DNA from: Taxawa tesnikishii (nom. ined.)
Lineage: Eukaryota > Ascomycota > Dothideomycetes > Dothideales
Assembly: GCA_030247885.1 (NCBI GenBank)
Contig: JAPDRO010000016.1
Span: 186,001 to 250,000 of the forward strand
Reading direction: 5' to 3'
Length of the DNA: 64,000 nt
The translations under genes were made by a program, and so were the position numbers. Shown here in pieces: positions 1 through 64,000 of the stretch; positions within the stretch are counted from its first letter, which is position 1, and each line of letters begins with the position of its first letter. The notes beneath the pieces are model-generated. The model saw only the letters and a program-made list of their open reading frames with translations. It searched no databases and was not told the origin of the DNA.

Positions 1-537
1 CCTCCTTCTCCCAGCTCATCTTGTCCTTGCCAAAGATCTCGGCGGCTGGCTCGAAGGACTTGCGGCCCTCGGGCAGGAGACCTGTGCGCAAGATGATGGT
101 GTCTGGACCCATGACGGTCTGGTGGTGGTATGGATGGGTGGTGCAGTTAGGGCAGTAGTAGCAGTTGACGTCGTTGCCTGGTTGGGTTGTCAGCATTACT
201 CGAAACGTCAAGGATGGTGGTGAGGAAGGACGTACCGGAGTCGCCCTTGTAGGTGTAGGACTTCAGCTGGTCGCCACCCTTGGTGAACTGGAGGGCGCTC
301 TTGGGGATGATCTGGTTGAGGGTGAATGCGCCACCTCCGAGGATCTTGCAGGTGTCGCAGTGGCTGCGGAGGCGTCAGGCATGCCTTGTGTGAGAGGTGT
401 GAGAGATGGGCTTACCAGAGGATGTGCTTGGAGGTGTCAGGCTCGAGCTTGACGGTCCATTCGGTCTGGCCGCAGTGGCACTTTCCCTGGAGCAGAGTCA
501 GCTGCGTCGAATGCGCGGGCATCCTCATCAGCGGCAT
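1..537 (-). CDS. GFA / CENP-V-fold enzyme (glutathione-dependent formaldehyde-activating family), partial
   Basis: The family is zinc-binding and named after S-hydroxymethylglutathione formation, although most fungal members have no proven substrate. Three exons are visible: 416-537, 236-363 and 1-177, with introns 364-415 and 178-235 having GT..AG ends. The translation contains the zinc-ligand motifs in order: KCHCGQTEW near residue 20, then CHCDTC across the first splice, then a GGGAFTLNQI core, then CYYCPNC followed by HPYHHQTVMGP. The frame closes only when both introns are removed, which supports the model. The start at 537 is the first in-frame ATG before the Cys motif. An acceptor-like ttaccag lies just upstream, so a further 5' exon is possible. 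The C-terminus runs off the left edge of the window. Confidence 0.85.
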
Positions 538-1899
538 ACCTGGTAAGAAGTCATGTTTGCGGTCGAGTTCGTGTATGTGGTTGAGTTGGATGTACGAGAA
601 CTGGGGTGGATGTGTGTGGGATACGAGAGTAGAAAGGTGAGAAGTTATGTGGCTTATTTGAAGTTTACCCCTCCATGCGTTCGAGGTCGTGGTTTCCGTT
701 TCTGGAAGTGGGGGTTGACGCTCCCCGTTTGTGCGTCAGGGACACAGCTTCGAGAACTCACACATCTCAGCAATTCTCCCAGACAACTGTTAGTACTGCA
801 TCGTACGAAACAACCTCATCCAACACCGACGTGCTTGCAATTGCGCTGCTCGCCACCACCACCACCTCCTCCTCCTCTCGCACTCAGCATTACCGGTCTC
901 GCGAAACTCTCGTCAATCACGACCGCTCCGGAATTGGTAGGCCGTAGAGCAGCGACACGGCGTTGTGACGGTCTCGATGCGGTCATGTTTGGCCCTCTCT
1001 CTCACAGCATCTGCAGTGTAATTCCAAATCTCAGGCGCTGGATCTGCCGCCGCTCAGACAAGCTTCATGCCGGTTGTGCGAATCAACAAATCAACAAACG
1101 CCGAATAGACCGCGTGACGTATGTGGACCAGATAACTCCACGGTAGACCATCTCTATTTGCTCGAAGGACGCACGGTGGAAGGCCGTAAAGTGTTCCTTG
1201 GTGCGCAAGGAAGAGGTCCAGAACCCAGCAGCGTGTCTCTGCCTGCAACGTGGATGCAAGGAAACACGAGACTTCCAGCAACCAGGTCTTGACGCATTCC
1301 AACCGCTGCACCGATCTCGGCTGTGAGTCTGGACGTTCGAAGGCCACCGTTTCGGTTATTTGACGGACACCGAACCACGAGACTCGCTCCTGTCCTGTTT
1401 GCTAGATTGCAACCGGGCCCCGTATTTTTGGTATAAGGGGTTGCACAGATCAACTGTCAGCTCAAGGGGACGAGAATTCCAGAGCGCTGTCGTTGTGCTG
1501 ACACTGGAGCGTCTCATCCGCGCTTTAACAAAACCAAGGGCGTTGCATTACGGCCTACAGAAGGTCGCTTACGCAGTTCAAAGTGTTGGAATTGGGAGAG
1601 TGTGAACAGGGTCCGTCCGGCTCTGCGAGCTCGTTATAAGCTCATCAGAAGAACGTAAGTCAGAATCACTAATCCATCAGGGTGATTATCTCTCTCCACT
1701 GTTTTCCTCCCCACTACGGAAACAGATGCATGCAGAGTGATTCATTCACTTTCAACATTTCCTTCATTCTGACTACAATCCAATTTTGTTCGTTTCAGGA
1801 TCTATCATCCTCAGACACCTGAGCGCCTAGCAACTGATTCCCGGATATCCTGGGCAGCCAAAAGCAGCACTCGAAAAACAGATCTCGAAGGAAAGTCGA
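538..1899. other. intergenic, no gene seen
   Basis: Only short overlapping open frames in all six frames; none shows a domain or plausible splicing. It includes the upstream region of the GFA-type gene and the 3' flank of the amidase. Confidence 0.5.
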
Positions 1900-3693
1900 T
1901 CATGGCACCTGCAAGAGCTCATACTTCTCTCCCGCCTCCCACAACGCGTTCTCAATCCTCTGCATCACAGCAAGAACCTTCTCCTCTTCCAATCTCCGTC
2001 CCACGACCTGAATCGCCACCGGCAAACCTGCCATTTTCTGGGCGTCGTACAACTTGTACGCACCCTGCGCGACTCCATTCAGCTTCTTCAAGCTAAAGCC
2101 AGTCGACAGAGCATCTTTCGCCGGATCAACATGCGTGACTGGAATAATCCCGCACGTGTAATCCAAAAGGTTGAACAAGAAGGTATACCCACAGCTAGCG
2201 ACGGCATCATACATGCCACCATGCGGCACGGCCGGCGTCGCATTCGGTGGCGTGAGCAAGACATCCATCTCGCCGTCCTCTCCACCCATGGCGTTCAGCT
2301 GGCTCCACCACTCGAACCATACCGCCTTAAAGGCCTCGCGCTTGGCGACGAGTTTCCAATTCTCGAGGGCCGTCTTGGCGTGCATGCCGCGAAGCAGACC
2401 GGCCCAGATGGGATCTCGTCGGATATGGCGTACGTACAGGTACCAGAGGTATTTGATGGGACGGGGAAGCGACATGTAGAAGGTGAGTTGGGCGGCGCCG
2501 GGATCGGTACGCTCGCCTGTACGGAAAAAGCTGCGGAACATCTGCGTGCCGTCTGCGTTCAGTAGTTGGGATGCGATGACAAGGGCGTCGTAGGGTGAGA
2601 AGGGTGCTGGTGGCGGGATTACGTCGAACACCTCATGGCCTTGGGACTGGAGCGCTGCGACGGTGGTCTGCAGTGCGCGAGCGCAGGCAGGAGCCGGATC
2701 GACGACGCCGTCTGTTCGCAAGACGCCAATGCGGAGCTTCTTCTTTTCCGAGTATTGTTGCTCAACTTCTGGTCGCCAGGCGAGAGGGTGTACAGTGTAG
2801 TCGTACTTCCAAGGCTGCATCTGGATGAAGGAGCGGGTGAAGTACTGGAGATCGAGTAAGGTGCGAGCCATGGGGCTGAAGACGCTAGGAATACCTTCCT
2901 GGCCTGGCATCGACGTATCTATACCTGACTTGGGCCAACGTCCAATCGAGCAGCGGAGCGAGTAGCATCCGGAGAAGTGTGCAGGAGCACGAACGGAACC
3001 AGCAACATCAGAGCCGATGCCGATCCTCGAACCACCGAAGGCGAGAATGGCACCTTCACCGCCCGTACTGCCACCAGGAGAATAATCCTTGTTGTGCGGA
3101 TTCGTACAGCGGCCCCAGAGATCGTTGGTCGACTCGAAGGACAACAGCGTGATGGGCAGCGCCGTCTTTACGAACGGGATTGCACCGGCGTCTTTCAGCA
3201 GACGTGCAATCGCACCATCGACCTTGTATGGCTTCCCAACCTTGCCCGAGTACCCCACACTCGTATCGAAGCCCTCGCATACGATCGAGTCTTTCAGCGA
3301 GACCGGTATTCCCGCGAGCGGACCTTGCAAGTTGACAGACCCGTTCGTAGCCCACTGTTCGGCTTTGGAGATCATGACTTCGGTGAGGCAGTTGGTCGCT
3401 TTGTGCGCCTCCACTGCCGCCTTTCCGTACGCGCGCAGGATGTCGGTCGGGGACTTGACTCGCTTGTGTACATCCGACACCAGCTGGTCTATGGGCGCGT
3501 TGAGGATCTCTCTTTCGGCGGACGTCAAGGGAAACGTGTACGGTTGTGGGAGGGTCGCGATGCGAGAGGCGCGCTCGTCCTGCTTCCATTTGCTGGATGT
3601 CGGTTAGTGACCTGACTTGCCATGGAATGCGGAGTTTGAGGGTAGGGAAGCATACCAGTCGCGCTGATGCGCGAAGTAGTCCATCGGCCACAT
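1900..3693 (-). CDS. amidase (amidase-signature family, acetamidase-like)
   Basis: Hydrolyses a carboxamide to acid plus ammonia; the exact substrate cannot be read from sequence. Two exons, 3656-3693 and 1900-3592, flank a 63-bp intron with a ctaac branch site, giving 576 residues, a normal length for fungal amidases. The Ser-cisSer-Lys triad is complete: Lys in PVSLKDSI (about 113), cis-Ser in GGSTGGEG (about 188) and the nucleophile Ser in SDVAGSVRAP (about 212), with canonical spacing of 75 and 24 residues. The start at 3693 (MWPMDYFAHQRD) is the first ATG after an in-frame stop; the ATG at 3684 is an alternative. There is no signal peptide, so it is probably cytosolic. The frame is intact, unlike several neighbours. 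Confidence 0.9.
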
Positions 3694-4059
3694 TTTGCAC
3701 TCTGCAACTCTCCCACAGTTTCTGCGAGCTCTTCAGAAGAAGCCAGGGGAAGGGAGGACGAGAGAGAGCGGAGCTCGCGTCGTTTATCTCCACGGTTTAT
3801 CTCTCCGACACATGATGAATGCGGGGAAGGAAGTACTCGCATCCACTTGCCTTATTGAGCTGCTGCCGGCGATAAGCGTCTGTAGCGGGCGAGCTTCTTG
3901 TCCGAGGTCATCGTCGATTCTGATTGTGACAATGTTTTGTCTGCTGCACTACATGGTACAACTCAACAACGTTCTCCGGGTTTCTACGCTGGTTGTGTCT
4001 TTTGCACTGTCAGTACTACTGGAAATTTGGACGCGTAGTGTTTCTGCTCGCATGGTGGT

Positions 4060-4614
4060 TTGTTTTGGATCGGCAATGCAGGGTCTGCGAGGGTTCGCCG
4101 AGACGATTCCGATATGAAGGCTATATACCGCCGAACCCTTGGCGTTAATCGAACGCTGTCGATGGAAATCGCAGCGTTCAAGAAGCTCGATGAAGATCCC
4201 GTGTCGCTCTACGACGCCTGGAAAGAGCACACTTTGGACATCATGCACGGGAAAGCTGGCAACATTGGAGCCTACAAAGGCTATCCCGTTCCGGCAGCCA
4301 TGCGTGATCGAGGGTTTATCCATACAGTCAACAGCCGCGCCGGACTTACTGCTTCGAGAACACGTGAAGGCGACCTCATCTGCATACTTGGTAACGGCAT
4401 TGTTCCATACGTGCTACGTTGGAGCAACAGAGCTGGAGCTGCTATATCTATAGGAGAAGCTTACGTTGACGGACCGATGTACGGTGAGGTTTCGAATCTG
4501 CAAAGTCGGGAGCTGGTTGACCCTTCAGGCTATGTCCATTGTGTCAAACCACATGTTACTCTGATACGCGAATGTTATGCCATTTCTGGTGGAGCGATTG
4601 AGGCTATCGTGTAA
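4060..4614 (+). pseudogene. C-terminal remnant of a HET-domain (heterokaryon incompatibility) protein
   Basis: The open frame holds about 184 residues resembling the tail of fungal HET proteins, which mediate vegetative incompatibility. Visible features are a GDLICILG strand, a VPYVLR strand and the closing GEAYVDGPMYGE, matching the usual GD.I..L....P.VLR....GE.YV.G.M.GE pattern at the end of these 600-700-residue proteins. The N-terminal HET domain that should precede it was not found upstream. It is therefore either a truncated copy or the last exon of a degraded gene. The family call rests on the tail motif only. Confidence 0.5.
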
Positions 4615-5634
4615 CTGCAGCATTTGCTGTTATGCAAGTCAAGTACGGCTGCTAAGGCCATGCTCTATCACCGTACAGGTCGTATAGTGCTGTTCATGTA
4701 TCTTGGACATGTGATATCGTTATGTACCCGCCCAGTCGTACTATTACCGTGCCTAAGGGATATATTGTGTGCTTGTGCCTGTTTGCTGTCATCTGGATTA
4801 GCACGCCAGATGCAGGGGTCCGCCAAGACATTGCTGCACCTAGGTATACTAATGGAGCCGCTGCCCCTTGCGAGACATCACCAACCGCGCACCACGTCTC
4901 TTCCGCCCTGAGTCAAGGCAGGTCATCAAACAGCTGAGATTGTTCACCTTCAAACCAGATGTAAAGCCATGACAAGTCCTCTGAGAGTCTCATAGCTTTT
5001 CCCGGAATAGAGGCGCCCGGAAGAGCCACGAAACATCCGCGAACGCATCGCTCGCCTCGAGCAGAGTCCATCAGAAGTCTCGTGCAGAAGTAGGCTCGAC
5101 CTTTCCAAGGTTAAGGCAATCTGTATCTTTTTGTTCCAAGATGTCGGCAGCATGAGTGGCTGCTGCACTGTCAAAGCTCCAAGTACTTATGTTAAGCGCC
5201 TGGCTTGCGGAAGCAAGCCGACTTGCGCCATTGGCTCTCACAGCGCATGCCAAAGAGACCATGAAACCTCAACTGCTTTGGACCTGGATAGAATAGAAAC
5301 CTCGAAATAGTAACAAGTAAATCGAACATTGATGATCGCTCAAGACACGAAGGTACTTAAGACAGTGACTCCATCTCACCGAGTACTGTCTCAGCAGCAT
5401 CAGCGCAACACTACAACACAATCACGAGTTTCCTTTGAGTATTTCCTAGCTTTTCTCTTCTTTTTTTATTTCCTTGAGTTCTCTGGGCTTTCTTCTGGGA
5501 TAATCTGCTCTTTCCCTGACACATTACTCTCTCGATATCCGCCGGCAGATATCTGAACCTTCGACTCTTTAGATCAAGAACCACCAAAGCTCTTTTTCAC
5601 CAGTCTCCGAACTACACCCTACACCACACCCAAA
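4615..5634. other. intergenic; promoter and leader of the MARVEL gene at its right end
   Basis: No supported gene. The last 200 bp are rich in C/T and CA-rich leader sequence typical of a fungal 5' UTR. A 75-codon open frame at 5329-5556 is low-complexity and not supported. Confidence 0.45.
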
Positions 5635-6350
5635 ATGCCTGTCCCAAGCTACGGTGCTGAGCCTCTCAGCAAGACCTTCCTCATCGTCCGCGCCCTCTCG
5701 GCTGTGGCAATGATCGGAATCATCGGCATGACCGCCAACTTCGTCTCCGAAATCGTCTCTTCAGGCGTTGAGGCACCAAAAGAGATCGTCGGCACTCTGA
5801 GTGTGGTATGTCCTGTCCAGAGCCCATTCACACCGTGAAAAATCTGCTTACAACATCTGCAGACGTGCATCGCAGCCCTCTACTGCCTGATCAGCATCCC
5901 CTTCTACTACGCCCAAGCCAACCTCGGCCTCTTTGTCATGGGCATAATCGACTCGCTGCTCCTCCTCGCCTTCGTTGTCGTCTCCGTCGTTCTCGGCAAG
6001 CCGCTCAGCTTCCTCAACTGTATGGCTCTTCCCAACGTCTCTGCGACGGCAGATGCGCAGGGTGCCGCTGCGTTTGTGAACAGTCTCACTACCAATCTGG
6101 GCAAGAGTGGATCGACCCTCGGGTACTGGGTTTGGGCCAACAGCACCAGGGTCAACTGCTTCGAGACGAAGGCCATCTGGGGGCTCTGCATTGCTTTGTG
6201 GTAAGCTGGGGATACTACAACGAACGTGCTAGACATGGAGTAGGCTAACCAATCTGCAGCATTCTGTTCACCTGCTCCTGCATTCTTCTGCCCACTTTGT
6301 GGTATAAGAGCAAGCGCGCTGGACTTATCCCAGCCAAGGGCGAGGCGTAA
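5635..6350 (+). CDS. MARVEL-like four-helix membrane protein
   Basis: Three exons (5635-5805, 5863-6200, 6260-6350) with introns of 57 and 59 bp join into a 199-residue protein. Four hydrophobic segments are visible: around LIVRALSAVAMIGIIGM, the start of exon 2 (CIAALYCLISIPFYYA), GIIDSLLLLAFVVVSVV, and one spanning the last splice (GLCIAL-CILFTCSCILL). The long loop before helix 4 carries NVS and NST glycosylation sequons and two cysteines, as in fungal MARVEL proteins, which act in plasma-membrane or vesicle organisation. The short tail is basic. The start has an adenine-rich ccaaaATG context. The fold is inferred from helix layout and length; no specific partner can be named. Confidence 0.75.
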
Positions 6351-7019
6351 GCCTACCACCTCGCAGGACGACACGGAGGACGGCGGCTGCGAAGGAAGCA
6401 ACCATTTCGGCGCCATGCGCTCGGTACAAAACTGTGCTCGTATGCGTCTGCGACTGCATTTCTCGGAGTTCGGAGTTTCTCTTCCTTCCCGTCTTTCGCC
6501 TAATATTCTTTGAAAGACACAAAATGCCTAATATAAGGGGAAAAATTCATTTGGCGCTCGTAGCTGCCATTTCTTCTAGCCTTCTCTCGCATTTCTCTCC
6601 TCTTCTGTCTCCGTACATCCTTGGTAAAGCGTTCACTTTTACTCGATCGAGTCGAGTAAAGCGGACGAGGCCGAAAGCCGCAGCCTTTTTCTTATTGGTC
6701 GGAGGCTTATCTGAGCTGTGGCCTGCTGCAAGCAGAAAATTGCCCTGAGAACCTTGCCGGCAAAGACCCTGCAGGAGCTCTTGAGGTCACTGTGAGAGCT
6801 CAGATAAGTCTTCTATTTCTTTGTCTGCGACACCTTCTCCCTCCTCAGTACCCCATCCCTCGTGAATCGTTGCAAACGTTTGGAGCAGCAGATGTGCAAA
6901 ACTGCTCACGGGGACCGTTTGAACCTTTTCCTTCCCCACACGCGTCATCCCGCCCAGATACCGAACGCAGATTGCGGGGTGCTGAAAGCCTATTCCACCA
7001 CCTGCCGCTGCTGGGAACT
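6351..7019. other. intergenic between MARVEL and MFS genes
   Basis: No gene seen. The MFS frame is open upstream to about 6792, but the first residues that look like a natural N-terminus start at 7020. Confidence 0.4.
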
Positions 7020-8821
7020 ATGACACTCTACGAGCGCCGCTCAAGCATGGAGTCCTGGGATCGAGACCGATGGCGCGACCAATCGCCGACTGGCTCGCAG
7101 CGCAGAAAGCTCTCGTTCAACCCCGTCGGGACGTGGGTTCCTCCCAACGTTCAGGAAGAACCGGTAGCTGCGTTTGAGGTCAGCAGGGCGAAAAGGATTG
7201 CACAGGTTGCTGTTGCTGTCGTGTATTGTTTGCTGGCGGCGGGTGTGGTGTTTGGGTACGCGGCGATTAAACCGGTGTTGATCGAAGAGGGGTTTATCGG
7301 GACAAGTGCACCAAGGAGGAGCTGGACAGTGGGGTTTGGGTGTGCTACGAGCAGGAGTTGAGGTAGGTTGGAGTCCTCCGTAACGGAATATCCGAGTGTT
7401 GGGGGTTTGCGACAAGGTTGCTGATGGTGTGACTGTGCAGGCTGAACTTCATGTTCACGGTCGCGGCCGTCTCTACAAACGTCTGCGCACTCCCTGTGGG
7501 CACGATCCTCGACCGCTACGGCCCTCGCATTGCCGGCATAATCGGCTGCTTCTTCCTTTTCGTCGGTGCCTTGCTCTTCGCCTTCGCTTTCGACTTGCGC
7601 AACCACTTCGACGCTTACATCCCCGGCTACCTCTTCCTTGCTCTCGGGGTCCCTTCGTCTTCATCTCCTCCTTCCAGCTCTCAAACACCTTCCCCAAGCA
7701 ATCCGGTTTGATCCTAGCCCTGCTGACAGGCGCATTTGATACCTCATCCGCCGTCTTCCTCCTCTACCGCCTCGTCTACGAAGCCTCGGACCGCACCTTC
7801 TGGCCCAAAAGTTCTTCCTCGTCTACCTGATCGTGCCGGCCTTCATCCTCCTAGCCCAGGTCTTCCTCATGCCCGCCCAGTCCTACAAAACCGTCGGCGA
7901 GCTCGTCAGACGGGCTGAAGACCCACTGACGGATGACGACGCTAGCGCTATCTCAGATGAGGATAGACGCCAGGCCGTCCTTGCGGCTCGTCGCCAGCAC
8001 CGCGACAGCATCGTCGAGCAGACCGAGGCGCTCCTCGGCTCGAAATCCGGCGAAGCGCAGGCGGCGCAGGAGGAGCAGAAGCAGAAACAGAGCGGCGTCT
8101 GGGGCGCGCTGCACGGCCGGTCCGCCATGCAGCAGATCGCGACGCCGTGGTTCGTGCTCATCACGCTGTTCACGGTCGTGCAGATGACTCGGATCAACTA
8201 CTTCGTCGCCACCATCCGCACCCAGTACGCCGAGCTCCTGCACAGCTACCCCGCCGCCGTCCGCGTCAACGACTTCTTCGACGTCGCGCTCCCGCTCGGC
8301 GGCGTCGTTGCGGTCCCCTTCATCGGCCTCGTGCTCGACCACACCAGCACCGTGTTCGTGCTCGCGCTGCTCGTCGCCATCGCCACCGCCATCGGCGCTC
8401 TGGGCTGCGTGCCGGCCGAGTGGGCCGCGTACGCCAACATATGTCTGTTCGTCGTCTACCGCCCGCTCTACTACACCGCCGTCTCCGACTACAGCGCAAA
8501 GTCTTCGGCTTCGCGACGTTCGGGAAGGTCTACGGCCTCATCATCTGCCTCGCCGGTCTGTGTAACTTCTCCCAGGCCGGGCTGGACGCGCTTACGCATA
8601 GAACGTTTGGAAATGATCCCGTGCCGGTTAATGCCCTGTTGTTGGGCACTGCGGCTGTGGTGGGTGTGGCGCTCGTTGGCTATGTGTGGAGGCAGAGTAG
8701 GGGGATGGAGAGGGAGAGGTTGGAGACCGAGGCCGAAGCCGCGAGGGAGGTGTTGATTCCGGGCGCGGATGAGGAGGAAGTGGAGAGACCGCACGGGCAT
8801 CAGACGTACGGCACGGCGTGA
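7020..8821 (+). CDS. FMP42: Fmp42-like MFS transporter (SLC43-type), frame interrupted by homopolymer slips
   Basis: Major-facilitator membrane protein of the fungal Fmp42 group; substrate not established, and the animal relatives (SLC43) carry neutral amino acids. A 78-bp intron (7363-7440) separates the first helix region (AQVAVAVVYCLLAAGVVFGY) from the rest. Recognisable segments are TILDRYGPRIAGIIG (the loop 2-3 MFS motif), the region ending YLFLALGGPFVFISSFQLS, GLILALLTGAFDTSSAVF, a long hydrophilic loop near 7900-8100 and a second six-helix half. The coding frame slips at four places: G run 7289-7292, G run 7646-7649, A run 7807-7810 and A run 8498-8500. Each is explained by one missing base in the run. 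The gene is more likely intact in the organism than dead. Confidence 0.8.
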
Positions 8822-8970
8822 TGCGCACGCTAAGGGGAGGGACGGGGTTGATGGGTGTACGTAAGGGGTCATGACTCGAATGTATGTATGCTAATGGGTC
8901 TTTCTATGGAAGCTAACGAGACCCCCTCACGGGACTTCTTTGCCTTTTTCTCCAGCCGCGCTCACGCTTC

Positions 8971-10098
8971 TCAAGCGGCTAGGGGCTTGCTGTAAAACTC
9001 GACCTCTGGGAATGCAGCGGTCGCGCCCTGCAAGATCTTCGGCACGCCTTCTCCGAATGAGAATCTGAAGAACGCATCCACATAAGTCGCCAATATGACC
9101 AACGCTCTCCTGCCGTCCAGTCCTCCGACGAGAGCACTGGCGCCCGGCACGGCAGCAAGGCCCGTGAGATCAGCGACCAGCGGTGCGTCCGAGAAGGTGA
9201 GGTGCACGGAGTCCGTCAGCGTCAACTCGAGTTTGTTCGACCTGTTGGGGCTGTTCTGCAAGAACTCGGCCCACGACGGCACGCTCGAGGCGTTGTCGCC
9301 CACGCGGCCCCAGAGCAGGAACGGACGAGCAAGACCGGTCTGAACGACGGAGCCGTACATGGTGCCGTCGAAGTTCACGCCGCCCTTGAACGAGGCGTCT
9401 GAGGTCATGACCTGTGCCGATGCGGCACCGCCGAATGAGTGGCCCCAGACGGCCATGCGCCATCTGTCGACTTTGACGGAGCAGGGGAGGAGGTCTCCCG
9501 CAAGTGCGCGCTGCTTGACCAGCGTGATGTCCGCCGTTCGGTTGGCGAGGTTGGACAGCAGCTGCGCGTCCGTGTCCGCCGTCAGATTCGTCGTCGTCAC
9601 GTACGACCCGTCGGGGTACTCGATGATCGCGGCCTGTCCGGGGTCGTCCAGTGTGATGACGATGTAGCCACGGCTGGCGAGCTCCTCGGCGAGTGCGCTG
9701 TAGATCTGTCGCACCGCGCCCGCGCCGGACGAGAGGATCGTGAGCGGCCATCGTCGGGTTTGATGCTCTTCCGCGTACGACGAGGAGTTGCAAACCTGCA
9801 GGTCCAGAGAGGTGAACGTGTCGTTGGGGATGGGGAATCCGTATTCAGCGCCGTAGGCTTGCGCGATGGACTCCGCTGTCAAGGTCGGCATGTATGGTAC
9901 GAGGTAGGGGATACAGCTCGAGCGCAGGCCAATGGGGTAATATGTTGTTGTCATGACGCGCCACGGCTGCCCCATGTATGTTCGGGAGTTATCGGTGACT
10001 TCGTTAATGATGCTGTGAACGGCATACGTCTCGTTGGGCTGGTAGACTGTCACCGCCGCGGCGACCGGTATGACGAGTGGCAGGAATGACAGCAGCAT
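8971..10098 (-). CDS. secreted PAF-acetylhydrolase-like / alpha-beta hydrolase lipase
   Basis: A single 375-residue exon. Residues 1-15 (MLLSFLPLVIPVAAA) form a cleavable signal peptide and at least seven N-x-S/T sequons follow, so it is probably secreted. The nucleophile elbow GHSFGG places the catalytic Ser at 221. Candidate acid and base are Asp 244 (NFDG) and His 299 (DSVHLTFSD), the spacing seen in platelet-activating-factor acetylhydrolase II. The strand preceding the elbow, GYIVITLDDPGQAAIIEYPDG, fits the same family with a Gly-Gln change where many members have Tyr-Asp. Its biological substrate in fungi is unknown: a short-chain phospholipid or ester is inferred. The reading frame is intact. 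Confidence 0.82.
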   Translation of the reverse strand: MLLSFLPLVIPVAAAVTVYQPNETYAVHSIINEVTDNSRTYMGQPWRVMTTTYYPIGLRSSCIPYLVPYMPTLTAESIAQAYGAEYGFPIPNDTFTSLDLQVCNSSSYAEEHQTRRWPLTILSSGAGAVRQIYSALAEELASRGYIVITLDDPGQAAIIEYPDGSYVTTTNLTADTDAQLLSNLANRTADITLVKQRALAGDLLPCSVKVDRWRMAVWGHSFGGAASAQVMTSDASFKGGVNFDGTMYGSVVQTGLARPFLLWGRVGDNASSVPSWAEFLQNSPNRSNKLELTLTDSVHLTFSDAPLVADLTGLAAVPGASALVGGLDGRRALVILATYVDAFFRFSFGEGVPKILQGATAAFPEVEFYSKPLAA

Positions 10099-10853
10099 GG
10101 TAATTCTTGCCTGACGAGACTGAGGTTGAGGAGACGATGGAGAGAAGCAGGAATCTTTGGTGCGAGGTGACAGACGGGCACCCCGTATTAATGGTAGGCT
10201 CCAGCGGGGTTATGCAGCATCAACCCCGAGCTATCCCTGTAAACCACGCGGAAAGGATTGGCCTGACATGCGTGGATAGAGCCTAGCGCTATGCAGGAGC
10301 CGTGCTAACTAAAGCTTCAATTGAAGATAAAGGTTTCGAGTCTTTGCATAGGATGATTTTTACCAAAATTTATAGTATGTATAACACGATAGCTCCAAAT
10401 ACAACGAGTCTTTTGATAGCATTTGTGAGGTGAGACAACGTACATGCGTTACGCAAACTGCGATAAACCTCCCTACATTACGTGTAGTCTTTAGGGTGTT
10501 TGATTACCACGCTAGACCAAGAACTTTTAAGAACGCATGCGTGGAACGCCTTATATGGGATCCTGCCACGAGCAAGACTATACACGTAATGCCAAGCGGT
10601 CGGTACAGACAAGAGCAGGCTCTCACTGACATTGCTAAACATCCACTTGTAGCTCTTCGGTGCAGCCTGGACGTCTCCCGTCCCTTGCGGCTGCTCACAT
10701 AACTTGCACAGAGCCGATTCCGCAAAAGGAATCAGCACAGGCACGCAACGAAGCAGCACCGTTGAGAGGTGACGTGGGCGCTTTTCACGGTGTTTCCAGA
10801 TCTGAATCCTGTACTATTACAATGTTGAACGGCGTAGTCGCGTGATTGAAACG
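10099..10853. other. intergenic, AT-richer stretch
   Basis: No gene recognised. It contains the promoter of the lipase at its left and an AT-rich patch around 10310-10410; the remaining open frames are short and overlapping. Confidence 0.4.
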
Positions 10854-11960
10854 TCAAAAGGGATCATGATCGTAATTTAAACGATGTTGTTGACGGATGA
10901 CGTCGACGCCACGCTGCAACTGCTGCTGGAAGAGAACAGCCTCTGGCTTTTCGTACCTTAGTTCTTCTGTCAGTTGTTGATGGAGCTCTTGTGGGAGAAC
11001 CACCCTTCCATATCGGCCGCCTGTTGAGCACTTCAACCGACTCAAGACAAGAGAGCTCAAATACCGCAGAGTTGGCAGAACGTTTGGAACCTGCGTCCAA
11101 TGGCCAAGTGTAATTTCGACTTCGTCAGGGCTTAGTCGACGCAACGATGCACGGTGTCTGGATAGGAGATCAGCGAGTTTGTCCGCATGCACGCAAGAAC
11201 GATCTAACTCGAGCGTTCCGAGTGCTTGACCGGACAATTTATCTGCAAGGACATTGGGTGCAATCGTGTAATAGTCAGTCCAGCCAGCCATCTAATACCA
11301 TCCCCAGTGAGAGAAGGATACACAGGATTTTCAATCGTCAGAAGCCAAAAGGAATTCTTGGACTGTTATTTCCATCTCTTCCGGACCTCGAAAGCAATCA
11401 AGTTGGCCAGAGGTGGCTGTACTGGCGTCGAAAACCTCGATGTCAATAGCTTCTTCGACGGTCAAATGGGATGACATTGCAACAGATCTCGCACGAGCGC
11501 CGCTACGCACAATTGCTTCCAGAAGTGTTTTGAACCTATGACTTACACCGATTGCTGGCGTATGGAATGTGACGTTCTGCCAAGTAGACTGGCTCCAGGC
11601 ATGTAGAGCCCAACCCATCCAGGTATTCCCTGCCACTTCGAATCGGTCTCCGATCGGCCGTATGGATATCGATGGGATTCTGATGTTTGTGGGTGCATTG
11701 TTGCACCCTTTTGAAGAACATGGTGGAGAGTTTGACAGACCATCACTGTCGCTGGAATTAGCGGAACGCCTTGGACAAATTTCGGTACGTGTTGTAGCTG
11801 TCCGTGATCTCATCCTTCAATCGCGGCCAACTGTCCCGGCAATAAATCTTCCTACTGCGGTCCGTCGCCTCGCAGTCATCGTCGGAATAGTACTGGTCTA
11901 TGACCGGTGGTCAGCACTCATAACACAATCGTCATCAAGGACGCCGGAGCCGACAAATTC
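10854..11960 (-). pseudogene. F-box/LRR-like fungal protein, frame broken in this sequence
   Basis: Three adjacent minus-strand frames together read like one Dothideomycete-type F-box-associated protein. Near 11760-11900 is SWPRLKDEITDSYNTY, the usual 'DEI..SY..Y' helix. At 11331-11813 come RFEVAGNTWMGWALHAWSQ and a TLLEAIVRSGARARSV segment. At 10854-11291 comes the leucine-rich tail with HADKLADLLSRHRASLRRL and WTQVPNVLPTLRYLSSL. No F-box itself is visible upstream. The pieces lie in different frames, and I could not place introns that join them cleanly; frame slips in short runs, as elsewhere in this window, or real decay would both explain it. Function would be substrate selection for SCF ubiquitin ligase if an F-box exists, which is not shown here. 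Confidence 0.42.
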
Positions 11961-13046
11961 CAAAGATCCCGATGTTCTCGAAGAACTTTGAGCCGTATTC
12001 TGCGTGAGGAATGCTTGCAAGAGCGCAAAGTCCTATAGGTGTCTAGAGACCCTGTCTTTCGGGAGATTAATGTCCTCCATACAGCTTCTTCATGTATACG
12101 CAATCGCAGCAAGAAAGAAGAAGTCTCGAAGCTCGTCGGAAGCCTGCGTATATGTACTCACTGATTCTTTCAACCATTTTCACCGGCAATGTTAAGAACA
12201 CACCTTTCGCAGCCGGTTACGGTCTTTCTAGACTGCCATCAACAAGATTTTCACCAAAATCCTCCTTCGATCATCGCTTCATGGTGTTGAAGCGGAAATG
12301 GCAAGTTGGGTGCAATTCTGAACGCAAGGTTGGATGGACGGTAGGACGCAGAAGTAGATCGCTCCCTCGACGCGACGCATCTTGCAACACGACGCAGCAT
12401 TCCCGAAACCATGCGGCCTAAGAATATGGCGTTAACACACATCGAATGTTTTGCTCGCCTTTAGATGCCATCACTGATTTTGACATCCAACTGCATGGTA
12501 TGGGTGCTGGAGGCAAAATTCTTTTGTTGCAGCCATGCTCAGCGCTTGCAGAATAATTCACGAGGTATTCACCTGTGCCACCTTGATTCGGGAGATACGG
12601 CCAAATGCAGGTTCTCCAATCAGGATACAGCCGCTTGTATGGCACTGACGAAGAGTGCTTCGCTTTCGAATGCCTTCCCCATTCTCTCGCTAGTCGGTGG
12701 TTGAACCCCTTCTTTTGGCCTCATCGCGGGTTTCGCCGTAAAGGGTTAGCGGGATCTACACGGATCTTCCCAAACATCTCAACTCATACCGATGCACATG
12801 CAACACAGCATTGTCGAAGCGACACCGCCTTCCAGTTGGCTGATTGTCTTCCATGCAATTTGGGTCTCTGCAAATGAGTTCAATTATCCAACCGTAACGA
12901 TCCATGAACGAATGCCATACGAATAGGCTGGGCACTTGTCTATCTGCTCGGCCGCTTCCAAATTCCCAGACGGGTTCACCTACTCCTCGACAACTCTTCC
13001 TACCCTTGTGAATATCCGGTCAGAGTACTGCAGTGCGAGATGCACT
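11961..13046. other. intergenic / upstream region of the Zn2Cys6 gene
   Basis: Several short open frames, none supported. The frame of the regulator is open upstream of 13047 to 12936 but the sequence there does not resemble the family. Confidence 0.35.
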
Positions 13047-15458
13047 ATGTCGATGGAAGACCCAACGCTTGACTCGTATCCGAAAGGGTCAGAAGTCACT
13101 CTCCCATTGCGTGCACCTGCAGGCGCCGCTAAACCGCAGCGGGTGCTTGCATGTGTGCTCTGTCAGCAGCGCAAGATCAAGTGCGATCGCAAGTTTCCTG
13201 CGTGAGCTGCAGAAAAGCCGGCGTGCAATGTGTGCCAGTCAATACGCTCGCAAGTAAGCTCCGTACATCTGGCCATTCATTTATCTGATCAATACGATCA
13301 GGGACGCCAGCGCCGTCGGAGGTTCCCAGAGCGAGAGCTGCTGGAGCGGTTGAGGCACTATGAGGCTCTGCTTCGCCAGAACAACATCAAGTTTGAACCT
13401 TTGCATCCGTCCGCTGTGGATGAATCCTCTCCCAGCGAGGTCGGCGAACGGATCCATTCTCCAGGCGATGAGCGTTCGGAGAGAGTGACTGACGAAGCAG
13501 GGTTGTCAGATGGAACATCGAAGGAGGCGAGCACGCCTTCTGAAACAGTCAATTACTGGCATGCACTGAACCAAAAGGGCCAAGATGCCAAAGACAACGA
13601 AGACAATGACAGTGACTCCTCCGAAGATGATGATATACACGAAGGTACGATCAAGAAAGCATGGGATCACTTCCGCGACAACCACTCCAACCTACTGTTT
13701 GGTTCGCGAGCTACAGATATGGATCTCTCCACCTTGCACCCATCCCAGGTGCACATCTTCAAGCTGTGGCAGATTTACTTGGAGAACGTCAATCCACTGC
13801 TCAAAGTCACGCATACTCCTACCTTGCAGGCGCGCATCATCGACGCCGCTGGCAACGTAACAAACATCAGTCCTACACTCGAAGCGCTAATGTTCAGTAT
13901 CTACTGTGCCACGATTCTGAGTCTAGCGGACGAAGAATGCCGGATGAAGTTTGGTTCATCGAGAGAGGAACTCCTGACCCGATATCAATTCGGATGTCAG
14001 CAAGCACTGCTAAGCTGTGAATTCTTACGGTCTGACGATCGTGATTGCTTGACGGCGTTGTATCTCTACCTGGCAAGGCCTCGCTCCTGATGGTATTGCA
14101 CTCGCGCTAACCGTTTTCGAGGTCTCCATCAAACCGGACACAGACCCCGCTCTCTATCCTCCATGCTAAGTGTCGCACTCCGCATCGCGCAACGTATGGG
14201 CATCCACAGCGAGGCTTCCTATGACAGATGCAACGTTCTCGAAGCTGAGATGCGTCGAAGGTTATGGTGGTCCTTGATCGCCTTCGACAACCGCATTTGC
14301 GAGATGTCCATGAACCACAAATCCACTATGTTGGTTCCGACCTGGGACTGTAGGACACCGCTGAACGTGAACGACTTCGAAATCTGGCCGGAGATGAAAA
14401 AGCCCCCGGTAGCCCATGAGCAGCCTACCGAGGCACTTTTCCCCGTCGTGCGCAGCGAACTGGCTGATTTAGTTCGCGGCGCCGACTTCCACCTAGATTT
14501 CACCAATCCGTACCTGAAGCGGATGGCAAGGGGCGGTCAGCACGGGCGCCTTCCAGGCCGTGAGCTGGACATACTGGAAAAACTGATAGAGGAGAAACGC
14601 CTCCGAGACTGCAACCCAGAGAACCCGCTACACTTCATGACGCTCTGGACGGCGCGAACCCACCTCGCGCAATACCGACTTCTGGAACACTATTCGCACC
14701 ATTCTCGGCCATCCGCGCAGCTAACCGATACGCAGCGCGACGCCGCCGTCTCCCACGCCCTTCGCCTTCTTGAGTGCAACACTGAGCTCATCTCTTCCCC
14801 ACTCACCAAAGGATACCTCTGGTACGTCCGATCTTACTTCCCGTTCCCGGCCTACATCCACGTAGTGCAAGACCTGCGAAAGCGGCCTCTGCAGCCCCTT
14901 GCCTCGAAAGCCTGGGAAGTCATGAGTGAAAACTGGAGCGCAGACGAAGACCAGGATGCGCACGATGACGAAGACGAGGATAAGGAGAGGGTGAACGGTG
15001 GAAGACATCCTGGTAATCCATTCTTTGCGATGTTTTCCCGGATCGTGTTGCTGGCGTGGGAAGCAAGAGAGAGGGAAATGGAGAAGATGAGGGAGGGTGA
15101 TGGGATGCAAAGGGGTTTTCCCGGGTCGAGCGAGATTCCACGCATCGTATCCGACATCAAGCGCAAAGTCACGCCTGCGGTCTTCAATGTCAAGCCGGGG
15201 AGGAATCCTACAATGGGCGTGGAGCAGCCGAATACCGGGCCAGTGACGGATATGGACATGAACATCGACGATTTCATCTCGACGCTCATGCCCATGCCCA
15301 TGGACTTTGGTACTCAGGATCTACTGTATAGCCTGGACACGCAGGCAGACCCCGCTGCACTAGTGACTGGCGCAACAACCTGGGACTACTCCGGTCCGCT
15401 TGCTCAGGCGACGGTAGGGTTTGATATGAACCAGGTGGATTGGGATACTATGGGCTGA
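13047..15458 (+). CDS. Zn2Cys6 transcription factor with fungal-specific TF domain, frame slips
   Basis: Nuclear DNA-binding regulator. The N-terminal zinc cluster reads ACVLCQQRKIKCDRKFP, then (after a one-base slip near 13198) CVSCRKAGVQC, giving the six cysteines. An intron ends near 13310 and is followed by RQRRRRFPERELLERLRHYE, the basic linker and coiled coil typical of this subfamily, then an acidic serine-rich stretch. The fungal_trans middle domain is clear: MLSVALRIAQRMGIH, EMRRRLWWSLIAFDNR. A GC-AG intron lies at 14073-14121, and a further slip is in the C run 14145-14148, needed to reach PRSLSSMLS. The C-terminus is rich in Met, Gly and Asp. Target genes cannot be read from context: no biosynthetic cluster surrounds it, and it converges on another regulator. 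Confidence 0.82.
14073..14121 (+). other. GC-AG intron in the Zn2Cys6 gene
   Basis: Removing 49 bp from gcaagg to ttcgag joins LYLYL to VSIKPDTDP in frame for the family. A good gctaacc branch site lies 12 bp before the acceptor. The donor is GC rather than GT. Confidence 0.6.
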
Positions 15459-16484
15459 ATCCCCCCCAAAAAAACTTCAGCTCTCAATATACGCAATCGT
15501 CTTACGGATCATTCAGAATGCGCTCACATACGGGCACTGTTCGATCCAGCCCACCACTAAACCCCGTCCCACCAACCTTACGCCAAAGCTACCCTCCTTT
15601 CCCTTCGCAGCGGCGTCCATCTTGGCTTTCAGCTCAGGGTGGACTCTTTCCGCTCGCATTCTCGCTTCATTTTGTTTTCTTCTGGAAGCCGCGCCGAGAC
15701 GTCTTGTATGGGTTCCTGTGCGCCTGGGGATCCGGGTGTTCTACCTATGTAAGGGTCACGGCTGCGCGAGGCCTGAACTTTTGATGTTGTTCTTGACAAA
15801 GGGTGGCCGGCAGAACCCGGGGTTGCGGCCGATGTGGTCAAGTGATCTTCCTTTCTGGTATTTCGGGGTTGGAGTCGGCGGTGTTGGTTTCTTGGGAAAG
15901 GAGGGCGTCGTTGCTTCTCATCCTTTGTGTTCCGAGGATCAAGAGCTCGGATTCGAAGTGCTAGGATGTGCTTGGTGTTGTGCTAGGACACGTTTCGACC
16001 CTTGTTTCGATCACTGGTCTGAGCGACTACGCTGTCTCATGCCAGAAGCCTAGATGCCATGCTCAGTCCGACCTCAGTGGCTGGAGCCGTGCTTTGCTCC
16101 AAGCCCGTATGTCCGCGCCTGCGTTGCCTGTTACAGAGAAGCCAGTGGATCGCAATCGGCAGTGCACCGCCACGGACTTGACGCGAAGCTGCCTTCGCTC
16201 CGTGACGTTCAGTGCAAAGTAGTCCTAGGAGCCTGTTCAGTTTCACGTAAGAGAAAGAGCTTGACTGAAAGCCTGGGCAGTAGAGAAAGAGATCCGTTTG
16301 AGTGGTGAAGGGGTATCTAGCAAATATACATCAGGAGAAAAAGACCCACGATACGCACATCATCCATCAGCAAACATATGCAGCCATCCACAACGGCCAG
16401 CATTTCCACTCATTGCATTCTCAGCCTCTCTCTCTCGTCTCCTCATTCCCTCATCTCCTCTTTGCCTCATTCCCTCCTGCCTCC
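15459..16484. other. convergent 3' intergenic region
   Basis: Lies between the stops of two convergent regulators. No gene seen; pyrimidine-rich stretch at 16400-16520 overlaps the 3' flank of the minus-strand regulator. Confidence 0.4.
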
Positions 16485-19400
16485 TTACCACCTACCTCCA
16501 TTCCCGCCCATCCCTCCCGCCCCTTCCGGCAATGTAAAAGCGCCTGGTCCATCTCCCAGTATCCAATCCCCAAAATCCCCACTCATGTCGAAATCATGCA
16601 ATGCCACATCGAGCGCTTGTTGGAAATCCAGCCTTGCGGTCCATGAGTCCATGTCTCCCATACCCCCAGCGTTGTTGTCGTAGGCTCCCGACGTCGTCAT
16701 GACGTCAGAAGCACTGTTGTTGCTCGCGGGGTTAGGTGTGACACCGTAAAACCCGTTGTTGTTGGTCGTGACGTTGAAGTTGGAGGGACTGTTCCCGAAT
16801 GAATCCAAACTCGTAAAGGTGGCAGAAGGCGGATTGCTGCCGTACGACTCGCCCGAGCCACTTTGAGACGCGAACGTCGACGGCGAGAAAGCAGACGGCG
16901 CCGTGTTCTGCTGGGATTTGGAGTGGGGTTTGTAGCGGGGACGACCCGGTTCGACCCGTTGTGGGTATGGTATCGCGGTAGGAGAGTCGAAGGTCCAACT
17001 CGTGTTGTCCTGCTTCTGATGTCCTTGCTGTTGCTGTTTCATCGCACCCGAGCCCCCGGTAGCAGCTTCGCTAAGAACGTGGAGCTTATTTTCATTTTTC
17101 GGTGGCCACTTCCTTGCTCCAGCTTCCTCCTTCTCCTCACCGACATCCTTGATCGGCCAATTCGCATGCGTGCCTTTGTTGTCCTCCCTTGGCGGCTCTC
17201 CGCTCTGATGAGTCCCAAACCACTGCCTCAGCACCCCAAAATCCTCAGCACCTTATGATGCTGCCTCCACGCGTCCTCCTTCGACATCGTCTCAAAGAGA
17301 TTCCACAGTCTCTCCAAGTGTTCCTGGACCTTCAGATCCTCGGGCTTCAGTATCTTGCCAAGCTCAGAGTCGGGTAAAGTTGCCGCGATGTGCATTTTGA
17401 TCAGCACCACGACGGCGTAGACGACACGCACGAAGTAGAGGAGGGTGGGGAGGCCGACAAGGGCTTCGCGCGAGAAACCGCAGTAAGTGTCGAGGATGCT
17501 GTGGACGGCGGTTAGACAGGCTTCGACGGCGGCCATTTGTTTCGGGGTTAGGGTTTCAGAGATTAGATTTCCGGATTTGAGGGTTGCTTCTGTGAAGGGG
17601 ATTTGAAAGTCATCTGTGTTGTCTGCAGAGATGCATTAGCAACGAGTGTTTTCAAAGGGGTTTGTGTGAGAGAGGTGAGGGAGGGCGTACGGTTCACATG
17701 CAGCGCTATTTCATGGAGGTAGAGACTTGTAACATCCCGGAAGTACATCAGCTCGGGACGCTTTAAGTCCTCAGGGATACTAGATTCCCATTCCTTGAGC
17801 TGTTTTTCGAGGATAGTCAACGCATAGGTGACTTTTGGGTCGGTGATTGAGATGGATGTGGCGGACGAATCGTCCATGGAGAACGAGGAGCCAATGTCTT
17901 CGCATATGTGCTGAATCTTGACATGCTGAACTAGATAGCGATCCGATGGCAGCGCGTCGGGAGATGTTTCTAGCACGTTGATGCATTCATGCATGTAGTT
18001 GGTCCATCGGATCAGGTTTGGCCGACGCAGGACCATGGAAGTGCTGTTGTCACTTAGTAACGGTTCAGATTGAGAGTTGGGATACGCACCTCGCACAGAG
18101 ATAGTAGCAAGTCAGCCAAGCTCTTCTCGCCTCCACAGTATCCGAGTCGACAAGTGGCATCGGTCTATTAGTCCCTGGAGCCAGGTCCTGACCAGGACCC
18201 CAAAAACCACGTCGAGCCTTTGCTGCGTTGAATCGCTTGCCCAAGCCAATATCCAGAGCCATGACAGCAGCCATGTGGATCAACTGGTAAAAATTCGTCT
18301 GTTCGGCCTTTTCAGGGGCCTGTACCATAAGACCGTAACCTGCATTGACTGGATTAGCTCGAGAGATTTTGCCGCATGCCGAAGGACACAGTCAGCGATC
18401 GCCGCTATTGCCTCCTTGTTGAGCATGTTCTGAACGTCTTGAGGTATCAATCCGAAGCCTGATGCAGCAAGGATACAGAGGAAGAGCACCGGCTTGTTCT
18501 TCAGCACTTCGTCAGCAGTGGTGTCTGGAGGAAAGACGACCGCGGGCATGTGCGGCGCAAGATTCTTGGTGTATCGATTGAATATGGCCTCGGCAACTGC
18601 CGGCTCGACTAACGTTCTGATGCGACTCACAACCGCCTCCGGATCGGTGTGATACAGCAAGCGGCGAATGTCTTCCTCGCGATCGAGACGTACGTTTCGT
18701 TCCAAGGGGTCGCCCAGGATCTTTTCCGAATCGGTCTCGCCACGGCGATACATATCCTGCACTCTACCAAGAAGAGGATCTTCGGGCACTTTTCCGTAAA
18801 GGTGATCTTTCGGCTCCTCAATTCTTCTGCGCTTGTTCGACTTGCCAGATGGGGCGGCGCCTGGCCACGTGAGTTTGAGCTCCTTATCCGGGGTGCTCTC
18901 GTCAGATCGTTGTTGCGTGGACGATACCGGAGGCATCGGATCTCCGCCAGGACCAGACGCCTCTCCGGAGGGGCCATATTGTGCGCCTTGGCCCAGTTGT
19001 TGCAGGTTGGGTTTGCCGTTCTGTTGTTGCGCTTGTAGGACGGCAGTGAGTGCATCCAACTTCTTCTCGAGCTCTGCAACCCTACTGTCTGCCTTCTTTT
19101 GCCTCTTCCTCGTGGGTTGAGTGATGACACACTGCCTTCCAGCTTTGGCGCATCTCTTGCAAGGTTGGTCCGGATGGTTCGGGTCTTGGTCGCAGCGTAC
19201 TTTGAGACCACGACAAGCTTCACATGCGCGAGGGCGTTTGGCATCGGAGTGAGGATCATGGGTAGGACTGGTTCGTGTGAGCTGTCATGTGGTACACGAT
19301 GACAAGACGCGTCCACGAAGCGACAGGCGTATTGCGGTAACTGTGCCTTGTAGGGATTGCCTACCTGTCATTCATGTAATCATCCTCTCCACCGGTCTCA

Positions 19401-19669
19401 GGAATCTCAATGCTAGCAATGGCGTCTTCGCTCGACCTGCTAGCGGGAATACCAAAGTACGGCTGCTCTACTCTTCCAGGCGCATCGGGATTCATCTGGT
19501 GGTGCTGTTCCTGGCGCGAACCAGACTGTCTTCGCACGTCTTGCGACGCGAAACCCAGGGCCGGGACGGACAGTGGGGGATGTCCATACGCGGCCCTCGA
19601 CTGCGCTGAATCAGGTGGCAGCAGTCGAGGATCCAGCAATTGGTGCTGCGGCGGGCTGTTGTTCATCAT
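16485..19669 (-). CDS. Zn2Cys6 transcription factor (War1/PrtT-like group), frame slips
   Basis: Four exons: 19365-19669, 18090-19267, 17691-18043 and 16485-17622, with introns of 97, 46 and 68 bp. The zinc cluster ACEACRGLKVRC...CKRCAKAGRQC is formed across the first splice and is followed by TRKRQKKADSRVAELEKK, a basic linker plus coiled coil of the War1/PrtT type (inferred). The middle homology region includes FNRYTKNLAPHMPAVVFP, VLFLCILAASGFG and a FYQLIHMAAVMALDIGLGKR helix. The tail is Gln/Asn/Gly-rich, an activation-domain-like region. Two one-base slips are needed: G run 18315-18318 (plus strand), restoring WYRPPEKAEQ, and C run 17234-17237, restoring RILGVLRQW. The start at 19669 is one of two tandem ATGs. 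Confidence 0.82.
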
Positions 19670-20593
19670 GTCGTCGCTGGCCTTGACGTACAGCAACGGA
19701 GGCCGGAAATGTCGGTGGCCGAAGGTTGAAGCACCGACGGGCGGCAAGTCGTTCCGGCCAAGAGTCGCTCTTTCTTGCTTGCTTGATTAATATTACTGCA
19801 GCACGCCCATTGCCGTTACTTGGCAGCCTGCAACATCAGTCCGCTCTCAATGGACTTTGTTTGTCTGCCTGGCTTCAAGCTGTTGTTGATGTTGATGTTT
19901 CTGAACGAACCAGGCAGCAATTGTGTTCATGGACGGGAAGATCAGGGCATTGAGAGGAGAACACAGCCGCGTGCAGCAGAAGGATTCAGGCTAGTTCGTT
20001 AGTCATGCCGTTGGTGATTCACCTACGGCCGCATTGAGCTAAGTAAGCTACGGTTTGTACATTGTGCGCAAGCCTGTGTTCTTCCACGTCAATGGCCAAA
20101 TCACACGAAGCTCTCTATCTATCGACTTTTCGTTCCGCGACCATCGAATACCTTGCTTGGATACAGAGAACCCGTGGGAACTCCTTTAGACACACTAATC
20201 ACAGACGCGGGTAAGAACGTCGACTCTCGTGACGAGAAGAGAGAACTGTTGTTTGAGTGAAGATTTTCGTGCGTTCAGAAGCTGACCCCGTCAGACTTTA
20301 TAGGAAACCACCACAGATAGCAGAGATGGAGATGGTTGGAATGAACGCTCCGGCTGACCCACGAGAGTGAGGAAGTGGGGGCTATGGACGGCTTGTTCAT
20401 CTCCATCCGACCTCGAAGTAGCCCGCGACAAGGCTCATGGTCCGGGACCGGATCATAGTTCACCGTTGAGCGGTTCGACACTGCACCCGTAACTGCTTCC
20501 TGCAAGTGAGACATGGTCTCCATCATTGCATTATCGGGTATCCCGAAAGCCTGGTCCACACTTCACCCCAGAGAACGCCGGCCAACATGAGCG
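19670..20593. other. upstream region of the second regulator
   Basis: No gene supported. The short minus-strand frame 20275-20559 may be a continuation of the HET-like fragment to its right but shows no motif. Confidence 0.35.
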
Positions 20594-21001
20594 TTAAGTT
20601 GTTTTCATCGAATATCTAGGTTCTGGTGGACACCTCCAACAGCTATCCATCGCGAGATAGTTGCCCCCATGTTTTCTCATGAGGCCTTGTGAGGAGGGGT
20701 TCGCGATCCATAAAGGAGACCGGCTACCAGGTTTGTAGAAGGAGAGCAGGTCAATGCGTTGGAAGTCATCTTTTACAAGGCTTACCGGAACCTCCTCTTT
20801 AAAACCTCGGTACAATCCCCGATGTGACGTGCGGTTGTCGACCGTCAAACGCTGGCTCTCCTCTAGAAGAGCAAGACCAAGAAATCCGTAGATGTAGTTA
20901 TGAGTCACAGAAGGCTGGCGGCCGAAGCATGCCATCGTCAGAGTCGGAAGCGAAAACTTGCCATATGTTTTGTAGCCCTTGCCGGGGGCCTTGAATGACA
21001 C
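20594..21001 (-). pseudogene. HET-like protein fragment
   Basis: About 135 residues in one minus-strand frame resemble the region just after the HET domain: NYIYGFLGLA, then LTVDNRTSHRGLYRGF, then IDLLSFYKPGSR, following the usual 'D.IYG.LGL....V.DY..S....Y..F.......LDLLS' order. There is no N-terminal HET domain upstream nor a GE.YV.G tail downstream in the same frame. It is best read as a relic. It is on the opposite strand and 16 kb from the other HET remnant, so the two are separate events. Confidence 0.4.
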
Positions 21002-21583
21002 TCATCATCTCAAAAGTCTCGAGAGTCGCCATTGATTCTTTTAGCCCTTTTTCAACCCAAGCCGTCGCTCGGCAAACTCATACGCACAACCACAATGCAT
21101 AAGAGTGACTTCTCCGGCTTGTCGATGGTGGCTGAGAAAGAAGGTTCAGAACTTTGACCAGGTGAAGACGTGGTGCCCGTAACGGAAAATGGCAGGGTCT
21201 TGTGAAGCCACTGCACACTCCGTGAGGCCTATGGGGATGCAACCCCAGCGGGCAGTGCAAATTATGATGGCATCCAATAAATCCACGTGTGGAGTGTCAT
21301 GCCCGACCACGCGCCTCCTCCGGGTATAGGAAGCACTGGTAGATGGCGAGCGAGAATGAGAGTAGGAAGGATACGAGGCCTGACAGGAGCCCGATTGAAA
21401 TCTTGGCATGGAGGCTGCTGACCGCCGGAAGCACGGATAAACCACCCCTCAACCCCTCCATCTCACGTTGCAGACCGCTAGAACACCTCTCAGATGTTTC
21501 CCTCCGTTTGGTAAAACACAGCGCGGAATCAAAAGAAATACGCAAAGCGTAACAGCAGCGAAGCAAAACAACTCAGCGAGATA

Positions 21584-21745
21584 ATGCACTCTTCCTGCCC
21601 AAAGTGCGGAGCTGGCGTCAGCGGAGGATCGAAGTCTTGCACCAAGTGCGGCGCTGTATGTTCACAACCCCAGGCCTCTCTGCGTTTTAAGAGAAACGGA
21701 GACAGTAGCTGACCTGGCTCATTTGTCCAGACCTGCCCAAACTGA
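21584..21745 (+). CDS. 28-residue zinc-ribbon microprotein
   Basis: Two exons, 21584-21655 (24 codons) and 21731-21745 (four codons plus stop), flank a 75-bp intron with gtatgt donor, gctgac branch site and tccag acceptor. The product begins MHSSCPKCGAGVSGG and contains two CxxCG knuckles (Cys5/Cys8 and Cys19/Cys22) plus a further Cys26 near the end, TCPN. The spacing suits a minimal zinc ribbon such as those found alone or at the N-terminus of larger ribosomal or membrane proteins. It is far too short for ordinary gene callers and its stop codon lies after the splice, so it would be missed. Function unknown. The clean splice signals and perfect knuckles argue against chance. Confidence 0.62.
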
Positions 21746-22156
21746 GCGAGCACATCCGAGTGATGGTCCGCGGGAGCGCGTAAGTCATGCCGATTGCATG
21801 ATGGAATGGAGAAAGACGATCTGACGAATAACGATGCAACGGACTCGGAACGGAACATTGGATATTTTGGGAATGTTTGGACACTCCCATGGGATTTCGG
21901 GATGGACGGAAGCTTTTGGAGGGGAGGACCTGGTAAACAGAGTCGAAGCTTCACGTTTCTGACGCATTCACTTGGGAATGTGACGTAGCTTGAGGGTCCA
22001 AATGCAAGTGCTACCTCATTGCGGCAGCTCAGTGCAATCCAACTGGAACAGAGCACCATTAAAATATACCACGGGTGGCTTCTGTCACGTAAAGCTCACT
22101 CAGACACAACAGTAAGCTGTCTGCTCTCTATTTCGTACTTCGTTCTACAAGTCAAG
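21746..22156. other. intergenic between microprotein and hydrolase
   Basis: No further gene. A 176-codon minus-strand frame (21529-22059) covers it but has no motif and runs antisense to the microprotein. Confidence 0.4.
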
Positions 22157-23214
22157 ATGTCAGGCCAGAAAGAAATCCCCACCACGGGCACTCGCACCCA
22201 ACTCCACGACTCCATTAGCAAGTTCCTCAAAGACCACCCGGACCTTCACTTGGGCGGGGAAGGCGACTTCCACGCGGAACGACTGCACCACGAGAAGGTC
22301 TTCAGCATCCATAACCTGCCCAAAGACAAGGTCCACCCAATCGGCGACGTCGAATTCACCGCCCTGCGCGGCCCACATGGCACCATCCCCGTACGCGTGC
22401 TGTACCCCAAGAGCGGGGAAGACAAGAGGAAGAACGGACAAGCAGCCGCGCTCATATACTTCCACGGCGGAGGCTACACCGTTGGCAGCGTGGACGAGTT
22501 CGAGAATGGATTGAGGTTGCTGGCCGAGGAGAGCGGCGTCCAAGTCTACGCCATCGAATACAGACTGGCGCCCGAACACCGCTTCCCAACGCAGCTGGAT
22601 GAGTACGATGCCTTGATCGATTGGCTGCAGAGCGATGGCGGCAAGGCGCGCGGCGTGGATGTGAATCGCGTCCTAGGCGGTGGCGACTCTGCGGGTGGGA
22701 ATATGACTGCGGCTATCTCGTTGCGGCGGATGGATGAGAAGAAGAAGCCTCTCGCGGCGCAGATCCTGCTCTACCCGGAGGCCAGGATCCCGTTCGATAC
22801 GCCGGCGGCGGAGGAGAACAATTCGGGGTATTACCTGGAATGCAACGGAATCTTCAGTTTTGCGGATCACTATTTACCGCGTGGTACTCCGCCGAGTCAT
22901 AGGTACATCTCGCCCGGAATGCAGAGCATTGATAAGCTGAAGGGCGCTCCTCCTGCTGGAGTGTATACGTGAGTAGTCCGGCTCGTCCCTTTGGCGTTCG
23001 TGGCTGACAGAGCTGTAGGTCTGGCTTCGATCCGCTGAGGGATGTCGGTGTTGAGTATGCCAGCAAGCTCAGAAAGGCAGGTAATGAGGTCAAGTGGAGG
23101 CACCATGACAAGATGACACACGGCTGGCTTCAGATGACTGCTTGGAGCGATGATGCCGTCCAGGCGGTCCAGGAGGTGGCGAAGGATGTCAAGGGATGGG
23201 GCTATGGCTCTTAG
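22157..23214 (+). CDS. HSL-type alpha/beta hydrolase (carboxylesterase)
   Basis: A hormone-sensitive-lipase-family esterase of 335 residues in two exons, 22157-22968 and 23019-23214, with a 50-bp intron. The oxyanion-hole motif HGGG is at 103-106 (IYFHGGGYTVGS), the nucleophile Ser 178 in GGGDSAGGN, the acid in SGFDPLRD (about 275) and the base in MTHGW (about 305); the last two are encoded by exon 2, so the splice is required for activity. YRLAPEHRFP precedes the elbow as usual in the family. There is no signal peptide, so it is cytosolic. The natural substrate is unknown: small acyl esters are typical. Frame intact. Confidence 0.88.
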
Positions 23215-24491
23215 GAGGCCCTTGTTCAGCAGGCTTAATGTAACGAACGACAGGCCTCATGTAATACAGTGAAATCCGACTGCGAGTAGAACTGGTCATG
23301 AGGATTGCAGGAAGTCCGACCGTTGCGAAACCGCATGTGATTCCATCCGAGGAAGAGGAGATGTGTCCCAGCGTGCGAAGCAAGGGGAATTGACTTTTGG
23401 TAGCACTGGGGTTCTTTTCTTGCTTTCCCTACTTACGTGTCATTCTGCGCAATGCATGCACTCGTAAGTGGGTAATGGTCGTAACCTCCAACGGTTTCGG
23501 GTACTGCTACGTACAGGCGCTGATGGTGAGGCGCCGACGGACCTCAACCGTGCGACCGCAGACACCATCGCAGCTGTGACTGCTTTGATGTAGACCGTCA
23601 CGAGGTGTAGTTGCTGCTCCCACCATCCGGCTCGGCAATTCGGCAAGGAAACATGTGAGGGAGGGCACGTCACCGGTTGGGACCCGATGCCGCGTACTGC
23701 ATTGCCGACGACCGTACGGCATTGCAATTCCTCTGGGAGGAAGGAACAGTGCAGCTGAGAGACTGGTAGAGAGCACGAAGCGTAAGCTTTTGTATGTGCG
23801 CTTTTGTGAGCTGATGTAGGTCGCGATTGTAAGACGATTTCCCCTAAACGGCGGCAGGATTCGCTTGGTCATGCGATGGGTGACACGAGGTCAAGGGAGG
23901 CGTTGTACGTCGGGACTTGTGGACCGTAAAGAGACCGCCTGAGATCTAGCAGCATCTTCTCCTCCCTGCTTTTTCCTTCTGCCGTATTTGTGAGTTGGTA
24001 GATGCACCACTGTCGTAAGATTGCGAGGCGAACGGTGAACTGGGCACACGATTTCGTGCAGAAATAGAGCGGCCAAGCCGCAAAACAGCGGGCGTAATCG
24101 GTTATTCGCGTGTACCTGACACCCCAACCGCAGCAAGACTCGCAGCCCGCAGCAAACAGCGGTGGCTGCAGAATCTCGGATAGAAGGCTTGACCAATGTG
24201 GTGACGACGGGCCTGTCGTTCTAGCATCGGAAGGGAAAAGCGTGCCATCAGCCCTGCAGATTGGCCGTAGATTGGCGTAGATTGGCGTGCGGAAACGACC
24301 TATTTTCCATCATCCGCACCCGCCTTCACCGTACTACTCCATCCAGTGTGGGGTGCTGTCTCAAAGCCGTCCGCCGCCTTTCTACATTAACAATCCACCC
24401 TGTGTTCACGAAACTACAATCACTATTCCTGCTCCCTGTCGTTCACTTTCCTTGTAGCTTTCATTGATTTTGCAACAGCGTGGTGGCCTGC
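23215..24491. other. intergenic, no gene seen
   Basis: About 1.3 kb with only short overlapping frames. The right end carries the C/T-rich leader of the next plus-strand gene. Confidence 0.45.
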
Positions 24492-27332
24492 ATGGCTTCC
24501 TGGAACCCTCACGACTACTCACGATCACGGCATTACGACTCAGCATACGATAGACGCACCCGACACGACTCGAGATCTAATGAGTATGCGATTACACAGC
24601 TACGCTTCGAACCCTCCCCAATATGAAATTGACACTTCAGGCAGATACAAGCCTGAACATCCCGCCTACGATCTTCGCTATTCTTACCCGCCTCCGCCGC
24701 CTAGAGACACAGGCCGTCCCTCAGGCTTACCAACCCGACAAAGAGCTCGATGGCCGCCGTCGCCAAGTGTGGAGGATGAGGCTGTCGCATTGTTGAAAGA
24801 GCATGGAACTACAAGACTTCAGGCCGAAGACGTACCGCAATCCAGAGGAACCATTGACCAGGAACCACTCATCCAAGATGTCCCAGGTGCCGTGCCTGCG
24901 CCAAGCGAGGATCGCCGGTTTGTGTGGGTGGAGTCGAAGGCAGGCAAGCAAAAGACACACCTACTCCTCCGACCAGCGACGATGAAAAGATCAACGTGGA
25001 AGGCGGAAGGCGCCGAAGCTGGAAACCGGTGCATTGCCTGAGATGAGGGGCGCCAACCGTCGCCATACGCCTGGAAGCCACCAACATATCCCTCAAACAA
25101 CCGATCTTCTGGAGAATTCTTCTTGTCCCCGGATTGTCTCACACCACCGCCCACTGCGCCTTCAGCATCTCGGTCTAAACAAGCTTCTACAAGTGTGCCA
25201 TGGCCTTCCAGTACGGACAGCCAACCGAACGTGTCGAAGAAAGAGGACGCCAGCGCATTTGATGCTCTGCGGAACGATGAGGATGTCTTTGACAACTCAG
25301 ACATTGACGATGGAGGGGCGGCTTCGCTTAGAACACGAAGACCGCCTGCACGCTACTCTTTTGTCAATCCTGAGGCGCAGATCTTGACTACTCGTAAGGC
25401 CACCTCTGGTACAGCAAGCCCTATCCCGGATCCCATACGAAAACCTGGAAACACAGAGGAGGCGAGGGCACACCCTGATTTTTCTAACAATTCCTCACGC
25501 CCGGAAGTCTTGGAAAGAGCACGGAAACCCACGCCGCTCAAAGTGTCTAGCTTGGCGCAAGACACCATTACTTCGTCGGCCAAACAAAGCAGTCCCAATC
25601 AGCTAAGCGGTCAACCATATCGAACGCCATCACAAACATCATCCTCTCCATATCCGCCTTCTCCTCCTCGATCGCCACGACTGAATGCCGATAAGGCGAG
25701 AGAGTCTAAGCCACCAAGTATACCTAACTCTCGACCTGGGTCCAGGGATACTTCGCTCAGATCCACCCCCAGACATCACCTCATCTTTCTAGCTCCCTGC
25801 CCTCCGGTGACCAAGCATGGAATTCCTACTTCGCATCTCAGGCGGCTCAACGATCTCGTCCGCCTTCCAGGCTTGCTTCCTCATCAACTGTGCCCGAGTC
25901 TTGCAGCTATGTGCCGCCACGCCTGCGCGAGCCAGTACGGCATTCGTCAAGCTTACCATATCCTGTTGAAGAGGATGTTTATCAATTGATGCCGTCCGAG
26001 AAAGACCACCAATTCTTCCCTGAGCAATTAACCACTGTCGACTCACCAGCACCCAAAACGCTGTCCCGAGCAGGCACTCCAGTATCTACCCCTTCAGAAC
26101 GCGCGAGGCCACCCTTCCCGATGCGACACACTGCTGCAGAGGTTATCCCGCTCGCTTCTCCTTCGGCCATCAATAGTCGAAAGGCTTCGATCACAAGGCC
26201 GGCAAGTCCAAAGACGCCGTCCACCTCAGCTCCAGCGCCCTTGCCTCTGCCGGCATGTCCCAGGCCAGAGTACTCAAGAGGACATGACGACTGGTATATG
26301 CTCGACGGCTGCGCAGGCTTCGACATCTGCCCTGACTGCGTAAGCGGAGTGTTTGCAAGCACAGTCTATCGATCGTACTTTAAGCGTTCGCCGCCACGAC
26401 CTTCCTCCGTGCAGACTAAATGTGACTTCAGTGATCCTTGGATACGGCTTGCTTGGCTGCTGACATTGCAACGTCAACTGCCATCTCTGTCGCTGCTTAA
26501 ATCACTCACGAATCTGCCTATGAACCATCTCGACCAGCCCTGTCCTGGATCTGCTGAAGAAGTCCGCAATTGGTATACCATCCGGGATCGCGATGGACGC
26601 TATCTCCGAGATTTTGTGGTATGTCCGCAAGATGTGCGCAAACTTGAACTTCTCCTTCCTGCTCTGCGCGGCCTTTTCGTACCTCTTCCTCAGAGGAACT
26701 CATATTCATATGGGTATCAAGGCGAGGAACGCAAGTGCGCGTTACGAACCACGCCCAACAATCGATTCTCACTCTACCTGGACTCGCTAGTCTCATTGCA
26801 CGAGTCGGCCGCCTCTGCTCGCCGGATGCCTGACACTTCCAATTTCGTCTCTTTGGTTCGTCACAAATCAAGAATACGGGAATGCACCAGGGACGATATG
26901 CTACGAGGACAGCGTTGGCACTACATTCCATCTCTCCTTCCAGCGTTCACAGTCTGTCAAGACTGCTTCGACGAGGTTGTTCAGCCACAGCTACGGGCTG
27001 ACTCCGACATCGCCATGCGATTCAACGGCGAGCCCCAGTTCGTCAGTAGCGAAGGTCGCCTGGGCTCTTCTTGCCAGCTGTACTCTGCTCGCATGCGCAG
27101 GGTCTTCAAGCGCGCCGTCGAAGATAATGACCTCAAATACCTTGCGCGCCGAGCGAAGGAAAGGAAAGAAGTGGAGGACAAGCTGCAGGGAAGGGTGGCG
27201 GATATCAACTACATGAGACGGCGGTTGAGGAGATCGGACAGCTATGCGCTGAGCTCGAGGGAAGAGGCCGAGTTGGACAGATTGCAGGATGAATGTGAGG
27301 GGATTGCGGAGGAGTGGAGCGCTTGGGAGTAG
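24492..27332 (+). CDS. large conserved filamentous-ascomycete protein of unknown function, frame slips
   Basis: Roughly 900 residues. The N-terminal half is disordered, Ser/Pro/Arg-rich, starting MASWNPHDYSRSRHY (24492; the ATG at 24580 is an alternative). The C-terminal half (from about 26260) is a compact Cys-containing domain: PACPRPEYSRGHDDWYML, FDICPDCVSGVF, RPSSVQTKCDFSDPWIRLAW, CPGSAEEVRNWY, FTVCQDCFDEVV, LGSSCQLYSARMRRVF, and a closing coiled coil ending EEWSAWE. The paired CxxC motifs suggest metal binding. I recognise this arrangement from unnamed fungal proteins but know no function. Slips of one base fit short runs at 24960, 25037, 25047-25050 and 25766-25770; the extreme N-terminus also changes frame in a way I could not resolve. 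Confidence 0.7.
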
Positions 27333-27681
27333 TTGTGCTGTTGTAATTATAATGCTACAGGGAGCCTATACCCCAGTATTCGACTCCAAGCAGGTGACCG
27401 ATCTTGGTTGGCCTTCGTGATGATCGACACGTGCCATAATCTCCTTCACCAAACGAGAGAGACATGACTCGAGCGCGTGGCTGGCGGGCGACCTCGGCTC
27501 CCCAGGTTTTGGCGACTCGCTGCGAGCAGCTGTTCAAGGGATGATCCATCTTCACATGCCAGTCGTTGTCGACTTCACCACTGAGTCCGACTGCTTCTCT
27601 CCTGCAAGCATATGCCATGTCTGCGCTGCGGCACGACATATCTGGACCCCAGTTGTCCAGCTCAGTAACTGAACTATCAAC
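27333..27681. other. short intergenic, tandem same-strand genes
   Basis: 349 bp between the stop of the conserved gene and the start of the ABC transporter; nothing else seen. Confidence 0.4.
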
Positions 27682-30004
27682 ATGGCGGCGCAGTCGAAAC
27701 TCCAACTGCCCGGTCGCATCACAGAACGCTCGATAAAGCAAATGGTATCCGACCTGACGTCGCTCTACCTGAAGCACCGTACTCGCATCTCGCGGGCAAT
27801 TTATCTAAGTCTGTTCGTCGCTCTCATCGGTCGTATTCGAAATGCCATCAAAGAGCAGAAAGCCGCCGCCGCTCGTCAGGCTGAAGCCCGCAAGCGTCCA
27901 GGAACCGGAGCCGCAGAGGGCGAGGCAACGGGGCGGAAAAAGGTGGAACTGAATCGCGAGTTCTTCAAGAATTTGCTGCGATTGTTGAGGATCTGCATAC
28001 CGGGGTGGAAGAGCAAAGAATTGAGGCTGTTGATCAGTCATAGCGTGTTCCTTGTGCTGAGGACACTGATCAGCCTTTATGTGGCTGAGTTGGATGGGAG
28101 ACTGGTCAGCAATCTGGTCAGAGGCAGGGGAAGGGACTTCTTAGGAGGTCTGGTCTGGTGGATGGTTGTTGCCATACCCGCAACATTTACGAATTCCATG
28201 GTTTGGGCATTCCCTTCCTCCTCATGCATACCGGTAGCTGATAGAAGATGTTACAGCTTTCGTACCATCAATGCAAGCTTGCGCTGCAGTACCGTACCCG
28301 TCTCACCCACTACATACATAACAAATACTTGTCCAACATGACATTTTATACGCTTTCCGCACTGGACGACCGGATCAAGAATGCGGACCAACTCATCACC
28401 GTGGACGTATCCAAATTCTCCAACAGTCTTGCAGAGCTCTACTCCAATCTCGCCAAGCCGATACTGGACATGGTCATATACAACTATTCTCTCTCACGCT
28501 CCGTCGGAGGCGAAGGCCTTTTGCCATGGGTCTACTGGTCCAGCTCTCTGCCAGCGTGATGCGGGCACTGACACCGCCATTCGGTAAATACGTCGCAGAC
28601 GAAGCGCGTCTCGAAGGCGAATTCCGATACCAGCACTCACGCCTGATCGATTACAGCGAAGAAATTGCGCTATACCATGGTCATGAGGCGGAAAAGGACA
28701 CGCTGGACAAGGGCTATTTCACGTTGATCAAGCACGTCAACCGGATCCTGAGACGCCGCTTCTACCACGGCGTGATGGAGGACTTTGTCATCAAGTACTT
28801 CTGGGGCGCGCTGGGTCTGATGCTGTGCAGTATCCCCGTCTTCTTCAAGGTCCCTTCTGCAGGCGGACAGGTGGGCAGCATGGGCGATAGAACGGAAAGC
28901 TTCGTTACTAACCGGCGACTCCTACTCTCGTCATCCGACGCCTTCGGCAGACTGATGTTCTCATACAAAGAGATCTCTCAGCTTGCGGGCTACACCTCAC
29001 GTGTGAGCACGCTCCTCTCCGTCATCGCCGACATCCAACGCGGCCACTTTGAGAAAACCCTTGTCAGCTCCGCCTCCACCACCACTAACGCTGCCGTTCT
29101 TTCCGGGCGCGGCGAGCTCACCGAAGGCCCCGACATCGAATTCGTAGACGTGCCCATCGTGAGTCCAAACGGCGACGTTCTAGTCTCCAAACTCAGCTTC
29201 GCCATCAAACCGGGCGACCATCTCCTCATCGTCGGCCCCAACGGCTGCGGAAAATCCTCCCTCTTCCGCATCCTAGGCGGCCTCTGGCCCGTCTACGGCG
29301 GCAAGGTCCGTAAACCACCCGCTGAAGACATCTTTTACATCCCCCAACGCCCTTACCTCTCGCGCGGCACGCTGAGGCAGCAAATCACGTACCCCGACAG
29401 CCTAGCCGAGCAGCGCGACCGTGGCGTCTCCGACGCCGAGCTAGCCGCGATCCTGGACGTGCTGGGGATCGCGGACCTGCTGCAGCTGCGCGGCAGACAG
29501 GCCCCAGACTCACACCCTTTGGCGGGCTTTGACGTCGAGGCTGAGTGGAACGACGTCCTGAGTATTGGCAACCAGCAACGCATCGCAGCCGCGCGGTTGT
29601 TCTATCACCGACCCCAGTATGCGATTCTGGACGAGTGTACGAGCAGCCTGACGCCGGATGCGGAGAAGATCATGTACGATGAGGCGAAGAGGTTGGGGAT
29701 CACGCTCATGACGGTCAGTCATCGGAGGAGTCTTTGGAGATATCATGGATGGATTTTGCAGTTTGATGGGCAGGGGAATTTGTCTTTACTAGGTTGGATG
29801 CGGAGGAGAGGTTGAGGCTCGAAGAGTAAGTCGTTGTTCTTATGTCTTTGCTCTGATGGGGCGGGCGGGAAACGGTGAGGGGTTGTCTTGTGAGCGGGAT
29901 TGGCTGACATCTTTGTTTTCTGCAGTGAGAAGGAGGAGCTTGATATGCAGCTGAGAGCTGTCCCGGAGATCGAGAAGCGCATTGCCGAACTGTCGGCTGC
30001 ATGA
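27682..30004 (+). CDS. PXA1: peroxisomal ABCD half-transporter (Pxa1-like, long-chain acyl-CoA import)
   Basis: Half-size ABC transporter of the ABCD family, which imports long-chain fatty acids or acyl-CoA into peroxisomes for beta-oxidation, normally as a Pxa1/Pxa2 heterodimer. Introns are 28201-28256 and 29826-29925. The membrane half includes [19 protein letters not shown] and the family hallmark [19 protein letters not shown]; then [17 protein letters not shown] and EEIALYHG. The nucleotide-binding half has Walker [11 protein letters not shown]-loop [15 protein letters not shown], Walker [11 protein letters not shown] and H-loop TVSHR. The signature reads LSIGNQQR where LSGG is expected. 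One-base slips fit the T run 28519-28522 (restores [14 protein letters not shown]) and the T run 29779-29781 (restores the tail ending IAELSAA). No targeting signal is obvious beyond family membership. Confidence 0.88.
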
Positions 30005-31094
30005 GGGCAGGCGTTTGTGTTCGACTGGAAGTTGGCACTTGGGGATGAGGGAAGACATGGGATGGTTTATGATTAAACGTACGTGTACGACTACTCGGCA
30101 AAGGCTCAAGGTGTCGGATACCGGCCTAGATTGTTGGGGATGGTCTTGACATGGCGCTGCTCTTGATGGACGCTGCAGTGGAGAGCACCATACTAATGCA
30201 AGCGTTCTTCCTGCCGACCTTCACATGTCTTGTATCTGGCATCGCTCGTTCGCTTTAGAGGCACATCAGAAGACCGTCTCGTAAGGTTCACGCATCGGAT
30301 CTCCAGACAAAACTGTACGATGGCGGAGCATCGATGGATATGGAGGACGGGTGCAGTCAATCTGCATGGTATGTCCCTATTGTAAATGCCAGTTCGTCAT
30401 TTGAGCAACCACACCTTCAGCCTGCTGACCGTACTCGTAAGTTGGCCCTCTTGTACAGACACCCGTCTCAGCTATAATATCTTGCAACTGCATCAAGTGT
30501 TTATCTGAATGCAAACAGAAAGGTAGGGGTGCCGAAATGTCGTACAGCAAGTTGTCGTTGCTGACCACTAACTCGCTGTGCAAAAGAAGTCAAGGCGGGA
30601 AGCGCAGCGAGAGAGATCAAACAACACGAGTGGCACCAGCAGGGCATAAGGCAGCGGCCAATCAAAGAAAACAAGCAGCATGAAAGTGCTCTTTCGAGTG
30701 GTTGGGCGCCCGATTTGCATCTTGCGGACCGAGTGAATCCGCCTCCTGATGTGGTACGTGGCTTATCGTGTTTGAAACGAGGGTGGATGTTGCTGTTGCA
30801 CTCAAGAGATGCGGTGGGTTCCTGGGTATGGTCCGGCAACTCTCAGTGTATGTTGTTGCGGGTAATCCGAGACCGCTGGCGTCGATTGGGACGCGTCGAA
30901 GGCGTTCAACCCAGCAGAATCACAAACGGAAGAACCGCGGCACAAAACAAAGACTAATGGAAGGCAATAGGAAGCAGACGTTGTATGCAGCTCGCTACAG
31001 CAACTGCTATGCTTCCAGTTCCGTGTTGTTGCAGACAACTAAGTCACTACGCAAAAAGGAGAAAGAGGCCTCGAGGCGGGTAATGCAAAAGAAA
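30005..31094. other. intergenic, no gene seen
   Basis: No supported frame; it ends at the tRNA-like gene. Confidence 0.4.
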
Positions 31095-31214
31095 TGGCGC
31101 CGGCAGGACTCGAACGCTGCATGCCTCCACACGGAACGGGTAAGGAAATAAGGATAGGTACTCAAACAAGAACACCCGTCCGTGTGGATGTGTTACCAAT
31201 TACACCACGGCGCC
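31095..31214 (-). tRNA. tRNA-like gene with long central stem (anticodon not assigned)
   Basis: On the minus strand a perfect 7-bp acceptor stem (GGCGCCG with CGGCGCC), a D arm (GTGT/ACAC around AATTGGTA), a 5-bp anticodon stem (TCCAC/GTGGA) and a T arm with TTCGAGT loop are all present. The A box TGGTGTAATTGG and B box GTTCGAGTCC are intact, and a TTTT terminator follows by a few bases. The region between the anticodon-stem strands is 53 nt instead of 7, implying a 46-nt intron, and it extends the anticodon stem to about 15 bp. The T stem has one extra C. With standard intron placement the anticodon would be GGA with C at position 33, which does not fit a class I tRNA, so identity is left open. 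Confidence 0.45.
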
Positions 31215-31725
31215 TGTTTGATGGCGATTCTGCTCTCTTCGAAATTGATAAGGGGAAGAGTTGGGTTAATGGCGCGCTACCTGGAAACAAGTGTTCCCGA
31301 AGCTAACATCGTCCATGCTGATCAACGTCTACCGTTGGGCTCACTTCTCTAGAGCAGCGTCGAGCCTCCTTGTATCTGGGCCTCTTCACAAACAACTTCA
31401 TGGTGTTCCCGATGAATAGTCGCTTGATTGGTCAGGTACTATCGCATGACAGCACTCATGCTAGCATATCCGTATGAGCGAGAACTCTACAGGTTCAAAA
31501 CGTCTGGTGATTGCCTTCAATGCTTAGCGGCTGCTGAAACCGTCTGATGAGAGTGACACCCTAGCACTCTTGGTAACCCGGTACTACGACTGTTGATTTG
31601 CAATGGCTGTTTGTGGAACAACAGGACCAGGTTTCCAGAGTACTGATTGAATTCGGATTCTTGTCCAGTCATGAATTATGACAGCCGTCCCGCCCCACCA
31701 CGATCCCACGACACCGATCTCTTCC
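31215..31725. other. intergenic between tRNA-like gene and small membrane protein
   Basis: Nothing supported. Confidence 0.35.
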
Positions 31726-31961
31726 TCACTCTCCGTCCTTCTTGCCTTCGTCCGGAGACTTGTCGACGCGGCCACCGCGGGCATGAGCGTGCAGGTATCT
31801 AAAATCGGTTAGTTGTCCAACGTTCATTCTTTCCATTCATGCTTCTGTCTGTGTGGGAAGGCTCACTTGATGGCGGGTATGCCGCCTCTGTCCATGAGAT
31901 AGAAGCCGGCGACGAGAGAAGCGACGCGGAGGCCGAGAGGTATGTTGCGAAAGAAGAACAT
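31726..31961 (-). CDS. 55-residue single-pass membrane microprotein
   Basis: Two exons, 31867-31961 and 31726-31798, flank a 68-bp intron with gtgagc donor, ctaac branch site and ttttag acceptor. The product starts MFFFRNIPLGLRVASLVAGF and continues YLMDRGGIPAIKYLHAH, then a basic, acidic hydrophilic tail ending GKKDGE. One hydrophobic segment lies around residues 9-24, with arginines on its N-terminal side; this resembles small inner-mitochondrial-membrane subunits, but I do not recognise it and no complex is claimed. Length and splicing hide it from long-ORF searches. The alternative open frame on the same strand (31837-32082) is Arg/His/Ser-rich and less protein-like. Confidence 0.55.
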
Positions 31962-33450
31962 CTTGCTGTCCGTTTTGAGAATGTTGAAGGTGTTTGGACG
32001 TGTTTTTGCGTTTGTGGTGGTAGCGCGTCAGAACTGAGAGTTTGTTATGTACACGCGAAGAGCCGCATTGAGAGGCAAACACGCCGGTGGTTACGATGAG
32101 TTCATGTAGTACATCACAGGACTAGATTCTGAGATAGATGGTCGTTGATTTCTTCTCATTCGCAAGATCACATTACACAGAGCTAGTGCGCAAATAGAGC
32201 AATACCTTGAGTAGATCGAGTTATCGAGCAAATAAAGTTACTGAGCAGGCGAAGCCAGCGAGCTAGTAGAGTAAAGAAGCAAACGAGCAGAGCCTCTTTC
32301 CCACCCGTCCTCCCTCCTTGGTCGATATCTAATGACATTTGCCAACACTCAATGCTCGGCCGGCTCAATCGATACTTGAGAACATAACTCCTGACGAGCT
32401 CTTGCGATCCGCCACGCCCTCTTCCTCGTCACTGCTGTTCGCGTTGAACAATGACTCTGACGCCCACCACATAGCCTCTCCGGAGCCGGCATTATGATAG
32501 GCGTGCGGAGGGCGAGCACACAGTGACGATTGAACCAGGAGGGCTGATGCAATGATGGGACGGTCACGAGGTGCAGTTGGAACTTAGCACATCCTCTGGA
32601 GTGGTGTTCATGTCAAGACCTACTGCATTGTTGGTAGCTCGCTCAATCGGAGACTTGGGATCTCTGGTGGCACTTGCTGACACAACTCCCTCACGAGATG
32701 GGTGGGCACCAGAGCACTGCTACCGTCGAAGGGACGGCCGTGCGTCGGATGGCGTGGCCAACGCGGACATCGACGCCCATATCTGCTCGCTAAGCCTGCG
32801 AGTTCCTCATCTCCTAGCTCTTGCTGCACATCCATTACGGCAATACCGTGAACACTGATTCCTGATAACACCGGGCGACATTCGGCTGGTTGGAACAATG
32901 GGACTGGCTATGCTGTATCCCAGACTACGACCGTCATGGCCAGGCTATGTGGAGCTGATACGATCAAAGGGGCCGCTGCAAGAAAGCCTTTAACTGGACT
33001 AGTGACAGCGGCGGAAAGGGTGATCGACTGCGCGTCACGAGAGGCCGGAACGTTGTCTGGTAGAGGTGGTGCACCGACGGTGGTGCGACTGAGCGGTACT
33101 AGATCGTGATAAAAGAGTGGAAGTGTGCCGAAGCAACGGTAACTCTTGAAGCTGATTGCAATCAATGGGGCCGCCACGCAGACAGAGTCTGCTCGCTAAG
33201 CACGCGAGCGTTCCTGTCTCCAAGCTCTGGCTGGAAGTCAGCCGGCACAGACGATACCCAGAGAGAGGAGTTTGGAATAGCAACACCGGTCTAAGCCTAG
33301 ATCCTAGAGCCTGGTCAGCCTCTTCACTCGTCGTTGCCCTTGCCATTCTAGCAGACAGGGAACATAAGCTCGAGACAAATACCGTTAAGGCAGTTGGCGA
33401 CGGTCGCGTGTCGTGACATTCTCGCACCCAGCGGAGAAGCTCCTGCATCT
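31962..33450. other. intergenic, no gene seen
   Basis: Includes the leader of the 55-residue protein. No supported coding region. Confidence 0.35.
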
Positions 33451-33955
33451 TTAGAACTTGGCATCGAGGTAGTCCTCGTCCGGCAGGATCTGGCGGTAGA
33501 GGTATGTCCCAGGGTTAGCGACGTTGTTCAGGCAGTTGAGACCGAAATGCGAAGCACCTTCTGGCAGAGCGTTGAAGGCTCTTGAAAGCCATGAGTGAAC
33601 TGATGAATTCCGATGGGGACGGCGGTGATTAATGGCTTGTAACAACTCCTGATAAGGGTTAAACCAGATCGCTTCATGATGCTTACTGGCCGGAGGGCCG
33701 GCCGGATTGCTTCTGCGCTCTCCTCTCCGCCTGCTCTTCGTACGCTTGCTCTTGCCAAAGTTGTAGAGCTGATAGAATGAATGGGGCCGGCACTTGATGT
33801 CGACAGTGTTGTCCTCGTAAGAACTGTCAGGACTGCTCTGGGTGCTCATGGGTGCCATGGCGATGTTATCGAATGTAGGCTTTGGCATGGTGGGGATACG
33901 GCACGGGTCCTTGTCGATGCCCGTCTCTGCGTACTCCTTGTGCGAAGGAAGCTAG
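33451..33955 (-). CDS. hypothetical protein, last exon of an unrecognised gene
   Basis: A minus-strand frame of 145-165 residues with natural composition: KEYAETGIDKDPC, then MPKPTFDNIAMAPMS, a basic KSKRTKSRRRGERR patch and HSWLSRAFNALPEGASHFG. It opens after an acceptor-like cgctag near 33955, so it may be the last exon of a longer gene. Further upstream on the same strand (about 33960-34600), short stretches such as DAEKYHKWHSGSTFTQFYV also look coded but lie in other frames. I recognise no family. The locus could be a real multi-exon gene with slips, or a relic. Confidence 0.3.
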
Positions 33956-34817
33956 CGAAGCTTAGAATCCTGAGACACCGGCTGGGTTGACGTAGAACTG
34001 AGTGAAGGTGGAACCGCTGTGCCACTTGTGGTACTTCTCGGCATCCGGGCAGGCAGTGTCCTGCCTCCTTGGGTGGAACGCTGACACAAACAGCAGGACC
34101 GCCGTCGAGGCCTACTTCTGACGCCCCGAGAGCCGTAGTTTCTCATACTGTATGGATATCATAGTCTGCAAAGACCAACGCATGGTTGATACAGTCGACA
34201 GGGCCCCCAGCATGGGTCGTGGACTGAGTCAGGAACGGGGCAAGTGAAGTTGCGCTGGCGCTTGTCGCCGGCTGTCAGCATGGAATCCTAAGGGGAGGCG
34301 GGAGCTTCGTCGGGTAGCACCGAGCAAAGGCAATATATTGGGTCGATGAAGTAGCAGTGATGGATTCTCTCGCTGGGAGGAGATCTGCTCATTGAAGTAA
34401 CTGGCCGTGTCGTTGCTTGCAACGTAAGAGGCCAAATTGCCTGTGCTTGGTGTGTTGTTGAGTCAGCCTTGAGGAGACGGGTAGGTGGAGGAGCGGGAGA
34501 ATGCGGGAATGATGTATGTTTGCTCAAGGGTGGCCGTATTGTTGAATTGGGAACGTCAGCATAGAGTGAGAAGCGATGCAAAGGATCAGACGATGCCACG
34601 AATGCGGTATACCTAGCCTATCGATCATGGTTGACTTGTGAGTAAGGAAGCCACGACGTGCCTTCCGTAAACGAATTGTGCTGGATTCGAGTAAGCTGTC
34701 AGGACGAAGAGCAAGCAGAAGACGTCTAAGACGTTGCATACGTTTGATTGTGGAAGAGTATACCATCATGAACGATGATGAGGGAAAGGAAGAATGACGT
34801 GGTTGATGGAGAGGGAG

Positions 34818-34861
34818 GAGATGAGATTGAGATGAGATTGAGATGAGATCGAGATGAGAAG
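34818..34861. repeat. 11-bp tandem repeat, four units
   Basis: Four consecutive near-identical copies of gagatgagatt, the last two with one or two changes. Confidence 0.8.
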
Positions 34862-35280
34862 GGAGAGGATGAGTAGGCAAACGTAATGTCGTTGTACGCG
34901 GACAGGGTCTGCCGCCTACCTAAACCCAGACAGGAAGTCTCAATGCCTATAGCACACGTTGATGATCCCTTCACTACAATCAAACGCGTCGTTTTGAGAA
35001 CAAAGTATGGCCTGCTGAACGTTATGCTAGCCCTCTCAAGTATTGAGACACCTTCTTTCTCGTCCATTATGCCGTAGGATTCCTGGATGTGCCTTAGAAA
35101 TGCAAGAACCTTCGATCCTTGGTATAGACATGAATGAAGTCTTGGCGGGCGCTGCTATGTTCTCATCTTACAGCTTGCCCACGACTGCTCGACACAATCA
35201 AAGATACAAACACACATACCTGCCATACCTATAACCCACTTGACTTACGATAGCATTCTATCCGACCAGCCATCAACACA

Positions 35281-35568
35281 ATGGGAGCCAAGGATATCAT
35301 CGGTATCATCTTCGTTGGCCTCGCCGTGGGCGCGCTCCTGGCCCTCACCTTCAATGTTTACAAGCTACCAAGAATCAGGGCGTTGTGGGTTGAGAGAAGG
35401 CAGATTCGCCGCAGCCTTCACCGCAGACAGCCTGTCGCCGTCGACGATATGGCTGGTGTAGAGGACGAGGAGATCGCGATCCCTCTACAGCCCCTTGCAA
35501 ACACGGCCAACGCACCTGTCGACGACCTTATTGTTCCGGAGCCTGCCCTGCTCCGGTCGTACGACTAA
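35281..35568 (+). CDS. 95-residue single-pass membrane protein
   Basis: One exon with an acaacacaATGG start context. Residues 5-25 (DIIGIIFVGLAVGALLALTF) form one strong hydrophobic segment. It is followed by a highly basic stretch, RRQIRRSLHRRQ, then an acidic cytosolic-type tail. The arrangement suits a small type III or signal-anchored membrane protein (organelle or plasma membrane not determinable). A C-rich leader precedes it. No family recognised. Confidence 0.5.
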   Translation: MGAKDIIGIIFVGLAVGALLALTFNVYKLPRIRALWVERRQIRRSLHRRQPVAVDDMAGVEDEEIAIPLQPLANTANAPVDDLIVPEPALLRSYD

Positions 35569-38500
35569 ATCCACGCGGTCCCATCGAGACAATGGGAGGA
35601 GGAACGGAGGGTGAAGGGGCAGTGGTGGAGGGGACAGCAAGGTAGCGAGGAGGCAGCGGCACGCTCTCACCTGCGGTACTTATCAACTCGAGGCTCGTGT
35701 TGTTATAACAACTCCATACCACCTCATTGCTGGCCAAAGAGAACCCTGCAACAATGCTCCAGTGGTTGCCGGCCGGTAGCAGCAAACTTCTTGCGACTGT
35801 TTGTTTGGTCTGCACACCCTTCTCCGATAAAGAGTGCAACAACCACATCGTCTCGCTGTAGACACCCAAGCATCCCGACAGGGTTGCTCATGGGACGTAG
35901 CGACAGATTTAGTGTTTCTCGACCAACGTTATCCGGATAATGCTAACAGATGCAGCAATGGAGCCGGATTACTCTTCTATAGCGAACCGTCGTCTCTAAT
36001 CAAGCGTCCTGCATCCGTGTTCCTTCCTGAGCGCGAAGAAGATTTTGTCGGCCAGCTTCTGGTTTGACGAACAGGATTTCCTTTGTTCCATCCTGGAAGA
36101 GAGTTAGAGGCTTGGGCTATATACTTTCAATCAATGACAGTGCACCTTGTTTGCGGCTTGCAAACACCGAAATGCACATATCTTTCGCCAATCTGTCTTT
36201 CACTTCTCAGTCTCCACGGATGTTCCTCAGTCCGCCTCAGGGAGCCACAGAATCCCGGACTGTTGGCCAGTTCCACTATGGGATACAGTTGGGACTGTCA
36301 AAAAAGAGCAAGGAAAAGTTGCTGGGACACCTGGATCAGTGCATGCATCGAAACATCATGCGCACTCGACGGGCCGTCGGCTGAGTAGCAGAAGTTCTCG
36401 CCAAGAGTGTGCGGCTGGAGGCATGCCGTTTTGAAGCACCAGCAGCATCAGTACACGTTGTCGTCTGTTTCAACTGGCAGATCAGTCTGACCCGTCAATG
36501 CCAGTACGTAGTGGTATTTGATGTGGACATGGGCGCGCGCACAGCTCTTCAAACTCATACACCACGCCGAATCGTTACGCAGCCGCGAGTCAGACCCTCG
36601 AAAGCCGGGCGGCTTGCTTTGGCTCATGCCCAGGGAGTGCTGGGCTTTGACATGCACTAATGACGGAATGATGGAATGCTGGACTGTACAACACGCCAAT
36701 ACGCTTCCGCCGCTTAGGGAGCCGTCGCTGTTCCTTTGAATGAACACTCCTCAGACTCAAAGTGTCATACCCTTGACATTGGAAGCCAGGTCCGATGGGA
36801 CGAGCGTACTTCCATGTGATACCAGGGCCAACACAACGCATGCATCGTTTCATTTCCACATCAGAGTATCGCTCGCATTATAGAGCATCGTAGTGCAACG
36901 GGAACGGTCCCGTGTTGAGGTCAAGTTTCCTTGAATGAAAGGAATTGTTGCGTCGCCGGCTCAGTCGTTCTCACATCCTCGATCAGACCTTGGGGCAACA
37001 GAGAGCAGCACACGACTTCCGAGATAGAAGATGCCAGACACATCGAGTGTTCCGCTGAGAAGTCCTTGCTCAAGACCGCGCAACGGTATCTCACTGAACG
37101 AGCGTATGGAGAATGCCATGGGCACCGATCAGGCACATCTCCTCCATATATATTCGCTGGGGAGGGAGCGGTAACAGCATCAATCAACTACGCTCCCAAT
37201 CCCACATGATCTTGGCGTTTCATACTTATCCAGGATGGCCAGTAGATCATTGTTGCCGATCGATTGTCCATCTTTCGGTAGGCTCCATATCGTTCTCCAG
37301 ACAACAGCAGCAGGTGTGATCAATTGCTTGCCGGACAGCTTCCGTACAACACGACATTCAAACTCGGTTTTCAATTCATCTTCGAACCCCACGGAGTTGC
37401 CCAGCTCAACTCCGGTTGTTGTGGTGGTCACGGGAACGAACATCCGTCGAACGGAGCAAGCTTGTTCTGCGAAGTGCTCAACATCAAGAAGTCGCTTTGG
37501 GAGTCCCATGATCATTCGAGTATCGTCTGCTTGCCTGGCACGAGGTCTTTGCTGGTATGCAAGGTCGCCTTCGACTTTTCGTACGGACTCAGACCAAAAG
37601 CAGCGCAGCGTTCCTTTTCCGGACAACGGGATCCGGAATGCTCCTGTTGGTTGTTTGGCGGGCAGAGAACGAAGCAGATAGATCAGTGTGACCTGGGATG
37701 CTGCAACTCTTCAACGTTGTCAATGATGCCCGGTAGCCTGGGATTGAAGATCGTTTGTACGCTCGTTGTTGAGAGAGCCGTGTGCGCAGGGTTCAGGGCC
37801 AGATCATCAAAGGACATCCCGGCTTGTTTGTTTCCAGGGGGCCAGAAACGTGTTATCATGCATCAGTACCAGTGAGAATCTGGAGGATGCATCACGCAAT
37901 CGTGATTCCGGATAATTCAACGATCCAGCGTTATCCAGCGGCCAGCTGTTGTCGTTCAGGATAACCGCAACGCAAGGCAACATAGGATCGTCGCGGAAAG
38001 TGCAGGCTCCGAGATGATATTGATTCTCGAGTCACCAGAGCGGGTATTGGACTCTATTCTTCCTTCACCTGTCGAGCAGCGACTGCACATCCATCGACGC
38101 CGGTGGGTCTTGCCTGACAGCCTGTAAACGGTATTCAGGCGCCAGTCTTACAGGTGTAGTCCTCGGTGAAGCCTCGAGACACAAAAGCAGATGGCTTCCA
38201 CGCCAGCTGTCGATGTCCAGCACTATGGCGTCGGCGGCGTGCAGATGTAAGGCTTGCGTTTGTCTAGAACAGCGAGGCGCCAGGTTGTTGCTGCAAGTGC
38301 TGTGCGGTTGGAACTTCCTCACTCGAACAAGCGCGAAACATTGCCAACCACGGAATATTCCGCTGGTGGTCCCGTTCCTAGGACATGAGCTCACGCACAA
38401 AGCACGCAATGATCCAGTTCTTGTCGTAGCTGAGCTGCAACCCGGTTCTTGTCTCCACGACGAGTCGAGTAAAGCTGCGGAGGGATACCACGGAACGATT

Positions 38501-38707
38501 GAAACACAGATATTCAGAAAGCGCTGTGAGGCGCTATGTTGGGACAAGAAGCTATCCAGACTATTTATCACATATTCAAAGTAGAGCCACTATACGCCAG
38601 GCCCAAACATTGAGAACTCCACACACCACGCAATACACCTTGGTATCCAAGAAACCATCTAAACCCCGTCCAATGCCCTCATAAATCATTACAGCGACCA
38701 CGATCGC
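35569..38707. other. 3.1-kb region without a recognised gene
   Basis: Several 100-180-codon frames exist on both strands. The best is the minus-strand frame 37180-37626, which includes DELKTEFECRVVRKLSGKQL and has coding-like composition, but nothing links it to a family. The plus-strand 37324-37875 frame overlaps it antisense. I call neither. Confidence 0.3.
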
Positions 38708-40195
38708 TCAAGCAAGGCCGAAAACAGCCCTCATACGCTTGCGCAGCTCTCCGCCCATGGCGAGTCTGGTCTCCCGCGTCCTGGTGGCAGCATCCTTGTT
38801 CTCGGCCGCTCTTCGCAGCAGATAGTTCAAGCACTCCTTCATGGTGCCCCAGCAGGAACACTTGAACACCTTGGGCACGTCAACGACCTTCTTGTCTGAG
38901 GCGTCGCCCTTGCTGGCTTGGAGGAGCTCGCAGCTGACCTCGTCCGCCATACCCTGGAGCTGTCCGTATGCCAGGGGTACAAGCTCTTCGCCGTTCTGAA
39001 TCTGCTCGGTTCTGAGCGCCTGAGCTTTGCGGACTGTAGTTGCATTGTGGGTTGCGAGTACGACATTGATCTCGGGGAGTTCTTCGCTGGCGTTGCCGGA
39101 CACGGGCTGCAGAGTCTCGGTGTACTTGCGCTTGAGCAGAGATGCGGTGATCGAGTCGTAGTTGTTGTGTGTCGATTCGATGGTCGGCCAGATCAAATGC
39201 CGTGGCTCGGAGTGGAGGTATGCGCCTCGGACAAGCTTGAGACCGAGGATGTGGCCGTCTGCCTTCGCCATCGCCAAGTGCTTCGAAATCTGGCCTGCCG
39301 TGCTCTTCAGGTAGCATTGGTATGTGTTGTAGATCACCGCGCTCCTGCCCCGATTGTACACCCGCTGCATAGCCATGCTCCACTCGTCAATCGTCGGCGT
39401 GGTTGTTGTTTCCTCCGCTGCGGGAAGAAGCCTTACACCTTTGGCGGCTGCCGCGTCGCAGACTTGCCGAATCGCTTTGTCCATAAGCGGTGAAGGCTGC
39501 TGCTTCGCCTTCAGCCGTTGAAGCGCATGGGTTCCGAGGCCAGACCATCTGTGTTGCGCGGTTAGCTCGCATACTCTTGTATTGCATGGATGTTGTCCAA
39601 AACTTACTTGACTCCGAGGAAATCGCCCGGGGCAGCGATCTCGATGGACGTGAGCATGTTCTCCACCCACCACGCAACGTCCTTCTCCTCGTTGGCGTTG
39701 ACCAAGTCCTCCTTAAGCATCTCAAGAGCGTGCTCAAGGATGACTCCATCGTAGCCAACGGCTTGAAGGTTGTGTTTTGTCTGGGTGACCTCGGCCTTGT
39801 TGGAGCCGGCGCAGTATTGCTTGTAGAATGTCTCTCGAAGAACTAATCGGAGCACAGGATTGCGCTCAATGTCAGTCACGAATGACTTGGACTCGAGCAT
39901 GCGCGTAAGGACGGCGGAACATGCTCCGAGAAGGGCAGGCGAGGAGGAGACGGCAGTCATGAGGTAGGTCCGGAGGACCGTCGACAGGGGAAGGCATGCC
40001 AGCGCAGCATCCTGAGAGGTGGAAGGAGCGGTCGGCGGAGGGTAGGCGATGGCCCTGGAGGATGCGCTTGAGCTCGCTGCCAGCGATGCTTTGTCGGAGC
40101 TGGAGCTGTGAATGGAGCGGGAGCACACAAGGAAGGGGAGGGGACTGCTTCACGATAGCGTCGAGACGCGCCAAGCGGAGGCTGCCGGTCTTCAT
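38708..40195 (-). CDS. PUT1: mitochondrial proline dehydrogenase (proline oxidase)
   Basis: FAD enzyme oxidising proline to pyrroline-5-carboxylate in mitochondria, the first step of proline use as nitrogen or carbon source (PUT1 in yeast, prnD in Aspergillus). Two exons, 39608-40195 and 38708-39548, with a 59-bp intron ending gttagc..acacag, joining GDFLGVK to WSGLGTH. Core beta/alpha-barrel motifs: YNTYQCYLKSTAGQI, LGLKLVRGAYLHSEPRH, VLATHNATT and AYGQLQGMADEVS, then LNYLLRRAAENKDA. The N-terminus (MKTGSLRLARLDAIVKQ, then SRSIHSSSS) is a Ser/Arg-rich mitochondrial presequence. Two one-base slips, in the runs 40135-40138 and 40140-40143, restore KQSPSPFLVCSRSIH. No pyrroline-carboxylate dehydrogenase or permease gene lies beside it. 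Confidence 0.9.
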
Positions 40196-41470
40196 GCTTC
40201 TGTCTGTGCGCTGATTTGGTCGCAGTAGTTGTCACACACGCACGAATAGAAGTGAAGGGGATCTGACTGGGCGATGGGGGTTTCTTTGTCTGTCCTTCTG
40301 ATCGAAGGCGCCGACTACATCTTATATCACTGTACCAGAAGAGAGTCTATCGCTGCTATCGTCACACTCGCGGCTCTTTGCCTCGCGGTTACCTTCGGCC
40401 TTGCGTGAGCGCATAGTGGAGAGTGAGACTGGCATGTTTGCTTGTGTGGATCGCTTCTCGACCGACAAGGCCCGTGGCGCCTTCCCCTTTTCGCTCACGC
40501 GCAACCTTGTCCAGACTTCAGTCCTTCACACAAAGCCGCTGTTTTCCATCAACACACCGAAGCCCCACGACTTCCGTCTGATGTAAGATTCCCTTGCCAA
40601 CGGCTTGATCCTCTTTCTATTGCCACACGCAATCTCCCTGGCTGGTTACCCGCCAGCAGCCGTTCGATATGCCAGATCGCAACCGATATCGTCGACAGGC
40701 TCGGTGCTCCGCCACTGCGCTGGCCCTTCGCTGCCCTTGAGCCTTGTCCGCTATCGCTCACCGCGACTCGGCACACGACTGGCCAGAATTCGCCGAGCAC
40801 GCAAGCAACCCTGCTCCACCCTCCTCTTACGCCCTCCTCCCTCGCTACGAACTCTTCGGCCGGCAAATTCGGCCCTTGAGACTCAGCCTTACGCTTGCGC
40901 CTGCACGTGTCTGGCCTGCGCGGCGCATGCCTCCACGGCAACCTGGCTGACACGGACTTTCCTTCCTGCTGCGACGTTTGGCATCCGTTGGGCATCACCC
41001 CGTTTCGTACCTTATCTCCCTCAGTCCCTCAGCCCTGCGTCGGCTCTCCGACAACCAACGTGGGGCCTTTCTTCCAATGTGTCTTTCGTGCTCTCGTACC
41101 CCTCTCTCTCTTCCTTGAACAACAGTCTGTCCTTTCTCTCAGTATACATCAGTGTCTATACACCAGTCACGAAGGCCTTCGCCCACTATACTTACTATAT
41201 TTCCATCGTCAACTCACTATACCTTCTTTTACTCTCTGCTCCTTCTCCTTCACTGCTGCGTTAACATACCCCTCAACAAGCCCCTTGCGGTTCTCTCCGG
41301 TCTCACCATTCAGGCTTCGAGTCGTTCACCTCTCGTGTTGAGAATCGTTCATCTTCAACTCATATATACTCTCTCAGTCTCTACGTCTCATAAGCTCGCA
41401 TTCAAAAGAAGAAGGTTTATACCTATATACGTATAATTCGTGGTCTTTCCCATACCGGTCATATACCAGG
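40196..41470. other. divergent promoter region; long pyrimidine-rich leader
   Basis: Lies between proline oxidase (minus) and the next plus-strand gene. From about 40790 to 41440 the plus strand is strongly C/T-rich with repeated ctctct and tatac blocks, as in long fungal 5' leaders. Open frames of up to 219 codons here are low-complexity Leu/Ser/Pro and are not called. Confidence 0.4.
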
Positions 41471-41528
41471 ATGTTGCTCGGACGGGACACTGTCACGCCG
41501 CTCCTGCACCGGGGTCGCCAAGGTACGC

Positions 41529-42257
41529 TTGGATTCAACTTACTGGACCGTCGCCGTGATGCAGGCTACTCCGCCTCTTCCAAGAAAGGAACCCATGCTG
41601 GACGATGCGTTACCCATAATGGACGGACTCTCAAGCAATCCGAGATTTACCGGAGACACCAGAACCGGATTCCAAGATATTTCGTCTTTGTCCAGTACAG
41701 CCGTCCCATGCACGACCAGCGATGCTGGATGCACACGCTATCAGGACGGGTTGACTGTCGTGCCTTCGACTTCCAGGCGAGATCCGTTGCCTGGTCGTGC
41801 AGTGGCACATGCTCCTATACCGGAGGATGCGGGGCGACATCCTGAAGGTATGCTGCGCAGCCATTGTTGCGTCATTATGCCGGTCCAGCTGTCTGTCTAC
41901 TCCTTGACAGATACTATCCCGTACGTGTCCGATGACTGACACTGCGCAGTCCTGCTGGACTTCCTTAAGCCGGACGGAGAGCCCCAAGAACCTTGCATCT
42001 TGCGTCCGGGTCACCAACCGAGTCACAGCTGGGGGCAGACTCGATCTTCCGCGTTCTGGAATCTGGGCATTACAGAAACCCGTCCTCTGCCTCGATGGCA
42101 TCCATATTCCCTCTCTCAATCAATTACATCCTTGCGCTGGCTGAGGTCCAGTGCGGTACGCTTTGCCGTGGCGTCATCTTACTTTGTCCCGGAGACAGAG
42201 CTTCCAAACCAACTGTTCATACTTTACCCATGCGGATGCCGGGCGCTAGCCTGCTGA
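41529..42257 (+). CDS. unrecognised two-exon gene, possibly longer
   Basis: Exon 41529-41847 (MDSTYWTVAVMQATPPLP...) splices across a 103-bp intron (gtatgc donor, gactgac branch, gcgcag acceptor) to 41951-42257. The junction gives a natural reading: GRHPEVLLDFLKPDGEPQE. The second exon continues through HSWGQTRSSAFWNLGITE and LPNQLFILYPCGC. The frame then stops at 42255, but an adjacent frame and another intron (42291-42435) lead into further coding-like sequence to about 42720, so a slip near 42240 may hide a longer protein. A start at 41471 with a 43-bp first intron is an alternative. No family recognised; no transmembrane segment. Confidence 0.42.
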
Positions 42258-44600
42258 TCTGTCGATCGGCAACGTACATTGGCACCCAGAAAGTAAGCAA
42301 AGCTTCCCATACTATTTCACTACCTTTATGCGATTCCCTTTGGCGGCACCTGCAGCTCATATGCTATCATCCTGTATGAGTCTTCCAGTTGCGGGCGTTC
42401 TTGCCTGGACGTGTAGGCTAACTTTGACAATGCAGGTACAAGACGGTGTACTGGAGCGTTGCTTGAGAACCGATTTCGACTTTCAGTCTAGCTTGCACAT
42501 CATCAAGATGTGTGGTCGAATACCCATCCCGACATCCAGACGTGTTCCACAGGCAAGAGCAATACCACGTCTTCTTTTGCGCCTGCGGTGTCATCAATCT
42601 GCGCGCGCAAGAGCAGGAAAGACTTTCTATAATCCTGTGCTGCGTTGTGTTACAGACTCGAATGCAACACGATTATCGAGATTTCTCTTGGCGTTGTGCG
42701 GCAGACACAAAGTACGAGAAGGTTCGTACTACACCTTGCATAGTCAACAGCACCGATCTTCTGTTCGGTCCCTGGATTGTCCTCCGGGCGCTGCTTCGTT
42801 CTGGTAGCGTCGGCGGTGTTTGTTCGCCCAGGTCCCTTTGCGCGTCGATTTGCGCGCAGCGTAAAGAGCTGAAGGGTGAGTGTCGTTGCCCTAACCTTCA
42901 TTATCAACGAAATTCAGGACTTCCTTCATTAGGGCAGAGCAGAGCAAGGTCCGCTTTGCTCTGCTCTGCTCTGATGTTTTTCTTTTCGCCATGACGTCCA
43001 TGCGCTAATCATTTTTTCCAGCGTCAAGTGTAAGGTTGTAAGCTGCTCCTCAAACGCCCGGGGTTCGATTCCGGCACTCGCTCTTGGGCTTTGCGTTTTG
43101 GCGAACACCGCCGCTGACCCAGGAAATTGATTCAACGCGAATATCACTGGTACCAATCTGTCTGGTTGAGAATCCTCTTTTGGACCTTTGCAGCCGGTAT
43201 TCCCAATTCAGTCAGTAACAAGGATCAGGGAACTCAGGTCTGGCCATGGTCTCTCTTTGGGTTCCAACAATACAGCCTGTACGTCCGCTCACCGCATCAA
43301 GCTCACTCGCGCGCTTGCCTGTATGCACGAGGCTCCTTGTACATCTCCATAGAGTCTGAGCACTACCTCAATCCACCAGGCGGTCGGATACTTGTGCTGC
43401 CGAATATTGCTCACAGCCATCAAGGCGCTGCAGCAACCTCAAGGCGGGAATGGGTGCGCACCGGCCGAAACTACAAATACCGTAGTTTTCGGTGGCCCTT
43501 CCGTCGACCGGAATGCCGCACCCTCCGGACGATCGGCGTCTTGTGCCTTAGCGCAATCAGTTGAGCAGAGCAGGCAGAGCACCTGCTTTACAGGTCTGCT
43601 GACAAACTTACAGAAACAGCACGACTCACGGTTCGAGCCAGACGTGAGCGCTCATCTTTTTGCTGCTTTTCCTACCCGTCTTATTTTCCTTTGTTTGTTA
43701 GACGGTATCCTTTTTACAACCTTCTCCGGTCTCCTGAGGCTAGCTTTTGCAAGCGATGTATTGCTGCTTTTTCTTTCCTCGAGTAACGGTGTTCCAGTCA
43801 TTGTTATATACCCATCCCGGAAAAGCGATACGAGGGAATCTACTATTATCGCGTGCAGCGCGCAAGTTTCAATCATATCCAAGCAAAGATTTCGTATATC
43901 TTGTCTCGACTATTCTGTGCGTTCCGGTATACCTCTCCAGACATCTCAACGCATGCTTTGTCGCGAAAACCCAGCAGCACAAAAGCTACAAGCTCGGGAC
44001 GATCGCCCGGGGGCCAACATGCATTAGCCCTCATACCGGCCTCATATTCTTGGAGCAACACTGCGTACGCCATTCCCCGATCTCGTCACCTTCCGAACCC
44101 GAAGGGAAAACCGTGTGGTTGAGGAGAGCGTGAAGGGTTGCCCGAAAGCCTGACATCGAGTTCATGTACCGCGCGGTATACTGAGCAAGGATCCTGGGAC
44201 TTGATCGAGAGCTCCACCTTGCTTTGCGGAGACTTTGAGTGTACTTTTCCTCCTCTTAAAACCGTTCGCTAAGCTGCCATCGATGACCCTCATGGTATGC
44301 TGGCATTGAAGGTCAAGTCGATGGACAGGATTGATCGGAGGCTGAATGGATGTAATAAGGCAAGAGAGGAAAGTGCACCAAAGGCAGCAATGAAGAGAGG
44401 TGTGTAGAGGGTTGTAGAGCACTATCAGTCCAAGTCAGCGTGGGCTGTATCTGGCTACAAGACTTGAAGTGGTCGGCATGTCCCCGCGCCTTGTTTGCAA
44501 CGGCATCAAAGCGCCCTGTCAACTAACCCGCACAGAAAGCGTGGTGTAGTCCCTTCATTGTCCCGCCAGGAATCAATCTTGACCCCGAGAAATTGCCATT
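42258..44600. other. gene-poor region with scattered coding-like patches
   Basis: The patch at 42512-42730 (RQEQYHVFFCACGVINLRAQ) may belong to the gene on its left. Beyond 42,800 no frame is convincing on either strand. Confidence 0.3.
42935..42968. repeat. 13-bp inverted repeat (hairpin)
   Basis: CAGAGCAGAGCAA at 42935-42947 pairs perfectly with 42956-42968 around an 8-base loop; a T-rich stretch follows at 42977-42985, giving a terminator-like layout on the plus strand. Confidence 0.7.
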
Positions 44601-44679
44601 CATGCCGACTGCCACATCGAAGACAACAGCAAAACCTCAGGCCGCTGCTCGTCGGAAAAGGAAATGTACTTAGGCCTGG

Positions 44680-45740
44680 CATACGAGCTGTTTCGGACTG
44701 CGGCTCAAGAACGTACCTGGGCGCTGATGCCATTCGATGGACGGCCCACCGGAGGGAAGGCTGTGCGCATTGTCTGGGGAATCGTTCCGGCCCTCGTTGT
44801 ACGGTCGCTGTCACTGAAACGAAAGCACCAAGCAGTGCGGCAAGCACCAAAACGATAGCGCGGTACCGAGTGACGAAGAGGAAGTATGCTAGTATCGGAG
44901 AGCTTACACCAACGCTACATCGACCTCAACCCTCGCGTCGATGGCTCGTAATGGCGTGATAGCTGTTTCCTTCGTCAGTTTCGGTATTGACATAGATACG
45001 GCGGGCATTACAGGAGGGAATTGTGTGTTCCTACCGGGAGGACTGAGAGAGCGATGGATCGCAAGCTCAGTAGAATATGTGGGAAGATTCGATATGGTAC
45101 GCCGGTGTGAGGAAATTTGATCTTGGCCTCACTTTGTACGGCCGCTGTCATCGGAAGTACAGCGCCGAGCAACTGTTGAAGGCCGAAGGGGGACAAGAAA
45201 CTGGTGCCGGAGAACTTACATCAATGCTGCTTGCCAACGACTCCAACAACCACAACCGTTGCATGGCGCTACGTCTGTCTCCCTGGTCAGTTCAATGATT
45301 ACAAAAGAGCGACGACAGTCTCCAATGTTAACTGTATATTTCCCACGGGAAAGGATCGAGTCAGCGGCAAAGCGCAATAACAGTCGTGATAGTCGTGGGA
45401 AGGTTAGTCTCGGCCTTCTCTGTTGAGATTGTTGTCAAAGACTTGACGGTGCTTCACTGCGATGAAAGTTGTGGAAAGAGAAACGGATTTTGTTAAGAAG
45501 ATGATTCCTGGGTAGTTGTACCTGGAATTTGGATGTTGCGGCAAAGCCGGTGTATGTCTCCAACTTTCCAGGACCAAAGCAGCGATAGAGCGCAACCCCA
45601 GTTGTGATATATGCAGGAGGATTGATCTCGGCCTTGCTTTGTGAAGGTCGCTGCCACAGAGATGACAGTACCTTAGAACGAGAAGGCCGCGAAGAGGGCA
45701 CACTGGTACTGAGAAGCTTACAGTGATTGTGCTTTACCAC
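44680..45740 (-). repeat. array of about four diverged repeat units
   Basis: A motif of the form GATCTcGGCCTtgcTTTGTacGGtCGCTGtCA recurs on the plus strand near 44770, 45120, 45405 and 45630, with spacings of about 350, 285 and 225 bp. Three units are followed by gagaa(g)CTTACa (near 44903, 45215 and 45717). On the minus strand that element reads GTAAG(C/T)TCTCCG, a splice-donor-like start. The copies are strongly diverged but share order as well as sequence. This could be a decayed tandem duplication or repeated exon-intron modules of a minus-strand gene, whose longest piece (44506-44850) includes LLGAFVSVTATVQRGPERFP. Confidence 0.45.
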
Positions 45741-48700
45741 AGCACTATCTTCTGCTCAATCCTCCTCTTCGTGCAGCGACTGCATGGTTGCCATGTTGTC
45801 TGGCTGAGTACTCCTGTTGATCTGGTCGGCAGAGGCGGCAGTACAGCCGGCGACATCGTGGGTTTCCGCATGCGGCTGGGTCACTTTCGGAGAGCCTTCG
45901 TTGGCGGCAAATGGGGGTTGCTGCCACGATAAGGCGGCCGCGGTGCTGCTGCGTCGCACGGAGTTGTGAGCCTGAGTAGCTCGAAGCGACGTTATAGCCC
46001 TCCCATATGGTTTTCAGCCTGCAGCCGTTTGTCAATTGGTGGCGACAATGTGATTATGAGGGCGGGACTCAGCTGCGATACTTTCGTGGTGACGATGCTT
46101 TTGAATGAATGAGAATCAGGGATCATTGAGGGAAGATGGACAGCGGAGACTGGACAACTACCTGGACCGAGGTTTAGGTGAACTGAAACTTTGCCGGAAC
46201 CTGAGGATTTGCCTGGATGACTTATCTGGACTGGATTTTCCAGGACTGCATCGTGACTTTGAGTGGCCAGCTTTGCTTGAAAGATGTTCTCGCTGCTGAC
46301 CGTGCGACATGAGCCAACGAACAGGATCACTGCACATGGTACTGAGGAGCGGTGCCAGACACAAAGCGTACGTGAGAGGTTACCAAGGCAAAGCCCGGCA
46401 ATGCAACCCAGCACACTCTAGCCCAGACGGCCGTTGATCTCGGACTTCTTGCCTGGGAAGAGAACACAGAAAAGCGTTCACCTCCCTTCCATCCGTCCTG
46501 GAACGTGCGTCAGCATTAGACCCTCCCAACGATGCAACTCAGACGGGGCTGGCATATAGTGTCATTGAATGCTGAAGCCGACGGCTGATCCCAGCGTCCA
46601 AAAGGCACGCAGTTTCTGGCTGTCGTTTCTCCCCCAACCGTTTCGAAGGACGCGGCCATAGACTTGGGAGACCCAAGTGATCACGCCTAGGAACAACGAC
46701 GGTGTATGGTCAGACGTGGTGTCGATGGTGTTCTCTCCTCTTGAATGCGTTGATGCCATCAGGACATACCTTTGTTCGCGCTTGATGGGCGCATTCAGCG
46801 CTCTCGACAACGAGAGATGATGGATTGAAAACAAAAGTTGGTTGAAAAACCGATGACATTGGATGAATTCTCCGTTGCTATGCCTGCGATGCGACGGACA
46901 AACAAATCAGAGAGATTCATCTTCGGCGACAATGATGCGAGTAAATTCTCCTCAAAGTTCGTGGGTTATCTCTGGAGTGCGCTTTGCGAGTGTTTGGCTG
47001 CGACGGTCGACACGATCGTGACGGTGACGCGCGCAACTTCGCGTAATTACCTACTGCGTACGATCACCGTCACATGGTGGTGCCCCGTGCTTGCGGAGTC
47101 CGTTACGTTGCGCTTATCCAGCAGCCAATACGGGCGTGGGTGCTATGGCAATGCAGGGACCCTTTCTGCTGATGAGCACTGCAAATGTTAGGATCGTTTG
47201 CTGTTCGTTCCAGATACCTCTACCAGCAAAGTCCCCTTGCAAGGAGGCCGTATACGATTGCCTCATCCCAACTATCATTATCCAAAAGCGGCTATGCCAA
47301 GTCGAGAAATTAAGTACAATGCTTGGACAAGCACCCAGAAGCCGCTGGATAGGCATCAAGAGCTGCCTTCCATAACTTGAGACCTCTATTTAACAGAAGA
47401 CATCTACCATTCATTTGACGTCCTTCCCTGCTCCTTCAATCGACATGGTAGGGGATATCTACTGCAATACGGTTGGCAAAATTTGGAAGTCTCTGATGCT
47501 CGTTGTAACGCCCCTTCCATTGGAGAGATCTTGGAGACGACCTTAGTGATGCGGTCCCAAAGTAGGGGTTTGACAGTCAAAACAAACCATGTCAAGTTAA
47601 AGAACCGCCGGTACCACTCCTATGGTCTTCAAATGCCCCTGGAAGACCGTTCGTAGCTCCCCTAAACGAGATGCAGGCCCTCCTTCAGCGGATGAGTTCA
47701 GTGCCCCGCAGACCATCTTCCACTAGTATTGAGAGTTTGCTTCTGGACAAACAACTATTGACATACTCCGGCACAGTCTGCGAGGTACCACAACAGCTGG
47801 CCACTGAAAGGCTTCACAAGTAAGAGCTCGCTCATACGAAGAGTATCTTGAAGTCTGTTTGCGATGACTCTCCATCCCCCTTCACTTTCTGCCTCTAAAT
47901 GGGTCACTGGACAGCCCCAAAGAAGCGAACGCGAGATCAGGCGCGAGTGATGTGAGACACGTAGAAGTGGGAAGCTAGGACAAAAAGCGAAGAGAAAGCT
48001 GTGAAGGAAAGATGGCGGGATTGTGATCATGACGTGCGAAGAGATCACACGCATACTCTGAAACAGTAATCGTCTTCCTGCGCCACCTGGGCCGACAACA
48101 TACGGGACGCGCTGCAATCACAGAGGATGGCGTTGAGCTCGCAGCTGCCTACCGCCTGTAACCCCTATCCAATGGGTATAGCAAGCCAAAAGGACTATGA
48201 GATGTAGGTGGACCATCAATGTGAAACGAAATGACTTAATCGGCCACGTTCATCAGACCCACCTGAGGTCAAGCCTCTTGATCTCCGCATGGAATTTTAG
48301 CACAACAACATGGGTGACAGAGTGTACCAGAGGCACATACGAAACAACCCTCCTCTCCTGTCTCCAGGAAGAGGGTAGTACGCGTTCGCTGTCGTTGCGC
48401 GCTCGAACAACATGCGGCTGATCGGCAGTACGATCGACCATCGAAGGTCAATCTGTTGGGGAAAGAAGAAGAAGGAGAAGAGCTGCTGCAGAAGCTGAAA
48501 TAGTTGCCTTGTCTGAGACACGCCGTGGATCTGCCGGGAAACCAATCACCTCACTGGCCGTCAATATGAGCACATGATGAGAGCCAAAAGGAAGCCAAGC
48601 TATCTGCAGCCAGTGGAACCCCGGTCTTTGGCCAAATCCAGCCAAAAAGTCACACTTGCACGTCACGCCAACGTTTCAATACGCGAGAGATCCGAGCAGA

Positions 48701-50352
48701 AGACAGTTGCTGCTCACCGATCCGCCAGACCCGTGCCGACGACGGAACTTGTCAACGTTCTCCCTTTTGTTGCTTGGTTGCAATTCCTTGTAATCATACA
48801 CCTGCGGCTGTAAGTGGTTATGCCATGTTGAGCTGGTGACAATCGCGTAGAAAGGCTTCTTCAATGGAGCCATAACATTATGCCTGCACTGCATCGCGCA
48901 TAGAAGGTTTCCTGCGCACTTAAATACGCATAGGGACTAAGGCGAAGATTCATTATCCTACATAGTGTGCTGGTAAGCATGCTCCATACAAGCCGTACCG
49001 ATAGGCGGGACGGCAGTCTCGAGCTTCTGTATAGGTCGCCCATCAGCTACGCGGTCAGTTCACACTTCTTAACTAGTATTACCACAACACCCATGCTGAT
49101 CATGCTGTACATCTCTGAATTCGGATGTGCACCTTTGCAGCCGCAGTGCGACAATGCTCCACCATGGTACCGGTAACTACATGTTGGCAGCAAGCAGAAA
49201 ATCTCATTGTTACGGCATGACCTCATGTGCCGGACAACATTTCGCCAAGGAGACGCAAGAAAAGAGACTCACGATTCACATTCGGGCAATCTCACCAATC
49301 GAACTGGAATGCTCGTTGTAAAGCATTCGGTTTCAGAGGCTCACTATGCAGAGTTTGCAGACTCTATATGATTTGGCTGAACAGTATCCCTGTGGCAATG
49401 ACATGATGCGGAGGACGTGCGCAGTGTGCTTTTGTATTTGCTGCACGGTAAGCATGCAGAGGTGATTTCGTTGCTTCTACCTCACAGTCTCGGCTAATCA
49501 TGTTCCGGCCTCTAAATCAGGGCATGGCGATCTATCCGAGCACACATCGCATCAAGGCAGCACTACTCAGGGGTTCATGTTTGATTAGATCGAGAGCTCT
49601 CGTCACTAACCAAATAGGCGCCTTCGATCGGCCGAATCTGGAAACTGCTGCTGCCACCACTGCCACCGCAGTTCAACAAAAAGCGATTGATTCTCTTCGT
49701 TGACCGCTAGATCCACCACACAGTTGCTTTGAAGCGTGTGGAAGATGGCCGTAGGATATGTGTGCTGCTTGTCGCTCATTGACGGCAAACAAAACTAGTC
49801 CTCAATCATGCTCGAAACCGGCCCAGTTGTTGTGATACCGAATGCGAAAGGAATCTAAACAGCCCTTACCTGTACGCAGTGCCTGTCAACGCTAACCCTG
49901 ACGGCTTCGCAGCCGAATGCTGGCAGCTATTGATGGTGAGAAGCGGCCATTCATTCTCTAATATGGTTAAAATATGTTCGTCTAATGACTATACCGACGT
50001 AGAGCACCACATGCTGTTCCTGCATGGTCCAGTTGAGAGTACTTGATGGTGCTGTTTGTATAGTCCGTGATGCTTCGTGGTAGCTATAGGGCTCTTCCGG
50101 ACTATCTGTACGAACTCTATAGCGCTTTCAAATACATGTGTTCCACCGGTGATGAGCATCGGTCAAACAGGAATGACTTCTCATTGGAAAGAGTAATCAA
50201 ATGAACGATCTCTTGTCCATCTGAACGAGCTGAAGTTGGAACGGAAGTGCAACCCGCACTTCCCCGGCGACAGGGTCTCACGCCCCAAGCCCACCAACCC
50301 GCCCGAAGTCGGAGTCTGAGCAGCTTTCTGCAGGAATGACCAGAGCAACACC
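45741..50352. other. 4.6-kb gene-poor region
   Basis: No frame above 120 codons shows motifs, splicing or coding-like composition. Nothing resembling a transposase, reverse transcriptase or long terminal repeat was recognised. Confidence 0.4.
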
Positions 50353-52803
50353 ATGTCTTGGAATACACCAGGCCTCGAGTACGCTGCGCCTCTGGCATCT
50401 TCGCAGTCGCCGACCTCCCTGCCGCACGCCCAACCAAGTCCTCAGACGCCAAACTCGGTGCAGCCATCCAGGAAGCGCAAGAAGAGCGAGAATGGCGATG
50501 ATGAGCAGCAACAGCAGCGCGGCAAGCATCAGCCTGTGAAGAGGGCGTGTAATGAATGCCGTCAGCAGAAGGTACTGCCAAATCTTGCCGGGTTTCCGAT
50601 GGAAGTCCTTGGTGGTCGTGACTCTCGCGCCTTATTTCGGCCTTATCGCAAGGGAATGGCTGACAGTGAGTCACTTAGTTGAAATGCAACGTTGTCACCG
50701 AACCAGAACTCAAACCATGCAGTCGCTGCATCAAACACCATCTTCACTGTGCTATCGATCCGGGTTTCAGGAGACAAGAGAAGCGCCAGCAACATGCAGA
50801 GATTGAGAGGGAGGTGCAGGCGTTGAAGGCCGAAAATGCAGAGCTTAGAGCCATGCTTGCTCGAGGAATACAAGCGACAACAGGAGCAGCAGGTGGACCT
50901 GCACGATACCCCTACAGGGTGGCTTTGGGCCTGCCTCTTCAGCTTTTCCTGGGCCCAACGAAGCTGCTGCCTCGCGCTCATTGCTCGATCTTGCGCAAGG
51001 CTTCGATAGCTCCTACTCTGGAAGCGCGTCGAAAGAGCCGACAACACACACACTGGGCAGGGTTGCTTTGACCGACAAGGAGATGAGCGAGTTGTTTGCC
51101 ATCTACTTCGCAAACTACCATCCATACCTTCCGCTACTCTCACACGATGTTACTTCGACGCAACTCTTCAGCTTGCATCCGCTCGTGTACTGGGCGGTCA
51201 TAGCAGTGGCATCGCGACGCTATGAAGCGCGTCCGACGCTCCTGATCGAGCTCAGCCAGCCTCTCACGGACTTCGTCTGGTCAACTGTTGCTTCAGTCCC
51301 ACAAACGTACCACGTCGTCAAGGCGCTGTGTTTGCTCTGCGCCTGGCCGTTACCAATCAACTCCACCTCGACTGATCCCAGCATGACAATTGCCGGTGTC
51401 ATGGTACAGCTTGCCATGGTGTTTGGACTCCATCGCCCATCGCACGCACAAGATTTTTCGCGATACAGAATAGAACTGAGAGAAGAGGACATCAAAGACA
51501 GGATGAACACATGGGTTGCAGTCAACCTGATGGCGCAGAAGTAAGGCGGAAGCTAGGCGGAAGCTTGTCGATTCGCATTCTCGGGGGCTAATGTCTTCCA
51601 GTGTTTCAACAGGCTACGGCATGCCTCAGATCTCCAGATGGAACTGGTATACGCATGGCCTTCATTTGGACCGCATCTCGACAGCGTTCCGCAACCGCTG
51701 TTTGATAGAGCGCTTCAACGACAACATTACAAGAACACTGTACACTATGCAACGCGATGATATTGTCAAAGTGGACGAGGCGCAACGCGCTCTCACCATA
51801 GACATGTTTACGCGTCAGTACGAGGAGCTAGAGATCGTTGTTCGCGACAGTAAGCCTCCGCCTTCACGTATGTGTGCGCGCGCGACTGCAGACTCAACAA
51901 CCCCTTGTCCGAGTTTATTGAGCTGACTTTGATCACAGCGATGGATATTCTTTACCTTCACTGTGCGGGCTTGCACCTGCGTCTCACGGCATTGTTCGAC
52001 CATCCCACTGCTCCAAACTACCGCGACGATCTTTCCACCCTCTATGTCGCCGCCTCCACTCTCTTGAAGACATTCCTTGCTACACCGTCAGATGCTACAC
52101 TCCCCCGAACACCGATCCTGCGTTAGCCCCTGACCTCCTCGGCCCAACCACCTCCACAGGATCTCCCTTTGCGACCAACTACATCATGCAAATGATCCTC
52201 GCAGCCGGCTCCACACTCCTCAAGCTCCTCAATTCCTCCTTCGCCGCGCACCTCGACATCCCAGTGGGCCGTACACTCTTCCTGCAGACCGTGCAAGCAC
52301 TGCGCAGCATCAGCGTTGTACAAAACGACCTCCCACAGCGTCTGGCTGAGGTTCTGGCGCAGCTGTGGCAGGATGCAGGACAGGGAAATCAAAACGCAAG
52401 GCTGTTCGAAGGCGATGGAACGAAGAGGCAGGAAATCGACAGCAGCTTGCAGCTAAAAGTCCGCTGCAGGATGAGCATGTCACTCGTCTACGACAGCGTC
52501 TGGCGCTGGCGAGAAAAGTTTGGCGCTCACAAGAACCTGGATCGCGCCGTCGAGCATCCGACCAGCGTAGAGGCTGATGGTGTTGGCGCTACGCTCGGAG
52601 CCGTGAACAGCGCCTCCACAGGAACTGGCGTGCAGGATGTCGGTGCGCTGGGAGGAATGGGAGATATGGGGATGGGTACGGGTATGGACGGGTTTGATCT
52701 GGGACTAGGAGGGATGGGAGGCGCGGACGCCATGTTCGATCCCCTGGGGTGGTTCTTGGATCTCCCACAGTACAATCCTGCCGAAGGAGGGTTCGCGGCT
52801 TAG
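50353..52803 (+). CDS. Zn2Cys6 transcription factor (Leu3-like zinc cluster), frame slips
   Basis: Three exons: 50353-50571, 50679-51540 and from about 51602 to 52803. The first 107-bp intron splits the zinc cluster exactly: KRACNECRQQK joins LKCNVVTEPELK and PCSRCIKHHLHC. A coiled coil follows (EIEREVQALKAENAELRAM). The middle domain has ELFAIYFANYHPYLPLLSHD, MVQLAMVFGLHRPSH, then after the second intron GYGMPQISRWNWY, and a C-terminal helix region LIMQ-type FATNYIMQMILAAGST. The tail is Gly/Met/Asp-rich. One-base slips fit the C runs 50909-50912 and 52102-52106, and one lies near 51870 in a GC-dinucleotide stretch. The zinc cluster spacing (long first loop) resembles Leu3-type regulators; target genes unknown. 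Confidence 0.82.
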
Positions 52804-54870
52804 AGGCGCCGCGGCAGTAAAAGCGGCGTTTCGGGGAGGAGTTCGATAGGCGCATGGCGGTGGTGGTGGCGTCAGGGCTTTGCCTTTGAATAGCTTGGTA
52901 GGCGTCTCATAGATAGACTGAGATGACGGTTATGACTCGGCAGTGTATAGTCTTCTTTGCCAGAGGGCATACGAATCACGAACCAAAACTCTCTGAGTTT
53001 GCATGCCTACTTGGAAAAGGCGAAAGAACTTTTGGATTGGAATAGCAAATCGTCAAATGGGTGTCATTGCCCGAGAAATATCATGGTGAGGTCCCTCTTC
53101 TCTCCCTCTCCTCCCTCCGCCACCACTGGCGGTCAGCGCCAGGGCTCGCAAGGCATACCGCTGCACGAGAAACGCTAGCTTCGCATTCTTATAGCAGATG
53201 ATAGGGGCTTCTCGTACCAGACGTGAGACCCGCTCTCTCCCTGAGCACGTCATGTCCGCATTAGGGCACCGGCGTTCTATGACACCCTCCCGGTGAGGGA
53301 ATCGTGCCGGTCGGGCGGCAGGTCCAGAACGCGTAGTGGAGATCTGGTAAGGGCTACTTGCGATGACCGGCCATGGGCGAGGCGGCGGCGGCGGCGGCTG
53401 CTGCTGATAGTGTGGAAGAAGGGAGCGGTTGGCGGTATCGTGGCCCGTTTACCTGTGGTTCTCGAGGACGCGGTCTGATTCCCTCATGTTCAACAAAGAG
53501 ATGAACGGTCTCGCACGCATAGCTGAATTGGGGTAGGACGCTGCGGAAGAAACGAGTGGTGGTTTGGAAGAAGAGAATTTATGGTGGTATTGTTGCCCGC
53601 GACATAAAGTTGCAGGGGACGCAACTCGATCCAATGTTATGGATGAAGGGACGGGGTGTCTCGATCTGAATAGCTGGATTCGAGATAGGATGCTGCAACA
53701 ATACGGAGTGCTGCGGTGGGGAGATGGAATCGATCTGGTGATGTTGACCGTCAAGAACTGCGGCTGGTGGCAGTAGGGGGACCTCTGATCTGCGTTGTTC
53801 ATAGAGAATCGTGGGAGCCACGTTTGTTCGGTAGATGGAATGAGAGATTACGTAGGGGATCAGAGCGTTTTTGGCATGTGGTTACACCTGCTCGATCATC
53901 TGTACGAAAGTGGGAGGTCGCGAGTTGGTCGTCTGGTGCTCACACGGCAGTGTCTTGAGTGGACAGTTGATAAGGAGAAGTCGTACAGCTCTACCATCAC
54001 TCCTGTACATGCTTCATCAGTAGAGCGCTGTCGCATCGAAAGCAGATGGGTACGACGTATAGACAGACGCTTGTGTAGCGACAGGCACAAACGTGTCGAA
54101 ATGGAATCCTCTTCTCCAAGCTCGCGTCGCTGAGACGACAAGATCGACGAAAAGCAGCCTACTTGTGCCTGGTGGTTGTCTCTGAAGTCGCGCAACGTTT
54201 GATTCAGGACAACTTCTTCCGTCAGTGGCGGCAGCATCGAAATCGCGTAACAGTGGCTATAGTAACGATATCGCACGTTAAAGCGTGCGTCCGATCCTGA
54301 CGAGAGGGTGTAGAGTTACCTGAAAGTAGAGCATCAATACGCACAAGCAACGATTTGGCATACTGCAACGACCTCAACAACAACAACACGCATCAATCGA
54401 CAGTGAGCACTCGTAACAACACGACGCGGCATCAAGCAACGCGACGCAACACCAAGCAACGCGACACAACATCAAGCAACACAACAACATCCACCGAACC
54501 AAGCTCGGTATAGGCGACGGAAATTTCTCTTCTTCAACCTCTCGTCACCCGGACGAAAGCATCAATGAAAAGTGCCCGAAGGCTGTCCATCAAAAATTGC
54601 CCCTGTGAGGCCCCCGTAGGAGACTCAACGAAGACCAGCACCGCGCTGTGCAATGCAGGCCAGTCCTCGTGGTGGCCGGTATTGTTGATCACCACCACCC
54701 AAAGAAGGTAAGTATGAGGAAAGAAAGAGACTGTTTGAGGGGTGGGTGCGGTTGATAATATATTCGAGCTGGAAACGCATGGGCCAGGCGGTCAGTGGCA
54801 GAACCCAGACAGGCAGGAGCCGGCGAGAGCTGGTCCCGAAAGGGGAAAAAGGCCCGAAAAAGGGGGCTGA
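52804..54870. other. intergenic, simple repeats, no gene seen
   Basis: Contains a (GGC)n run at about 53378-53400 and, at about 54360-54495, imperfect tandem copies of a 17-23-bp unit around atcaagcaacgcgac. Confidence 0.45.
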
Positions 54871-54913
54871 GTGTGCGGCGGTGAGGTTGGCCGGGGTGGC
54901 CAGAATGCGAGGA

Positions 54914-55168
54914 TGGAAGCTGGTGAGATGGAGGAGCAGGGCGAGACGGACGGGCAGGGCGCAGTGGAGGAGCAGGGCGAGACGGACGGGCAGGGCGCAG
55001 TGGAGGAGCAGGTACATGTAGACACGTCGTGTTCAGCTCGCTCAGAAGCCGGTAAGATGGAGGAGCAGGGCGAGATAGATGAGCAGGGCGAGACGGAAGA
55101 GCAGGGCGAGATGGACGAGCAGGGCGGGATGGACGAGCATTCACATGTAGACACGTCGTGTTCAGCTC
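54914..55168. repeat. minisatellite with higher-order structure
   Basis: Two and a bit copies of a 36-bp unit (beginning gaggagcagggcgagacgg) are followed by about four copies of an 18-bp unit (gagcagggcgagatggac type). Each block ends in the same 26-bp sequence, acatgtagacacgtcgtgtt and the next six bases, at 55014-55039 and 55143-55168. All units keep frame in one plus-strand reading, encoding EEQGETDGQGAV and DEQGEM repeats, but no start or splice supports a gene. Confidence 0.7.
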
Positions 55169-56020
55169 ATTCAAGACTCTCCAACCCCTTCTTGTCGTAC
55201 CCAGATGGGTCATTAATCCACAAGTTGCTCGTCTGCGGCAGTTCAGCATGTCGATACCCCTTTGGCCGGGTATGATGAACTGATGCTCAGAAGACTGGCT
55301 CTACAACTATCATGCCTACATTGAGCATTACTGAAACCTATGCTTGCCCAGATAGCCTGATCTCTAACCAGCGCCATCACCAGTTGGGACACGAACGACC
55401 GCGTCACTGAGAAGACATCACTTTCAGATCACCCAGCACCGTCGATGGCACTTCTACTTCCGACCAGAAACCACCAACAACGCGTCTCTTCATATGTCGT
55501 ACTTCCTCTTCCAACTCGAACGACAAGCGACGGCATGCTTCGACAACAACAAGACCAGAACCATGCCGGGGAACACTGGCACTGCAAAAAGCTGGCAACG
55601 ACGGGTTTACACGTGTTGAATGTATCGGGGGCTAAGAGCACGAGCACAAACACAAACACAAATACAAACACCTAGAGATGGATCAAGAGCCTCGGAAGCA
55701 TACCTTCGCCTGTCTACATTACAAGAGCTGTATGCTGCGATGAGTGCTGGACAGCAGCTGATACTGCTAGGAACATGGCGCATTGTACACATATCTGGCG
55801 CTGGGTCGACATGTCGAGAGCAAGGAAAGCAACGGGCTGCGCAACAGGACACATATCACACCATACAACAGAAGTTCAGATCTCGCAATCACACTGTAAT
55901 ACGGTCTTCCGTGCTCATCCGATGTTGCATTCCGAATTCACTCCTCCATTCCACGAACACAGCATTCCTGATCCCAAAACAGCAAAGCGTATCGATGCAT
56001 TCCAGTCCAAATCCCGCTCC
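55169..56020. other. intergenic, no gene seen
   Basis: Includes a short (CACAAA)n tract at about 55642-55672. Confidence 0.4.
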
Positions 56021-57918
56021 CTACAGTCTGTATCTAAACTCCTTGTTCGCCCTGTCCGTCACATCCGCGAACTCGATATCCGCTTTGTGTTCCATACCCG
56101 TCCGCTCGGCCAACCGATCCCTCCTCTTGTTCTCCCACACGTAGTAGAACCTCAGCACGAGCGTCATGGCGGCCGCGAACGCACACGTGACGATGATGGT
56201 AATCTTTGCCGGGATGTAGTCCGGCGCGTCGTTTCCGCGGAAGGTCAGGGGCCCGATGATGTTGCCCAGGCAAAAGACATGAGGAGGATCGCGTTCATGG
56301 TTACCTGAGATACATCAATCTGGCGGTCTGGCATGGCTCCCGACTCGAGAGCTTGGAACGAGATGTGTGGTCGCGCTTACCTTCTTGGTATGTCCGGCGT
56401 AGTTTGCCGCAACCCAGGAGTACAGCAAGGGGAGGGTTGCGCCGATTGCATTGGTGAGGTAATTCCCAATCAGCTTCCCGGCCTTGTTGTCCGCGGGCAG
56501 GAAGGCCATGAGTGCGGCCCCGATGATACCTGGTATGAGCAGGGTGATGACGTTGATCCCACGCTGGTTGTACCGGCCGGCGAGATACGTTGCGATCAAG
56601 ATGGAAACAATCGAGACGCCGCCAGAGGGGATCTGCAGCAGCGCTGTTTGCCTCGAGTTGTAGCCAAACCCCTTGATGATTGTCGCTTGGAAGCTGCTCA
56701 CGGCACCATTTGGCACGTTCGAGCTGATGGTGACAAGCGAGAGCAGCCATGTCTGTGGGTCCGAAAAGCATTCGATGACTTGAGCAGGCTTGAAGTGCTT
56801 GTTCTCGACTCCGGTCTGGTTCTCACGAATGCGTTCGATGGCCCAGAACTTCTCTTCTTGGGATAATCTTGACTTCATGGGGTTGTCGGGCAAGAAAACG
56901 AACACGAGGATACCCACGACGCATGTAATAAGGCCGATAACGAGGAACATCTGTTAACATCAGTGGTTCGGTCTGAGCGTTTTACGTAGAGGAAGACCGA
57001 CGATTTGCCAGCTGAAGAAGGTACGGCCGTGGTAATGCTGAAAACCATAGCTGATAAGGGAGCCAAAAATGGTTCCTGTGCCAGTACCTAGATACCAGAT
57101 GCCGACTCTAGGGGCTGCTCATGTTTTCTGTACCACATGGCCTACAGCGAACTGTCAGCAGGGGTTCTGAATTGGATGCCTTATCTCGGAAGAGAGGGCT
57201 GATGTGCTTAACAAGGCGCACCGTCTCACCGACGGACCGTAGAGAGTTGGCTCAACGAACAACCCGCCGCTGGAACGAAGGTCTGTTGGGGACATGGAAG
57301 AGGGCGCGTAATGTACTGACCGTGATCAAGATGAGCGACGGTGCAACAGCACTTTCGAAGCAGCCGAGCAAAACTCTAGTAGCAACGAGCGCTCCATAGC
57401 TCTTGCAGGCCGATGTGACTGCAACCATGGCTCCCCACAAGAACACCATTGTACCAAGATACTTCGCCGTGGGGAAACGCTGCATTCCGAATCCATGAGG
57501 GAACTCCAGCGCCAGATACGAGACATAGAAGATCAAAGCGAGGTCGGAGAACTGTTTGGCGTTGATGTGCGCGTCGGTATATAAGCCCATGACCGCGGCA
57601 TAGTTGACTGACAAACAACATGTTAGCTTTCCTTCCCGGCCATCGTAACGAAGAGGGCTACACACTGAGTGTCTTATCCAGATACTGCAGGAAATAGCAA
57701 GCCCACATCAGCGGCATGATCATCCAGTCAATCTTGCGCAGCAACTTTCTGTTGATCTCTGGAGTAAGTGTTCCAACCTGAGACTCTCGTCGCAAGAAGT
57801 CAAGCGCGGCATCTGCATTCTTGACATCCTTGACTACCCCCACGGCTGGACTGGGGTCGCGTGGTGTAGACGGGCTCTCGGGCAACTCGTGCTTCTCGGA
57901 AGTGTACGAAGCTGCCAT
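56021..57918 (-). CDS. Dal5-like MFS permease (allantoate/anion:cation symporter family), frame slips
   Basis: Plasma-membrane transporter of the fungal allantoate/nicotinate/vitamin permease group. Five exons: 57666-57918, 57321-57607, 57002-57141, 56381-56950 and 56021-56304. Joined, they give the family hallmarks: KLLRKIDWMIMPLMWACYFL, QYLDKTLINYAAVMG across the first splice, RVLLGCFESAVAPS, MWYRKHEQPPRVGIWYL, then FLPDNPMKSRLSQEEK in the central loop and helices through LLYSWVAANYAGHTKK. One-base slips fit the runs 57111-57114 (restores EQPPRVG) and 56272-56275 (restores MSFCLGNIIG). Substrate is not determined: the group carries small carboxylate anions. No purine or allantoin catabolic gene is adjacent. 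Confidence 0.87.
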
Positions 57919-58550
57919 GATATGCAGCGGTCTAGCAAACGAAAGCGAAGAAGGAGTCTAGGTCCAAGAATGGGTACAGAGAAACTTCCTCCCTCTACTT
58001 ACATATATCATCACCTATCTCGCCGAGCATCATGTTATGTGCATCTGGTTGCGTCAGGCGCAACGCTGACATCCTGTCCTTATCAGCCGTGTGGATATGG
58101 AAATCCTGCCCTATCAACTTCCATCAACAGCGGGGTTGTACAGTGCTTTGGCCGATCCTTCATACGTATCATACTGTGCATCGATCTCAGACACGAGTAA
58201 TATCTGAGTAGGCCCATCCAGCTGCCTTTTGTGGGCATATAAAGAGGAAGATGCTCGGCGACATGACGGCGAAGATAACTGCCCGTGTGCCAATGCTTGG
58301 CTGCAGAACTGCCATTGACGCAGAATGGCAAAGAGATCGACTCATCCTCGGCAGTACGATACATGGTCTGTTAGGGTGGCTGCTATAGGGCAAGCTGCAT
58401 GGTTGTAGATAGCAAGACAAAGAAATAAAAAAAGTGGCGTCAAGCTGCAGCACGTTTGATCTGAAGCCGAGCCCGACGTTTTACAAAACGATACGGGGTA
58501 TACTGTCCACTGATCCTATTAAACACGCGATTGTGGCATACGCCTGGCCT
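57919..58550. other. intergenic between permease and conserved small protein
   Basis: Left part is the permease promoter. No gene seen. Confidence 0.4.
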
Positions 58551-59617
58551 TCAATGTCGCTTGAACATACCCAGGATGCTACTGCGCCTCCTCGTCCGCT
58601 CCTCGTGCCTGATTAATTTCACAGCCTCGCCGACCAGGTTCTCAGGCGTGTCACCGTGGCTCTTCTGCCGTGGCTTTCCTCGGCCAACAACCCCTGCACT
58701 CGCTCGTGTTTGACCCTGTTGCTGTTGTTCGTTGTTGCCGCCCTTGTCTCCTCGCTTCCATGAAGATGGCACATGCAGCATGTGCTGGTGCAGATCCACC
58801 TGGCTCCCTTGCGCCCAATTCGGCCTATCGTGCGGTCGGAGCGGGGGACGCTCTTCCTCCTTGGGCGGTGGTGATGTACAGAGCAAAGGAATGTCCACAT
58901 TACTCTGTGTCGTCTCCTCCGGTTCCTCGATGCTTAGGTTTTCCAATGCAGTGCTCAGGGGTCGCGGGCGGATTCTTGGGCCGTTATATGCTTGGTTCAG
59001 TTCACGTGCCCGCAATGCTTGCGAATCTCGGCGTTTGATGGAACTGGATTGGTTCTCCTTGTTCTTGTTGCCAACTGGGTTCAGGCTGGGCACAGATATG
59101 CTGGTGGTTGTGCGGTTCTCATTCCTCTCCTGCAAGATCTTGGCGGCCAGTGCCCGCTTGAGATTCCCGGTCGTGTCGACATGTTCTATCCGCTCATCGT
59201 CCAGTCGCGTGCTGTGTGACTCGGCCGGCCTCTTCTCATTCTCTTTCCCACCATCCGTGGGCTTCTTCACTGTTGTCGTCGCTTGGAATTGCTTTGCAGC
59301 AACCCGCGGCACGAAGCCACCCGTCTTTTCGGCACTCTTGAGAGCGAGCTTGTGATCGCGTCGTAGCTTGGCAAGCTTCTGCTCCTGTCGGTAGACCTCT
59401 AGCCGCCGGCAGAGTTCGTTGGCATCGAAGGGTTCATTGGTACGGCGGACGCTGGAGCCCGTGGGCAAGAGGTTCTAGACATGAGTGTGAGCGCGATGCG
59501 GCCGCGTGATTGGCGGACAGGTGGTGAGTCGGCTGAGCTGGGTGGGTAATGGAAGGTGCAGCGATGGGGAGAGGAAGGAATACTTCGTCGACTTACAGGC
59601 ATCCGCGCAGTAGTCAT
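58551..59617 (-). CDS. conserved basic protein of unknown function
   Basis: Exon 1 is only 21 bp (59597-59617, MTTARMP), followed by a 122-bp intron and exon 58551-59474, giving 314 residues. The N-terminal 70 residues are helical and charged (NELCRRLEVYRQEQKLAKLR, then DHKLALKSAEKTGGFVP); the middle is disordered, rich in Lys/Glu/Asn/Ser; the end is basic with ERTRRRSSILGMFKRH, reminiscent of a small C-terminal membrane- or protein-docking motif. It has the look of a cytoskeletal or septation-associated protein, but that is impression only. The tiny first exon decides the start; without it no ATG opens the frame. Confidence 0.65.
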
Positions 59618-61792
59618 CGTAGCACCTGATCGACACTGCTGTGCACCTGTAACAGGAAAGACGTGTGCGGGGTATTTTTCGGTAGGGCCAGGGCAGGAAA
59701 ATGGCGCCTTCTCTCTCTCCCCGGACGTTTGACAATCCTTGCAAGCGAGTGCAACCGCTGCGACTTTGACTTCTGTAGGTTGAGCAATGGCGCGAACAGG
59801 TGGGATGCCTGCACGACAAAGGAGTTACATGCACTTTGGGGAGGACAGTCATGTAGTATTATTTCTCCGCCATGGGCGCCGCTCACCGACATCAATTACC
59901 ATCCGATCTGCGCCGGCTCAGGCCCTTGTGGCCTCTGGGGAACCGCAAATCCATCGTGATTCAGCCGAATCAGAGCCACGCGACCTTTAGCCACATGTAC
60001 CTGAGCCCTACCTCAGCAGGCTTAGCCTTATGTATACTAGGTGGCATACACTAATCTGCACACGCCCCGAATTAGCAGCTTCAAATCCGATCCTCCACCG
60101 TAACCACACGTTGCACGAGCCGCAAAACCGTCTGAACGTCTTCCAAGACAGCGCCTTTCTCGTTCCTCTCCAACACCAAGAACCCTTTCAGCTGGGAACA
60201 CAGCCATTTCGCCGCACGCGACACCAAATGCACACACGAGGCGCCCAAAGTATCGACCAGGCTCATATTATGGCTTAATCGGGTCCATAAGACACATCCA
60301 CTGGACCACTGTGCTCATGGCAACCCCTGAACTATTGTTTGCATGAGTCGTGCTGTAGCTCAAACGGGTCGCCCTAACACGTTCCCGATTACCATTGCGG
60401 ATCTGCAGTAAATGTGGTCGTCGCCGGATTCGATGCATCATCCGGAAAGGAAACACACCACTTCACTGCCTAACCGAGTACGAGATAGTACCTTGGGTTG
60501 CCAGGTCCAGACTTGCAAGACTCGAAAAGGGCAAACGCGTGCGTGTCTCAGATTCTACTCTGACGACAGACAGTCTTACACGCGTCTTCAGGGGTTGCTT
60601 TGTGACCGTTGCCTTCGCCCTCCTGCGCAACAATCCGTTCAAGCCCAACGGCCGCGGATCTCAGGAGACAGGGCTGCTTTTCTGCATGGCGTCGCGTGCC
60701 GAAGCAACAGTGTTCGTTTCTAAAGGTAAAATCCGAGGCAGAGTTCCACCAACGTTACGCTATCCCGAGTTGCTCCAGGCGAATGACATCTTTAACCCAC
60801 CAACGAACACCCACCCACCACCGACCCATTGCAAAGTGAGCTTCTTCCGAGTCTGCGGAGGGTTGAACCGGCTAGGAAAAAAAGAGGAATAGAAAAACAA
60901 TCGTACCGCCGGTATGTTGCAGCGTGCAGCAGAGTGTCTTGCCGAAGCTTGTTCCGCATGCTTGGCTGAACGTCCCTTACGAGTACTGCTCGGATGTATC
61001 CGGGTTAAAACGTTGTGAAACCACCGCTGTTCTGCCGTTGCGCGACCTCTTGTCTCGACTTCACAACTGAACCCGCAATACCGTGACCACCCTGGCAGAC
61101 GGACAAAGCTCCACCACGGAAGAACACCACTGATAGTAGGATTTGCTCAAACCACAGACGATCGACAGGTTTTGATCGTCAGTCTTTCCATGGGAAACAC
61201 CATAGTTGCTTCACGTTCATATCTCAGCTTGTCGGTCAGTCAATCCACCGAATCGGATGTAGGAACCCCTGCCTCCTGGACAACGTTCCTCACTCGCAAT
61301 AACCTCGTCCTCATGAACTATTGCTGCGTTTCTTTCTTACTTTTCCTTTTTTCTTCATTTTGAGCAACTGACACTCTTATCTCGGGGAATCTTGATGTAA
61401 TTCCATATGGATTCTCTCCTCCCATGACCAGCAGGGCGCTGGCATTCACAAAGGGAGCACCATCTTGTCTTTGTCGTACGCTATTGTATCGCGATTGCTG
61501 CTCAAACAATCGCTCGCTCAATTACCGTTGAGGCAATGTTCGAAGGGTTTGAAGAGCTGGGAGAGCCGAGCAAATACGTTGTCTTACAGCCACGCTAACG
61601 GAGGCGGTGAAGCGGTGAATGCTAGTGTGATGCTCAAAACGCAGCATACTCACAACTACACATATCGCCACTTTGTGAGGCGCAATCTGCAGCTACAAGC
61701 ATCACCAATCAACAGTCTCATCTCTTGTTACCTAACTCGCTCTTACAGCATCACACTCGTTACAAGGTCTCACGGTTGTTTCATGTTCGATC
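59618..61792. other. 2.2-kb intergenic, no supported gene
   Basis: The largest frame, 60395-60892 plus, has one Cys-rich start (ICSKCGRRRIRC) but opens on TTG and then loses any protein-like pattern. Confidence 0.4.
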
Positions 61793-62962
61793 ATGGATCT
61801 GTCACATGTGTGGAGTGTGCCATCAAACAGTGTACCTTTTCCCTTGCCAGTGCCGGCAGAAGGCCAGGTGACCGCTGGTGAAGCCGGAAAGGCGACCGCA
61901 CATCAACCATTAATGCCAGTGAATCCAGTACTGGACTCTGTCACCGTCCAGGCATTGTTGCAGTATCTCTTGCATGCTGGAACGGATCAGCCTCTTACCA
62001 ACACGAACGTGCAATTTCAGGCAGAACCGCTCCTTGGCATACCGCAGATACAGACACCAACACACGGAGAATCAACTAGGGTCGATAACGCCAGTCACTT
62101 TAGCGAACATAGGTCACACAGCTCGTACACTGGAATCGACAATGGAGAACAGAATGCAGCCTTGCCAGGCAAATCCTACAACAAAGTCTGCTTCTATCGG
62201 TATCACTACGGATTATGCTCTGCAGATCCAGTATCGCCAAATCGTGATACATCCAAGAAGCCATGCCCTTATCTTCACCCAAGTGGTTCCAGTATCGAGA
62301 ACTATCCAGTCCAAACAGGACCACGATGGTGGCACAGGAAGGCTTGCAACAGACCAGAATGTCCGCTTAATGACCGAAGCCCAAAGAAATCGTCCAAGGA
62401 CGTGGCGGGTGCAGACGCGGCAGCTACTGAAGGGTTGGAGACGGAGGATTCCCCTAGCAGACAGAGCAAGAAGCGCAAACGAAAGCAGCAAGGTACTGAT
62501 AACGAAGCGCATGCAATCAAGATCTCCAAGACGAGCTCGGAGCAAGGGCCCTCTACTGCTCCCAGGAGTACGCCGACTTGCTTCTTCTGGTATCATGGAG
62601 GTTGCAACAGGAGAGTGGACACCCACGGACGTCCTTGCCGCCTACTCCACGCATTGACCGATCCACGAGCCATGGTCCAGCCACCGGTAGGCTACGTGCA
62701 CCGCAAGCCTTGCAAGTTGCCTTGGTGTCCGGGTGATCATGTCAACAGAGACCGCCAGGGTGCCGTTGGTTTGCAGGACATGCCATCACGCAAGAAGCAG
62801 AAGTATGACCAGCAGAGAAGGGACAGAGATGGTGAGGCATTTTCGGGGGCTCGTCTGCGGCAGGTTCAATTTGCCAAGAGAGGCGAGGAGGGTCTGCATT
62901 ACGGGGGCAGTGACACAGAGGAAACGAAGGGAGATGACCAGGACAAGGGCAAGACAGAGTGA
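61793..62962 (+). CDS. CCCH-like zinc-finger protein with two divergent fingers
   Basis: A single exon of 389 residues. Two related modules are visible. The first: VCFYRYHYGLC...KKPCPYLH, followed by WWHRKACNRPECPL. The second: CFFWYHGGCNRR, then GRPCRLLHAL, followed by HRKPCKLPWCPGDH. Each is a C-x7/8-C...C-x3-H finger plus a C-x4-C pair, so the repeat unit is a finger and a trailing CxxxxC. Between them is a Lys/Arg-rich nuclear-localisation-like stretch (SKKRKRKQQG). The tail is charged and disordered. RNA binding is the usual role of CCCH fingers, inferred here. No recognised name. Frame intact. Confidence 0.7.
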   Translation: MDLSHVWSVPSNSVPFPLPVPAEGQVTAGEAGKATAHQPLMPVNPVLDSVTVQALLQYLLHAGTDQPLTNTNVQFQAEPLLGIPQIQTPTHGESTRVDNASHFSEHRSHSSYTGIDNGEQNAALPGKSYNKVCFYRYHYGLCSADPVSPNRDTSKKPCPYLHPSGSSIENYPVQTGPRWWHRKACNRPECPLNDRSPKKSSKDVAGADAAATEGLETEDSPSRQSKKRKRKQQGTDNEAHAIKISKTSSEQGPSTAPRSTPTCFFWYHGGCNRRVDTHGRPCRLLHALTDPRAMVQPPVGYVHRKPCKLPWCPGDHVNRDRQGAVGLQDMPSRKKQKYDQQRRDRDGEAFSGARLRQVQFAKRGEEGLHYGGSDTEETKGDDQDKGKTE

Positions 62963-63417
62963 TGTCTTCATGGCTTTGAGGAAGCGCTTGAGAACGACCG
63001 ATGGGATGATTAGAGAAGAACGATAACTTCCAGGGCGATGCATGGCGTCAACGTGTGCTACAGCTGCACCAAAGATGGAGGGCATCGGCATCCGCGTCGA
63101 CTGCGTGGATTGCAATACCAAAGATCATGACAAGCTTGAATGCCGGTGTTCAAACGAACCATCTTTTGTATCTAAAACGCTGTTGTACTATTTACTAGTT
63201 ATTGCAGATGAACTTGGAGTCTCGGGCGGTGGAGTGTTCGTCTGATTGGGCGATCGTATCGGTTAAACCCTTCAGACAAACCGAAGTGGAAGAAGTTCCG
63301 AGCCGGGCTTGGCAATCACTCCTTCACCGCCTTCATCGATAAGCTAAACAATTCTAAGAAGGCCTTCTTGGAATTGTTTGAGGCGCTGTGCACTTTGCGA
63401 CAAGGAACATTTGCGCC
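62963..63417. other. short intergenic upstream of RRP12
   Basis: No gene seen. The 67-codon frame 63042-63245 contains a CxxC but no other support. Confidence 0.35.
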
Positions 63418-64000
63418 ATGGACAGTAGCGACAAGATGTCTCTCCAAGAGAGACTCGACAAGATCAGATCGCCGAGACTGCAGAACCAACAACAAACCGC
63501 TGTTGTACTTAACGCTGTTGAAGACACTCTGAAAAGTCAGAAAGCCGATCCCACGCCCACCGCCTACTTCGCCGCTTTGCTCTCCCTCCTTGGCCAATAC
63601 ATCTCTAGCGAGAAAGGGCTGGTGAACAAAGAGCTTGGTTATGCTGTTGTTTATCTGCTAGATACCGTCACCGAACATGTTTCAGCGCCCCTCCTCCGCT
63701 CCAAGTTTCCGCAGATACTCGGCAGTCTTGCGCCAGCACTTACACACCCGGAAGCGGAAGCGCCTTTGCTGCGCGCGTCGATAGGATGTCTCGAATCTCT
63801 TCTCATAGCGCAAGACGGTCAGGCTTGGGCCCTTCCGGCATCGCAGCTCAGCCCTCGCAGAGCTGTCGCAGGTCTTCTGGGGCTGGCTGTGGATCCCAGA
63901 CCGAAAGTCAGGAAGCGAGCGCAGGATGCATTGACGAAGGTGCTCAAGAACCCACCACCGAGCCCTTCACTGGACCACCCAGTAGCCGACATGTGCGCTG
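63418..64000 (+). CDS. RRP12: Rrp12-like ribosome biogenesis protein, N-terminal part
   Basis: Rrp12 is a large HEAT/ARM-repeat protein (about 1,250 residues) needed for pre-40S maturation and nuclear export. The visible 194 codons match its conserved N-terminus: MSLQERLDKIRSPRLQNQQQ, then PTPTAYFAALLSLLGQYISS, NKELGYAVVYLLDTVTEHV, PLLRSKFPQILGSLAPALTH and ASQLSPRRAVAGLLGLAVD, with PRPKVRKRAQDAL at the right. Start chosen at 63418 (MDSSDKMSL); the ATG at 63436 is an in-frame alternative closest to the family's usual start. The gene runs off the right edge. Frame is intact over the part seen. Confidence 0.93.
   Translation, partial: MDSSDKMSLQERLDKIRSPRLQNQQQTAVVLNAVEDTLKSQKADPTPTAYFAALLSLLGQYISSEKGLVNKELGYAVVYLLDTVTEHVSAPLLRSKFPQILGSLAPALTHPEAEAPLLRASIGCLESLLIAQDGQAWALPASQLSPRRAVAGLLGLAVDPRPKVRKRAQDALTKVLKNPPPSPSLDHPVADMCA

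Follow-up and report, generated by a model that had tools for sequence, protein, structure and literature searches.

The apparent gene breaks in this segment of Taxawa tesnikishii DNA are very likely a consensus artefact of long-read assembly, and not a sign of dead genes. The window (the whole 64-kb stretch analysed, from assembly GCA_030247885.1, which comprises 29.4 Mb in 34 contigs) contains reading frames that fall one base short, and the same pattern extends beyond it to other contigs. Systematic assembly error, as opposed to gene decay, had been proposed from a sequence-only reading, and it is supported by the spread over several contigs, the single sign where there is no room for an intron, the association with homopolymer runs, the truncated distribution of run lengths with few long runs, and the occurrence of the lesion in housekeeping genes. 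Under the proposed mechanism, the base caller and consensus would under-count homopolymers, usually by one base, once the true run length reaches about 5, with C and G worst affected. Each base lost in an exon would then shift the frame by -1, and an intact gene would appear split. The true run lengths, and their visibility in the reads, are what we infer here.

Frame breaks in the window

Frame changes were called with a codon-based model in which one-base losses and gains are charged equally. At a frameshift cost of 12 the model placed no frameshifts in the window, because codon bias is weak here; cheaper costs were calibrated with planted changes. The features considered are as follows.

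7646..7649, +, one base missing from the frame at a run of four; lies in an MFS-like gene (about 7,440-8,790); frame model and three-frame view
7807..7810, +, second frame break in the same gene, one base short; frame model and three-frame view
8494..8502, +, third frame break in the same gene, one base short, near a run of three, not listed earlier; frame model and three-frame view (8430-8560)
14145..14148, +, one base probably missing from the frame; gene for a Fungal_trans regulator (about 13,290-15,456); Pfam and three-frame view
17234..17237, -, one base missing from the frame where two runs of four adjoin; Zn2Cys6 regulator gene (about 16,580-19,790); Pfam, frame model and three-frame view
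18315..18318, -, a further base missing from the frame of this regulator gene; frame model and three-frame view
25766..25770, +, listed break in overlapping open frames; no Pfam match in the stretch and no model call at cost 8
28201..28256, +, intron candidate of 56 nt in the ABCD gene, accounting for a frame change that is not an error; profile coordinates and sequence
28511..28522, +, frame break, one base short, with a run of four at 28519-28522; ABCD-type ABC transporter gene; Pfam, PDB homologues and frame model
40135..40143, -, listed break in the leader that precedes a proline dehydrogenase match; not recovered by the model at cost 8
50909..50912, +, listed break in a linker that follows a weak Zn_clus match, where either of two frames could lie upstream; model loss at a distance of 70 nt, placed only at costs of 7 and below
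52102..52106, +, one base missing from the frame; probable regulator gene; frame model and three-frame view
56272..56275, -, frame break, one base short; MFS permease gene; Pfam, frame model and three-frame view
57111..57114, -, one base probably missing from the frame of this permease gene as well; judged only by eye, in the three-frame view
63439..64000, +, start of the RRP12 gene, unbroken to the window end; internal negative

The sequence-only reading had listed twelve breaks in at least eight genes. Runs are present at all twelve stretches as described, with 40135-40143 consisting of two runs of four with one base between them. Nine of the breaks are supported, seven by the frame model and two (14145 and 57111) by three-frame inspection, and they fall in six genes only; those at 25766, 40135 and 50909 were not confirmed, and one or more of these three may be introns. 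At cost 8 the model recovered 7646, 7807, 17234, 18315, 28519, 52102 and 56272 within 40 nt, and all seven are one base short. The model's totals for the window at this cost are nine losses and two gains (56368 and 18112), the losses being these seven, the unlisted 8502 (+) and an antisense call at 8491 (-), which lies at the same place as 8502 and was taken as spurious. The model called the loss at 14145 solely at costs of 6 and below, together with a gain that is read as an intron, and it never called 57111. At cost 6 it also placed a loss at 63,389, which appears to be false: RRP12 starts downstream and reads intact.

Domain matches around the breaks are of uneven strength. The MFS_1 match that ends at 7651 is weak and falls below its cut-off (E 0.0007), the Zn_clus and Fungal_trans matches of the gene at 52102..52106 are both under their cut-offs, and the proline dehydrogenase match (39,502-38,774) lies unbroken in one open frame. 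The names "Fmp42-like" and "Dal5-like" are labels of the earlier reading; the present analysis saw MFS membership only. An Rfam scan of the window was empty, as was a tRNA scan (bacterial setting used).

One break in the window, in the ABCD transporter gene, is anchored by homologues as well. Here the PF06472 match is split over two frames at 28,511-28,522, and the ABCD3 chain 9ngj_B aligns with residues 144-230 in one frame and 228-645 in the next, so the solved homologues also fix this break as one base short. Some frame changes in the listed genes are ordinary introns, such as the 56-nt candidate at 28201-28256 in this same gene, which lends some substance to the view that introns have been misread as breaks.

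Calibration of the frame model

Over the window and 190 kb of sequence outside it, the frame model called 31 losses against six gains (sign test 4e-5). A run of at least 4 lay within 27 nt of 17 of the 31 losses and of none of the six gains, against a background of 19%. One locus, L014 (26% GC), was excluded from the run and frame counts.

Planted changes were mostly returned with the correct sign at cost 8: of 81 planted losses, 60 were called as losses and one as a gain, and of 81 planted gains, 50 were called as gains and three as losses. The model's false calls do lean to losses. On unaltered open reading frames, three passes gave three losses against no gains at cost 8 and 10 against three at cost 6. 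An E. coli control at cost 8 gave nine losses against three gains in five pieces and nine against four unsplit; only one loss and no gains of the unsplit calls lay inside a single annotated gene, and the loss excess probably comes from overlapping or abutting neighbour genes. Three of the nine false losses in E. coli lay near a run of at least 4, against a background of 29%.

Conserved genes on other contigs

Nine Pfam families were searched in the organism's own genome, giving 140 matches over 108 kb and 43 neighbouring pairs; pairs were formed only between matches in profile order and no more than 1,000 bases apart. Scoring covered 9 of 323 candidates for Sugar_tr, 14 of 75 for AMP-binding and 11 of 48 for Aldedh, and breaks in these families may be under-counted. 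All four candidates of the Rpb2 family were scored and resolve into three genes, the number expected if each polymerase has a single copy.

Introns require some 40 nt at least. Of the 43 pairs, 33 have an intron-sized excess between the matches, as the intron view would have it, and these are spread over all three phases (15 in the same phase, 8 in minus and 10 in plus); a further two have a larger excess. The remaining eight pairs have no room for an intron, and all eight are -1. One of them (tRNA-synt_1 on C1) is a nested artefact and was dropped, and two are soft, namely HSP70 (38 bases excess) and SNF2 (14), which share the sign and were not counted as clear. Five clear seams are left, in RPC2, CCT5, one HSP70-family gene and two SNF2-family genes, on contigs C1, C3, C7 and C30. 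All five are -1, four differ from the profile by exactly one missing base, and four contain a run of 4-5, the exception being the SNF2 seam on C30, which has no run of 4 nearby. Introns would be expected in all phases and not one, and at these five seams, as at 28,511-28,522, the homologue or profile continues without spare bases where some 40 or more would be needed. Introns are therefore a very improbable account of the breaks. Most of the searched conserved stretches are unbroken, with five clear seams in the 140 matches and 108 kb.

RPC2 was identified against PDB chains from both sides of its seam (E 0.026 and 0.0043) and CCT5 from the upstream side only (E 0.0006), with no PDB match for the downstream side; these E-values are modest because the queries are only 33 aa long. 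Both genes are essential in yeast. This bears on whether the frameshifts are real and fixed in the strain, leaving true pseudogenes. The frames do break in the given sequence, by the frame model and in the three-frame view, and most of the listed genes encode transporters or regulators, which could be dispensable. Yet RPC2 and CCT5 carry the same lesion on other contigs, the sign is single in pairs without intron room, and the shortage of runs described below shows in coding and non-coding DNA counted together. Decay would give both signs in dispensable genes only, which is not the pattern found, and real pseudogenes are accordingly extremely unlikely.

Homopolymer run lengths

Run lengths were counted on the sampled DNA whole (254 kb, the window and 19 loci), coding and non-coding together. 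C/G runs of at least 6 number three against 75.6 expected from base doublets, and A/T runs of at least 6 number 34 against 68.5. Part of the C/G deficit may be natural, E. coli being likewise poor in such runs (K-12, 50 kb: three C/G runs of at least 6 against 14.8 expected, and 59 A/T runs against 37.5). No run longer than 7 occurs in the 64-kb window; outside it, one C15 and four A/T runs of 8-10 survive in the sampled DNA. The genome of Penicillium digitatum is about 26 Mb, and 2,080 mononucleotide runs at least 12 bases long are counted in that species; by this yardstick, and it is a yardstick only, about 20 such runs would fall in 254 kb, where one was seen. The distribution is thus truncated, as consensus homopolymer error would leave it.

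Some insect endosymbionts restore frames by slippage at long poly(A) tracts, and it is conceivable that the runs are truly short here, with frames restored genome-wide at 3-5-base runs by slippage of RNA polymerase or the ribosome. Modelled losses do favour runs and exceed gains. However, the runs involved here span only 3-5 bases, less than is known for slippage tracts, and include all four bases, and slippage leaves the shortage of long runs in the sampled DNA unexplained, making it vanishingly improbable beside an assembly artefact.

Platform and known cases

The artefact is probably that of a nanopore assembly without short-read polishing, a part of the explanation that we infer. The suggestion of a long-read or flow-based assembly without polishing holds for its long-read half; a flow-based origin is unlikely, since an assembly of 29.4 Mb in 34 contigs calls for long reads. 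In the part of one study drawn on here, nanopore reads show dominant deletions, accuracy falling above length 4-5, and C/G runs worse than A/T (PMC8486125). The present case resembles those reads in its dominant deletions and in C/G runs being hit harder than A/T, although raw reads were measured there and the consensus alone is seen here. This C/G bias points to nanopore, but the E. coli contrast runs in the same direction and makes it weak evidence alone.

Error from another platform, whether low-coverage PacBio continuous reads or flow-based sequencing, is unlikely but deserves some weight, both being generally known for run-length errors. Besides the contig count, which speaks against flow-based reads, the C/G bias is the one described for nanopore (PMC8486125), and PacBio-only fungal assemblies are stated, in the relevant part of another report, not to be hindered in this way (PMC7500977). 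That part also describes nanopore-only assemblies of Drechmeria coniospora, a filamentous ascomycete, in which run-length errors mis-framed conserved genes, as here, until short reads were used (PMC7500977). Polishing there gave more insertions than deletions, whereas losses dominate here, so the sign of the error depends on the pipeline (PMC7500977). Kastor, which addresses gene-fragmenting errors in long-read drafts, is described in the text drawn on as finding that errors in <0.05% of the genome strongly inflate pseudogene counts (PMC12007338). Sparse errors likewise fragment genes and mimic pseudogenes here, though Kastor concerns small genomes with reference genomes and reads, unlike the present case (PMC12007338).

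Consequences for the genome record

Domain seams, their sign and the tail of the run-length distribution are checks that work without reads and are able to flag such records. The model placed 31 losses, false calls included, in a coding span of 128 kb, or roughly one in every 4 kb, and many genes are thus expected to look split. Automated pseudogene calls in the window, already suspected in the sequence-only reading, are unsafe, and assembly GCA_030247885.1 is not a reliable source of gene counts, pseudogene lists or predicted proteins. There is no new biology in the frame breaks.

Frame breaks in conserved genes across the assembly

The organism's own genome (29.4 Mb, 34 contigs), whose Zn2Cys6 domain matches, at least 105 in number, suggest a filamentous ascomycete, was searched with nine Pfam families, giving 140 matches (108 kb) and 43 neighbouring pairs. 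An intron-sized excess of DNA separates 33 of these pairs, and their phases are mixed (15 same phase, 8 minus, 10 plus), as expected of introns, while the excess is larger still in two. The pairs without room for an intron behave differently, with all eight at phase -1 and none at phase +1. One of the eight was discarded as a nested artefact, and two are soft (excess of 38 and 14 bases). The clear seams, junctions where one protein match changes reading frame, are as follows.

Clear seams between neighbouring Pfam matches (C numbers are contigs of the assembly)
C1, Cpn60_TCP1, phase -1
C3, HSP70, phase -1
C7, RNA_pol_Rpb2_6, phase -1
C1, SNF2, phase -1
C30, SNF2, phase -1

The DNA is precisely one base shorter than the profile at four of these five seams, and a run of four or five is present at four of the five, with a run of three adjoining the remaining one. 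By PDB chain matches, the first RNA_pol_Rpb2_6 piece is RPC2 to chain residue 996 (E 0.026) and the second is RPC2 from residue 994 onward (E 0.0043), each from a 33-aa query. The chaperonin piece upstream of its seam is likewise CCT5, and no PDB chain match was found for the downstream side. RPC2 and CCT5 are both essential in yeast. The Rpb2 family comprises three genes and every candidate was scored, hence an additional intact RPC2 copy is unlikely. It is very unlikely that RPC2 and CCT5 are pseudogenes in a living isolate.

Frame changes modelled without homology

Twenty stretches of 10 kb were drawn from the rest of the assembly, and 19 were used for run counts. The excluded stretch, L014 (C5:500001-510000), has 26% GC against 50-58% in the 19 others (54% in the window) and no ORFs of at least 250 aa, and may represent a centromere or a block of AT-rich repeats. 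A Viterbi frame model based on long-ORF codon usage, which permits introns and charges one-base losses and gains equally, was applied to the window and the 19 loci. It returned 31 losses and 6 gains at a frameshift cost of 8 (sign test 4e-5) and 19 losses and 2 gains at a cost of 10 (2e-4). A run of at least four lies within 27 nt of 17 of the 31 losses and none of the 6 gains, compared with 19% of random places (binomial 1e-5). The loss rate in the window (9 in 25 kb of modelled coding span) is not far from that in the rest of the sampled assembly (22 in about 103 kb).

For calibration, 81 changes of each sign were planted in the genome's own long ORFs; at cost 8 the losses were called as 60 losses and 1 gain and the gains as 50 gains and 3 losses, a performance flattered by the use of the model's training set. 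In three passes over ORFs left unaltered, the model called 3 losses and no gains at cost 8; with the cost lowered to 6, the calls on unaltered ORFs came to 10 losses and 3 gains. Taken together, these results show that false calls are biased to losses, though few at cost 8. The E. coli control gave 9 losses and 3 gains. When the E. coli sequence was modelled unsplit, one of the 9 losses and none of the 4 gains fell inside a single annotated gene, and the losses were unconnected with runs (3 of 9, against a background of 29%).

Genes in the window

The window spans bases 186,001-250,000 of contig C8. The sequence-only reading had proposed that reading frames in the window break, nearly always at short homopolymers, with each break explained by one missing base and all of the same sign, and had attributed this to a long-read or flow-based assembly left unpolished. 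Inspection confirms runs at its coordinates, and much of the proposal holds. Breaks are supported by the model or homology at 7646, 7807, 17234, 18315, 28519, 52102 and 56272, by a three-frame view at 14145 and by eye at 57111; those at 25766, 40135 and 50909 fall outside the supported set.

Breaks placed by the frame model
16.6-19.8 kb, Zn2Cys6 gene: 18315 and 17234
50.6-52.8 kb, probable regulator: 52102
MFS permease: 56272 (57111 by eye only)

In the ABCD transporter, one frame covers 71-162 of PF06472 and the next frame 156-269, and ABCD3 chain 9ngj_B is matched at residues 144-230 by one frame and from 228 onward by the other. As the chain matches meet across frames, the seam lies at 28,511-28,522 and only frame, not sequence, has been lost. 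An earlier frame change in this gene corresponds to a candidate intron of 56 nt (28,201-28,256), whose GTTTGG donor is unusual. An MFS-like gene at ~7.4-8.8 kb (weak MFS_1 match) shifts frame at 7646, 7807 and ~8494-8502 in a constant direction, using all three frames in turn. The break at 8494-8502, of the same sign, was missing from the sequence-only reading and has only a run of three nearby.

In the Fungal_trans regulator gene, the break favoured at 14145 lies downstream of an apparent GC-AG intron. This possible intron (14073-14120) would explain a frame change just upstream of 14145; its branch-like CTAAC motif helped this reading. Two gains modelled at cost 8 in the window (56368 and 18112, - strand) go against the single sign; they may be introns. 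A single open frame holds the whole proline dehydrogenase match (39,502-38,774, profile positions 66-277), and the start of the RRP12 gene (63439-64000), close to PDB chain 9xac_7 (E 7.9e-69), is also unbroken.

Homopolymer run lengths

No run in the window exceeds 7 bases, and runs of at least 6 are scarce.

Runs of at least 6, observed against expected (from base doublets)
19 loci: C/G 2 against 57.0; A/T 27 against 52.2
Window: C/G 1 against 18.6; A/T 7 against 16.3
E. coli K-12, 50-kb region: C/G 3 against 14.8; A/T 59 against 37.5

The A/T shortage is absent from E. coli and the C/G shortage is present there too, yet deeper in this assembly, in counts that pool coding and non-coding DNA and a comparison with a bacterial rather than a finished fungal genome. 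For Penicillium digitatum, the reported number of mononucleotide runs of at least 12 is 2,080; 254 kb of this assembly (window and 19 loci) holds one. A single C15 run occurs at L009:9837, in one of the sampled loci, although C/G runs of at least 6 are nearly missing from the assembly; it is either genuine or assembler-inserted.

Source of the error

A consensus that counts too few bases in runs would produce one sign, a preference for runs, hits on several contigs and a shortage of long runs. All four are seen here, and the attribution of the breaks to an assembly artefact is correct; the observation behind it was largely right. Errors in nanopore reads are mostly deletions, with accuracy falling above length 4-5 and C/G runs worse than A/T (PMC8486125). 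PMC7500977 describes a nanopore-only fungal assembly in which frame errors in many conserved genes persisted until short reads were applied, and its authors exempt PacBio-only assemblies. Polishing of that assembly introduced more insertions than deletions, whereas losses outnumber gains in the present one. Given this error profile and fungal precedent, nanopore sequencing without short-read polishing is probably the source, and the likeliest one. The matter is an ordinary one, an artefact, and its value is as a caution for annotation.
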